From: Thuidium tamariscinum
Taxonomy: Eukaryota > Streptophyta > Bryopsida > Hypnales > Thuidiaceae
DNA: 64,000 nt
Direction of reading: 5' to 3'
Assembly: GCA_947034885.2 (NCBI GenBank)
Contig: OX344757.2
Location: 24,112,001-24,176,000 of the forward strand
Numbering within the stretch: position 1 is the first letter of the stretch; each line of letters begins with the position of its first letter. A model generated the notes under the pieces. The model saw only the letters and a program-made list of their open reading frames with translations. It searched no databases and was not told the origin of the DNA. A program made the position numbers and the translations under genes. Positions 1 to 64,000 of the stretch are shown here, in pieces.

Positions 1-64
1 CCAAATGCCTGCTGCATGTCAAGAAAGTACGTGGCTGCTGACTTTGTCGTTCCAATTCGTACAG

Positions 65-3000
65 ATTCGTGAGGATACAACGACTGGTGTATACGTTGAT
101 AATCTCAGCGAAGAGCTTGTTTCTTCGGTTCAGGATGTGACGCGCCTTCTTATCAAGGTATGTCCTTCTCGCAGCAAATTTTAACAGTGTCCAGCCTACA
201 TCCTTTGCAGACCTCCAACACCATGACTGACGTGGGTTTTCTTACGATCAGGGCCTTGCCAATAGGAGAGTAGGTGCTACAACAATGAACAGCGAAAGTT
301 CGCGGTCTCATTCTGTTTTCACTTGTGTGATTGAGTCTCGGTCGAAGGTGCCTCCTCTTTACATCTCGCAAATCTCTAGTTTGCTCTTAGTTGGGAGTGT
401 ATGGTTTCGCATAATAGAGCTACTCCTCGGCGTTGATTCTTCAGAAGTGTACTCGAATTTTGCAACAATTTAACTGGTGACTGGATTGTTGGCCTGCAGA
501 GTAAGGGTGAGGGCATTTGCAGCGTTCGAAGTAGTCGATTGAATTTAGTAGATTTGGCAGGCTCAGAGAGGCAGAAACAGACTGGGTCAGCTGGTGAGCG
601 GCTCAAAGAGGCTGGCAACATCAACAAATCTCTTTCCCAGCTCGGGTATGAAAATGTTCCGAATAAGTAATTCATTACACTGTTTCCAAACTTTGTACGA
701 GGACGGACTTTTCTTCAACATACATCTGATAAACTGGCCTTGCAGGAATGTGATCAATATTCTGGCGGAAGTGGCACAATCTGGAAAGCACCGTCATATA
801 CCATACAGAGATTCTCGTTTGACATTTCTGCTGCAAGAGTCCCTTGGTGGAAATGCAAAGCTGGCGATGATTTGTGCCGTATCTCCAGCAAGCAGGTATA
901 GTTTCGTAACTTAAACTAGTGATCCCTCCGTCTACCTCTGTGAGTAACCCTGGAACTTTACTTGTTCGTCAGGTATCATTTTCACCAAGTGCTTGATACC
1001 CACCAGCTGAGCTCACACCTCTTCTTTCACGATTCAGCTGCAGGGGCGAGACGCTCGGTACACTAAGGTTTGCCCAAAGGGCCAAGGCAATTCAGAACAA
1101 GGCAGTGGTCAATGAGGAGAAAGCGAATGACGTGAACCTTCTCCGTGAACAGATTCGTCAGCTCAAGGTAAATTTTTCGTCTCTCGCTTCCATGTCAGAC
1201 TCATGGAAACATCGTTTCTCAACTCTGAATCACTGAAATGAGGACATCTTTGATTTTTGCGTACAGGATGAACTCACAAGGATGAAGTCAAACAGTGCTA
1301 CGGAAGCTTCCAGTGGAAGTGGATATAATACTGGCTGGAATGCTCGCCGGAGCTATAACCTTCTCAGGCTCAGCCTTGGCCATGCGTTGACATCCCCACT
1401 TCTCGTGGAAGATAACAATGACGATGACATGGAACTAGACGGCGACCTGGAGTCTAATTTGAATGCAATGGCAGATCGTTTCTCCAATGAAACCAGCGTA
1501 TCTCAGTCTACAGACATGGAATTGGGCTCACCTAAACTCAGGAAATCCCTGGAGGAAGGAAGGTCCAATTCGAATGATGGGTTTCCGAATGCTGAGATCA
1601 TTGCAGCCCTTCCACCATCCAAGACATTGGATGGGGCAGCGGATATTGAGTCTCCGACGCTTGGCTTGGTGGAAGATGATGCCAAGCCCAGCATCCCAGC
1701 TCTGGACACAACCCGATTGCCATTGGACGCAACGACTCCAGGTCTTCAATCGCCGACGCGCAGTCAATCCCCGAAGGGAAATAAAAAACCACCGGGGAAT
1801 GGCGCGATGTTTGAGCTTGTTTCTCTCGCAGAGAACGAAGATTTCGTGGATTTGGGTACGGAAGTCTTCCCAGAAGGCCTAGCAACTGTCCGAAGCTCAA
1901 ATTCTTCACCTTCTCCATCACCCAGGGATCGCATTGCTGCGAGCCTCCAGAAAGGTCTTCAAATTCTGGATAACCATCAGAAGAGTTCTCTGCGAAGGTG
2001 AGCCTTCGACTTCAATGAAAGACTGACATAGAAATTTGCTACAAATGGGTCTTAAACTCACTGTTTGAACTTGCGTTGGCTGCAGGTCAACGAATGTCCG
2101 TTTCTCTTTTCAAAAATTGGAAACAAAATACGCCAATGAACCAGAGAAGGGACCCGAGAGTACGTCCAATGTTTGCCCCAAATGCTCGATGCGATCTTCC
2201 ATGGGAGGTATCCGATCCTCTTTTCAGATTCCGAATCCTAACAAGAAAGCCCGTACTGTGGAGGCCGAAGTCCAGACATCTCCTCCTAGGGAGTTGTCGA
2301 AGAGCGCGGAATGGGCCAACCTTCTTGCAGTTGGTTGTAAGACGATGCTGCCAGATTCTTTAGACAGTTCATTCGAAATGTTGGATGACAATAAATCGGA
2401 GAAGAAGGGCGGAACTCCCAAAAAACCTGAATACGCTCAGGTATTTTCTTACTTTACTTTCTATAGTAACTTGGCTTGGGTCTGGTTTCTCGGTAGATGA
2501 TGCTGCCTTGCATCGTTTTTGTAGCCTTCAACTCTTTCTTCCTTTCATTTTATACTTCAGGTTCAAATTTGATTCTGTTATATATCAAAAGTCCGTGAAA
2601 TTATATTTTCTCCTGCGCGCTTATTTCACTGACGCTAGATTGTATGAGTTCTCCTAACTTCCGAGATCATCGCCACAGGCAATTGAAGCTTTCTTAGCTG
2701 GTTCCATCAGGAGGGAAAGGGCAGCAGAAGAGGTTATGACTCAGCAGGCAGCAGAAATTGAGCAGCTCAACCGTTTGGTAGCGCCCTTGTTCCATTCCTT
2801 CGCCAGTGCGCTTTGAATTAACTCCATTTACGTTTCATCCCCGGAGCAAGACACAGAGGACCATGATGTGTATATTAAATTTTATTCAAACTGTGTTCAC
2901 ATTGACATTCTCTTCGCCGTTCTCTGAACTAAGCATAGCAACGCGTCCTCCCCTACAGGTCCGTCAATACAAGAACGAGAGAGAATGCAATTCAGTAATC

Positions 3001-5119
3001 CAGCAAAGCCGAGAAGAAAAGATTGTCCGGCTGGAAGCCCTCATGGCTGGTGTACTTCCTCGTGAAACCTTTATGGGCGAGGAGTGGGCTGCTCTCCTTC
3101 ATGAACACAAGGTAAAAGACAATTCATTTCATAGTCAGGCATTTTCGTGGAATCGTGTAGTGAAGATCCACTTAATATGAGCGCTGCAGCTTGGAAATCT
3201 TGCCACCGGTCTCTTTAAAAAAAATTGATTAACTGTAATGATAGATTTTAAGCTCATATCGGACAATGGTTGATTTGTATGCTTGTCAGACCCTGCAAGA
3301 AAAGTTCGATCAACACCCTGAGGTCACACATTCCAAGATTGAGCTTGAGAGGTTGCTGGACGAGTTGGATCGGTACAAGACATTCTTTGATCTCGGAGAG
3401 CGAGAGGTCCTTACACAAGAGAATGCGGATCTACGGAACCACCTCCAGACTTACCTGGAGTGCGATACGTCAGCACCTGCTAAGAATCGGCAGCTTTCCT
3501 TAACCTCGAAAGCGATCCGAGAGTCAGCTGCTGGTCTGAGCCTCTGTATCGCAGTTCCAGATGGTCCTACGGAATCTGTTGAACCCCTCGAAACCGATCA
3601 GCTGGAGGACGAACGCAAGTTGTGGCAGGAGAGGGAGCTAAAATGGCTCACCATCATGGAAGAGATGCAAGCTGAGTCTGAAAAGTACAGGTTACTTGCG
3701 GACAAGAGGAAGGTTGAATTGGATGGTGAGAAGAGGTATGTGAGACAAGTGCTAGAGTTGGTATCTGACTTGTGCTTCTTGAACTATTGTGAAATTCGAA
3801 AAGGGCCAAGGATTCGTGGTTTGTTTTTTCTCAATTTAGATCATAAATTGCACGAACGAAATTACTTCTAAAACCTCTTTGAAATGGTCAGAAAATATGG
3901 GATCCAGAGATTTGCTTGCTGTGTATTGGGTTTAGACTTGCTGATTTACCTATCACCCTTCTAATTTGGCCTGTAATTCTAAGAATGTTGTTAATGTTCT
4001 CACAACGAGATTAGGCCGAGATTAGGTAGATTTTAACGAATAATTCGATTGTCAGGTGTGCGAGAGAAGTGCAAGAAGCTCTTCAGATGGCTATGGAGGG
4101 CTACGCACGACAGTTAGAACAGTACGCTGAGCTTCAGGAGAAGCATATCGTGTCGCTTGGCCAGAATCGGAGGACACGTGAAGGCTTGGTAGATCTGAAG
4201 AAACTGGCGAAGAAAGCTGGAGTAACATCCACAGACACAAGGTGGTTTGAGTGCCAGGCTGAGCTGCTAGTCGCCATGAGAATTGACCACGAGCTTGAAC
4301 GAGATGCTGCTAAAGAGGAAGCGCAGGCGTTGGAGGCGCAGCTTCATGATACTGCCGAAGCGGTATCAGCAGCTGGAGAGCTTTTGGTGAGACTGAAGGA
4401 GGCTGAGGAAGCTTTGTGTATGGCCCAAGTAAGATCCTTCTTCCCTGAGAAGATTAGGAACCCAAGTAAACACTGTCCAGAGATCCGAGTCGTTTTTTTA
4501 TTGCTATTCGGTAGACCGAAGACAGGGACACGACATATCCTCAGACGTCTGTAATAAGACCTGGAATGTCCTGCACAAGTGTCATTTTCTGTAGCAAAAT
4601 TCAATTTGTGTCGGTCATGTTTTGGAACCGCAGATTGTGAAAAAGTTTCGTAAGTCGAGCTCCGAATGAGTAAATTATGGACTTCGACGCATAATGATAT
4701 CTGATTTTTCTGTTCTCTTTCAGGATGCGGCCGCTATGGCTGGACAAGAAGCAAACAAAGTGCGTAGGGAAATGGAGAAGTTGCGAAGGAAGCATGAGAC
4801 TGAACTTGCTGCTGTACAACAGACCCTGCAAGAGCTTCGTACCAAGCCACAACTGTGTCCCATGTGTGTCATGGCTGAACGCGTGAAGTTCGAGTTCACC
4901 GAGGTGGAGCCTGAGAAGACAGCTCGAGCTTTCTCGCAGCCTAAATCCCAACACTTGAGATCTGTGTCCACGCCCGGCCTTGGCTCCCGAAGTAGCTGGA
5001 ACAGTGGGCAAAGCTGTGCACGGGACGATGAGGAAGAAAGCGTTGCTGGAGAGCTCGAAGACAGGGGGCAGCTCTTAGAGAATCTGGACGTGGACGAGTT
5101 TGCAGACGAGCCTCTGTGA
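65..5119 (+). CDS. Kinesin-12 (PAKRP1/KIN12 type), 3' part of a multi-exon gene
   Basis: This is a microtubule motor of the plant kinesin-12 group, known in other plants to sit at the phragmoplast midzone during cytokinesis. I infer twelve exons: 65-157, 252-347, 500-645, 746-895, 1044-1167, 1267-1997, 2086-2440, 2679-2777, 2959-3111, 3290-3735, 4056-4428 and 4724-5119. All have GT/AG borders and keep one frame for 1053 residues, ending in TGA at 5117-5119. Motor signatures run in order: [14 protein letters not shown], the switch I SSRSH (exon 2), the switch II DLAGSE (exon 3), then [10 protein letters not shown] and [19 protein letters not shown] (exons 3-4) and a neck with [18 protein letters not shown]. 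The large sixth exon encodes an acidic, serine-rich linker. Later exons encode coiled coil, including the stretch [11 protein letters not shown] and [10 protein letters not shown], which I recognise from Arabidopsis PAKRP1. The tail has a CPMC pair. The P-loop exons lie upstream of the window. Family assignment is firm; the exact paralogue is not. Confidence 0.95.
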
Positions 5120-5440
5120 TGCATTCCGTAGGACCCTGCCTGTAACATTAATAACCCCAATAACGCACATTTGTAGAACACTGATCTTTTTCTCGAACCC
5201 AGTTGTACGATTGGTACATGATGGAACTTCAGAAAGTAGCGCGGTGGTTAATGAATTCACAGAAGCTCACTTCAGTATAACCCCTCATCACCTCATGAGG
5301 ACGATTAGTTATTACTCGGGGTGCTTTCTAAAGCAATCGTTAGAATGGCCCCCAGTCTTGCAGCAGCTCAGCTGTTGACTGTAATTTATTTGACGATGAT
5401 ATAAGTTTTTTCAGTGACTACAACGGTCTTAAGCATCCCT
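5120..5440 (+). other. Kinesin 3' flank / probable 3' UTR
   Basis: Sequence directly after the kinesin stop codon. It has no coding signal on either strand and its base composition resembles the gene's. I infer it carries the 3' UTR, but I see no single convincing polyadenylation site that would fix the transcript end. Confidence 0.4.
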
Positions 5441-6275
5441 TGTTCTTGTCACATTCGAGCAGTAATCACAGCCGGGAATTTTTGCAATTGTTAATTGACT
5501 GGGTGTTAATGCGGAGTGCTGGTTCTGAATGTTCCGGAGTGAACACCCTTTTACAGTTACCGAGGAGTACTTATCATCTGTTCGAGGTTAGCCTTGTTTG
5601 GATTTGTGCAATCTTGGAAGGCATCTTCGAGTTCACGATTTTCTACATGGCACGTCGTATTTGTTGTGAGAAGGTCAATTGTGCATAGCAGCGGGAGGCG
5701 ATTCTTTCACGCGATGTATAGCTTCTTCCCACGTCCAGGATACGTCTCCTACATGCTACTATCAACGTTAACCATTGCACTGAAGAACCACATGAGGTCG
5801 CCCACTGAATCGCGGACCTCTCTCCGTTGTTGATGTTGTTGAAGAGTGGCACCTCCCTCATAACTGTTCTCTCCAGGAGGTGTTCAGGCGTGAGCCACTA
5901 TACAAGCTCTGTGAGCTCGCTGCAAAATTGTTACGAACTTCCCTGCCACGACGTCTTTTTGAGTTTCGTACTCTCTGGACCCTTCTTCGCGCGCTCATCT
6001 CTATGGGTGATATGGATCGCCCGTAATCAGAAGGTATTTTCCCAAACCCAATGGCCTTCACCAAATGCTTTGGGATGCTTTACTGGACTCGGGTCGTGCA
6101 GCACAAATGAAAGCCCACAATGGAGCACACCTTCGGCCACACAAGACTAAAGATATTTGGGATTACTTCGACAAGATTTGGCTCCATTCGTCCCTGATTG
6201 CATCTAGACAGGGCGTCTCCATCAAGTGGAATAGGAATAGTCCGCAGGTGTGCCAGTTTACGTAGATCCATGCAG
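5440..6275 (+). pseudogene. Decayed 3' end of a LINE (non-LTR retrotransposon)
   Basis: Three plus-strand frames must be joined to read this stretch, so it is a broken coding remnant. About 5834-6000 reads VVEEWHLPHNC through RRLFEFRTLWTLLRALIS. The next frame gives SLWVIWIARNQKVF (about 6000-6040), and a third frame from 6065 gives MLWDALLDSG through IWDYFDKIWLHSS, ending at 6262. A W-x-IW-x-ARN-x-x-VF block near the end of the ORF is typical of the region after the reverse transcriptase in plant LINEs. It lies just 3' of the kinesin gene on the same strand. No reverse transcriptase core is visible, as expected for a 5'-truncated copy. The assignment rests on pattern memory only. Confidence 0.45.
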
Positions 6276-8600
6276 TTCTAGTTTGCCTCTTATTTTTTCG
6301 CGCTCTTATCTCTTCAGTGTCCAGCCTCTGGCTTGGCAGTTGTTCGTCCGGTTTTTTTCAAATGCAGTGTGGATTCCCATTTGTTTAAAAAAAAAGAAAA
6401 TAGTTACGAACATGTGCAACGTGCTGAACTCCTCACGAACAGAAGCAATTTGCACAAATTATTACAAACAGAAGTAAATAGCACAAGTAGGTATAAGCCG
6501 AAGCAAGGTATACAAATCGATACAAACAGCAATTGCAACAATCTCTTTATACTTTAGTCCTTAAACATTTCCTCCAGAGATCCAATTTGGAGTTGTGTGG
6601 GTAGGGGCCGCACGTATGCGAGCCTCTGCTGCCACAAATTACAACGTGTACGCCTCCCGTAGGAAGATACTAGAGCTCCCATATCCGAAGTGCAATGAAC
6701 ACAGTTGCTATCCGCCTTCATGATTATGGATACCGTAGGTGTAGGGCAGCTTCGTCCATTGCCTTGGTGAATATTTCTATAATTTGAAAAATTAGTGTTC
6801 ACCACCCAAAAAAGGGGTATTTGAAATTCAATTTTTTGAATAAATAATTAACTGTAATTTCACCCTTTTAGCTAGGTTAACTACCCTAGCTCAAGTACTC
6901 ATTTCACACATGAGTCTCTCACTTGGCTACATGAGCCACTTGTTAGAAAGCATGCCTAAGAAAACAAACTACTTATACAAGTGGGGTGGTAGGAGCTAAG
7001 ACAATCCATGTGGGATATGTAAATGAGGATTTGTAGGAGCTCTACCACTCTTAGTCAATTCAAAGTAGGAATTGTATTCAAAACAAAATTTCAGACTTCA
7101 TTTAGGCATAGTAGAATAACTTTTTTCAAAAAAATTTGAACTAAAAAAAATTACTAAATCAAGCTAAGTTTCATCTCTAAAAATTTGTTTGAGATTTCAA
7201 GACTCCAATCAAAAGTTATGAACAAAGTTCATAAAGGTGTTTGAGGAAACATTTTTTTTGACATTTTTAAACATCTTCTTGAATTTTCTATTTTTTTAAC
7301 AAATTATTTTTATATCTACTGAAAGATCTACCTTTTTTCCCCAAAATTTAAAAAAAAATTCACTAGTGAATTTTTGAATTAATAAATGGCAAAGTTGCCC
7401 TACATCTACGGTAGACCCCCCCCCCCAGATAAGTGAGTGTTTGACCTCTCACTGAGGGCTTTATACCCAATGTGATCTACCTTGACGACAACCGATATAG
7501 AGTAATTGGTTATTGTTATTTATTTTTTCAAGGTACCCCTTCTTGCGTGCTGCTATTCCAATATATTTACATTGATCTTTTTTAAAAAGAATTTGTATCA
7601 TAGAAAAGTTACGTTTTCTATTTTGTATTATTAATGACTACACAAAAGATTGCATTGTGAATGAAGCTTAAAACAAGGCAAACCTCTTGGGTCAATGCAA
7701 GAAATTGCTGAAGTACAAGAACATGGCCAATTGCATCGTGAACTCATTTTGCCTCCTCTTGAGAGTCTCTTACAATGATAGGGATAACCAACCTCTAAGT
7801 CCCAGGCAACTAAAGCTTGGTTTCCAAGGTCTTTGAATTATGAAGAACTAGCAATCCAAAAGCATATTGACTTAAACTTGGTAAAATAAGTCAATGATTT
7901 TTTGAATGGATAATCACCTTGCAAAGTCAATTTGGAAAATATACTTGACTATTAGAGATAAGGGCATTTATATATAGCCATGGTAGATTGTCACCACACA
8001 ATATTTGACAAAAAGTGGAAAAGATGGTAGAAATATATGCAACTGTGTTCTACTATACAAATAAGTTGTAGATTTTCAAGGTTTGGTGTTAGTTTAGGAG
8101 GGAGGGGGCAAAAAAAGGGTGGTTGTTGCATACAAACAATTGAAGAGGTGTCAAACAAAAAGACTACACCTCCAACTACATATTTTAATTCTAGACATAT
8201 AAGAACAACTATATACACAAAATAATAGTTAACTTTGTCTTCTTTAAAGCTTGTATTTCAGTTATCAAACCTCATAATTTCATGATTTTCTCAAAGGAGT
8301 AGTAACTTGAAGTGCAACTTCTAGAACTACATCTATTTGATTGTCAATTTCATTTGCACTAGTTACATTCATGATATACTAACTTTCTCTCAATTTCAAC
8401 ATTTAGATCTCTTTACAAAAGTTAGCTCAATATATGAATATTGGTTGTGTATAATTATGGTTAAAGTTCCTTCAATTTTCACGCTCTTTTTATATTATTT
8501 GTAAGTTCTATTCTTCTTTGTTAGTTTCTATAATTATTGCTTAATATTTTTAATACTACTAAGAACCATTACACTTATATTACTTATCCATTCTCATAGA
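6276..8600. other. AT-rich gene-free DNA with one dispersed repeat
   Basis: No coding signal. About 6990-7290 belongs to a dispersed repeat whose second copy is at about 18310-18610 (shared segments include GGAATTGT, CATAGTA and TTTCATCTCTAAAAA in the same order). A short poly-C run lies near 7417-7427. The rest is low-complexity A/T sequence. Confidence 0.5.
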
Positions 8601-9845
8601 AGAGAATTCTTGACTTAAATCTATTGATCTTTACTTGTGACCATGGTTTGCATTGTCTCATCCATCGTTCAGGTTGTCTCAGGCTAATGCAAGATGACAC
8701 CAAGGCATTTGGAATGGCAACCTCTACAGCGTGCAGGTAGCAATAGGGAATTTGGTGTGGGAATAGGAATTGACCCTCCTCACAACAAGAGTTCCGAAGA
8801 TTGAGGGAAAGGATTTGTCTCGCAAATCTTTGAAGTGAATTTGCTATCACAAATTATGCTATTCGTCGTCGAGGAGCTTCTGAGATTTGGGTTGCACAAC
8901 CCTAGAGTTGTGATTGCAGTAAAGAAATCCACTGGCGCTTTGGTTTGGAGCACACTCCTAGACAAACATCCTTGTGCCATCGTTACCATAAGTGGGACCA
9001 CATTTAAAGGATAAGGTAACCACATCTAAAAGGAACGTTTCAAGCAATTAACATTTAATTGTTATTAGAATTATCAAGGTTCTAGTGCTAATTTAATGTA
9101 CACTCTCAAAATCAACGTGAACTTATTGTGCAAGATTTCAAGGTAAGAAGTTACAATTGGTTCATCTGAATTGTCATTCTCAAAATCCATTAGAAATTGT
9201 CGCAACAATAGACTTACTGACCGATTGGGTGCCACTCGGTGCACGTCTTACTTTGTGGGCACAAGCATGGAAGAAACCCGTCATGACTACTATTGCACAT
9301 TCCAAGGCACATTCTTCAAGTTGGAGCTCACCACAGAAGATTCTTTGAAAGGTCCCCATGCAGCCTAACAATGACCGCAATACGGGATTGTACGTAGGCA
9401 ATGCTATTTAGGCCAGATGCCCATCGATTGACACCACACAGAGACAAGTGTACATCACCTCAAGAAACACCTACTCCACTCCCCAAAACGTAACAGAGTG
9501 CCGGCTACAACTCCCCGTGAACCATACCACCCCTTCTCTGGAGGATCCTTGCATGGCGGCAGACAATCACACAAACGCCATCGTCACCATTGATGTAGAT
9601 ATGGAAAGAGTCTCTTGGTCAAAGAACCTTGATAGATAAAATGTATTCGTCTTTGCATGCATCATCAAACCCACGAGCGACAATTGTCCTAATAGCCCGG
9701 GCAAAGACTACAACTTTGGAGAGTCGACCATGTTACTCATCATCCACCCTAAAGAAGCTCCCAGTCATGACATTCTATTGGTGGGGCAGAAGAGTAGATT
9801 CGTTTGGACTCTAGATCGTGGTAGTGGAGAACTCATTTGGGTCAC
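8600..9845. other. GC-richer island, no recognisable gene
   Basis: Base composition rises clearly above the flanks, and several ORFs of 60-88 codons occur on both strands. None continues into a neighbour in a way that suggests splicing and none matches a family I know. It may be an old transposon or pseudogene remnant. I see no terminal repeats around it. Confidence 0.3.
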
Positions 9846-10147
9846 AGTACGAAACTAAATTACTTTTCTACCATTTCAATAAGTATGCCAACCAGAAGAT
9901 ACTACACTAGGGTCTCATAGTGGATTCATTGAGAGGAATCTGCAAGTGACACAATTTCACACAAATTAACTTTGCCTTTTACCCCTTATTTGTTCCATTT
10001 AAGCAGGGATCTGGACAAATGTCTTAAATTGGACATCAGTGGGAAGCGAGACTAACAAGGACGTGATCTAGCCTCTATACGGATCCTTGTTACCATCAGC
10101 AACTCATATATTCATACACTTGGTTGGCTTCAATTAGCAAGTGGATA

Positions 10148-11128
10148 CTAGAAGAAAATATGGGGTTTTGCAACTACAATTTGCAATTGATTGATTTTAT
10201 AGTTGCATTGGGCGTTTGCAACTAGGTGATAATTTAGAGATTGTAGTTGCAGTGAACAAGTTGCAAGCTAGTTGCAAAAAGTGGCAAAATTAATTATCAT
10301 CCGATAGTCTTTGTAGAACTTTGTTGATGAACTCTTCCCATGTAGTTGCCGATGTGGAACTTGATTGCCGCGACTTGTTGTAACTAGTTTGCAATTGGCT
10401 TACAACGAGCTTGCAACTGGCTTGTAATTGACTTACAACTAGTTTGCAACTAGATTAATTGTAGATTTTAAAATTTTAATCTCAATGATTTGTAAATTTC
10501 AAAATTTTAAATCTATCTTTTTCTTAAATTAGCAATCCAAATATTTATATTGATAGATTTTATTACTTAAAAAAAATTAACAATTTTATATAATCTAATG
10601 GTATTCCTAACAATTGATATGGGATAATTGATATGAGATTTAATCTAGTTGTTTCCTAATTGTATATTAATTGTTTCTTAGTTGTAATGTAGTTGCTTAA
10701 GTATTAGTTGAATTCTAGTTGCATGATAGTTGAAAACTAGTTGAATGCTAGTTGTAGAGTAGTTGACAACTAGTGGTATAGTTTGCATGACAGTCTCATA
10801 GTTGCATAGGAGTTGCACAAATACATAGTAATTGCATAGTCACACAAAAGTCACACAAATGCATAATAGTTGCACAGTCGCACAATAGTTGTATAGATAC
10901 CAGTCAACAATTGTAATAAACATTGGATGTAGAATACCTTACGATTCTTTTTTTTTCTCATTCCTGTAAACTTTAAACTTCATTTTGCAACTACTTTGCG
11001 ACTACTTTGCAACTACAACAATGTAAACATCAATTTGGTGCAAATATAGAGGGTTGTAGTTGCATAACAGTTGCATAGGACATATAGTTGCAGTGCAGTT
11101 GGTTGTAGCGGACACTTTTTTCTTCTAG
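10148..11128. mobile_element. TIR element flanked by TA, packed with AGTTGCA motifs
   Basis: The ends are inverted: CTAGAAGAAAA starts at 10148 and TTTTTTCTTCTAG ends at 11128. Each is flanked by the dinucleotide TA (10146-10147 and 11129-11130). A TA target duplication is the mark of Tc1/mariner-type elements, so this is probably a non-autonomous member of about 980 bp. The interior holds dozens of copies of (A/G)TTGCA and its complement, densest near each end. No transposase ORF is present. Confidence 0.6.
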
Positions 11129-11130
11129 TA

Positions 11131-12747
11131 TGAGTAGGCAAAATGACAAATGGTTACTGATTGTTGATTGGAAATGGGATTGTCTACTGTCCCAACGACA
11201 GAGGTCTCCAACCTCCCACTTTGAATGGAAGACAGATAAAAATTTGATCTCCACAAATTCAGCTCTTGTATTTACAACTCCAAGGTGATCTCCCAATGAA
11301 AGTACACTCCAAATTATTGCTAAAAAGTGGCACAAATAATATCCTGTACCTTACGCTTGAGAACCATACATTCAATGTGTTGTGATCGAATGCAGGTTGC
11401 GGGACCTGAAAGAATTGAATTCATTTGTCCTATTATAGTGTAGGTGATACAAATTGACCAAAGCCACACTGTCTTAACTTAGTGCGGTTCAAAATTTAAA
11501 TTGTATTATATTGTATGAATCACTCTCACCCATCCACCTACCTAAATTGGTTCAATAATGACAATATTTTCAGCCCTAATAGAATAAATTACTATGCAAT
11601 GTAGTCACCAATTAGTAACCTTGATTTACATTCAAACTTATAAAACTTTGGATCCAATGCTTAACCCTGGAAGAACACAAACTGTGAAATGTAGTCACCA
11701 AAGGCCTCCAATTATTGGACCAATAGGTACATACTTTGTTCTACAATTAATAGTGAAGTCACCCTCAGACCCTTTAGGTCCCCAACAACCTTCTTTCAGG
11801 GTCAAGACAATCAACGTCCATAAAAAAGAGCTCTGCCTTAGGCACATTCAAAGAGGAGAACTATGGAATAGCTTCATCCAACTCCAACATTCACTTGCAA
11901 CCGTAAACTCTTGAAACCACCTAAAATTGATATAGGGTTTAGGATTTAACACTCGGATTAGGATTTGAGTTTAGTCCAACCCCCTCGTCCTTACTTCACA
12001 AAATAGCTGTGTCATCTAAAATCCAATTCGCATTTCAAAAATCCTCCTCGTCACTAATATGACCTTTTAAAAAAATGCACGATTTCGAAGCGATTATTAA
12101 TGATTATAACCCTTGCATGCAATCCTTACATGTGACCTTACAATTCAAGAATAGAATCTTGAAGACGAATTGAGCACAAAACAATCCGATGCAATCAAAA
12201 ACACTATTACAAACTACGAAAATTCGAATTACGTGCTACTCATTCTCCACTTGTTGCTTGATCCAAGCCTCTACCAACATGCCTACATCTATGCTTGTTG
12301 CGGTGAGAAATGAATACAAAGCTATCGTCTTGGGAATGGATTGACGTGGCAAAATGTACCAATCCGGAACAAGTCTAACCTTTGCCTTGCCCATTGCTCT
12401 CTTTGGCGCTTGGAAAAGATCTCCCTCTGCCTTTCCTATCGTTGTCTCCTCCTATTCTTTGGCACTTACAATTTTTTGGAGCCCTGATTCTCTCTTGCCA
12501 AAACGCTAAGTCTATCTAGAATTTATGCAAAACTTCCTTTGTTTGCAAGTTGTTAGAGCTCTTTTTGTAACCCTAATTCCCTCTTGTCAAGTCTCTCTAT
12601 AAATTATGCAGGACTTTCAAGAAAATTTGAGCTCCCTTTCAATTGCAGATTTTTTGGAGCTCTTCTTTAATCCTTATTCTCTCTTGTCAAGTCTCTCCCT
12701 GACTGCATAAGCAAAAGATTCAATAATATGTCCATGTGTTTCCTCAA
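11131..12747. other. Gene-free AT-rich stretch
   Basis: I see nothing coding. A 106-codon ORF at 11594-11914 lacks codon bias, partner exons or recognisable motifs and is treated as chance. At 12500-12700 there are two similar copies of a segment around TAATCC/TAATTC-CTCTTGTCAAGTCTCTC, a minor local duplication. Confidence 0.4.
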
Positions 12748-14398
12748 GGGGGACACTTCTTGTGTATTTGGGGGACCTACGTGCGGCGGTGGGGTATTTT
12801 TGGGGGGGCTATTTACCTCCTAGAAAGAATTTAAAGGACCCCTATTATTACATAAAGCAAAAAAATTACCCATATTATCATATCTATCATTACTTATAAT
12901 ATGTAGGCCAAAGGAATATATTAGAGGCTATTTTCTTTGTAAGGAAAAAAACTAACAAAAAAAATAATGAGAATACAAGTGACTAACAAATACCTTATAG
13001 AAAAAAAAATTCAAGTTATAACAATGCATGAATACAAATACAACACAAATACATGCATGAAAAGCAAGACATTAGGGTTGAAAAAGTATTGAAGAGATTT
13101 TAGGGACAAAAATTTATTTAAAAACACAGACATGAAGTTCATCTGTGAACTATGACCACAAATATATGCCTCATATAAAAAAATTACATCAGAAATATGC
13201 CGTTCGAATGCCCTCCATCACATGTGAAAAAACAAAATCAAGCTCTATGACATGGTGCTACCCAAATTTCAGAGAGGTCGTTCATAGCACGAACTCCTGC
13301 ACCCAACCAGATTGCAAACATCAATGGAGTTAGATATGACTTAAAGATATGACTTAACCCTGAAACGCCTAGCCTATGACCACCAGTTTCAGGTTGCACT
13401 GTCTGTCACTCAGTTTGTTACCATTTTGTAACCAGATGTGTATGAAAATTTTTATTTTTATTTTTCAGAGATGAAGCTGCATGTCCTCTGTACTTCACAG
13501 AAATTTAGATTTTTTTGAGGAAAATTGTATTTTCTGAAATTTTTTGAAGAAAATTTGAAGAAAAAATCATATAAAATAGAAAATAATCTCAAAAAATCTG
13601 AAAATTTCACCATGTGTGAAAAATATAGTGGAGATCATCATGGTGTAAATTAATTTGCCATGTACATCTATAATTAGAATGCTGTGGACATTAAAAATAC
13701 AACCAAAGTTCAAACTGCAATAAAATATTCAATTTTACGAATTTTTCCAAAATTTCAATTGGAGAAGAAACTAGAGTAGAGGACCTCCATTTCATTAGTT
13801 GGGCTCAAATTCAGAAAATGTAGTTTTTAAGGAGAAATTTCAGATTTACTCAATTTCTCAGAATACACTAAAATGACAAATTTTGCCATCCGTTTTTCTT
13901 AATTACTTCTCAACTACATGCAGAAAAACATCAATTACACTAAGAATTCACTTGGACACTCTTTGTAACTCAACATGAAAGGTTATTGAAAAATAAATGG
14001 ATGAAAAAACTACTGTTCAAATCTTTTGGTGGCTCGGAGAAGTCATCCGAAAGCCACAAAATGGCTCTACTGGCATTTAGGGGTTAAAAATATGCCGTAC
14101 ATGAGCTGCAGATACACTATAGTACCTGTATCTTGAGTTGTATCTAACTAGTACTATAAATATTACTTGAATCTACTAAATTTTTTTCCTAGGATCCCAT
14201 TCTTTTGCCCCTAATTTATATCTACCTAAATTCTAACGGACCATATTTTCCGGTTCCCTATATTATTTATAAAGGACATGCCAATTTTAATGTCCCCTAA
14301 TTTATATGTAAATTTTTTATAAATTTTACCTAAAATTATTTAAATGTACCCTATATTCCACCACACGTAGGTTATTAAAAAACAGGAAGTGTCCTCCC
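12748..14398. mobile_element. Possible inverted-repeat element of about 1.65 kb
   Basis: The left end (12748-12805) contains GGACACTTCTTGTG, then GACCTACGTGCGG and GGGGTAT. The reverse complement of the right end (14340-14398) contains GGACACTTCCTGT, then AACCTACGTGTGG and AATATAGGG in the same order. That is an imperfect inverted terminal repeat of about 55 bp. I could not identify a clean target-site duplication, and there is no ORF of note inside. It is probably an old non-autonomous DNA transposon. Confidence 0.4.
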
Positions 14399-16100
14399 CG
14401 GGTGTGTTTCAAGAAAAACAAAACCTAAATGGAAATGCTTCACTTTCGTAACGTGTTGTTGCCATTACCATCTCCCTCTCCTTCTCTCACCACTTCCTTA
14501 AAATGCTCTGCTCCTCGCAAAAACCCTAACCATTCCCTTAATCTGCAGCCTCAAGAACTCGACAGCAACTCAAGTGAAACCTAAATGGAAATGCTTCGCT
14601 TTCATAATGCGCGACATCACCTGCGCGATCCAATACACACCGCAATTACAACACAACACAAGAGCCACGCTCCCCGTCCCCATCACTCATTGGATTTCCT
14701 TCAAGGGAACGATTGGATCTCCTGAAGGAACTCGTAAAAAAAATAAAAAATAAAAAAGAATTCTATAACATGTTTTTAGTTACTTACTACCCTATATTTA
14801 AGAAGGGTTTATTATCTGCAATATCCATAATAGAACTATGCCTATTTTTATTCTTTTTTTTATAAATTTAAATTTCTATTTCATTGCAAGATTGTAGCAA
14901 AAATGTAACTTGAATTGAACAAGTGCATAATTGATGACACCATCCTTGCTATTTTCACTACTATTCTATTTTTTTAATTTCTTATTGATTTTTAATTTCA
15001 TTTTTAATGTTTAAGAAAAATTTAATTCAATGTTAATGGTTTTTGAATTTGTTTTTAATATTTATTTAATTCATTTTCATGACTTAAAGTACACTACTCC
15101 TTTGGTTGCTTCTACAAAATACATGTAGTATATTACTTGTAGCAAAAGCAATCCTTTAACAAAAAACAACACATGTGGGACCTCGAGAATCACCTACAAA
15201 ATTATGTGTTGAAAAAAATTGGATGAATTATAAAGATTAGTCTTTTCTTATTAATAGACTTTAACTCTAAAACATTGAAAAGAGTTATATCGGTGCATAA
15301 TGAATGCTTAATGCATGTCTAAATTCTTTTGACTTACGAAATGCTCTACCCCTCTTCTACCTCATACATACTATTAATTGCAATATTTACATATACATAT
15401 TAAGTCTTTATGTCTAATTGCAATATTACATGTACATATTCAATTCTTTACGAAGATTGTGATGGACACTCATTGCATTGCATGACTAGATTGTTTCATT
15501 CATTACTACATAAGTTACTTCCTTTGTGAAATTTTGAAAGTTTTGCATACAAACGCTAGAAAATTAATTGAATTTAGAAAAATTTTACTTACTAGACATG
15601 CACATGGTTGTGTAAATGAGGAACATAGACTTGCACCACAATGTATTTTAGTTTTTGTGAAGGTGTTCACATGGTACACCAATCAAATTGGTTATTGGTA
15701 CATCCAGATAAATACTTATGCATGTCAATTCCATTCTTGGTACTATGTCAATCAAGGCTTTTTTGGGGGCTATTTTAGTGCTAGATTGCACTAGAAAAAA
15801 TAATCTGGCTAAAAAACACTACAAAAAATGCCAAAAAACTTAGATGAAATCGCTAAACAACTTTGAAATTTAAGAAAATATTAGGTGAAATTGCCTAATT
15901 ATAGATGAAAACCATACTATACATCCAATAAATGGATGAATGTTGCAATTTGGAGCACCACTATAATATTTTATATCCCCCCTATGGCACTTCTTCAAAT
16001 ATGAAAAAAAAATTGATCTCAACAAAGAAAGGTGCAAGGACTTTATTTTGTGGCATTCCAACTCACAACATAAAAGATATTGAACTTTAAAGTTTTGTGA
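14399..16100. other. Gene-free AT-rich stretch
   Basis: No coding signal beyond a chance 86-codon ORF at 15534-15794. A short tandem duplication around TAATTGCAATATT-ACAT is visible at about 15375-15455. About 14560-14720 is moderately GC-richer, without features I can name. Confidence 0.35.
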
Positions 16101-16109
16101 ATTAACTCC

Positions 16110-16740
16110 TAAATGCCTTAGGCACCAAAATTTGGTGTTTGTAAGACTTTGAAGTTAAATAATTACTAACCAAGTTGCTATTTTTAGTAGTCTATATTTT
16201 GTAGAAGTTCTTTATGAGGTTTGGTTTTAACGTCAAAATTTTGATCTTGGAATTAATTGATTATGATTTTTCAATTCAAGATTTTGTGCAAGGGTGGCCA
16301 TTGTAATCATGACTTTCCATGGTGTTGAGGGCTCTTAGAAATGAGCTTGAAATACACTAGATCTTGGAGAAAAAGTCACATTAGAAATTCATTTAAAAAA
16401 ATTGTAGAGAAGATTTTGAAAGGCTATAAATTGATTGGTGTTGTGCATGTTAGGCCCTTCAGCCTTATATTTTTTTGGTGACCAAATTTTTAGATTTGAC
16501 ATGTGAAAAGAAGATTGAAAGACTTCAAACTAACTTTTGTAGTTTTAAAACCCTCATAATCAAACATTACAATCTTTAAATCCATAATTGATATTGTTTT
16601 GTTTTTTTCCTAGGCAAAGTCAAACATATCTAGTTTGATTTTGTACAATTATAGTTTAAAAAAAAATTGATACAACACATCAATATGTTGACTTTTTATT
16701 GAATTAAGGGCAAATTACTAATAGTTCAAAAAAAGCCTTG
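16110..16740. repeat. Dispersed repeat, copy 1 (second copy at about 61045-61660)
   Basis: About 600 bp aligns by eye, in the same order and orientation, with 61045-61660. Shared landmarks are CAAGTTG-TATTTTTAGTAG, TCAAGATTTTGTGCAAGGGTG, TACACTAGATCTT versus ATACTAGATCTTAGAG, AAATTGATTGG and CAAACATTACAATCTTT. No ORF is conserved. It is an interspersed repeat of unknown class. Confidence 0.6.
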
Positions 16741-16970
16741 GACATTTAGGGGGCAAAGAAATCACATTAACTTTAATTTTGACTCTAGCAAAGACATAGG
16801 GATGTACACTAATAATGGTATTTAGTATTATATTACAAATAGTATTGAGCTTTTACTGCACCTACTCTAAATTTCAACGAGTTTGCGTTTAGTGTTGTGT
16901 TCACTACCACTTTAATTCATATACTTAGGTTTATATATTTTTTTATTGTGATTTGATAAAATAATATATA

Positions 16971-17704
16971 GAGTCGTTGCAAGAAACACCGTCCATTTTC
17001 CGTAGCGTTTTGGAAATGGACGCTGTTTTCTTTAGGAGTACTATTTAATTAGAAAATCAATTTAAAAAAAATATGAAAAATATGTCTAATGTATAAAACT
17101 CAAAGAAAAAGGTATCCTATGAAGGAAAAGCTTAGGAAAATTCTCCAAATAGGAGAACTAGAAAAGTGGAAAATCTCATGAAAATGGGCGTATTTACATT
17201 TTAATTTGTAAAAAATAGGAAAAGTTATTTTTATTGAATCTAAAAATTGGCCATTTTGGAAGAGTCTATGGTGATGATATTTCACCAAAAAAATAATCTC
17301 AACTCTATTATCAATGGTCGAAAATTGTGTGCAATGGGAGTACTGTTTGCACGCATGTGGAGGACATAAAATAATGTATTTTTAGATTCCATTCCATAGG
17401 AATATGCTTTCCTACTATGCAAATGCACTATGAAAATTTCAACTTTAGATCATTAAATTTGGGTACTCCCAACGTAGTAAAAACCCCTAAACCTCAGTTT
17501 GTGACAAATTAACAAAAAATAATTTTAAATATAAAATGATTTTTTTTAATTTTTGAAAAATAAGGGATGTAAAAATCATCAAGTTAGAGAGTTCCAATAA
17601 TTATTTCATATTCTGTAATATTTTAATTCAAAAGTTATAGCAGAAAAGAACAACGTCACTCCAATTGTGACGGAGAATAGGACCGGTGTTTCTTGCAACC
17701 ACCC
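16971..17704. mobile_element. MITE-like element, TTGCAAGAAACAC family, TSD TATA
   Basis: The left end is GAGTCGTTGCAAGAAACACC. The right end, read in reverse complement, is GGGTGGTTGCAAGAAACACC. TATA flanks both sides (16967-16970 and 17705-17708), consistent with a 4-bp target duplication, though AT-rich flanks weaken this. The element is 734 bp with no ORF. Its interior (a segment after TTTAATTAGAAAA, then GGTATCCTATGAAGGAAAAG) is shared with copies near 59.2 kb and 58.8 kb, so this is a real multi-copy family. Confidence 0.7.
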
Positions 17705-18309
17705 TATAACTCTAAATGTAATTTCATAAAAAAATTTACATCCAACAGTTGAATAATAGTGTCTATGTTGACATTTAGTGTTGGCAACATTAACAAGATT
17801 GTCGACATGTAGTGTTGTACTTAATAATTAGTATTGCCAGTACTAACTACTATTATTATTATACCCATGGGGTAGATACAAACCATTGTTGTTGAATATT
17901 TAATTGAAGTTCCAAAAGTAGTTTTGACACTTTCAAATTCAATTTTAAATATTCAACAATATATTATCTTGATTTCAAAACATTATGTTCTTAGTTTTGA
18001 ATGCTAACTGAGAAAAAGTGTGAGACAAGGTGCAAGACAAGCTCTTTATTCAAATGAGGTGGTGGGAGGTAGAACAAACCACAACGATGCTAGTGTATGC
18101 GGATGAACATGTGAGCATGTGAGCTTCTAATATGTATATAACTAGATATACCACCACCTTTGAAGGTGTTTATAGTAAAAATATTTATAATATAGGTACC
18201 TATAATATAAATATACTCCTATCATAGAAGGTTTCTATAGTATAAGCACCTATACTATAGATGCATTATCTTTGAGGTTTATAAGCTCACACTTCTATGC
18301 TCACATACT

Positions 18310-18800
18310 AGCAACCGTGAACAAACCATGTGGGATTTGTAAAGGGTTAGGATTGGTAAGAGCTCAAACTCTCATAGGTACATCAAAAGTAGGAATTGTC
18401 TTCATAGTCCAATTTCAAGCCTCATTTAAACATAGTAAAATAACTTTTCTCAAAAAAACTTTGAACTTAATAAATATGCAATATCAAGTTAACTTTCATC
18501 TCTAAAAAAACAATTTGAGATTTCAAGACACCATTCAAAAGTTGTAAGCAAATTATAGAGAGGGATCAGAAGGAAAATTTTTATTGAAATTTTCAAACAT
18601 CCTTTCAATTTTGTCCATAACTTTTTTTAGAGACTCAAAACTCACAAATGGATTTCTAAAGATGAAATTGAGATTTATTTTCCAACTTTTCTTAGTTCAA
18701 ATTAGTTTGAAAATAATTATTTTTCTATGCCAAAATAGGATTTGAAGTCATGTATTAAAAACAATTCCTACTTTTTCACAATGAGGGGCTAAGCTCCCAT
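18310..18800. repeat. Fold-back repeat related to 6990-7290
   Basis: The first half (18310-18610) matches 6990-7290 in direct orientation. The second half (about 18620-18800) read in reverse complement repeats the same landmarks (GTAGGAATTGT, TTTGAACTAAGAAA, CTCAATTTCATCTTTAGAAA). The whole is therefore an imperfect inverted repeat with arms of about 200-300 bp. Just upstream, 18160-18270 is rich in short TA palindromes such as TATAGGTACCTATA. Confidence 0.5.
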
Positions 18801-18810
18801 CTTCAAATTA

Positions 18811-21800
18811 TCCTATATCCTTCAAGGGTTCACAAAAGATAGTAGATTTCATTATAAAAACAACCTCTTCATTCATAATTCTTACTAAATGTTAGTACAG
18901 AAAATCCCATACTTTGCCATCAATATTTTCTTGAAGGTAGGTAATCTTTTGACTTTACTATAGATTTCCTGAGGCTAAAAGTGGACATTTTCTTATTTTA
19001 TAATAACTAGGTCAAATAATTTTTATAAAATTCAATAGTTTTTTTCTTACTTTTTATTTGTTTTTTCAGGCATTCTTAAAAATAATAATTTTCAACCAAT
19101 CCTATCCTAAGGGTGCAATAGTATAGTGATAATTAACCTTCCACGATATTGACTAGAATTTGGTAATGAAGGATTCTAAATTTCCAAACGGAAAAATGCA
19201 AGTAGTCTAATAAAGAAAGAGGAAATCAACAATTAACGAGGACATGATGACAACCATAAAACAAGGAGAAATTCACCAACACCCAACTCAAATCAATAGA
19301 TACCAACCACCTCAATATATAGTAGGAATTCCCACCAAATATACACTTGAGCAACAATTTCCCAAGCCATCTTGTGGCCAATCCTCATCTCAGCCAATTT
19401 ATAACCAGTCATGGTCTAGTCATGGTCTGGCCACCCCTAAATATAAAAAATTATGCACAAAACAAAGATTGTCACCTACAATTATTTCTACAATACACCA
19501 ACCCTTATTCAACTCTTCAATTTACACAAACCCTCTAAACTATCTCTAAAAGCACTACATTGTAGAAATATATTTTGTCTTGTCCCCTTGACCTGTCAAT
19601 TAAAATAACACAATACAAATTACGACTCATTTTGTTTTTGAACGGCAAGACATATCCCAACAAAAATAAAGTTGTACACTAGCAATACATAGTTCCACAA
19701 AGCTAACGTTGATGCCTAAATATAATCTAGATTGATCTTCCCAAACCAAACATGGTTGAAGATCCACCCAAAGGCAAGATAATATGAGCAGAAACATTTG
19801 ACTACTAAGTTATCTTGATAGTATTCTTTAGTGCTAATACGATGTATCTTACTGGAGACTGAATGGCATCAACCTTGGCAATCAATTTCGCGTACAATTG
19901 TTGTAGCCTTTTATGTTCTAGTAGATCTTGGAATACCGGGATCCATGAGGATGATGTTAGATTACAGAGCACCAGAATGCACAGTTTCACACCTTCATAT
20001 CTTAATACACAAGGCATTCATGTGAAACACCTTGGTACTACACATATGCCAAACAAACACCCTTAGTGTACTATTGTGCATGCATCGAAATTGGAAAAAA
20101 AAATAATAAACTCAAGACACATCACCTATCCACAATCAAGTCACTGTGAAAAATGGTACTTGTCAAAATTGATCCACCTTGAATTCTTCCTAGTTCACAA
20201 TGTGCAGTCCAGCCAATGCTAAACTTCAGATGTAAAAAAACCCGGTTTTGTTAGCCTTACTACCTAAGAGCTAGAAAATTTGTTCCCTAGTAATGCTTTT
20301 GTGATGTATAATTTCCCAACTAGAGCTTCCAAGTGATACTATTCAATGGTAATAAAATTTCTTAGTAATACTTTTCAGCACGACTAATGTACCACAAACA
20401 ATATTATCCAAACTAAAAACTCTCTCAAAAATCAACAGCAACTGTATGGATAAATTGATGTTTATATCATTCACAATAAGCATCAAAATAAAAGAGTGAA
20501 GAAGGTATCCACAAGTACTCTTCAATTCTTTATCAATATGTACAATCTCCTCAAATTAACTCAAATAAATGCCCACATTGGAAAGTCTAAAAGTTGCACA
20601 AACTTTCTGAATTTTATTCTCATAATATCTTTGAAGAAGAATCTCTTCTTTAATTGAGAGATGAATTGGTAAGGACCCCTAATGAAAACAGGAAGTCATA
20701 TAAGAAAGACAACAATTGGAGAAGAGATAGCACAAAACCATACAGCTTAGATCTTCTATAATTTGATCACATAGTAGATTTTGATAGTATAGCTTTGAAA
20801 GAGATGCAAGTCTCACACTACCACCACCAAATAAAATTTCTAAGTAAAAGATTGTACTAATACAATTCGTAATTCAAATTTGCAAGACAATCGAAAAATT
20901 CATGAGTGAGAGAACTACAGACCATTTTCTCCATCTCCACCAACACCAAGGTAGGTCAGACTTCCATCAGTTTGTATTTCTCCTCTAGTTAGGCCATACT
21001 GCAAGTCTGTAATGAACACATCGTACCCTACTTTACTCAATGCTTACTTTGAAACAAATTAAACATGAAGTGGAGACCGTGTCAATGTCTCAGTTGTTCT
21101 TACACTATTTACGAAATTTAGGGTTACAATTTGCTACAAACTACACAAAATAGAAGAAAGACAAAAAACAATCCAAAAAAATATACCCAATTGAGGAATC
21201 AATTAAGGATTCAATTGAAGAATCTTGATAGAATGCAATTTATCTTCTGTAGAGCTTCAACTGCCCACTAATTCGTTGCTTGGTACCTTCTAGTCTATAG
21301 ACAATAATAACAAATTGATTTAGTACAAAGGCAACGATAAAAAAAACTCCATCCAATCTTCGAACTATCAATGTACTAATCATGAATTGCTCTCAACAAG
21401 AATTAGAAGAAGCTTCAAAAGTCATTGATACTCCAAATCACAATGCCAAATATTTGATCAACCAATTGAGCGCCTTCACAACATCTACAAAAATCCTAGG
21501 TCACCTCTGGCCTCTGATCTCTCCAAGGTAACCGGTAGTTCTGTTTTATTACGCAACACACCCGCACTACACTAAAAAGAATGCGGGAAGTGATCTACAG
21601 CAATAGCATCCACCATGGTGAATCCAAATTTGAACGACTCTATACTGAGCGTGCCTATACTCTCTTTGTCACCCTGATTTACACTTCGTCATTCAAGCCT
21701 TGGCTTGTTCCCCACCGACAACTGTGGGACCTCGGGAGAACGTTGGCGTTCCCAATGTTAGGAACGTCGGCGTCCTCTGGAGGTCCCATAAAAAGAATTT

Positions 21801-22076
21801 TCAAGACAAAAATGTTAAGTGTTTCTTGCAATATCCTTATAAGAAGAGATTGCACCAAAATTTTCCTCAAAAATGGTCAAATTGTGAAGTTGCATACACC
21901 TTAAGTTTGAAGTTAGAACTACATACAATTTTTAAAAATGTTAAGTTCATATGAATCAATTGAGCAAGAAGAAATCTTTCCAAATCAATCTAAAAACACT
22001 CTATCAATTGTAGCTTAGAAACTTAAAATCTGAACTATACAAAATTTGGTTGAAAATGAAAACTTCAAACTACAAT
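18811..22076. other. Gene-free AT-rich stretch
   Basis: I see no supported gene. ORFs of 60-107 codons around 19244-19549, 19805-20066 and 21581-21904 lack motifs, splice partners or codon bias. About 21690-21790 is locally GC-richer (palindromic around TTGGCGTTCCCAATG / AACGTCGGCG), possibly part of an old element, but I cannot define its ends. Confidence 0.35.
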
Positions 22077-22329
22077 ATAAGGAGAGATTTGAAGGCTCTA
22101 GGAGCCCGTGAGTTCCCACAGCCCGAAATCGCGTAATCTGCCATGGGAACACAGTTTTGTAAGAATCCTACGTGGTCGAGACCATGCCACATCATTAACT
22201 CTTCTTTTTTGGACTTTTTTTCATATTTCAGGACCCAAAAAAAAAATTTATGGCGGCCAACTGTTCCCAGACCAATTTTGGAAACAGTCCTCGAAAACGG
22301 CCCTTTGGAGCCCTCAAATCCCTCCTAAT
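22077..22329. mobile_element. Short TIR element (MITE), sister of 49635-49967
   Basis: The left end ATAAGGAGAGATTTGAAGG matches the reverse complement of the right end, ATTAGGAGGGATTTGAGGG, continuing into GGCTC-AGG/AAAGG-GCC. The interior holds TGGTCGAG followed by GCCACATCA, which recurs inside the element at 49635-49967. The two are therefore divergent copies of one family of about 250-330 bp. There is no ORF. Confidence 0.55.
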
Positions 22330-24987
22330 AATGTACACATCCAATTAACAATAATATCAACCCTATCTATATTGTCAACTAAAATTATAAAACAAGAGCA
22401 CTAACAAAAATAAAAATGTATAGAAGACAAAGTGAAGGATAATTTTACAATAAACATTTAAACATTTGAAAAAAAATACACTAAGCATCAAGCTAAACAA
22501 CAAGTCCAAAAAGTAGTACAAGAAAAAGGGGTCTTGTTGAAGTAAAATGACAACTCTTACTACAAAATATCTTACAAGGAAAACCCTAAAATGCACAATA
22601 GTGCCAACATTTAGTGATTTTAGCAATTTTTAGGTTATAGTCTACAAGAAATGACTAAAATCAATATTCTTAAATACAATTGTTTATATGGTCACATTGA
22701 CAAATTCAAATTATTATATGTAGTCATTTGACTATTGGTAGCCTCCTTATAAGATTTGACTTTATAAAATCATCAATAGTAATTATTGTGACTAGAAAAG
22801 AAGTAGAGTGTGATTTTGTGGCCTAAATATTCAACTTATTATTTTGTTCAAAATTTGAAATTGTAGTATTGAGTACACTTCAAGGTCTTCATTTATTTAG
22901 TAGGATTCAACCACAAAATACAAATTTTACAAGGCTAAATTCAAATGAATAGCATACATACAGCTTGAATTTGCAAGATTGATAATCTACATAAGTAGAT
23001 GATGGTCCCGATATGTGCAACTTCTATGAAGTGAATACATCTTCTAAATTTGTTAAAAACCAAAGTTATCTTTTGAAGATGTCATCTACATTTAAAATGA
23101 TTCAGAAACTATTCGGACAAAACATTGATCACTTGGCATTGTGTTCATAGTGCAAAATACAAATTTCAAATACTTTAATAAATCTCTGAAGGACTATAAC
23201 TCTATAAGGCCATTAGGTGACTTCTATAATTACATTTGTAGAAAATTCAAAATGTGAACCTAAGTTAAAGTCTATGAAAAGGCCTAGATGATTTTTTTCA
23301 TTGACTTTGTTGGTGACTTAGTGCAATACAATTAAGAAATGATCAAATGTGCAATTTTTGGTAATTTTTTTGAGAATGAAGAAGGCACTGTAGGTTGTAT
23401 CCTCATATCTTTTTTTCATTTCTCAAAATGATTAGAAAAACATTATACATCAATCAATCAATGTTATGGCAAATTGAGAATATATTCCAGTGTGAAAAAA
23501 AGGAGTTTTGGAAGCTTTTTTGAATATTCTAATTTCAAGTATATATACAAAATACCACCTAACCAAAACCTTTCATCAATCTTATTTATAGTAACATTTT
23601 ATCAAAATTGTGCAATTTTAGTGATTTCTTTTATCACAATCTAAAAGCTACATAAGTCTTTTTTCACTTTAATAGTGGAAATCATCAAAATTATTATAAG
23701 TACACAAATGGAAAATTATGCTTGATACAAGAGCTAATTTTTAATAAAACAAAAGCTAAGGTTGAACCACCTATACTTAGTTGCTTAAGCAATTTTGAAA
23801 CAAATTGTGAGCACTTTAGGCTCGGGGGTGCGGTGAGTAGACGAAGTAGGCATATATGTATGAACAAATATAGGGTGCCAAATAAACATTTGAGGTAAAA
23901 ATTACAATTTGATTTATATACTATAGTATATAGAGAATTCCATAGGATGTTTTCTAAATACTATAGGGTGTAAATTAATGGGGTGCATTAGAAAAAAAGT
24001 AAACTTAAGTTACCTTGTTTAATATCATTTATTGAACCAAAAGTCTTAATTAGTGTTGCTGCCTTGTGAGTTGGCTTGGTGGTCACCAATTGGTTAGGCC
24101 ATCAATTTCTAGATGTTGGAAAGGTTGTGCTTCAAGTTGTAACAAGAATGTATTAATAACCTATCAGTTTCATTTCATATTTCCATGCATTGAATGTGTT
24201 AATAGTCTTAGCAATTTCATTCTACATTTGTTATCAGTGTATTGAGTAGAAGAATGTGGTGAAGGGGAGGAATTTTTAAAATAGAATCTTCTGTATATTG
24301 AAAATGAATCTAATTTGGTGTGTATTTAAAAAAAAGTTTATATTCGACAAAAATTGGGATTGGCAATACGAGATCTTGTAAGTGGACCAATTTCATATGA
24401 ATAAATGAGCACAAGGCCAATGGTACTTGGATTACTATGCTTCACCACGATTGATTATTTTCATTTGCAATGGCTTTGTAGTTTTAACATGTTCAAATTT
24501 TCAATTTTAAAAATGAATTAGTTGATATTATATAGTACCACATTTTATTTGACATTATTCAAACTTAATTCAATACATTTACTTATATAGATTTAATACT
24601 AGGAACTCTAAAAATGACACTACGTAAGTGCATTCATGGCGTTTTAGGATTCTAGGTTTAGATTACAATTCCCATTTGATAATTTCAATTAGAAAGGTGT
24701 TGAATTAGAATGGGGTTGAAAAAGTTGCAATGAAAAAAAATTTACTAACATAGTATGTGATATATTCATGGCATTTGAAAATTAAAATTAATGTATTCCC
24801 CCTTCTTAATGATCCAAATAAAAAAATTATATAATCATAGAGTGCCAAAAAAATAGTAGACGTGAAATAATACACACACACCCCTTATAAATTAGTGGGT
24901 GTTTGCACATGTATCCTTATTTTTTTCACAAGTTGCACCTTTCGAGACTTTGGGACAATGGAGTTTTTTCCTATTCAGAAAGATAAA
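22330..24987. other. Gene-free AT-rich stretch
   Basis: Low-complexity AT-rich sequence with no coding signal on either strand and no terminal repeat pair that I could define. Confidence 0.4.
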
Positions 24988-24991
24988 ATAT

Positions 24992-26750
24992 TAGTGAATG
25001 CAAGAAACACTTGTACTATTTGTTGCATTTTTTTTTTGATTTAGTACTATGAGTATTACGAGTATTTTGAACACTATATGGAGTTTAGAAAAAGAAACAT
25101 GGACTGTCTATTGAAATTTAGATCTACAGTTCTAATGATATATGGATCCAAGGTCAAGGATTATAAAGTCTCCATCAAAGCAATCTATAGTTGTGGATTA
25201 TAGAAAAGAAGTTTACATTGCACAAAATGTGGACCCCCACAAGGACTATACAGTCCTATTGTGTACCCTCAAGTCCTACTTAAAAATAGAAGCTCATATT
25301 TATGCTAGAAAATCACAGTTTTACATTTCTATTTTTGGAAATTATTTAGACCATTCAAAAAAATAATATTAACCCCTAAAGGACTGAGGCATTTTCTGGC
25401 TTGAAAACCACTCAAAATTGCCATGTTTTCTACTTCTTCCCAAAAAAACAAAAGAAAATAATTTTCTTAAAATCTAACAATAAGATCTTGTAAATTACTT
25501 GTCTGACATCATGTGGTAAAAATTTCATGAAGTTTGACCGTACGGATTGGAAGATATTAGCATTCAAAGTTGAAAAAAAAGTTTTTTTGAACTCTGACTT
25601 GCAATTTCAGATGACTTTGACTGCCATTTGTTGAATTATTTTGCACTATAGACCATGAAGTTAAAAAAATTTATGTTAAAAATTTCAGTTGAGAATTAGG
25701 GGAAAAAATTTCAAAAAAAAACTACTTGATTTTCATTCATTAAAAAATTGTTAAGTAGAAGTAGGTCCAAGATTGAACAAAACAATAAGTTGTTAATAAC
25801 TCTAAGATGTAATTGAAAAACCATGATCCCAAAGGTGAGCTTGTTCTTGCAAACATACTAAACCTTATCAAAAAAGAAAATTTGAAAAATTTGAAAAATT
25901 TCATTCAAAAATGAATTCTATAAGTTATTTTTTGAAGAAGGTGTTTAGATTGCCCAAAATACAAGATTGTCTGTAACTTTCTCATTAATAGTCCAAATTA
26001 AATGAACCAAAGCTTCAAATGTAGAACAAAACATAATCTTTGAGAAAAAAAATAAAAAATAAAAAAAATAATTTTTTTTGTGTTTTCTTTTTCTGCCCGG
26101 TGAACTGCTTTTTGGACTTAGAATGGCATAACTTTTGCTTCCAAGCACCAATTGAAATAAAAATTATATTTTTGAAAAGCTAGTCTGATTTCCTATCTTC
26201 AAAAGAAGTTTAAGAAAATCATAGCAAAAATTCAGGTCACACAAGCTTGCCCGAAATTCCAAGTGTCCCCCGAGGGGACTTTAGTCCTTTAGGGGTTACG
26301 AATGGTCATTGTTCTTAACTTGAATCCCTTTTTGAATATTGAAAAAAAAAATTTATTTTTAATTATTCAAAAATTCATTGGGAATGTTCCTCATTTTAGG
26401 CCCATGCAAAACTTTATTGTAGTAGGCAATCAAAAATCCCTCTCTTTTAAAGTTGTATTTCTATAGTAGAAAGCATTGTGAAAAATTTCATAATATAACT
26501 TTTCAAAAAAGGTACTCCATAGTACTAAAAAACTCCAAATTATCATTTGTGAAATTCAATCACTAGTACTATTTAAATATTAAATTATTTTTAAAAATCA
26601 AGAAAAAATTAGAAAAGGTGTATAATAGTCATAAGTATCTTAAGATAAATCTTAAATCATTTGGAGCTTAAATACAAAAGTTATGGCCAAAAAGTAGATT
26701 AGCACTTAAGTTGTGACGGAAAATAGTACAAGTGTTTCTTGCATTCATCC
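24992..26750. mobile_element. TTGCAAGAAACAC-family element with a nested insertion
   Basis: The left end reads TAGTGAATGCAAGAAACACT followed by TGTACTATTT. The reverse complement of the right end is GGATGAATGCAAGAAACACT followed by the same TGTACTATTT. Flanking ATAT occurs on both sides (24988-24991 and 26751-26754). The 1759-bp span includes a separate element at 25372-26295; without it the host copy is about 835 bp. No transposase is encoded. Confidence 0.65.
25372..26295. mobile_element. CCCCTAAAGGACT TIR element nested in the previous one
   Basis: ACCCCTAAAGGACT at the left faces AGTCCTTTAGGGG at the right. TTA flanks both sides (25369-25371 and 26296-26298), which fits a PIF/Harbinger-type 3-bp TWA target duplication; a 2-bp TA duplication is the alternative. 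The element is about 924 bp. Part of its interior (about 25800-26150) resembles 27750-28110, so related copies exist nearby. There is no recognisable ORF. Confidence 0.6.
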
Positions 26751-26754
26751 ATAT

Positions 26755-28195
26755 TGGGATTGCAAATTTTTCAAAATTTCATTTCCAATACTAAAATTAC
26801 CACTAAAAAAATTTGCCTTTTAGGTGATGAGTCCAATTCTCTTAGATAGATTTTAGATGATGTCCAATGCAACAATTCTATGTTTTTATATCAACAAAAA
26901 ACAATTAACTTAACAACAATGTTGATAAAAATATGGAATCATTGCATTAGACATCACCTAAAATGGATTGACAAAGATTTAGGCTTGTCACCTAAAATAT
27001 AGGTTTCTTACAATAAACTAAGAATTTTAGGAGCCAAAAAGTGTTAAAAATCCATAGCCAACATCTAGTGGCTTGCAATTTGGAATTTTGGATCAATCAA
27101 GAATGACTTCCCTACTTACTAATTTCTAGTTTCTTGCTTACTAATTCCCACACTTTGAAACATGTATCATGACCTTAATAGTCCCAACTTTGAAAAAGAG
27201 AAAAAAATGCATTCCAAGATGTGGTTGGAAATTGGTTCTAGCCTTGTTGATAATAACTACAACCTACAAGTTAGACATGACTTTCTAGTTGGAATTAGGT
27301 AGTCCAACCTTATGTACAAATACTCCCACTTCTTTGAGGGTTAAAGGTGATTGCAAAAATGATTAGTAAATTTTACAATATTTTGATTATTTTCATGTTT
27401 TTTCCTAGTATTCTTTTTAATTATTTTTTTATTTTAAAAATACAAAAACATAGCCAATATACATATCTTTAAGAAGATGACACTTTTAGAAAGGAGTAGC
27501 ATAGAAAAATTTTCTAAGTAGGAGAATTAGAATAGTTTAAAATCTCAAGAAAATATGTGCTTCAATATTTTAATTAAGTTGCAAAAAATAGAAATTTCTT
27601 TTAAAAGAAATCTATAAATATTCCATTTGTTATCTGTAAAGACTTAATGCTAAAAAGTTAAGAATGATTTTCATTCTTAAAAGAATTATTAAATAATAAT
27701 AGATATGAGATAGAAGGAAACAATAAATTGTCAATGTCTTTGCTTAAGATGGAATTAAAACACACTAATTTGGAAATCCCAATGGTGAGATTGTTCTCAT
27801 AACAAAAGTACAAAACTATACTATGTGAAACTTTTGTTCTTGAAAAGATTGTGAAAATTGAGTTCAAAAATGGATTGTATAAGTTACTTTTTGAAAGAAG
27901 TTTTGATTGCTTGAACAATATTCTCTATAACTTTTTCATCATTAATCCAAATGAAATGAATCAAAGCTTTCCAAATTCCAATAGACAAAAACATTTTTCG
28001 TTACAAACAAATTTTTTTTAAACTATTTTGAATTTTTGCAATGCTAATTTGTATTGCCTAATGACCTCCATTTGAACTTTGGGTGGCATAACTTTTGTTT
28101 ACAAGCTCTAATTGAAATATAAGTAATATTTCTAGAGGGTAGTGAAATGACTAAATTCTTCTATCTTCAAAAAAATTTAAAATCATGTCATAAAT
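26755..28195. other. Gene-free AT-rich DNA with relatives of the 25.4-26.3 kb element
   Basis: About 27750-28110 is a divergent copy of 25800-26150 (shared order: CCCAA-GGTGAG-TTGTTCT, AAAAATG-ATT-TATAAGTTA-TTTTTGAA, TCCAAAT-AAATGAA-CAAAGCTT). No gene is visible. Confidence 0.4.
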
Positions 28196-29024
28196 GGTTC
28201 ATTGCAAGAATCACTAGTTGTATTTGTTGTCACAATGGAAACGACTTTCTTTTCTTATAGTATAACTTTTGAATCCAAAAAGCTTTGATCTTGAAATTTT
28301 TATTGGATATAACTAACTTCATGCTGAAGGGTTCCATATTTTTTCTAAATTTTGAAAAAAATAAATTGTATTTAAAAATTAATTTTGTTCTCTTGTCACA
28401 AATTAGGTGAACGAGGATTCACTACATCTGTAGTAATAAAAAAATAATGCTTTTGAGTTGATGTTTTGGTGGTGTATTCCTCTACTTAGTAGACTTATGA
28501 ATATGGTTTGGAATTCAATTTTTAATTACTTTTGGATGATGTGTATGCTATATAATATAGCTCAGTGGTGTGCACATTTACAAAGCCTAAAAATACTTTG
28601 GCTCTAATCTTTTTGGATGAAAGTGACCACAAGGAGATTTGGAAACTAAATGGCCATAATTAAAATTAAATAAAGAAGTCACTTTTGATTTTTTATCAAT
28701 TAAAATTAGATCCTTGTATTTTTTGAAGGAAATTGTAGTCCTCTACTTTTAGGTATTGTTGCATAGATTTAGTAGTGCATAGCACTCCCACATCCAACTT
28801 TAATCCCACATTCAACTACTTGTCAAACTTTTTAAATGATGTAATACGTGAAATAATGTCATTCAATGACCACATTAATTCCTAACTCCAGTACATGTGT
28901 CAAAAGTACAGAACAGTGGCAGTATGTTTGCTAATAGTACCCATAGTACTAGCAGTACTATACATCAAAAATGCAATCTTTAGTAAAATGCTACGAAAGT
29001 AAATAGTATTTCTTAAAGCCACCC
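28196..29024. mobile_element. TTGCAAGAAACAC-family element, TSD AAAT
   Basis: The left end is GGTTCATTGCAAGAATCACT. The reverse complement of the right end is GGGTGGCTTTAAGAAATACT. AAAT flanks both sides (28192-28195 and 29025-29028). The copy is more diverged than those at 16971 and 58060 but has matching size (829 bp) and terminal architecture. Confidence 0.55.
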
Positions 29025-29677
29025 AAATTTGGTTTGCCAAAATATATAAGTTGTAGTCTTGAAAAGATCTTGTCAAATCTTTGGATTAGTTGTAGAATAA
29101 GTGATATTTTGGAAATAACTTTAAGAGTAGAAATAGAAAATTATTCCTAAAATTTCTCTTGAATTGAGGATTTGTCATTTTGAATTTAGATTCCTATTTT
29201 CATGAATTAAAATGTTAAGCTTTAATTATATTTCTTATTATGTTCTTAGTTGTTGAACAAACAAATTTCTTTGAACAATATTGTAATTTGAAATAGAAGT
29301 ACAAAAAATTTATACTATATGAGTGCAAATACCAACACAAGAATATTTTCTATTTATATATATGTGAATACAAAGATTCTAAGTATCCAAGAGGCATCTA
29401 CCCAATCTATGCCTAAAACATATAAATATTGATTATTGAAGAATGCAACTTTCTTTTGAAAAATCCTAATGTATTGTTTTTGGATGTTGTTTCTACTTTA
29501 AGATGGTGATCACTTATAGCAAAATAGACCAATTTGGAGATGGTCAAATATAAACATATTCTATAAAAATACAACCTAGGTCATGATATTTTGTTTTAAT
29601 TCTACCTTATATGACTATCTTAATTATTAATAACTTCAACAGTTTCAACTCTTAATCAACAAAATAAGGTAAACCAA

Positions 29678-29685
29678 CCTATCAA
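29678..29685. repeat. Left 8-bp target-site duplication of the giant hAT
   Basis: CCTATCAA directly precedes the CAGGG terminus at 29686. It is identical to the octamer following the right terminus at 49566-49573. Confidence 0.9.
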
Positions 29686-29712
29686 CAGGGTTGTCATAAC
29701 AGACGAGTTAGG

Positions 29713-29762
29713 GTCACCGGACGTCCCGGATGGACGAGCGAACCGGACCGGACGGACGGCTC
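29713..29762. repeat. Left subterminal GC-rich block, shared with the right end
   Basis: CCGGACGTCC, GGACGAGCGAACCGGA and GGACGGACGG occur just inside the left terminus. The same pieces (CGGACATCC, GGACGGACGG, GGGCGAACCGGA) occur at 49489-49540, in direct rather than inverted orientation relative to each other. They are candidate transposase contact sites. Confidence 0.6.
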
Positions 29763-29817
29763 CATTTTTCAAAGTAGTGGGATTTTTTTGGGTTGACACG
29801 TCAGCTTCGAAAGCGAG

Positions 29818-30055
29818 ATCCAGGGCGCGGACGTCTCCGTCAGGGCGCGGACTCGTACAGGTAGGGCGCGGACTTCATCGTGTCACCGTCAGGGCGCGGA
29901 TGCGTACAGGTGGGGCGCGGACTTCACCGTCAGCGTCAGGGCGCAGACTTCAGCGTGTACGTCAGGGCGCGGACGCGTATAGGTAGGGCGCGGACTTCAC
30001 CGTTAGTGTTAGGGCGTGGACCTCAACATAAGGGTCAGGGCACGGACGGTTAGTG
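29818..30055. repeat. Left subterminal array of GGGCGCGGAC motifs
   Basis: About ten copies of (C/G)AGGGCGCGGAC or close variants, spaced roughly 17-30 bp, lie about 130-370 bp from the left terminus. The block is far GC-richer than its flanks. hAT transposases generally bind repeated subterminal motifs, so this is the expected place for such sites. The open frame that runs through it (29777-29986) is a by-product of the repeat. Confidence 0.75.
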
Positions 30056-30386
30056 AGTTATGGGTTCTATAGGGTAGAAGGTCCGTAACCCCTTAAGGAC
30101 TTTGTCAATTGTGAAGTGGTCAAACTTCTTATGTGAATTAATTTTAGCCTTTGAGTATGGGTAGTGTTCAAACAACAATCTGAAATTTATTCTAATTCAA
30201 ACTCTTAATTCTATATCACCATGAGAAATTACAGTTTGTTTTGTACCAATTTTCTAATTGTTATAATTTTTGGTGCAAAAAATGAATGTACATGAGTACA
30301 AATAGAAAAATCAATCTAAATTATTTGAAATAACCTTGGAAAGTAAAAGTAGTAATAAGGCTTAGCATGCAAAATTTTCAATTGGT

Positions 30387-31825
30387 TATTTTATTTTGTA
30401 CAATGGGGTACCAATAAAAAAAAGTCTTTTTCGAATTCGCAGTGAGAATTTTTTTGGTATGGCCAACTTTGAAAGCCTCCCGAGAGCTCAAAAAGTAGTA
30501 TTTAACCACAAAATTTTTACCACAGCTTAACCTTGAAGTTAATTATATGTATGACAAATTTCAAGGCCAAAAGATTTAGGAAAGAAAAGTTATTCAAAAT
30601 CTATCAAGATTGGTAGTGGTGAGAAACATTTCACTACTTTCAACTTTGACACCTTTTTAAGGAGTAAGGATTGAGTCTTGGTTCTTTTGCCGTGAAATTT
30701 TTGTCATGGAATAATCTCTATGTTCTTAATATGTATAAAAAATTTCAAGGTAAAAAAAAGTTTGGTGAAGAAGATATTTGAAATCTCTCAACATGTGTAG
30801 TTCTCTAAAACTTTTGACAATTACCAATTTTGACACCCTACCAAGGGCTAAAAAATTGGTTTCTTACCATGAATTCTTTTTGGCTGTATTTATCTCTATG
30901 TTCATAATATATGCTACAAATTTCAAGTTAAAATGAATTACCAAAAAAAAGATATACAAAATCTCACAACATGTGTGGTTATGAGATTAAGTTCTTGAGT
31001 CCTTAGTATAGTATTATTTTGTGGAGCCAAGTTTGTCACGAATGTAGAAACTCAACCTCAAAACTACACATGTTGAGAGATTTTGAATATCTTTTTTGAG
31101 GTATGTGTTTTGAACTTGAAATTTGGAACATCAACATAAAGTTGATTTTATTCAAATAATTCCATGTTAAATAGACAAATTTTCAGCCCTTGGGAGGGTG
31201 TCAAAGTTGGCAATAGTAAAAAATTTCTCATAACCACACATCTTGTCAGATTTTGTATATCTTTTTTTGGGTAATTCATTTTAACTTGAAACTTGTAGCA
31301 TATATTATGAATATAGAGATGACTTCACCAAAAAAAATTCATGGTAAGAAACTTATTTTTTAGCCCTTGGTAGGGTGTCAAAATTGGTAATTGTCAAAAG
31401 TTTCAGAGAACTACACATGTTGAGAGATTTCAAATATCTTCTTCACCAAACCTTTTTTTACCTTGAAATTTTTTATACATATTAAGAACATAGAGATTAT
31501 TCCATGACAAAAATTTCACGGCAAAAGAACCAAGACTCAATCCTTACTCCTTAAAAAGGTGTCAAAGTTGAAAGTAGTGAAATGTTTCTCACTACTACCC
31601 ATCTTGGTAGATTTTGAATAACTTTTCTTTCCTAAATCTTTTGGCCTTGAAATTTTTCATACATATAATTAACTTCAAGGTTATGCTGTGGTAAAAATTT
31701 TGTGGTTAAATACTACTTTTTGAGCTCTCGGGAGGCTTTCAAAGTTGGCCATACCAAAAAAATTCTCACTGCGAATTCAAAAAAGACTTTTTTTTTATTG
31801 GTACCCCATTGTACAAAATAAAATA
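30387..31825. repeat. 1.4-kb fold-back (inverted) repeat
   Basis: The left arm (30387-about 30990) is repeated in reverse complement at about 31220-31825 with very few differences. The outer ends are TATTTTATTTTGTACAATGG and its complement; inner landmarks include GAGCTCTCGGGAGGCTTTC against GAAAGCCTCCCGAGAGCTC. The spacer of about 230 bp and both arms contain a degenerate unit of roughly 185 bp (AACTACACATGTTGAGAGAT, then ACTTGAAATTT, then AGGGTGTCAAA). The block is non-coding and lies between the left motif array and the transposase 3' end. Confidence 0.8.
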
Positions 31826-32217
31826 GCCACATCACAGACCTTGAAATTAAATTCAACTATCAAACCCAATTCATCATTGAAGTCAAAGTGCCTCTCATAT
31901 TAAATAGAATTAGCCTACAAAATATATTACATGATTGCACTCACCAATGTTTCCAACATGCACGTCAAAATGTCAAATACAAAAACATTATAGACATATT
32001 AGTAGGCTTCAATCTTTATGATAACCAAAAGTATTTATAAAATTCATGCATTGCAATTTGCAAAGTACAATAACAATACAATGAATCTATACTTCCAAAA
32101 TATGCCCACTTTCTCATCGGTTATCTAAGACATTCCTTTGGCTTCTCGTCCATCTTTCTTTTAATTGCTACAATTATCTTCAACTCTTAAAGACACAAGA
32201 TCTACCATTGGTGCAAC

Positions 32218-35200
32218 TCAGTTATTGAAACGACTCGACCTACGAACTTCTTGGGCACTAGGATCCACTACATTAGCATCTCGAACAACAACATCATCAT
32301 TCTGTGGTGCCTCATTGCAGTTTGGATCATCCTCGTCATTGGCATCTTCGTTGCTGTCATATTCATCTTCTGCTTCACCACTATCTGTGGTCCAATGTCC
32401 CTCAATCTCTGAGTTTTCATTTCGAAGCTCTACAATAGTTTGACCTTGACTACGTTTGCGCTTGAACCTCTTATGTCGCAGTGCGTTGGGGTCTTCTGCA
32501 TCAGAATTTATAGTGGGCCCACTTGAAACTCGAGGAACAACAAATGCCGGGGTTGACCTATTAGGTCCTGGTACGTATGTATTCAAGAATGGTTCTACCA
32601 CCCTATTTGAGTCTCTTGCCCCTATTCCAAGGAGTGGACGATGAGTAGGCCTTGACGATGATGCTTCTCCAATATGTGGACCTTCTGTTCCTCCACGACC
32701 TCTAGTCCCTCCACGGCCTCCAATCCCTCCTCGGCCTCTAGCCCTTCCACGGCCTCCCATCCTTCCACGACCTTGTTGATATTGACTCACTTCATGATGA
32801 ATGGAGGGCCGAGGTGCCGTAGGTGGTCTACCACCAACAATACCACGAGAAATGTTTTGAGGAGTCATATCAACATTTCTCATAGAGCCTAACCCTTCTT
32901 CAAAAGGTCTTTGGATGGCATTGGAAGTTGCTGGTGAAGATGGGTCTAGGGAATGTGGCGCTTGGCTAGTTCGGTCAGAACCAACTGGAGTGGGTTCACG
33001 CGCAAGGTCTTCTGGTGCGTCAATAAATGCAAAAACATCATTGTAGTCTACATGCTCTGGATCAAAACGCCTTCTCACATTACTTGCCGATTGATTCCTT
33101 CCAATAGGGCGTGCCATTCTTGCATTTCTAACGTTTCTGTCATGGTGTCGTTCAACAACTGTATTGCTACGAACTGATGCCCCCATTCTTGTAGGCCCTG
33201 TATTGCCATCTTGATTGTGAGAAGATCCTCCACAATTTGGATTTGCAGTCCTCCCCATGTTTCCGCCACCATTTCCATTTCCACCACCATTTCCATTTCC
33301 GCCGCGATTTTCATTTTCACCGCCACTTCCATTACTGCTTCCATTTCCATTTCCGCCGCCATTTCCTAGAGGGAGGTCGTCATCATTGTCGTTGTTGTTA
33401 TGGGAGATACCATCATCCACGTTATCGTCATTTGGATTGGCGGCCTCTGAAGAAGATGACAAAGCTTGGACTTCTGCGACCCCTTCATTTTGAGGAAGAG
33501 GAGGTGAAGGACTACGACGAGGATTGGGTACCCAAGGACCCCAACGACCACCAACGGGTTCTTCCTCTCCATCGTCAGCATCTCCATAGTAGTTTCTCGC
33601 TTCCTCGAGGTGATCGGCACCTCGCCTCCAAAGATCTGGGTTCGCCAGATACTCTTGAGGTGCGTCATTGGCTTCCACACCAACCTCTTCTTCTTCCTCT
33701 GCTTGCATTGCGTCAAATTCCCGATTGCGTTCATTCAAAGGGATCGGACCAAGGGCATCTGGATCGGAATCCTCCAAGTACATATTTGCATCATACCAAC
33801 GAACTGGATCGGCTCCTGGTCTTTCCTGAAGTACACGGCTATTGGTATAAATATATACCAATGACTCTGCCTTCGCGGGGGCTAATCGATTTCGGACCCT
33901 ATTGTGAACAAAGGAATACATACTCCAATTCCTTTCACAAGAGCTGGCCGAACACGTGAGGGATAGAATACGCACGGCAATTTTTGAAAGAGCCCGATCT
34001 CCAACCCTATGCCACCATTGGTGGGGAAGCATTTGTGTCACACGGATGTTGGATGTCTCAGTTGCACTGTACGGTCCACTACCCTCCTCAAATTGAGTTA
34101 ATTCCGCCAACACATCATCAAAAGTGACACCCACTACATCTTCCATTTTGTGGATGACTCTGTACAATGCACGTAGCGTAGTTCCGTCTACCCTGAGCGC
34201 CACGTTATCCAAGAGGTATGGATTCAAAAGGGTCGCGGCGTAGTGCGTATCTTCAAAAATCATGTCCCATCTTTCATTGAAAGATCTCTCCAAAGTGACT
34301 GCTATGTCATCTCGTAAGCTAAAAGGTGGTTCTCTCAAAGAATACACGTGTCCTCGCAAGTTGTGCATCACGAGCCACGCCCGACCCATGGCTGGTTCTC
34401 GTCCATCAAACACACGCAAAGCCTTCAATACGTCTTCAGTCATGTACACGTAATTCACACATCGTTGCCAAAAGGCCACATCTTCAATGGTTCTTTTGAC
34501 ATTACGTGAAGCGGTAGCTGCCTGTGGTCCATTCTGTTCGTTTCATAGGGTATCATAGTAATTTATAACACGGGGGTGGTTATTCAACCGCTCCAAGACT
34601 CCTCTAAGTTTCACCACTCGCTGTAACATGAGGAAATTACAAGCAAAGCGAGTTTCGCTAGGCACTACGAGTTGTAGGTTTGGACTCAACTCACAAAAAA
34701 CCGACATGGTCGCATGATGGTTTCGAATGTATTGGCACAATCTTCTTGCCCTATCAATTAAATCGGAAAATTCCTGAATCTTGGCCCAATCTTCCAACAT
34801 CAAATCCAATGCATGTGCCATGCAGCCTTGCGCAAATATGTGCGGATAGGTTAGAGTAATGTCTCTCAATGCCCCAAGCATGTTTGCTGCATTATTTGTG
34901 CAAACTTGTGTCACATATTTGGAACCCACCTTCTCAATGTAAACTTTCATTTGGTCTGCTATATAGCGCATGGTTTTCTTTTGTGAGGTAGTGTCAATTG
35001 ACCCAAAAAATACATCACCTGCGGGGCATGACATCATCACATTCATGAGGGGCCTCCGATTGACATCATCCCAACCATCGGTACATATCGTCACCTCGTA
35101 GTGCTTGACAGCAAAACCAACCTTTTCTTCAATCTTCTTCTCGATTTGCAACCTCCTCGGTTCAATTAAATTAGTCCTGAACTGATGGTAAGAAGGTGGA

Positions 35201-35816
35201 CTATATTCAAACCTCGCCACTGAGGTTGCCCTCACAGCCTCAATGAAGGCTGGATGCCTTGCCACATTAAATGGCAGTATGGCACATTTGCTTCATAGAA
35301 AAAGCTTGCCCACTTGTCATCCAACTCCCTCCTCTTTGCAATGTTGAATGCGTCCGCCATGTGTTGCTGACGTAATGATCCCGATCTCGTAGAATTTGAA
35401 CCTGCAAGACTATTGGACGTTTGTAGAATTTCATTTCCTTCAGGAACGTTTGCCCGTTCTTCCGCTCTCCCACCAGTGACCCCATCCGTCACCTCATTTT
35501 CAGTGGCTTCGCTTGAACTTGCAAGCGGAGTTGCTCTAGTCGGTCCACTTTGAATTGGTTCTCCTTCACACATGTTCCCGGCATCCACTCGTAGTGGGAC
35601 AAAACCTGTACAATTGGCAAACCTATGTCGCACTTCACGAGGCATACTTCGACAAATTGACCTCTCTGATTTCGCGCCATATCCGAAATGTGCAAAAGCA
35701 CGCTCACGTTTGTAACTGAAGGTCCTAGTACAGAAAGCACAAGTCACCTTAGTCCCATTCTCCGTGAAGTTCAGCCACGGTTCCCAGTCCTTGGTTTGCT
35801 TCCTCTGACTTGCCAT
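32218..35816 (-). pseudogene. hAT transposase (BED finger, DUF659, hAT dimerisation), broken
   Basis: The gene would encode a cut-and-paste transposase acting on the element ends. Reading on the minus strand, the first segment starts at ATG 35816. It has a BED-type zinc finger with C26-x2-C29 and downstream H43/C55. The next frame (35265-34543) is the DUF659 catalytic region: TDGWDD with the first acidic residue (D63), TNNAANM where TDNA is expected (N124), and GCMAHALDL (C148, H151). After an in-frame TGA at 34545-34543 the same frame continues to 32218. That part has a hAT dimerisation domain (about residues 150-215 from the GTG at 34479) with SASSCERNWS, the catalytic glutamate, and a long tail rich in Asn/Gly, acidic stretches and RGG-like repeats. 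A one-base shift at about 35245-35265 separates the first two frames (NVPY, then PFNVARHPAF). A TATA box lies at 36065-36072. Assignment is firm; this copy should not make an active enzyme unless rescued. Confidence 0.9.
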
Positions 35817-36064
35817 TGTATTTACAGATAATTTGAAATGCCTTCCCCTTCTTTGTGCTGAATTTAAGAAGACAGAAGATCTAACGGACAAAGTATCAGT
35901 AACATCAGTTAGCGCTAATGCTTGAACTGATTTTGACATCACCTCAGCAGCAAACCAGGGCAATCTATCACCCAAGTAGACTCACAAGGAGCTCAAAATG
36001 AATTGAAGTCCAAGAGATAGAGGCCAAGGTGACAAATGTAGGGAATGCAAGGTTCAGGATTTCC

Positions 36065-36072
36065 TTTATATA
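36065..36072 (-). promoter_or_regulatory. TATA box of the transposase gene
   Basis: TATATAAA on the minus strand lies about 250 bp upstream of the transposase ATG (35816). It sits immediately downstream, in transcription sense, of the motif array at 36110-36480. The same TATA string occurs at both sides of the cargo promoter. Confidence 0.6.
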
Positions 36073-36109
36073 CTTGGGGAAGGTAGGGGTGCTGACTTCA
36101 CCGTTGTCC

Positions 36110-36480
36110 TTGTCAACAGGGCGCAGACTTCAGTCCCAAAGTCTAAGCACACCTGAATCCCTACCGTCAGGGCACGGACTTCAGGGCGGGGACGGGAAGT
36201 CAGGGCGCGGAATTCTGGGCGGAGAATTTGTGAACTTTGACAACCTTCAAAATGCACACCTGAATCCTTGGTATCAGGGCGGGGACGGGAAGTCAGGGCG
36301 GGGACTTCAGGGCGGAGACGGGGAGTCAGGGCGGTGAACTTTGACAACGTTCAAAATGCACACCTGAATCCCTAGCGGTCTGGGCGGGGACGGGAAGACA
36401 GGGCGTGGACTTCAGGGCGCGGACTCGAAGTCAGGGCGCGGACTTCAGGGTGCGGACTTGAAGTCAGGGCGCGGACATCC
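36110..36480. repeat. Motif array upstream of the transposase promoter
   Basis: More than a dozen copies of CAGGGCGCGGACTTCA or CAGGGCGGGGACGGGA are interspersed with two copies of a longer unit (AACTTTGACAAC-TTCAAAATGCACACC at about 36229 and 36336). The core motif is the same as in the terminal arrays. Its position directly upstream of the TATA box suggests a cis-regulatory role, for instance autoregulation by the transposase. Confidence 0.7.
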
Positions 36481-37190
36481 TCGTCCAGCACTATTTGCAC
36501 TGCACTTGGACATGAGATTTTTGAATTCACCTTTTGTTGGAGCGGAAGAACCATTAATGTAACCAATTACAGCTTGTTCTAAATTCAAAGAAGACCATGA
36601 CAGCAAGATGCCACCTTAAAGAGCTCAACGGCCTAAGATTTGGAAGGTATTTATGGAAGTGCATGTCCCGTTTCTTGTGTTGCAAGATGTCATTCCTTAG
36701 TTCTCCTAACCATTTTACCACTTTGAAGCAAGAAATATTTTATTTCCCAAAATAAAAACACAAATTCTTTGATTTAGGAATGTTTAGGAAATACTTAATA
36801 AATGTATAGGACATACTTAAACCATATCATTCATACAAAACCTTTGGCTTTGTTGTTTAATAAATGCAATGGTTTTTTCATGTTGTTTTCTTTTAAAAAA
36901 AGAAGATGCCAAAATTAAGAGATCAACAAAAAAAGATTGCAAAGGAACTTCTTGAAAGACCATGTCCCCTTATTTGATTTGGAAGATGTCATTGTTTACT
37001 TTGTAAAGAAACAACATTGAAGGAAAATATATGTACTGATGAAAACAAACAACTCAAAATATTTTATTATTCATTTTCAACATTCCTCAAGCAAATTCTT
37101 TGTTTGCGTAAAGGCTACGTTTCATAAATTATGCTCAATTTTGTTGAATGTTTAAAGTATTATTGTTTGGCTGAAAGGGATTATTTATGA
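36481..37190. other. Non-coding segment duplicated at 38930-39190
   Basis: 36481-36720 matches 38930-39190 in the same orientation (landmarks GACATGAGAT/GGCATGAGAT, TGGAGCGG, GAAGACCATGA/CAAGACCATGA, GCAAGATGCCA, CTAAGATTTGGAAG). Both follow a motif array, so an array-plus-flank unit has been duplicated inside the element. There is no gene. Confidence 0.5.
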
Positions 37191-38260
37191 AATGAAAGTT
37201 ATTCAATTCTTGTAGACTGATGTTCACCACATTCAATTCTTTAAACAATTGCTATAGGGGATCAATTCTGCTTTACGATTTACTAAATCTTACATTCTTT
37301 TGGATTTACGTAAACAAATTCATTTTTGGTTTATATTTCGTACAAGGGATTTTTTTTAATGAATTACTATTGCTTTGTTTGTTTTTTGTTTTTTGTTTTT
37401 AAAACGAGTGGCAAACCATTGCATTAAATGAATACTATTTTGTTTTATTTCAATCACATGGAAGGGATTCACTTTTTACCATTCTAACTACAACTCTACA
37501 AGGGATTCTTTTTGAACGAGAACTTAGATCTTCCATTCTTTTGGATTCACGTGAAGGGAACTGTTTTTGTGGATGCTTGTTACAAATAATTTGTGTAGCC
37601 TAAGGTATGAGCATCATATTTTTGAATTCACTATTCTTATAAGGGGATGCATTTTTGACCATTTTAACTACAAGGGATTCTTTTTGAACGAGAACTTAGA
37701 TCTTCCATTCTTTTGGATTCACGTGAAGGGAACTGTTTTTGTGGATGCTTGTTACAAATAATTTTTTTAAAACTTCCAAGTTCTGTTTCTTAGATTCACG
37801 TAGAAGGTAGTCATTTCTAAATAAAAGGTACAAGAGATTATTCTTTTGAATGAGAACTTTACATTATTTTGGATTCACATGAAAAGATTCACTTTCTTGA
37901 ATAATTGATAGAATGCATTTTTTAAATGAACAAATGAGTTTCATTTCTTCAAATCCATTATTCATAAGCAAGGATTCTTTTTTCTGCATAATAACTACAA
38001 GGGTTTTTGTGGGGAAATGAAAAATTACAAGTTATATTTTGTTCTTAATGTGAAAGGATCCATTTTTATAAATACTTGTTACAATGGATTCTTCCTTAAT
38101 AAAACGTACAACTTAAATTGAAGTAGAAAGGTTGTAAATGGAATCCACAATTAGAAATAATTGCTACAATAAAATCTTTTTTACATGAACTTACAATACA
38201 TATTTTTCAGATGCATGACATAGGTTCTTTTCTGAAGGTTTAGAGTACATTGATTTGTTT
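37190..38260. repeat. Degenerate tandem repeat block with a 96-bp exact duplication
   Basis: Many degenerate copies of a unit containing AAGGGATTCTTTTTGAA and GGATTCACGTGAAGGGA. Positions 37497-37592 and 37669-37764 are identical over about 96 bp, a recent duplication. Short ORFs here are by-products of the repeat. Confidence 0.6.
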
Positions 38261-38310
38261 TTTAATTCAACCCTAAAACCATCTGAAAGAAAGTCAAACA
38301 ATCCAAACTC

Positions 38311-38357
38311 AAACCCTAAACCCTAATACTCCAAACCCTAAACCCTACACTCCTAAA
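38311..38357. repeat. Short telomere-like tract (AAACCCTAAACCCTA)
   Basis: Two near-identical units, each with CAAACCCTAAACCCTA, contain the plant telomere repeat CCCTAAA and the telo-box AAACCCTAA. With only about four hexamer/heptamer units it is too short for a telomere relic and may instead be a promoter-type telo-box. Confidence 0.6.
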
Positions 38358-38399
38358 ACCTTTGAACCCAAGAAGCCAAGGAGTTGGAGGCTTGAACTT

Positions 38400-38640
38400 C
38401 ACTGCGTTGGCGCTACTCAGGGCGTGGACGTCAGGTGAGGGCGCGGACTCCAAGGTGCGGACGCCATGGCATACAGCAGAAGAGGGAGGACTTTGAAATG
38501 CGATCGGGCATGAGAACCAGGGAAGCGAAGGAGTTGGAAGCTTGAACTTCACTACGCTGGCGCTACTCAGGGCGTGGACGTCAGGGCGCGGACTCCAGCA
38601 CAGGGCGCGGACTTAATGTCAGGGCGCGGACCATTCTTGG
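38400..38640. repeat. Internal GGGCGCGGAC motif array
   Basis: Copies of CAGGGCGTGGACGTCAGG and CAGGGCGCGGACT lie in a direct duplication of about 75 bp (first copy about 38378-38454, second about 38530-38596) that starts with AAGGAGTTGGA and GCTTGAACTTCACT. No gene start is evident next to it now. It may mark a lost promoter or a duplicated element end. Confidence 0.6.
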
Positions 38641-38844
38641 TGTGCAAACGTGCATGCACTGCAAATGAGGTTGACTTCCCGCATGGGATCCCTCCTTGCT
38701 CCTATTTATTGCTCTTACAAGATTGTGTCCCTCCTTTCATGGAAACCAGGAACCATTAAATTCAGTCATGCTTTCTTTTAGATTCTTTATAGTGATGGAG
38801 AGACAAGAAAGCTTTCTCTCACCAATGTTTTCGTGACATTGGCT

Positions 38845-38945
38845 ATGTCAGGGCGTGGACGCAGGGCGCGGACTTGAGGGCGAACAATTCAAATACGTGG
38901 CGCGGACTTGAAGTCAGGGCACGGACGTGGTCGTACAGCACAGGA
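38845..38945. repeat. Small internal motif array
   Basis: Four copies of the core (TCAGGGCGTGGACG, CAGGGCGCGGACTTG, TGGCGCGGACTTGA, CAGGGCACGGACG) precede the segment shared with 36481-36720. Confidence 0.6.
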
Positions 38946-39419
38946 GGGAGGACTTTGAAATGCGCTTGGGCATGAGATCCTTCAATCCTTCCTTTTCTTG
39001 GAGCGGGGGAACCTTTAATTTTAGGAAGAACAACTTGTTCTACATTCCGACAAGACCATGAAAGCAAGATGCCAAATTGAAAAGCTCAATGGACTAAGAT
39101 TTGGAAGAAACTTCGTGGAAGAGCATGTACCCTTTGTTGTGGTGGAACATGTCGTTCCTTATGTCTTCTAACACTCCGAACTACTTTGAACCTTATTTGT
39201 GTCCCCCAAAAGAAACTAGTACTTTGAACTAAAAAGAATTTTTAGATTTAAAAAAAGAAGTCTTCTATTTACAAATGTTCCGGATATTTTGAAGAAATAT
39301 TTAGGGAATATAGAGGAAATGTAGTGTACTAGATACAAGGGTAAAACTTAATTTGTTTAAAATGAAAGAAGTAGTAGAGATTTAAACAAAAAATTGTAGA
39401 CCTCCAGTACGCCACTTCA

Positions 39420-41480
39420 ATTTTTCATCTCATCATCCCCTTTCCAATTTTTTATGCATCAAAAGCAAAACTATCTTATCCGAAGTCAATGCCATCTTTT
39501 TATTTCTTAATTCAATTCCTTTTCCATTTCTCTTGCTTCATTAATTAGCAAAACTCTTATATTTTTGGCCTCCAATGCAAAAATTCTTTTATGCGAAGTC
39601 ATTGTCATTCCTTTTTGTTGAATTATTTAGCCTCCTTGTTTTGTGGCATCATTCCTTTTTTATTGAATCGTTTTATCTCCTTCTTTTTTACTTCATTCCT
39701 AAAACTCTTGCATTCAAATTGAATGCCAATTTTTTTTTACGTCATTCGTTTTCCTATTTATTTTCCATTAATTAGCAAAGCTCTCATTCCCCAACTCTAT
39801 GCCATCCTTTTTTTGTTGCATCATTCTATCTTTTTTTGTCACCATTTCCTTTTCAGATTTTCATTTCTATTGGTCTTCATTAATTTCTAGAACTCTTTTA
39901 TCGTAATTAGCAATACCAATATTTATTAGTTGAATCATTGCATTGCCTTTCCTAAATGTATTTGGCTTCATTGATTAGCAAAGCTCTTTCATCCAATGTC
40001 AATGGGATTTTTTTTTGTACCACCAGCTAACCAACCTCTTTACTATTTTTTATTATGTTTTTTATTTTATTGTTTAGCAAAACTTGTCCATGTAACTCAA
40101 TACCAATTTTTTTTCGCCCTCATTCTCGTTCCTTATTTTTTAATCCTGAACCGAAATCTTTTCCGTCTTAATAAATTGTAATTTTTTTTCCCGTCAGTCC
40201 CTTTCCTATTTTTTTTATTCATTAGAAAAACTCTTCCATCCCAACTCAATAATAAATGTTTTTTATGGTAAGAAATGGAAGTCTTTCCATTCGCTTTCCA
40301 TTTCTCGTTTATTAAAATAGGTAATCAAACACAATGTTTGTTTCATATCTCTTTCACATTTGTTTGCTTTTATTAAGAACATCTAAAATGCACTTTCACT
40401 CCAACTAAATGACGTCTTTTTTCCTTACCTAATTTTTTTCATAGATTGGAAATGAATCCCACTCCAATTCAATGACTTTTCATTTCATTCCGTACATGTT
40501 TTTATGATTGAATCCTATTCCAAGTCAATGACATTTTACTTCATCAATTTCAAGTCAATGAAAATTGATTTTTTCGCCACTAAATTTTTTTATATTGGGT
40601 AACCATTTTTTATTAAATATGTACCTATTTCCATGCCAATTTAATCATCCCTACTTACTTTTCCCATTTTTTTGTACTTTGGATAACAATACACTTCCAT
40701 TGTAGTTCTGGCAATTACGTGATAGGAAATTGAAGGATGAGTGTTTGGGATTATAGTCAATCACTTTAACTTGTAAGTGAAGTTTAGAATCATTTCCAAA
40801 TAAAATTTACGAAAGCTTGGGTCTCTCTACCCCTCTTTTGGGTGCATTTATTTTGAAAGCACTTACATTCCAAGTCAATGCCTTTTCAACTTTTCTTTTG
40901 TTGGATTCATTTTTTTTTCATTTGTTTTGGCTTAATTAGCATAATTCGGTTCCATCTCAAGTTATACAAGAAGTAAATGGCACTACTCTTGTCTTCCTAA
41001 CTTTTTTCCAACCGAATGCCATTCATTTTTCTTTGATCATTACCTTCCTAATTCTTCGAAATTCATTAGCCAAATGTTCCATCCCAATAGAAGACGATTT
41101 ATTTCCTAAACTCTTTATAGTTTTATTTTATTGATTTGGAAGATTATTTTGTCCCAATTGAATGCCATTTTCTGTGGATATCATTCCCTCCCTAATTGTT
41201 TTTGGCTGCATTTGCAACATTATCCCATGCCATCCCAATGCACTTTATTTATTGTATCATTCCCCCCTATTTTTTTGGGGCTTGATTAGCGAAATTGTTC
41301 CATCTCACCAGAATGCCCTCTATTTTTTGGTGGTATCTCAAGTGAATGCCATTTACTTGTTTTCTATCATTAGCAACATTAGAAATGAGTTTTTTTCCAA
41401 TATAATGGCATTTGTTGTCCTTCCCTAATTTTATTCATTCATGGAAAAATGGAAATGAATCATAGTACAATACTCCAATT
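39420..41480. repeat. Satellite-like block, left flank of the cargo
   Basis: Many degenerate units of about 60-80 bp read, in reverse complement, as TGGCATTGA-TTGGGATGG-AGAGTTTTGCTAATTAATGAAG. This is the same unit that fills 47230-48800 in the opposite orientation. For example, 39427-39520 pairs with 48125-48196. ORFs of 60-90 codons here have no coding character. Confidence 0.65.
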
Positions 41481-41804
41481 CAATGACATTTCATTTCATG
41501 ATATAATTTTTGTATATGTATGATGTTGTTTCAAATGAGTATGTGCAAAAAAAACACGAAGTGATTTTGGCCTGGATTTTGGGCTAAATAATATATATTT
41601 CATAAGCGTCATAGAATACATAGTTGGAAAAGTATATGACGAGGTTACCATGACCATGACACCATCTAAAAATGCATGTGCCAATATCTAATATAACGAA
41701 TAATATCTATTGCCGAGATCAAAATTCTATAAGCCTATATTAAGCTAGGACCCTAAGTCTTCTATGAAAACATAAGTTCACTAGCTAGATAGTAGAAACT
41801 TCAC

Positions 41805-44089
41805 TTAGTCTATGTCCATTGCACTGCCACTTGGGCCAGCCTCGTTGTCATGTGTCCCTGCAATGACGGGAAGGTCTTCGTCCGAGCCTAAACGAAGTCT
41901 ATGAACTGCGGATCGAGTTCTCCGCGCTGGTCCATCTTCTTCCAATACAGCCCTCATGATTTGTGATTGTTTGAGGCTCTCAAGACATTGGCGAGTTCGA
42001 GGGCTATGCTGTTCAAGCAAGAAATCCATCCCTTCATGTCGAAAGGTTTCTCGCCACTCTGACTCCTCTAGTTGAACTAGTTTAGCAGGGTCAGGCATGT
42101 CAATGTCGTCCACCATACGAATCCCATCGTCGTTAGTAATACGAACTCCATCCCTACTCCACAACCACTGTCTAGGATGAGGTCCAAATTGAAAGTTTTC
42201 AAAAACCTCGTCCCAATGCCCATTGAAGCACTGATAGAAGAAATTCCGTCGTCCTTGGCTAAACTTGTCCTTCATTGGAATCAAGTGTTGACACACCTCC
42301 ACTATTTGAGCTGGATCTTTTTCCCAACCCCATTCGGCAAAAAGGTTTTGTTTATCCAACGAATGGACCTCAATTTCCAACTCCACACCAAGTCAGTTCC
42401 CCACTTCTGAGCATGATCAGGGGCATTTTCAGCATTATATTCCCAATGTAGTGGCATGTACGAAACTAATCCAAACAAATCATACAAGTGCTCATGGAAA
42501 GGAGCCTTGCACAAGGAACACTGTCGACGAACAACCATCAAGTTGATCAAACAAAATGGATGGTACAAGTGTTCGTACGTGCCTAGGTGCATTCCACCTT
42601 CAGGGCCAAATGGATTTAGACAAATGGGACACGTAGTACAATCATACACGAAGCTTGAAGGATTTGGCCACAATAATAGTGGATTGCCGTTCTGGTCGAG
42701 GGAAGAGCCAACTTCATTCTTGAAATCCCAATGGTGTTTGGACCAATCGATGATTGTTGTTCCACCACCAATGTCTTTGGTCACCATTTCATCCATGTTG
42801 AAATGATCATCCACGAGGGCCCACGATGTCAACCCAAAAACCCTCTCTTGATTGTGTGCGCCATAATTGTTGTCGATTTTTTGGAATTCTGACACCATTT
42901 GCTGAGTCCTATCAACAGAAAAGACGCATGCCATCTTCCATTGGTAATATTGCTCCATCAACGCTTCCAATTGTTTTTTCAATATCAAATTGTTTGCAAG
43001 CGCGTCCGTCAATTGAGTGCTCCGGTCAATTGGCATTGCTTGACCTGCATTTGTGGGTAATTCTCCAAATGACAGTGCATCATCTTGAGTACCCTATGTT
43101 GCACCAACTTCAACATGTTGCACTGGAATTTCATCATTGATTGGAGGCCCTTGCGCTCCCCCTCGTGGATCCTGACCATCATTGGCCAATGTGGCTGCTT
43201 CAAGAGCCTGCCGCAGCGCCTCTATCTCACGTTGTTGTTCACTTATAATATTGTTCTTGTCTTTGATTTCATCCCTCAATTTATTAACATCTTCATACAA
43301 AGAATGCAGATCCGCATTCCTCTCTTCCACTTCAATCCTCAAACTCTGAATTCGATCTGCAGTAGCTGTAACATCAACAATTCCTATTGTTGGTTCGTCA
43401 GTAGCTGGCACCTGTCCCTCCACAACATTTTCTTGTACACCCTCTTCAGTTGCACGCTCAGCCCTCCTCTTTTTAAGCCATAGATTTGTTCTATAGCTGA
43501 GTGCATGTGGCACATGAGATCCATCAGAGTCGTTATCTGTAGTAGAGTCCTCAGTGTCATGTAATGGTGGTGCTTCAACTTGTGTAGTTGTTTTACCCAG
43601 TCCACCTTGCGGGTACCTTTTTACCCCCCTTGGAATGAATCCATTTGCTGGGGTAGGAATGTTGACTTTGTCCCCCATTGTCTTCAAAGTTGACCAATCC
43701 ACTCTCTTGTTCAACTTCAGTTCCGCATGTACCCCTCGTGCAATGAAGAGATGCATTTCATTGCGTTTGACGTTAGGGACATCATACAACGCCTGGTACA
43801 CTTTGATGCACCGATTTGTGAACTCCTCATCAATGCAATGTTTTAAATTTGCCTTGTGGAAGCGTCGGTGATAGTTGTGTCGCTCTTCTAGGAAGACCTT
43901 GTCAATGTGGCACCACTCGATGTAATTGACACAATTTTCGTAAGTCCATGGGTCAGGCACGTCTTCCCACCCTTTGAATGCAAGCTTTGCGGGATTATGT
44001 AAAACATGCAACCGCTTACGATGTTTGTTTCCTGGTCGTAGTCGGGTCTTGTCTTGTTCCTCCTTCCTTGGTCTTGTCGGTGTAGCCAT
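41805..44089 (-). pseudogene. hAT cargo gene 1: coiled-coil plus degenerate RING-H2 protein, broken
   Basis: The gene begins at ATG 44089. The first part (to the TAG at 43096-43094) has a basic N-terminus, a globular block (WTYENCVNYIEWCHIDKVFLEER) and a C-terminal coiled coil (residues about 250-315 with EIKDKNNIISEQQREIEALR). The frame continues unchanged past the TAG to a RING-like domain. Counting from the Met at 43036, the ligands are C136-x2-C139, Y154-x-H156-x2-H159-x2-C162 and C173-x2-C176. Position 154 should be the third ligand cysteine and is tyrosine. A single-base shift near 42340-42350 leads to the last segment (EWGWEKDPAQIVEVCQ through an acidic tail MDID, stop at 41805). RING-H2 proteins are often E3 ubiquitin ligases, but the lost ligand makes activity doubtful. 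It is transcribed divergently from the kinase. The partner or target is unknown. Confidence 0.75.
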
Positions 44090-44184
44090 TTTCACGGGAA
44101 AATGTGAAAACCTCCCACGTAGCAATCAAAAAGACCCCGCACAACGCTCACAACCAACTCAATGAAGAGGTGGAAGGCTGAGAG

Positions 44185-44545
44185 TATGCAGGGCGGGGAC
44201 AAGTGAGGCGGGGACGGGTTTATATAGGGGCAGTCGGGGACATCAGGGCGCGGACGCCATCGCTGTCAGGGCGGGGACTCCATCGATGTCGGGGCACGGA
44301 CGCCAATGTCAGGGCGGGGACTCCATCGTTGTCGGGGCGCGGACGCCAGTGTCAAGGCGGGGACTCCATCGCTGTCGAGGTGCGGACGCCAGTGTCAAGG
44401 CGAGGACGCGTGTATCAGGGTGGGGACTCCACCCTGATATCGTGTTGGGGCGGGAACGCGATGGGGATGGGGCGGGGACGTGCGCGGGGGGACTATATAA
44501 AGCGAGTCCCCGCCCTCATTCCTTTGCCAAGTCCGCGCCCTATGC
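44185..44545. promoter_or_regulatory. Divergent promoter: motif array between two TATA boxes
   Basis: A minus-strand TATATAAA (44219-44226) lies about 130 bp upstream of the RING-like gene ATG. A plus-strand TATATAAA (44494-44501) lies about 197 bp upstream of the kinase ATG. Between and around them are some fifteen copies of CAGGGCGGGGACTCCATCG or GGGGCGCGGACGCCA, spaced about 25-30 bp, with two copies in reverse orientation at 44505-44545. The shared array suggests both cargo genes respond to the same regulator as the transposase gene. Open frames across the array are artefacts of the repeats. Confidence 0.75.
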
Positions 44546-44697
44546 CTCACATGCTAGTTCGTTCCCACGGCCTGTGCGAGTGAGTTTGGTGGGTGCTGGG
44601 CTTGGCCTACATATGTGACCTGGTTTTTTTGAATTTTTTTGAAACTTTCTTGCTTCGGGATTGATACGGAGGCCCATTGGAACTTTTTTTTTCCATT

Positions 44698-46925
44698 ATG
44701 GCAGGTGAAGGGAGTGGATCGGTGGACAAACGTCCTATGTTTGTAGACTTGGATGATGTCGGTGAAACGGTAATTCCATGTACAAACACGTTGATGGCCT
44801 CAGGTTCATCAAATCCTTCCTCATCAGGCCAGAAAAAACGCAAGAAAGAACAAAATCCCCAAATACCTAGACATGAATTCATAGTCGAAGGGAGAAAAAT
44901 AGCTGTGGTGTTCTACACTCGTCGAAGTACAAAAATGTTGAACAGGGAGTATGTGTTGCTCAACGAAGAGGGTGAATGCATGGTTGAGTGGCTCATTTTT
45001 GGCAAAAGTCCAAGTCCCAAAAGTACTTTTTTGTGAGTATAATGTTTGACAGTGAAATGCTTGATAGTTTATTCTATAAGAAACAAATTATAAAAAAAAT
45101 CTAAAAGTACCTAGCTTTTTGAGCGCCCCTAGACCTTGAAAATTATTATACTTTAGAAAAAAAAAATTTAGAAAAAAAAAATATTAGCTATAAGAAAAAG
45201 ACTTCATAAAATCCAGGCTTTTAAAAGTCATTTAAAAGTCCTTTGCAAACAATCAATACATGTCTATACAACAAGATTATGGTTTTTTCAAAGTTTAGTA
45301 AATTCCTCCTTAGAATCAAAGTCCTTTGTATGAATATAAATACTTAAGACATCTTTAAAAAGTCCTTGAAAAATATGCTGACAGCAAATTCGTCACACTC
45401 CTATATTTTCAAAAGTCCACTACACTTTCATAAAATGCTATAAAAATCATTTAACAACATAGCCATATTTATCATGAAGCTTAAGACCCTAAAATGAACT
45501 TTTTTTTCTTCTTCTAATTTTTAAAGCATATCCTACATGCATTTGAAAATTGGTTGAATGCAATTTTTGCCATTGTAACACCGTTTTGAGCCCATGAACC
45601 ATGCATTCACCCAAGAAGGATACCACAAACTGACGAGGGACCTGCGAAGGGAGCTGGAGTCAAAGTTTGAAGAATCAGAAGAATTCAACAACTTCTCAGA
45701 TTATTGGTTGCACCAAGAGTGGCTGGATAAACAAGTGGTCGCCTTGACAACCAATATAGTGTGTAATTGGTGTTATCACACGAGTAAGAAAGAAGATGGT
45801 AGCGACTGGGACACGGAGGACAGAGAGATGGTTACAAAATTGAAGGAGATTCAAACGTTTGCTCAACGATATTCTTCTTCACGTAAAAAAAAGCAAGCAC
45901 CATGGAAAGTGACAATTGAAGAAGCGATAACGGCTCATTGCGTGAGTGGAATATTCAAGTGGCTAGAAAGTTCCGTGAAAGTCATCCCCATGCCGGAACA
46001 AATTGCGATTGGGTTGTATGGGACCGTGAGGAAGGTGATCTTTACGAAACTTGAGAGCATTCCTAGTTGGATATTTTTTGCTGGGAAGAGCTTGAAGACT
46101 AAGAATGAAAAGGAGAAACACCAAGCAATCATCAATGAGGCAGGGGGGTGTCCAGTGAATCATCCTGGCATCATTCGAATTGCGTACCTCCACCCTAAAA
46201 CAATGGAAGGCTACACACTATGGTGGAATGGAGGATTTCTAATTTCTTTCTTGTCCAAATGCAATGCGAAAGTGAGCGAAGCACTGGATGTGGATGAGAT
46301 TGAGAGTGAAATTTCTACGGGGCTGACGAAAGAGGAACTTTCATGGGTTGCAACGTATCGGAGAAATCGAGTGAAATTGGCATTGTCATTACTTGTCATT
46401 GTGGGGAAATGCCATGATGCGCAGTACATGCACAACGACATATCTCCATCCAATGTTTTGCTCCATTTTGATAATTGGGAACGAAATAGGGTGTACATAG
46501 GGATATGTGATTGGGGACTTTCTAGCCGAGTTGTGGAGAAGGAGCCATCAAGGTATGGCTATCCCAGTATGGAGATCCTTGCGAAGGAGAAAAAAAAGCG
46601 AAGGTTTGCGGCCCCAGAATTGTTTTATGTATACGAAGAGCAGGGTTCATCAAACTCCATTGAGGCCATGCAAAAAACGCATTTGTATTCTATGGCAGCT
46701 GATGCATATGCGGTGGGATGGATAGCTTCTGCAATTTGGAATGAAGAGTGGGACCCTAATTACTTCACAACGAAAAATCCAGAGCAGTATCAGAATTTCA
46801 GGATCAAATTGGGAAGCCTCGTAAAAGAAGATGTGCGTGAAAGGGCAACAGTGCCAAATGTTCTAGACAAATTGAAGAAGGCCCCCCACTGTTGGATGAT
46901 GCCGGATTGTTGTTATTGTACATAG
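44698..46925 (+). CDS. hAT cargo gene 2: protein kinase
   Basis: Exon 1 runs from ATG 44698 to about 45032, with a basic patch GQKKRKKE that could be a nuclear localisation signal. A strong GTGAGT donor starts an AT-rich intron of about 560 bp. Exon 2 runs from about 45591 to the stop at 46925. Numbering from Met 45594, the kinase domain shows a Gly-loop G140-x2-G143, K165 (FAGKSLK), E182 as the helix-C glutamate, a catalytic loop H280-N281-D282 with N287, a DWG magnesium motif (D306), APE at 340-342 and D370 of subdomain IX. All residues usually needed for catalysis are present, with HND for HRD and DWG for DFG. The substrate is unknown. The simplest donor/acceptor pair (45032/45591) does not preserve phase, so either an extra exon, another splice site or a small lesion exists there. 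The exon 2 frame has a stop at 45576-45578, so it cannot extend far upstream unspliced. Confidence 0.8.
45033..45590 (+). other. Intron of the kinase gene (borders tentative)
   Basis: AT-rich, no ORF, begins GTGAGTAT and ends TTTTGAG before CCCATGAACC. The combination leaves two bases after exon 1 and then runs out of frame, so at least one border is wrong or the gene carries an indel. Confidence 0.45.
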
Positions 46926-47229
46926 TATTTTGTTTTTAATACTTTTTGTAGTTTAGCATATATTTCAGGCATAGAAGAAAATCATCCTCATAGAGGAGCC
47001 TATGTACCTACTTGGCAATTGCCAAACAGCATGAATATATATTAAATCGGATGTGTAATTGTGTACCATACTCAAAATCCCAAAATATATTAATATGCCA
47101 TTTCATTGTTCTTTCCTCATGGCATTTTTTATGACTTCTATGAATTGATGATAAAACGTAAATGAAAACTATGGATGCAATAGTTTGGTATAAAAATGCA
47201 TACACTTAATTTTTTTCACTATGCCTATG
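46926..47229. other. 3' flank of the kinase gene
   Basis: AT-rich sequence with no coding signal, probably holding the 3' UTR and polyadenylation region of the kinase transcript. Confidence 0.4.
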
Positions 47230-48820
47230 TTTTAGGAATTAATGAAGCCCCCCCAAAGAAGGGAAAATGAATGATCCAACAAAAAAATGAATGACATTGA
47301 AGTAGAATGGAAGAATTTTAGGAATGAAGAGAAAACAAAAAAAGGAAAAGGAAAGATGGAACAAAAAAATAATGGCTTTGACTTGGGATGGAAGAACTTT
47401 AGGAAATATTACAAAAATAAAATAGGGAAGGGAATGATTCAACAAATAAAGAGAAACTATGAGTTGGAATAAAGTAGTCCTGCTAATTAATGACGGTAAA
47501 CAAAAAAGAAAAAGGAATGATTCAACAAAAAAGAGAACAAGAACTATGAGTTGGGATGGGAGAATTGTAGGAATGAAGCCAAAAAAATAGGGAAAGAAAA
47601 TATAGAACAGAAAATGAACATTTTGCTTTCAATTGGGATGGAAGGGTTTTAGAAAGGAGGCCCCCCAAAAGGAAAGGGAATGATGGAATTATAGAAAAAT
47701 GGCTTTGAATTAGGATGGGAGAGTCTTGTTAATTAATGAAGCAAAACAGAAACGAAGATGGAATTATTCAAGAAAAAATAAAATAAAAACTATGAGTTGG
47801 GATGGGAGAGTTTTAGGAATGAAGCCAAAAAAATAAGAGAGAGAATGACTTAAACCAAAAAGAATGGAATGGAGTTGGGATAAGAAGAGCTTTGCTAATT
47901 AATAAAAAACATAGGAAACGAAATGATGGAACAAATACGAAATGGCATTCAGTTCAGATGGGAGAGTTCTAGGAATGAAGCCAAAAAAAAGGGAAAGGGA
48001 ATGATTCATCCAAAAAATTGACAATGATTTGGAATGAAAGAGTTTTAGGATTCAAGGAAAAAAATAGAAAAGCTTTGTTAATTAATGAGGCGAGAAAAAT
48101 AGAAAAAGGAATGATTTAATCAAAAACAAATGGCATTGACTTGGGATGGGAGAGTTTTGCTTATGATGCAAAAGAAATTGGAAGGAAATGATGGAATAAT
48201 AAATTAAAGTTGTTTGGGTGTTAGAGTGAAATGATTTAACACTTTAAAATTTTTTGGAATGGTGGAGTGACTAAGGATATGGAAATGGTTTGGGTGCTAC
48301 AGTGATGTGATCTAACATTAAAAAAACTTGGAATGGTTTGGATGTTAATGTGATATGAATGATAAACAAAAATAAGGAGGGAAATAAAATGTTGTTGGGT
48401 TTTGAAAATCCGTTTAAGCTTTATGTTAACAAAATGTTGTTGATAAAAGCAAACTCAATGAAAGAGGGATAAGTCCACAAAAAATAAGGAGTCAAAGTGA
48501 TTTCATCTAACAACAAACACAAATTACCATTGAGTTGGGATAGAGTTGGGATAGAGTTGGGATGCCACAAAAAATAAATGGAATTGAGTTCGGATGAAAG
48601 AGTTTTGCTAATGATCAACCAAAAATAAATGGCCTTTGGTTGGAATGGAACAATTTTGGTAATCACATGAAATAAAATAGGGAAAAGAAATCATTCTACA
48701 CTAGACAAATGGCATTGAATTAAAATCGAAGAGTTTTGGTAATGATGCGAAGAAATAGGAAAGGGAATGATTCCGCCAATAAAAATAATCGCAAAGACTT
48801 GGAATGGAAGTGTGCTTCAA
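47230..48820. repeat. Satellite-like block, right flank of the cargo, inverted to 39420-41480
   Basis: More than fifteen degenerate units contain AAATGGCATTGA, TTGGGATGGGAGAGTTTTG, CTAATTAATGAAGC and AAAGGGAATGATTCAACAAA. The reverse complement of the same unit fills 39420-41480. The two cargo genes therefore sit between long degenerate inverted repeats. Confidence 0.65.
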
Positions 48821-49270
48821 AAGTCAATGTCCAAAAGGGGAGGTAAAGTGACCCAAGCTTTTGAAAAGCGTACCAATTTATTTTAGGAGTAATATGATCT
48901 AACATTAAAAGAAATAAGGGATGGTGGAGTGCTTTGGAATATAGAAATGGCTTAGGTGTTAGAGTGATATGATCTAACACCCAAAAAATATATGGAATGG
49001 TGGAGTGATTTGGATATGGAAATGGTTTGCATGTTATAGTGAGGTAATTTAACACCTCCTAAAAATATAAAATGGTGTAGTGATTTGGATATGAAAATGG
49101 TTTGGATGTTAGAGTGATGTAATTTCACACCTAAAAAAAAATGGAATGGTGGAGTAATTTGGATATGAAAATGGTTTGGGTATTAGACTAATTAGAGTGA
49201 TATGATGTAACATTAAAAAAAATATAAAGTGTTGGAGTGACTAGGAAAGTGGGAATATGGAATATAAAAA
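48200..49270. repeat. Second tandem family (GGAATGGTGGAGTGATTTGGATATGG type)
   Basis: Units of about 60-65 bp contain GGAATGGTGGAGTGA, TTGGATATGGAAATGG, TTTGGGTGTTAGAGTGAT and ATGATCTAACA. They lie at 48200-48360 and again at 48890-49260, interrupted by units of the previous family. Confidence 0.6.
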
Positions 49271-49315
49271 GGAAATATGTAGAAGCATATTAATTAATTT
49301 TAAGGTGGTCCCAAA

Positions 49316-49416
49316 TCCCGTCCGCGCCCTGACTATCGTGTCCCCGCCCTGACGATTGCGTCCCCACCCTAACGATCGCGTCCCCGCCCTGATGATCGCG
49401 TCCCCGCCCTGCATGT
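49316..49416. repeat. Right subterminal motif array, inverted to the left array
   Basis: Five copies spaced exactly about 20 bp read, in reverse complement, AGGGCGGGGACGCGATC or AGGGCGCGGACGGG. They lie about 150-250 bp inside the right terminus and in opposite orientation to the array at 29818-30055, as expected for transposase-binding sites that make the two ends equivalent. Confidence 0.75.
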
Positions 49417-49565
49417 TCTGGAATCCACATGGCAGCCACGTGGCCTATTTTTCCATTATCAAAAAGTCAACTATGTGTTGACTCTACCGGACGGGCGAGA
49501 GCTCTATCGGACATCCTGGACGGACGGACGGGCGAACCGGATATCCGCCCGGTATGACAACCCTG

Positions 49566-49573
49566 CCTATCAA
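49566..49573. repeat. Right 8-bp target-site duplication of the giant hAT
   Basis: CCTATCAA, identical to 29678-29685, directly follows the CCCTG terminus. Confidence 0.9.
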
Positions 49574-49634
49574 AGGTAGAATGTTTGGTTTGCATTCTTG
49601 AAATTATTGGAAGAGTTTAAATTTTTTCCATATC

Positions 49635-49967
49635 ATAAGAGGATTTTCAACTGGTTTACAAGACTACAAGTTCCTAAATGCTGGGAATGCATTTGGAACA
49701 TTGGGAATGTAGTGCTGATGTGGTCGAGCGACTGCCACATCAGAAAATACTAATTAATTATTTATTTAATATTTTTAAAATATTTTCTTGAATTAAAAAA
49801 ATCATTTTCTTTTTTTTTTTAAACATTCTGAAATTTTTTTAAATTAAAATTATTATTTTTTTCAAAACTCAAAAATTCAAACCAGTAGGGGGTTGGTTTG
49901 CAGCAGTGGGAATAGTTTCTGGGAACACCCCTGAAACAGTCTTCTTGGGGGCCAGAAATCCTCTTAT
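49635..49967. mobile_element. Short TIR element (MITE), sister of 22077-22329
   Basis: ATAAGAGGATTTT at the left matches the reverse complement of AAATCCTCTTAT at the right. The interior TGGTCGAG-GACTGCCACATCA matches the sister copy. The end lies only about 60 bp from the giant hAT's target duplication. There is no ORF. Confidence 0.55.
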
Positions 49968-51000
49968 AAAAGACAAATGTGAGAATAAGAAGAATTAATT
50001 TAAATTTAAATTTTTTAGCAATGTATGAAATTTTTACAATTTTTTGAAGTGTGCTGCCAAAATGGCCCGAAACAATCTGTAGACTAGTATTCCAAAACTA
50101 TCCAAAACTCAAAGAATGTACCCAGATTGGTCATCTTACCACTTAAAGTAATCATAATTATATTTCTTAACATGGCTACAATATTTTTTAACATGACGAT
50201 GAGTTGATGACATGAAGGAATAAAAAAAAGTTAACTTTCTTCTAATGATAAATTTACACTAGAAAAGTGGAAGTTCTTATTGAAGTCACTATTAACTCCT
50301 TCATCATCACCCAAGGCATTGATTGCTAAAACTAATTCAATGTAATTAGCTCAAATTTCATTGGTTGCTAATTTTTTTGTTATAGGGTGAATGGTTGATG
50401 TAAGACTTTTTTTAAAATCATAAGTCATCCGAGGTGACTACAGTACTGAGTACTGACTAGTAGTAATCACCCCTTGTCAGAAACATATAAACGATACGAA
50501 ACCCCTAGAAATTCTAGAATGGGTTTCTCTCTCTCAAGACATACGTAGTATTTTTTTTCTTGTAGTAACAAATCAAAGAACCCGACCTTCCTAGCAATTC
50601 AATTCATTTGAAACAAAGCACCGCCGTAACTGAACTTTGCGTGCACCTCCATTAATTTACACTGCAGAGGTAAACTCAGTGAGCGAGGACATGGAACTTT
50701 GAGAATGCCGACGTTGAACTGTGCACCAAGGTCTTCCACTGACAAAATCACACACTAAATCACAAAACTTCTGCAATCAGATTCTAGGTTCGCTGAAGAA
50801 TATTGCAGCTAGAGTCATATGCACGGCTCCGGCTGTACTAGCTGCTGTTATGGTGCTTCACTTAATTCATTGTTGAATTCAATCAACGGTGTTGTAGTCG
50901 AATCCAACTAAACAACCGGCTGCATTATGCTCAACAGAGAGCACTCAAACCATTCTACACTCTCTAGGAAATAAGGTCCTGCATACTTGCAACAAAACAA
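49968..51000. other. Gene-free stretch
   Basis: AT-rich to about 50.6 kb, then GC-richer toward the next feature. I see no ORF or motif I can support. Confidence 0.35.
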
Positions 51001-51254
51001 GAGAAGAGTTGCTAAAGGATTTTACACTCACGGGTCGGAGGGTGCCTGCAACAACCCAAGAAAGTTCCCAAAGCGCACCTGGATCGTTACAACGCAGTGC
51101 CAGGCAGTCTACGATCAGTTTCTGGGAAATGGGTCATGTCGGTCGACTCGGTCCGACCGTGCCGACTAATATAACTGGTCCGACTTTCCAGACTGTCGGC
51201 CGTTAGATGTATATGGCTTTGTTTCACAAGTGTTTTCTTCAAAGGAAACACAAA

Positions 51255-51600
51255 TTAGCTAGCTCTTCTCTGGTACTCAATTTAGGTCAGCAAGAAGCAG
51301 TGAAGCTTACGTACTCTTTTCCAGGACTCGAATTAAGTCGGTGAGCACCCGATCTGAGAAGCTAGTGCTTCTCGAGGACTCAATTTAGCAAGCAGCGGTG
51401 AAGCTAACTCCTCTCCAGGACTCGAATTAGGTCAGTAAGTAGCTAGCATGTATGCAGTGAAGCTTTTCTCCGCACTCGAATCAGGCCGGTTACGGAAGCA
51501 GATGAGCTAGAAGATTTTCTCAGGAGTTGAAGATCAGCAAGCAGAAGAGAAGATCAATTTTTTCAAGACTTAAAAAGGGTAGGAAGCAGAAGAGAAGGTC
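51255..51600. repeat. Degenerate tandem repeat upstream of a small ORF
   Basis: Four or five copies of a 60-95-bp unit around GTGAAGCT-ACTC-TCTCCAGGACTCGAATTAGGTCAG (starts near 51262, 51322, 51385, 51410 and 51465), fading into AAGCAGAAGAGAAG-TCGATTTT units to 51600. It lies directly before the ORF at 51663, so it may be part of a leader. Confidence 0.55.
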
Positions 51601-51662
51601 GATTTTCTCAAGGCTTCAAGGTACGTCTTCGGTAACGAGAGCTAATCAGAGCGAACTCCAAG

Positions 51663-51989
51663 ATGCGTAAGCAACAGCCGAGCTTGAACAACAGTCCTCG
51701 AGGCCGACAACAGAACGGCCCGGCACAAGAGTTGCAATCCAATGGCATCAATCCACAAGTTGGAGCCAGCGGCGATGACGATGCTCCTGAAAATAAGGCG
51801 AATCCAGCTATAAGCACTACCAGTTCCACAGCTCAGAACAACGAGCGGCGCGTCCGACGAAACTGGCCAGATGAAACCATTCTGCCCGGTGTCACATTTC
51901 CGTCGTCTCAAACGCGCGAGATCATCGAGTTCGTGGTGGAGGAACTCCCGATCCAGGACTTCTTGCCCGAAGACTTCGTGTATCCGTAA
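51663..51989 (+). CDS. Small ORF of unknown function (108 aa), possibly exon 1
   Basis: I do not recognise this protein. The N-terminal 60 residues are polar and low-complexity (Gln, Asn, Ser and an acidic DDDAPE patch). The C-terminal half is more ordered: RRVRRNWPDETILPG, then EIIEFVVEELPIQDFLPEDF. The last codons overlap a strong splice donor, TATCC|GTAAGC, at 51985-51986. The true transcript may therefore read on into later exons, possibly the broken coding region near 53.4-54.5 kb. Base composition is clearly higher in GC than the surroundings, supporting a real or recently coding sequence. Confidence 0.4.
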   Translation: MRKQQPSLNNSPRGRQQNGPAQELQSNGINPQVGASGDDDAPENKANPAISTTSSTAQNNERRVRRNWPDETILPGVTFPSSQTREIIEFVVEELPIQDFLPEDFVYP

Positions 51990-53407
51990 GCCCGTGAAGG
52001 TTTCTAATTCAGACCAGCTAACTTGGCAGGGAATGAGGCAATGATCAAAGCTACTTGGCTAAGGATTACAGACACAAGACTGGACGAACTGAACATGCAT
52101 GCTTCGAATAAATAAATAGTTAGTTCTGTCGTGATTCTTGTGTGATATATTACGTAGGAGATCTATAAATCTATATGGGTCGTAAGCAACAATTTCCTAG
52201 ATTACCTGCAGTTGCGCTTTGCATAATCTTGGACTGCATATTCATGAATATATTCTCCATGATCTAGCTATTGATCTAGGTGGAGGTTTTTTGATAAGTA
52301 TTATTGACAATCCCTGCAGCATTAAACGTCGTTAGTACCACAAAAGAATGCCATATCATGTCACCTTACATGCACCTAGTAGCTGGGAAGGCATTCGAGA
52401 TGACGGATTATCAAGTCAACAAGTACCTCGATCAATTAATCAAGGGTACATCGGTTTAGCTTCCTTACCTCAATTATTCCCTTCAAATCAAGCACCAGCA
52501 TCGCACGCTTGCAGATGCATTGATCCTCCGGGCTTTTAATCTCTAATTAATTGTGTACGTCTTTCTGGCCATGTCGTTGATGATACCAATCAATAAAAAC
52601 TCCACTGTATGCCCATCTTGTTCGCTTAAGCACGCTTAAGCACGCTTGCGCAAGCCAACAAACACATATCTAATACTGGGAGTTAATATATTTACTCCGT
52701 ATTGTTCGCTGCTGCTAAGGTTCGTGCACTCGTGCAGGGTCGGTGCAGTATTTGCTTACCCTAGCTAGGACTTCAAGGACATTAAACTAATGGTCATTAC
52801 ACAAGGACCCGGATCGGAGAGGTTTCAACCTTAGGAAGAAACCAATCTACATATTATCGAGCCCTACCCTAGGTTCCATTAATGTTATCAGGTGTCTAGC
52901 CCAATTGCAGTGACCTTTAATTACTAAATGTCTCTAACTAAAGCACGTATATTGGCTAAACCCTGGCTAGTACACATGAAGATCTCATCTTCTTCCATCT
53001 ACAGTTGTACGGTCTCTGCCTGCAGACACAAGACGCCAAGACGGTGGAAGTCTTGTTCAATAATTCGCTTTCAAAGAGAGTTACGGGAGGCTCTGACAAC
53101 TGGAGGCCTGGTTTCCGGAAAAGACTAGCTGCGTGAAATGCATGCATTCACGCCCACGGTACGGTAGTACATATACGAGCAAGCACGTACACAGATTAAG
53201 AGACCACTGGGATTTTAACAGACGTAGCTGGAAGCAAGACGAAACCCTGAGAGACATCATAGGCCGTAGCTTGACACAGGCCACGAGAGCTGAAATTAAT
53301 TATCAACGCAATTCCGATCGAGTTCATGGTCAAAGCTTCGGTCACCACCATTCGATCAAGGCCTATAAATGGGTCGTAGAGCACTTCAGCCAAGCTAACC
53401 CTGTCCT

Positions 53408-54502
53408 GTGCCAGATGAGAGGGCAGCATACAGGTATCAGATTCTATCATCTCACTTGCATTTTTACAAGAATACTCAGGAAAAGGAGCCACATGACTTA
53501 ACCGGCAAGGAGCTACGCAAAGCCAGGGTAATCACATGCGGAGGCGACCTCAGCAATGCCAAGTTTACCCTGACCAATGCTTTTCCGGCAGCATCTGGAT
53601 GATGGGAGAGATTCAGGGGTTGGATTTCGACCCCGGCAAATGGCACTGGGACACCAAAACAAGCCAAACGAAGGAGTTCTTCTGCTACTCTACTCGCCGC
53701 GGTTACTCGATAGGACGGGGCAGCGGGACAGGAAGCCCGCTCAGTCAAGACTCTTCACCAAGCTCGAGCGCGCAATTGGGCCTCACTGATTCAGAGATCA
53801 AGCAAATGCAAGCTACCAAGATCATTTGGGACGAAAGACAACCAGTTCAGTTTCAATTCAGGCTCCTCTGGCCGGGTTGGTAAATTCCGGGGGACCGAAT
53901 CCCAACCGCCAGCTGGAGTGAGGTTCAATTCCCAGTTTCCCACCAGACTGCCGGAGCTGCAAGCCTGCAACGGCCTCATCCGGGAAACCACCACGAGCAT
54001 GTTCTTCATTCCTGCAGATTCGCACGCCAAGTTTGGAAGATCTACATTCCAACCCATCCGACTGGCCCTTAATCCAACCGGCTCTTCCATCTTGGAAGGA
54101 AGCTGTAACGGGCATTCAGTCCGGCACTTACGACCAGAAAGGCCATTACGAGCCAGTCAATCATTACCACAACAATTCCAGCGATACTCTCCCCTCAGTG
54201 GTTATTTGGCGCGCCCGTCATCGCCGGCCTGCTCTTTGAGGGGGAGCGTACGCATGCGCATCTCCCTGAACTGTACTTTTGCTTGGAGGGACACCGTGCT
54301 CGCGGGGCATGGCCCAGAGAAACCACATCCTCTCCTTCAATTCTATGATAAATGTAGTGAGGATAGACAAGGAACTATTAGACAGGACTTCATGGACACC
54401 TGGTGTAAGAACAACGTGTTCTGCTCTGGTACTCTTCACAAACCTGATTGGCAACTCTCCCTCAAAGCTGACATCCAGATTGCACAGGCCCAGAGAGCCT
54501 GA
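53408..54502 (+). pseudogene. Frame-broken coding remnant, possibly LINE C-terminal region
   Basis: Three overlapping plus-strand frames carry protein-like sequence. From 53408: YRYQILSSHLHFYKN to NAKFTLTNAFPAASG. From about 53600: GLDFDPGKWHWDTKTSQ, FFCYSTRRGYSIGR and SEIKQMQATKIIWDERQP to a stop at 53883. Another frame is open from about 53713 to 54502 and ends KADIQIAQAQRA. The W-x-W then FF-YSTRRGY block followed by IW-x4-P resembles the zf-RVT region after the reverse transcriptase of plant LINEs, but the part after 53890 fits no family I know. It could also be a multi-exon host pseudogene continuing from 51663. Confidence 0.35.
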
Positions 54503-54509
54503 CTGATTG

Positions 54510-55637
54510 TTGTCTCTCCCCCCGAGGATTATGGATTTTAATGGTCACCGTCCTTCCCACCCACCCCCCACCCCCAAAAAAAATGCATGCATTCAATGGT
54601 TTGATGTTCCGTTTTTGAATTGTTTTGTCACGTATGTTCCATTTCCACACTAAAAGCTTCACAGAATCCCCTCCGAAACTCTTCTCCAACTGCTTTAGAT
54701 AAGAAGACCCCGGGAAAAGCAAATTAGTCTTGAGTTATGTTCAAGGTAGACGGGAGAGTCCTGACTCCTGAGAGAAATTCCACATACTACTGTGAAAGAT
54801 TTCTAAGTCATCGAACACAAACGAGACTTTTAAGATCTACTCTTGCAATTATATGCACTGGAATGAAAAACTTTGCAGTGAGTCTTATTTATCGTCTTGA
54901 ATGCTTAGACTTCAGACAGTAACTACGAAATTATAGATGAATTCACTCATATGAATGCCAACTCTCTTCAGGTGAATCCCACTGATCGAAGGATATATAT
55001 GAGGCCCGATCGAGTGTCGGACTACGCGTACCAGGCATCAACTATATATGAAACTATCAACAGTGAAAAACAATTGAAATTGGTCATCGATCAAGGGTCA
55101 CGTACTACTCATATATCGTGCTCTCAATATTCGTGCAGTCAATATTCTGGTGTTGAGAGTCATTCATCACTCTGATCGATGGTTGCTTGGACCATATACA
55201 ACATGTCGGTAACTCTTGATTGACCTTTCCACAAAGTACGTACGTCAAAATGAAAGTATTGTCAGAATGCACTAATGAAAGACTCCAACAAGCGGGCCAC
55301 TGTTCAGAATGAAAGAAATGTGCTCCGTAGAAACATTTCTCAAATGATCATACAACCAGTGCTCTCCAAACACAGAAAAAACTCAGCAATTGCAGCTTGA
55401 ATCCTAAAACGAGAAGATCAAGAGTCTATTCCGATCTTAATCCAGAATTCAATCTTACCTTCTAGTTCTCCTTTAAGAAGGTAGACTTTGGAAATACGTA
55501 GTCTTTGACTTGAATAAGTTCCTACTCTTCGATGTGCGTCAACTAGTAGTTGGTAAGACTTCGTTCGCATCCTGACTAATTGGCTTGTCGATTTTGTTGC
55601 TCTGCAAGGGGAGGTCATTTGAGGGTGTGTGGGGGGG

Positions 55638-55678
<41 letters not shown>

Positions 55679-56470
55679 GAGAGGATGAGGGTTGGAAAGC
55701 TCCTTTGCAACGTGTGAGATTCCTTTCGTTTGTACGAATTCTATTAATTTAAATGCCACAGTAAAGGAAGGGGCAGGATTCCAGGAAGTATTTTATCATT
55801 AAAAATTGCCTCGAGTCACAGTTCAATGATTTGGATGGATTTAGAAAATGGCTTGCGTTTGTTCTTTGAGTAATGAGTATCCAGAGCTCCAGAGTTCAGA
55901 CAGGCGGGATATGAGTCAATTTTGCCTCCCAGATTTGGAAACTCAGATGTGTCTCATAATGTTCCGAGGAATCCAAGCACCAGTTTTAAGGATTTTGAGG
56001 TCGAGCCAGGATGAAAGTATTCACATTTCACAAGTGGGGGGGGGCTAAGTTTAGCATGACGATTGACTGAAGTCACTGGAAAGTCTTTTAGCAAATTTAA
56101 CAACTTGAGATAATTATGGAAATCAAATTTAGCACCTGTGCAGCTGTGCTTCCGTGCTTGTGTAGCAATGAAACACAATGTGGTTGCATAAAAAAATATT
56201 AAATTAAATTATAAATAAATAAATAAATAAGTGATTGTTCTTATTTATTCAATCAGTTTAGATGTAGTCGATCTGTCGGTCATTTGGATTACATCATTTG
56301 TTTGATAGGAACTGAAGATTTGGGGAATGCTTACATCGATTGTTTGGAGAATATGGCAGGTTCATCCACTAAAATTCATAAAATTGCAATATTGAATGTT
56401 CACATCTCACTTATGAGGTTTTGTGATTTTGTTGGGAAACAACTGTACACTAGTTAAAGCAGGGTGTTTT
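54510..56470. other. Stretch without a recognisable gene
   Basis: A C-rich tract sits at 54555-54580 and a (GA)n microsatellite at 55641-55674. ORFs of 60-113 codons here (for example one crossing the microsatellite) have no support. A short TAAA/AAAT-rich run lies at 56205-56230. Confidence 0.4.
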
Positions 56471-56477
56471 TTTTTGG

Positions 56478-56597
56478 TACTGTTCATCTACAGTAAAGCC
56501 CTCTGTGGCCTCCTAGCAGAGGCCAATATTGGGAGGGAGCCACGAGCACTGGTGAGCCAGAGCGGGAAGCTGGCGATAAATCGCCAGAAAAAAAAAA
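56478..56597. other. Cluster of three perfect hairpins ending in an A tract
   Basis: Within 120 bp there are TACTGT/ACAGTA (56478-56495), CCTCTG/CAGAGG (56500-56522) and CTGGCGAT-AA-ATCGCCAG (56570-56587), followed by ten As. The segment is GC-rich in an AT-rich setting. It could be a short retroposed RNA (SINE-like), a structured RNA or a MITE end; the sequence does not decide. Confidence 0.4.
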
Positions 56598-56980
56598 CCT
56601 GAGTTAAAGGTTAAAGGTCCATGGTTATAGAAGTTAATGTGGCCTATTTTAATGTGCCAAAATATGTCATTTCACTCCCAAAGGACAACGCAGCATTTTT
56701 TGGCAATACAGTGTTTTTAGTCATCCATTTATGATTGAATGACTTTCTAAAAAAATCTCTACTTTTTGAAAAATATTAGTACCCTACATGAAGGTTAAAC
56801 TTAACATGAATTAAATAATTTTTGTAAAAAAGTACCATCTAACATTTTGTGATTGGTATGAAGTGACGTGACCTTGCCAAAATTTAACATGGGAATTTCA
56901 TTTCAATACCATTTATAAAATACAAATGAATTCCCTAATTTCAATGGTCATTGCAAGAAACGACATTCAAAAAGCGTAGT

Positions 56981-57709
56981 GGGGGATTGCAAGAATGACT
57001 TGTCCTATTTGTTGTCCCCTAGGCTTTGGATAGGTGGTTTTTTGCTTATAACTTTTGCATTATGTCTTTGTTTGCCGTGAAATTTGGAACAGAGGTACAC
57101 ACTAAAGTTCTTGACATTTGGTATTTTTTTTAAATTTTTTAAATTTAATTTACTATTTTTAAACTGACCCCGATTGGATGTCTACCTTGGCCATTTTGAG
57201 GGTTTTTAGTACTATTTCCAACCCTAAATTTCAAATTTGAAGGTAAAAATTGGGATACGAGGACTTTTACTATAGTTACACAAGCTTGTGAAGAGATTTT
57301 CTAAAAATAGTAAAGTATTCACCTTCCACATGTGCTCAAAGTGCACTACCAAGGTACACTTGTAGAGAACACAAAATAACTTTTTTGAAGATGAAAATTG
57401 GTAAGAAGAAGAAACTTTAAGTTAGGAAAAATGGAATTTTTTTGTTTATTTTTTTGAATTTTTTTACTATTTAAAAAAAAATTAAATTCCAAACTACCTA
57501 TTTTCTTGTATTTTTCATCACTCTTTGAGAGAGCATAACTTTTTGAGATAAATTTTTCTAAGTTAGAACTTTCATCTACATACCATTTAGAGTGTTCTTA
57601 ACAATATCCATATTTTATTTCATTAAAAAAAAATTATTCCAAAAGTCACAATACTCCAGTACTAAGGCCATTTTGAGACAAAACCGTGAAGTCATTCTTG
57701 CAATCACCC
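56981..57709. mobile_element. Nested family copy 1
   Basis: The left end GGGGGATTGCAAGAATGACT faces a right end whose reverse complement is GGGTGATTGCAAGAATGACT. The copy is 729 bp. The target duplication is not clear. There is no ORF. Confidence 0.55.
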
Positions 57710-58059
57710 AGCATTTTTCATAGTACTCTTGTTTTTTTCGGAAGTACTTTAAAATTAGAAAAATAATTTTTAAGAAAGGTAAAAAATAAGTTTTGTATAT
57801 AGAAGGCCTTATTTGTTATATTGAGACAAACTATAGTCTCAATTTTATCATCGACTCGAAGATAAACAGGTATAACTCTTCAATTTTTAGACTATTTAAT
57901 AATTTAAGACTTCAATAAAATTATATATATATAAAACTTTGAATGCCCAAAGGTTGCAGTCTCATCTTATCGTTGACTCGATGATAAATGACTAAAATTG
58001 TTTTAGGCTAAAGTCTCAAAATGCGTAAATTCTCTCATTTTAATGAATAAGGCCTTATA

Positions 58060-58759
58060 GGTTGAATGCAAGAAACACTTGTACAATTGGTTGCGTTTGG
58101 CTGATTTTTTCAGGAGCACTTTAAAATTCAAAAAATATGACTAATGTAAAGACCTTTAAGATGAAGAAACCCACCAAAGGAAATTTGTTAAGAAAATCTC
58201 TAAGTAGGAGAACTTGAAAAGTGCCAAACCTCAAGAAAATACATATTTTGATGTTTTAATTAGTAAAAAATAGATAAAAAATAGAAAAAATAAAATAAAA
58301 ATTGGCCATTTGAAAAAACTTTATAGAGATGGTTATTAATCAAAAAAATCACCAAAATCACTTTTTACATGTTTCCAAAAAAATGTAGAAGGAGGCTCAC
58401 TTTGTGGACTTGTACACCATGTAAAAATAATTTTTTTTGAAATCCCTCTACGTGAAAGCTACAAGTTTGCTAGAAGACCATTAAATCCAAATTTGAGCTC
58501 AAAATCATTAAAAAAAAAGGTACTCAATAGTACTAAAAACCTCCAAAATGGCATTTGTGACATTCAATCACTAGTACTATTTAAATAGTAAATAATTTTT
58601 GAAAATTATGAAAAAATTAGGTAAGGTGTATGATAGTTATAAGTACCTTCCCTAGAAATTTCGAGTCATTTAAAGTTAAAATGCAAAAGTTATGGCCAAA
58701 AAACAGATCAGCACATGCCGTGTGACACAAAATAGTACAAGTGTTTCTTGCATTCATCC
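58060..58759. mobile_element. Nested family copy 2, TSD TATA
   Basis: The left end is GGTTGAATGCAAGAAACACT; the reverse complement of the right end is GGATGAATGCAAGAAACACT. TATA flanks both sides (58056-58059 and 58760-58763). The copy is 700 bp and close to the copies at 24992 and 63950. Confidence 0.7.
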
Positions 58760-59161
58760 TATATATCTTTATAAAGAAGGTACCCTAAGAAGGAAAAGTA
58801 TAGAAATTTTCTCTAAATAGGTGAACTAGAAAAGTGCAAAATCTCATGAAAGTAGTTTTGTCATTGTAATTTCACATTTTAATTTAGAGAAAATAGAGAA
58901 ACAAATTTTTTTTAAACAAAAAATTGACCATTTAGGAAGAGTTGATATTGATGACATTTTACCCAAAATAAAGATCCAAGAACCATCTTCAATGTTCAAA
59001 AATTGTGCGCAACAAAAGTGTTGTTTGTAGTCATGTGGAGGACTTAAAATAATGTATTTTTAGATTTTCTTTCGTAGATACAAGTTTTTTTATTATGCAA
59101 GTAGACCATGAAAGTTTCAACTTCAAATATTTAAATTTAGGGGCTCATAACGTAGTGAAAT

Positions 59162-59885
59162 GGGTAGTTGCAAGAAAGGCCTCTCACTTTTTGTCTCGTT
59201 TGTGTTTTTTCTTTGGGAGTACTGTTTAATTAGAAAAATAATTTTAAGAAAATGTGAAAAATATGTTTAGTGCATATACCTTTAAGAAAAAGGTACCCTA
59301 TGAAGGAAAAGTATAGGAAAATTTTCTAACTAGGTGAACTAGAAAAGTGCAAATTCTCAGAAAAAGGGGTATTTTCACATCTTAATTTGTACAAAATAGG
59401 AAAATCAATTTTTTTTTAAAACTAAAAATTGAAAATTTGGGAAGGATTGATGATGATGAGATTTCACCAAAAGAATTATTTTGAAACCATTTTCGATGTT
59501 CAGAATTGTATGCGCAAGGGGCCCCTATTTGCATCAATGTAGAGGACATAAAATAATATTTTTTTAAATATGTTTGGTCAGCTCATAAATCTTTAGTGTA
59601 TAAATAGACCACACAAATTTCAAGTCTATATCATTAATTTTGGATACTCTACAATACTAAAAACCCCTAAATTGCAAAGTGTGACAAATTAGGTAAATTA
59701 AAATTTAATTAGAAAATGGTTTTTGGAAATTTTTGAAAAATAAGAAATTTCTTTACTATCAAGTTGTCTAAATTCAATAAAAATTTCAAGTACATTGGAT
59801 TAATACCCCAAAACTTATAACCAATGGCACAAAAGTCACTTCCATTGTGACGCCAAAAAGGACAGCCCTTTCTTGCAATCACCCA
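59162..59885. mobile_element. Nested family copy 3, TSD AAAT
   Basis: The left end is GGGTAGTTGCAAGAAAGGCC; the reverse complement of the right end is GGGTGATTGCAAGAAAGGGC. AAAT flanks both sides (59158-59161, 59886-59889). Joining the flanks restores the unbroken sequence seen in the copy at 16971-17704 (CGTAGT-AAA-CCC-AAACCTCA-TTTGTGAC), which is direct evidence of insertion. Confidence 0.7.
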
Positions 59886-60114
59886 AAATCCCAAAACCTC
59901 AATTTGTGACAAACAAACAAAAATAGTTTTTATATATATAATGATTTTTTTTTATTTCTAAAAAATAAGAGATGTGATAACAATAAAGTTAGACGTCTTG
60001 AATAAAAATTTCATATTCATTCAACTTGTGCTTCAAAAGTTATTGTAGACAATGAGATAGTATGTCCAATTGTGACAACAAAATAGTACCACCGTTTCTT
60101 GCAATGACCCTCAA

Positions 60115-61044
60115 ATGAAAAAATGTGTGAAGATTATTTTTTTGGTCCAAAAGATGGATGAATGTAGAGATGAAATGCTTCACTAAGTTGTCAGAGATCT
60201 CCATTTGGGTAGTTGGCACCTTTTGAAAATGACATTCTTAAATTGGCACTTTCTCAAGAAGTAAAAACAATTATGGCTAGTGTGAAACATTCAAGTGCTC
60301 GGATGGGTTTTTGATTGCTGAACTTAAACTTCAAAGCTTTAAAATCTAGAATAAGCATAGATTACATATATTGCAATTAGTGTCCAAAACACCCATTCTA
60401 AATAAGGGGCTCAAATTGGATTTCTACCTAGGAGAACTCTTCTAATTGAGCCATTATTTGTATTTTGCAAGGTTCCACCAATGGAAAAAATATGACCACT
60501 ATATTGGTTTCACATGCACTGCTCAATCATATTACAAAAAGAGCAAATTTTATTGCTCTCAAAATGTGTGGATCAATGGGCATCAACCCTTTTTTTTCCG
60601 GCACCATGGGGCTAGATTGCACCATTTCAAAATAAATGTCATTTTTTGTCAGATAAAAATAATCTTTTTTCGCCAGAAATTTTCTAATTCTCTTTAAAAT
60701 ATGAATGAAGTTGCCAAATTTGAATGAAAAAGTGTATGTATATGATGGAAAAGTGTTTTTAAGTTCAAAAGATAAATGAATGTAGAAACACAATGCTTCA
60801 CCAAATTTGAAGTGATCACCATCTTGGCACTTTCTCAAAAAGTAAAAAAAAAGGGTTGATGGGCATTCTGGTGTGCAATATAATTATATACTCCCACTAT
60901 TCCTACTACAAACTAAAAATTTATTTTGATTAGGTAGTGTAAGTGTTTTCTTTGAAACAAGTGAGTATCTTCGCAATGTAAACTTTCCGAATTCCATAAG
61001 AACCTGGAGAAGCACATTGCCTGTTCAAACTAGTTCAATAGCTA
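60115..61044. other. Gene-free AT-rich stretch with a local duplication
   Basis: Two similar segments around GATGAATGTAGA-A-GAAATGCTTCAC and CCATTTGG/CCATCTTGG-GCAC-TTT lie at about 60150-60260 and 60770-60840. No gene is visible. Confidence 0.4.
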
Positions 61045-61660
61045 GGTTTAACTCCAAAATTTTGAAGTTAAGTAAAACCTAACCAAGTTGTTATTTTTAG
61101 TAGATTATATTTTTGGAAATTTTTTTTTAAGTCTAGTTTCAATGTCAAAAATCCAATTTGGAAAATGAATGATGGTGATTTTTTTATTCAAGATTTTGTG
61201 CAAGGGTGCTGAGAGCTCTCGAAAACGAGTCTCAAATATACTAGATCTTAGAGAAAAAAATCATATTTGAAAAAATTCATTTATAAAAATTGTAGAGTAG
61301 ATTTAGAAAAGCCATAAATTGATTGGAGTTATGTATGTTAGTCTTTTTAACCGCATATTTTTTTGGTCACCAACTTTTTATATTTGACTTGCAAAAAGAG
61401 GGTACAAGCAAGACTTCACATCACTTTTGCAGGTTTAACACCTTTGTGGTCAAACATTACAATCTTTCATTCCATAAGTGATGTTGCTGTCTTTTTTTTC
61501 CTATGCAATCTCTAACATGTCTAGTTTGAATTTGTACAATTACAATTTTTAAAAATTGATACAACTTATCAAAATATTGGCATTTTGTTCAACTTAGAGT
61601 AAATTCCAAGAAGCTCAAAATAGACCTTGAGCTTGTAGGGGTTAAAGTGTTGTTGATTGA
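61045..61660. repeat. Dispersed repeat, copy 2 (first copy 16110-16740)
   Basis: Same orientation and landmark order as the first copy. Non-coding. Confidence 0.6.
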
Positions 61661-62770
61661 ACTGACACTTTTGTGAGTTTATCAACGATTTTTGCAAGAA
61701 AGCAGCAAGCAGATTTGAATTCATGACTAATGGTCTTCAATCTTATTAAAAAATTACTCCATATGATACCTCAATTCATGCACTGATCCATGAGGTAGAT
61801 GAGAATTTTTATGTGGCTTTGTTTGAATTTAATTCCACATCGTATTCAATTTGGGGAATGGGATTGAATCAAACTGGCAAGCCAAGCAAATCTGCAATTG
61901 AGATGAAAGTTTGTACCAACACCAAATTATAAGCTTAGTTTGTACTGCAGTGGGTGATTTCGGAGCCTCAACAGCTATTAATATTGGAAACGTTGAGATT
62001 AAATATGGATTGGTCTCAGTGGGTGGAAATATTGAACTCAATTACTTATCATTGACTTGTTTGTGGCATGAGCTCCAAATAGAAATTAAAAAAATTTGGA
62101 TTTGGACTTTTGGAATAATTTACTTGCAATTCAAAGGGTTGACTCTTATTAAGATGGGAAGCAACAAATGAAACAAAGAATGGTTCTCCCTTTCCATCTT
62201 CAAACGTTCAAAACACACATAGTCAATAACTTCTCAAATCTGACACTTACAAGTTCTCAACTTCTTTAGGTAATAACATTAACCCATTGTTGTGTTGAGA
62301 GGAGCGCGGTTAGGGAACACACAGGGTGTCTGGTTGCAAATTGTTGAGTATCAACAAAAATGTCTTGTAACTCGAACCTTCGCTTGATTCTTCACTTGAA
62401 TCTTCACTTGTTCTTTCGTTGGCCTATCATGTGTTGGTTCCAAAGGGCCAAGGGTAAGGATGTGTGATAAGAAACAAGTTCTCGGCCGGGTAAAATGGGA
62501 CGATCAAATCACGAGCTGAACTGTTCAAAAGATTGTCTCCTAAACTTTCAAACTCCTGGTGACTAGCTTTAAGAAACAAGTTTTACCATGAGAACAAGCA
62601 AGTCTCAACCATGTGCGTTATTAACCCCACTTCATTGGTCACGACACGAAATGAGGTTAGCGTTGATTTTACCCAAGCCACTTGCAACAACAAAGATTAC
62701 AAAGCCACAAGTCACACACACAAACATACAATTCTCCAAAACTCCTCCAACCGCAACTTCAATTCCCAAG
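61661..62770. other. Stretch without a recognisable gene
   Basis: Mixed composition. ORFs at 61911-62171 and 62588-62815 are short and without motifs. A duplicated CTTGATTCTTCACTTG phrase lies near 62380-62410. Confidence 0.35.
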
Positions 62771-62779
62771 CTGAATTTT

Positions 62780-63260
62780 GAGAGAGTGCCACTGTTGCTT
62801 CACAGATCCAAATGAATTAAATGATAGCTCTTTGAAAAGCTAACATAAATTTCTACTTCTCTTTTAAATTTCAAGTGATTCTAAAACTTTGTCCAACTTC
62901 TATAGCCATCTAAAGTTTCATCCTTAAGAAAAAAAAGGCAACAGACCTTCCTTCACTTCTACACTCACAACTCACTCATATAAGCTCCAAATAAAATGAA
63001 TGATATTTTTTTAAAAAGATAACTCAATTTTCTACACTCCCTCCAAATTTCATTGCAAGCCAAAAAAAATTCCGTTTTCTATGGTCAGTCGAAGTCTCAA
63101 CTCTCCCTCATGAAAGGCAGCAGACCTCCCTCCACTCAAATAAGCACAATTCTCAACTCACAACTCCAAATTAAGCAGGTGAAATCAATTTAGAAACTAC
63201 ACACTATGATACACAAGTCCTCCAATTTTCATTTCAAAATTCTTGAAACTCACAACACAA
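62780..63260. repeat. Tandem repeat of about 180 bp, three degenerate units
   Basis: Units begin near 62800, 62985 and 63165 with CCAAAT-AA-T-A-ATGA. They contain TCTACTTCTC/TCTACACTCCC and TTTCATT/TTTCAAG, and GGCAACAGACC or GGCAGCAGACC before CTCCCT/TTCCT. Non-coding. Confidence 0.45.
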
Positions 63261-63616
63261 TGAATCCTCAAACATTCGGGTTCCTCTTAAACTCACAACG
63301 AGAGAGAAGATGAATAGTCTCCACCTTTCTCTCCACCCTATCTTCACTCTAACCACACAAACAAGTGAGATCAGTCCTTAACTCACTCCCCAAACTCCTC
63401 TAACAATAATTGAGCACTTATTTGGCCCCACAACAATCTTCTTATCTTTATCTTTCAAGGAAATTCACTTTAAGTTCACCTAAAAGGCAAACCATTTCAA
63501 TATTTCCCTCCAACTACTTCACAAACACAAATTTATTATAGAAAATCACTCCAAGAATGGAATGAAGAACTAAAACTCAACATACATCTATTAGAGGTAA
63601 AAAACTAGAGGTTCAA

Positions 63617-63949
63617 TCAAAATATCACTCCATCTGCAAAAACTTGAGGATGACCACGACTCTCTTCGATAGGCCTCACCATTCCATAATACTGCTCATC
63701 GTTTAAACCTTCAAAACATCCTTTAAATGTAATTTCACGGTTGTCGGGCTCAACCCATCCAACCTGCAACAGAATCACCAATGTTTGAACGTCACATTGA
63801 AGATTGTCATACCATCCATTCTCCACACGAGGTTGTTTTGGTGTTTGCAATGGTCCAGCTTTGTCTTCTGGCCGCCTATGTAGCAATGAAGAACTTAGTG
63901 GCAATTGTAGTTGATCCGGCAGTTGCAATAAAAAAAATTCAAATTCACG
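63617..63949 (-). pseudogene. ORF fragment of unknown function, cut by a transposable element
   Basis: Minus-strand open frame of about 110 codons ending at 63617, with RRPEDKAGPLQ, ENGWYDNLQCDVQTL, VGWVEPDNREITFKGCFEG and EEEYYG-like DEQYYGMVRP. It looks coding-like in composition but I do not recognise it. A possible 3' splice site (TTCTGTTGCAG before GTTGGATGGG) lies inside, so the last part may be a terminal exon. On its upstream side it runs into a TTGCAAGAAACAC-family terminus at 63950. Confidence 0.35.
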
Positions 63950-64000
63950 GGATGAATGCAAGAACACTTGTACTATTTTGTGTCACATGGCATGCACTGG
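63950..64000. mobile_element. Terminus of another TTGCAAGAAACAC-family copy, cut by the window end
   Basis: GGATGAATGCAAGAACACTT and the following TGTACTATTTTGTGTCACA match, in reverse complement, the right end of the copy at 58060-58759 almost base for base. Confidence 0.65.

Follow-up and report, generated by a model that had tools for sequence, protein, structure and literature searches.

A probable giant, multicopy hAT transposon family with kinase and RING-finger genes in the moss Thuidium tamariscinum

Few DNA transposons have been studied as closely as the hAT elements, such as Ac/Ds, Hermes, and Tol2. They have CAGGG-type ends and 8-bp target-site duplications (TSDs), are normally a few kb in length, and are usually regarded as small elements. 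In the window analyzed here, a stretch of 64,000 nucleotides of the assembly, the sequence itself shows a segment of 19,880 bp that lies between 13-bp inverted ends and is flanked by an 8-bp duplication. This raises the question of whether so long a segment moves as one element and whether the further genes within it belong to that element. The comparisons below indicate that the segment very probably represents a giant hAT present in many copies (family F1), which moves as a single unit of approximately 17–24 kb, and that at least two more families, divergent in sequence, carry much the same accessory genes.

Ends and genes of the window element

The earlier note had described a perfect 13-bp terminal inverted repeat (TIR) and a perfect 8-bp TSD around approximately 20 kb, and both are exact at the positions listed in Table 1. 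In the window, the 13-mer at up to two mismatches is not unusual (2 found versus 1.73 expected). In the 363-Mb assembly, the exact 13-mer occurs 224 times, versus 2 times for the reversed control. Beyond the 13-bp exact core, the two ends of F1 diverge, one running on as ATAA and the other as ATAC (62 of 66 pairs). The ends of F1, those of F2, and one end of F3 (F2 and F3 are the further families described below) are short hAT-type inverted ends, CAGGG or alike.

Table 1 Features of the F1 element in the window
Feature	Position	Strand	Basis or remark
Left 8-bp TSD CCTATCAA	29678–29685	.	Sequence match
Left TIR CAGGGTTGTCATA, ATAA-type, transposase side	29686–29698	+	Exact match
Left subterminal block, 5× AGGGCGVGGAC	29822–29995	+	Inward-facing
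Internal inverted repeat, arms 468 nt (30416–30883 / 31328–31795)	30416–31795	.	Arms 98% complementary
hAT transposase gene	32221–35943	-	Encodes DUF659, the hAT dimerisation domain, and a long C-terminal tail
Block, 6× AGGGCGVGGAC	36183–36476	+	Immediately upstream of transposase gene
Internal block, 5× AGGGCGVGGAC	38438–38873	+	No gene assigned beside block
Coiled-coil and RING-finger protein gene	41808–44125	-	773-aa open frame in copy C1:44296231
Block, 6× AGGGCGVGGAC	44190–44541	.	Between divergent starts of RING and kinase genes
Protein kinase gene	44665–46925	+	537-aa open frame in copy C1:44296231
MITE-like insertion, ~640 bp, ~26-bp imperfect inverted ends	44973–45613	.	Sequence comparison
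Right subterminal block, 4× AGGGCGVGGAC	49320–49410	-	Inward-facing
Right TIR CAGGGTTGTCATA, ATAC-type, kinase side	49553–49565	-	Exact match
Right 8-bp TSD CCTATCAA	49566–49573	.	Sequence match

The hAT transposase that the earlier note had placed inside the segment is confirmed by Pfam. The gene is broken into three open reading frames (32218–34479, 34543–35265, and 35232–35975), which give matches to DUF659 (E 7.5e-36) and Dimer_Tnp_hAT (E 2.3e-8) above Pfam's cut-off. Stop-free transposase frames of 1220–1278 aa are found in other copies (six rows of the transposase listing). The transposases give no Pfam match to an N-terminal BED zinc finger, and visual inspection of the alignment shows a CxxC...H...C pattern. 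The RING gene is split into 41805–42386, 42302–43036, and 43094–44125, and its RING matches fall below Pfam's cut-off. The kinase gene, with a Pkinase match at E 1.1e-9, is interrupted by the MITE-like insertion, which is missing from the five other F1 copies compared. The window copy has its full length, yet none of its three genes is intact.

The GC-rich motif blocks should be noted, since they are related to the proposed mechanism described later. All 26 occurrences of AGGGCGVGGAC in the window lie inside the element and none occurs in shuffled sequences, an enrichment that is partly by construction because the motifs were chosen from the very blocks described.

Copies of the family across the assembly

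Including the window copy, 27 segments of 17–55 kb in the assembly lie between these ends. Pairs were defined as adjacent convergent ends less than 60 kb apart, using only exact ends of the ATAA and ATAC types (172 of the 224 exact matches; 3 ATAG and 49 ATAT ends were omitted), and 40 ends stayed unpaired. The TSDs are perfect over 8 bp in 21 of the 27 pairs, match at 7 of 8 positions in 3, and are not found in 3 (20, 3, and 3, respectively, for the 26 pairs other than the window), and the matching TSDs all differ from each other. None of 870 combinations of non-partner ends, used as a control, reaches 7 of 8. A further four pairs, wider than these, were entered manually. Three of them (80–137 kb) have one perfect TSD and two at 7 of 8, and the fourth (C9, 63 kb) contains neither transposase nor kinase and is outside the TSD count.

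Among the matches listed, transposase and kinase are both inside 26 of the 27 pairs of 17–55 kb, and neither is inside any of the 39 shorter pairs. For the transposase, the best 150 of 586 matches were listed, and the 45 F1-type rows at ≥88% were used, with one at 61% omitted. The 97 rows for the kinase (95 scored of 621 candidates) comprise 38 of the F3 type, 10 that represent the second piece of a locus, and 49 that were used for pair content, 44 of them for the count of neighbors within 60 kb. The earlier note had proposed a giant hAT mobilised as one unit and had named ends around the transposase alone as the finding that would speak against it. No such arrangement was seen in the shorter pairs, among the matches listed, whereas the same ends, TSDs of their own, and co-occurring transposase and kinase recur at the other loci and bear out the unit.

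Five of the 27 copies were compared over their whole length. The gene-bearing blocks and ends are common to all five and colinear, mostly at 92–97% identity. Nested insertions are present in all three examined pairs of 34–55 kb, which, together with the insertion of approximately 640 bp in the window copy, would be in keeping with unrelated insertions accumulated by chance between two hAT ends so as to mimic one unit. However, apart from the nested insertions, the same gene set and ends are present in five of five whole copies, and the TSDs are perfect in most pairs and differ from pair to pair. The whole-copy comparison, the nesting of F2 described below, the gene content of the pairs, and the TSD controls refute a chance composite as an account of the unit, and we give it almost no probability. 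A giant nested element was also considered for the 55-kb copy and rejected, as no match to any of the 10 giant-hAT proteins used was found in the additional 36 kb of this copy.

Small elements were considered as transposase-only relatives. Four samples (approximately 4, 7, 8, and 10 kb, the smallest read from both ends inward only, in 3-kb loci) are without any window protein, and their similarity to the window element is limited to the ends and the GC-rich repeat. Gene-free short elements of this kind, which keep the ends and the motif, probably rely on mobilisation in trans.

The partnership of transposase and kinase has exceptions. A distance of 60 kb around each listed F1 gene leaves 8 of 45 transposases without a listed kinase of F1 and 7 of 44 kinases without a transposase. 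The 80- and 137-kb pairs contain two of each, located together, and the remaining ones could be truncated or kinase-free elements. The transposases without a kinase are compatible with passenger cargo, that is, host genes captured by chance that ride without a role in an autonomous version of a Pack-hAT. The frames of the kinase and RING genes, broken in several copies including that of the window, and the dN/dS within F1 point in the same direction. The latter is moderately low at 0.55–0.68, with wide ranges, and is similar for the transposase and the extra genes. Contrarily, the absence of the transposase from all 39 shorter pairs, among the matches listed, speaks against such a capture.

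Divergent families with largely the same genes

The second family, F2, is nested in two F1 copies as insertions of 17,065 and 16,825 bp with 8-bp TSDs CATTGTAG and AAGCAAAG. The window is a natural empty site for both insertions, as each of the two sequences occurs once there. The F2 proteins are distant from those of F1, with identities of 29% for the RING protein (E 3e-81), 30% for the kinase (E 1e-62), and 40 and 50% for the transposase (E 1e-95 and 4e-75), the F2 transposase being placed as hAT by alignment only. In the part of the genome listed (C1–C3 and C4 to 16.5 Mb, covering 64 of 137 and 100 of 233 places for the ends and 35 of 77 kinases), 26 of 31 long F2 end pairs cluster at 16.7–17.3 kb. 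TSDs are found in both nested copies and are perfect in 7 of 10 further pairs, with none in the other 3. The assembly contains at least 77 full-length F2 kinases at 98–100% identity, 48 of which are without a stop by hand count. Between two F2 copies, dN/dS is 0.56 and 0.57, and 0.86 for the RING protein, with few changes.

The third family, F3, has kinase, transposase, and coiled-coil genes, with one coiled-coil protein without a RING. Its transposase matches Dimer_Tnp_hAT (1.7e-6) and DUF659 (2.2e-36) above Pfam's cut-off. The element is probably 36 kb or more in size. Its left end and TSD were sought by duplication to approximately 37 kb from the right end and were not found. The F3 ends used (31 of 93) were picked for closeness to the kinase.

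In the alignments of one copy from each family, the G-loop, K, HND, N, and DWG of the kinase align in F1, F2, and F3. The same is true for TDGW/SDGW, CTDN, and SSCERNW of the transposase, which we take to be the hAT catalytic D, D, and E. The transposases of the giant families are approximately 1030–1280 aa in length with a long tail. A fourth transposase class, with an open frame of about 1134 aa, was also seen. The gene order is transposase (-), RING (-), kinase (+) in F1 and RING (-), kinase (+), transposase (-) in F2, whereas all genes are on the + strand in F3. F1 and F2 look rotated relative to each other, but F3 does not fit a rotation, so that we make no claim on gene order. Each family has a private GC-rich motif, different from those of the others, which recurs at the ends and next to most of the genes.

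Captured host genes would have to account for largely the same set, with the same transposase clade and retained catalytic residues, in families only about 30–50% identical, as well as for the near-identical, mostly stop-free F2 kinases. We consider passenger cargo improbable. In the earlier note, the extra genes had been called cargo. The giant unit in that proposal stands, but ad hoc cargo does not, since the gene set recurs across these divergent families. This recurrence suggests that the extra genes are working parts of the element, not stray luggage.

Benefit to the host is another possible reason for keeping a kinase and a RING gene, as these may serve the host cell (e.g. in growth or defence) and the element may be kept for them. 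Host-benefit cargo has been proposed for Starships in fungi, and the kept catalytic motifs and many open kinase frames are consistent with it. However, the copy number is high, many copies are decayed, and the genes are flanked by the end motif of their own family, which points to control by the element. This account is also unlikely. Large DNA viruses, too, often have kinase and RING genes, and the segment might be a virus-derived or Polinton-like element that integrates via a hAT transposase. No capsid, polymerase, or packaging family was found by Pfam in the 14 distinct larger frames scanned, and this origin is highly improbable. A viral origin of the RING protein was rejected separately: two peptide patterns from the alignment of this protein matched 45 stretches in viral contigs, none of which encodes a relative.

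Proposed mechanism and relation to known elements

The best reading is that these families form a giant autonomous hAT lineage, undescribed so far, with a conserved accessory module, the role of which we infer from sequence. We hold with moderate confidence a fuller model, in which a conserved module of transposase, kinase, and coiled-coil/RING protein is combined with a per-family motif at ends and promoters that lets one DNA-binding protein both mobilise and control the element, the element being probably at least 36 kb in one family and recently amplified in another (F2). By analogy with the hAT family, the DDE transposase would bind the subterminal repeats, cut at the CAGGG ends, and insert with an 8-bp stagger. 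As the private motif marks the ends of the element as well as the neighborhood of most genes, both kinds of site are probably bound by the transposase, which would mobilise the element and regulate its genes. The kinase and RING protein may act on the transposase or on host factors by phosphorylation and ubiquitin transfer, which would set activity, timing, or escape from silencing.

The elements share with Ac/Ds, Hermes, and Tol2 a transposase with DUF659 and a dimerisation domain, CAGGG-type ends, 8-bp TSDs, subterminal repeats, and short non-autonomous relatives. They differ in size (17–24 kb in F1, about 17 kb in F2, and probably at least 36 kb in F3 versus a few kb), in having at least two further conserved genes, and in the long-tailed transposase. 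Starships are also giant units with accessory genes, but theirs is a variable cargo with a tyrosine recombinase captain gene, whereas the elements here combine a hAT transposase with a small set of recurring genes. No Pfam match to such a captain was found in the 14 distinct larger frames scanned.

The earlier note had supposed that the class was undescribed. This holds in part. ToxhAT of wheat-pathogenic fungi, a 14.3-kb element, likewise has inverted ends around a hAT-like transposase and several other genes (PMC6737239). It is described there as a composite that may move by recombination; its TIRs are 74 bp long, and none of the sequenced isolates has an identifiable TSD. The present elements have a 13-bp exact TIR core and 8-bp TSDs, and they occur in several families and tens of copies. 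Pack-TYPE transposons, including Pack-hAT, also have hAT ends around coding sequence but are non-autonomous and carry captured gene fragments (PMC8903248). Here, the transposase is between the ends in 26 of 27 pairs, and whole open frames recur across families.

Giant transposons with accessory genes are already in print for other superfamilies, namely the KDZ, EnSpm, and Sola-1 elements of algae and fungi (PMC12477816). Like the present ones, these are cut-and-paste elements of >10 kb with nested insertions and, in many families, additional genes, mostly of unknown function. KDZ giants reach about 30 kb, and giant transposases exceed 1300 aa. The hAT families in the table of that paper are not among its giants. 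The transposases described here pass Pfam's hAT cut-off with matches to hAT-type families only and are thus probably not of the KDZ type. The word hAT is absent from the portion consulted of a review of giant eukaryotic transposons (PMC6431247). No giant cut-and-paste hAT with accessory genes beyond ToxhAT was found in the literature searched, and no giant hAT lineage with a kinase among the results listed by a search with little coverage of subscription journals and preprints.

If the proposed reading is true, a hAT that keeps kinase and RING genes across deep divergence would imply that cut-and-paste transposons can bring along signalling machinery of their own, and the known size range of hAT elements would be raised. 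As a multicopy, recently amplified system, these families would allow direct tests of the role of accessory genes and of the size limit of hAT transposition, as well as of the co-evolution of end motifs with promoters.

Structure and copies of the F1 element

The earlier note had described inverted ends and an 8-bp target-site duplication (TSD) for the giant hAT element in the window, and both are present: CAGGGTTGTCATA stands at each end of the 19,880-bp element, flanked each time by CCTATCAA. All three genes are broken in this copy. Rfam at gathering thresholds gives no match anywhere in the window.

Features of the window element and its surroundings
Feature	Position (window)	Strand	Details
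Left terminal inverted repeat	29686–29698		CAGGGTTGTCATA
Right terminal inverted repeat	49553–49565		reverse complement of CAGGGTTGTCATA
TSD	immediately outside both repeats		CCTATCAA
hAT transposase gene		minus	disrupted by indels or stops
Coiled-coil/RING-finger (RING) protein gene		minus	disrupted by indels or stops
Protein kinase gene		plus	split by MITE-like insertion
MITE-like insertion	44973–45613		~640 bp; inverted ends ~26 bp, GGTGAATGCATGGTT...
AGGGCGVGGAC blocks 1 and 2	both element ends		inward-facing
AGGGCGVGGAC block 3	just upstream of transposase
AGGGCGVGGAC block 4	between divergent RING and kinase starts
AGGGCGVGGAC block 5			no adjoining gene
Dispersed repeat	25366–28036
Dispersed repeat	56985–59662

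The 363-Mb assembly contains 224 exact matches to the 13-bp end, against 2 to the reversed control. The following bases sort the matches into 90 ATAA, 82 ATAC and 49 ATAT. ATAA (transposase side) and ATAC (kinase side) are the two ends of F1, the family of the window element. The ATAT-ended matches include pairs ~230–290 bp apart, which have the 13-bp end in common and appear to be a distinct short MITE family. Pairing adjacent convergent ATAA/ATAC ends less than 60 kb apart takes up 132 of the 172 and yields 66 pairs, of which 62 join one end of each type. The short pairs measure 3.5–4.3 kb (17), 5.6 kb (1), 6.8–7.1 kb (13), ~8 kb (3) and 9.9–11 kb (5), and the long ones 17–25 kb (18) and 34–55 kb (9).

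Besides the window element, the same ends bracket 26 further segments of 17–55 kb; the earlier note had proposed to look for such loci at 15–25 kb. Its reading of the segment as one mobile unit is borne out by the gene content: among the matches listed, both F1 transposase and F1 kinase lie inside 26 of these 27 pairs and the kinase only inside the 27th, while none of the 39 shorter pairs holds either gene. Conversely, an F1 kinase lies within 60 kb of 37 of the 45 listed F1 transposases but not of the other 8, and 7 of the 44 listed kinases lack a transposase; two unpartnered transposases and two unpartnered kinases sit together in 80- and 137-kb pairs. These F1 gene counts rest on the best 95 of 621 kinase and the best 150 of 586 transposase candidates.

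The TSDs of all 27 pairs were read: 21 are perfect, 3 match at 7/8 and 3 are absent. Wider pairs (80, 94 and 137 kb) give one perfect TSD and two at 7/8. None of 870 non-partner combinations over all 30 pairs reaches 7/8, and the 27 matching duplications are mutually distinct. Ten of the 39 short pairs were read, with nine perfect TSDs and one at 7/8. Five whole copies among the 27 pairs are colinear with the window, at mostly 92–97% identity in gene-bearing blocks (one block 89%) and down to 80% in end blocks; some noncoding stretches are absent or different. The extra length of the 34.6- and 36.6-kb copies consists of nested elements of F2, a divergent family of the same genome, and that of the 55-kb copy is 36 kb without giant-hAT genes. 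The F1 segment is thus almost certainly one mobile unit with 8-bp duplications.

Pairs with intact ends and no matching TSD are found in F1 (C1:9822276, which is one of the five whole copies, C11:5779113 and C8:19970531; contig:position) and in F2 (C2:504093, C3:41930999 and C1:42814452). Recombination between copies is perhaps their source.

The short F1-ended elements sampled have only the ends and the motif in common with the window. Three non-autonomous ones (C1:1003091, C4:3022917 and C2:23428879) measure ~3.9, 7.0 and 10.0 kb, in steps of ~3.06 kb, and an internal block of the 10-kb element is repeated at ~3.06-kb spacing. Both dispersed repeats in the window match the flanks of C1:1003091, and 25366–26298 is ~75% identical to part of the F2 sequence between kinase and transposase.

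F2 elements and natural empty sites

C1:37114616 and C1:40222593 each carry an F2 element as their additional 17 kb; the two measure 17,065 and 16,825 bp and have the ends CAGGGTTGCTTCC and CAGGGTTGTCTATCC and the duplications CATTGTAG and AAGCAAAG. The window is uninterrupted at both places and carries each 8-mer there once; it is the natural empty site for both nested insertions. Identity between the two elements is 98.7 and 99.0% in their two main blocks and 96.4% in a 525-bp end block. Both have open frames for a RING protein (802–836 aa), a kinase (560–567 aa) and a transposase (1032–1061 aa), which share 29%, 30%, and 40 and 50% (two parts) identity with the F1 proteins, respectively.

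Genome-wide, at least 77 kinases are 98–100% identical to the F2 kinase over full length (best 77 of 635 candidates), and 48 of the 77 listed lack a stop by hand count. Among the matches listed, 37 of 52 F2-type transposases have an opposite-strand F2 kinase within 6.5 kb and 15 do not. Pairing the ends listed for C1–C3 and part of C4 at less than 30 kb gives 45 pairs, 31 at 15.5–20.7 kb (26 of them at 16.7–17.3 kb) and 14 at 0.84–0.93 kb. A listed F2 kinase lies inside 25 of the 31 long pairs, against none of the 14 short ones. Reading ten of the long pairs gave a perfect TSD in seven and no TSD in three; none of the 90 non-partner combinations reaches 7/8. The short derivatives, at least 14 pairs in this set, are very uniform in size.

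F3 elements and family-specific motifs

A further family, F3, comprises at least 38 kinases 34–35% identical to the window kinase. By-eye comparison places a transposase (frame up to 1082 aa) ~17 kb from many of them. The gene order at C2:6852000–6893500 is RING protein (645 aa), a 362-aa frame similar by eye to the coiled-coil protein, kinase, a coiled-coil frame of 483 aa that lacks RING, and transposase. CAGGGTTTTCTTGT forms the right end, and its flanks differ between two copies. The 19-base form of this end gives 93 matches against 0 for the control, and lies correctly oriented within 60 kb of 29 of the 38 kinases, at 21.7–22.0 kb from the kinase start in 16 of the 29. The left end was sought up to ~37 kb from the right end and not found. 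With the left-hand RING gene counted as part of it, the F3 element would measure at least 36 kb. Transposase frames of ~1134 aa in the same clade are also present in the genome, possibly a fourth family.

All 26 copies of AGGGCGVGGAC in the window fall within the element, against 0 in shuffles. F2 has its own motif, GGACGGCC, 24 times against 0.38 expected, and F3 has GCGGTCGCC 24 times against 0.02; these counts overstate the surprise because the motifs were picked from the same blocks. The main point is that every family owns a motif, similarly placed. AGGGCGVGGAC, absent from F2, forms five blocks in the window element; GGACGGCC lies at both ends and upstream of the F2 genes; GCGGTCGCC lies twice near the right end and otherwise, except once, upstream of five frames. 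A DNA-binding protein that varies between families, most simply the transposase, would explain such private motifs.

Constraint and possible role of the accessory genes

One copy per family was compared for catalytic residues: from F1 to F3 the kinase retains the glycine loop, lysine, HND, asparagine and DWG, and the transposase the D, D and E positions. At least six F1 transposase frames (1220–1278 aa) lack a stop. Mean dN/dS in F1 (15 pairs from six copies, with wide ranges) is 0.68 for the kinase, 0.55 for the RING protein and 0.56–0.60 for the transposase parts. The F2 values, between two copies and from 12 to 23 changes per gene, are 0.56, 0.86 and 0.57, respectively. By these values, constraint on the extra genes roughly equals that on the transposase and is no more than moderate. 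Retention across families is the stronger argument for the extra genes.

The nearest cargo hAT in print is ToxhAT (PMC6737239). The word hAT is absent from a 2019 review of giant transposons (PMC6431247), and Pack-TYPE elements differ in being non-autonomous (PMC8903248). A literature search for a giant hAT lineage with a kinase found none among the matches listed.

The transposase, kinase and RING protein very probably constitute a conserved module. By analogy with hAT biology, the transposase would move the element by cut-and-paste. The accessory kinase and RING protein may serve the element; whether that service extends to transposition or its control we judge evenly balanced.
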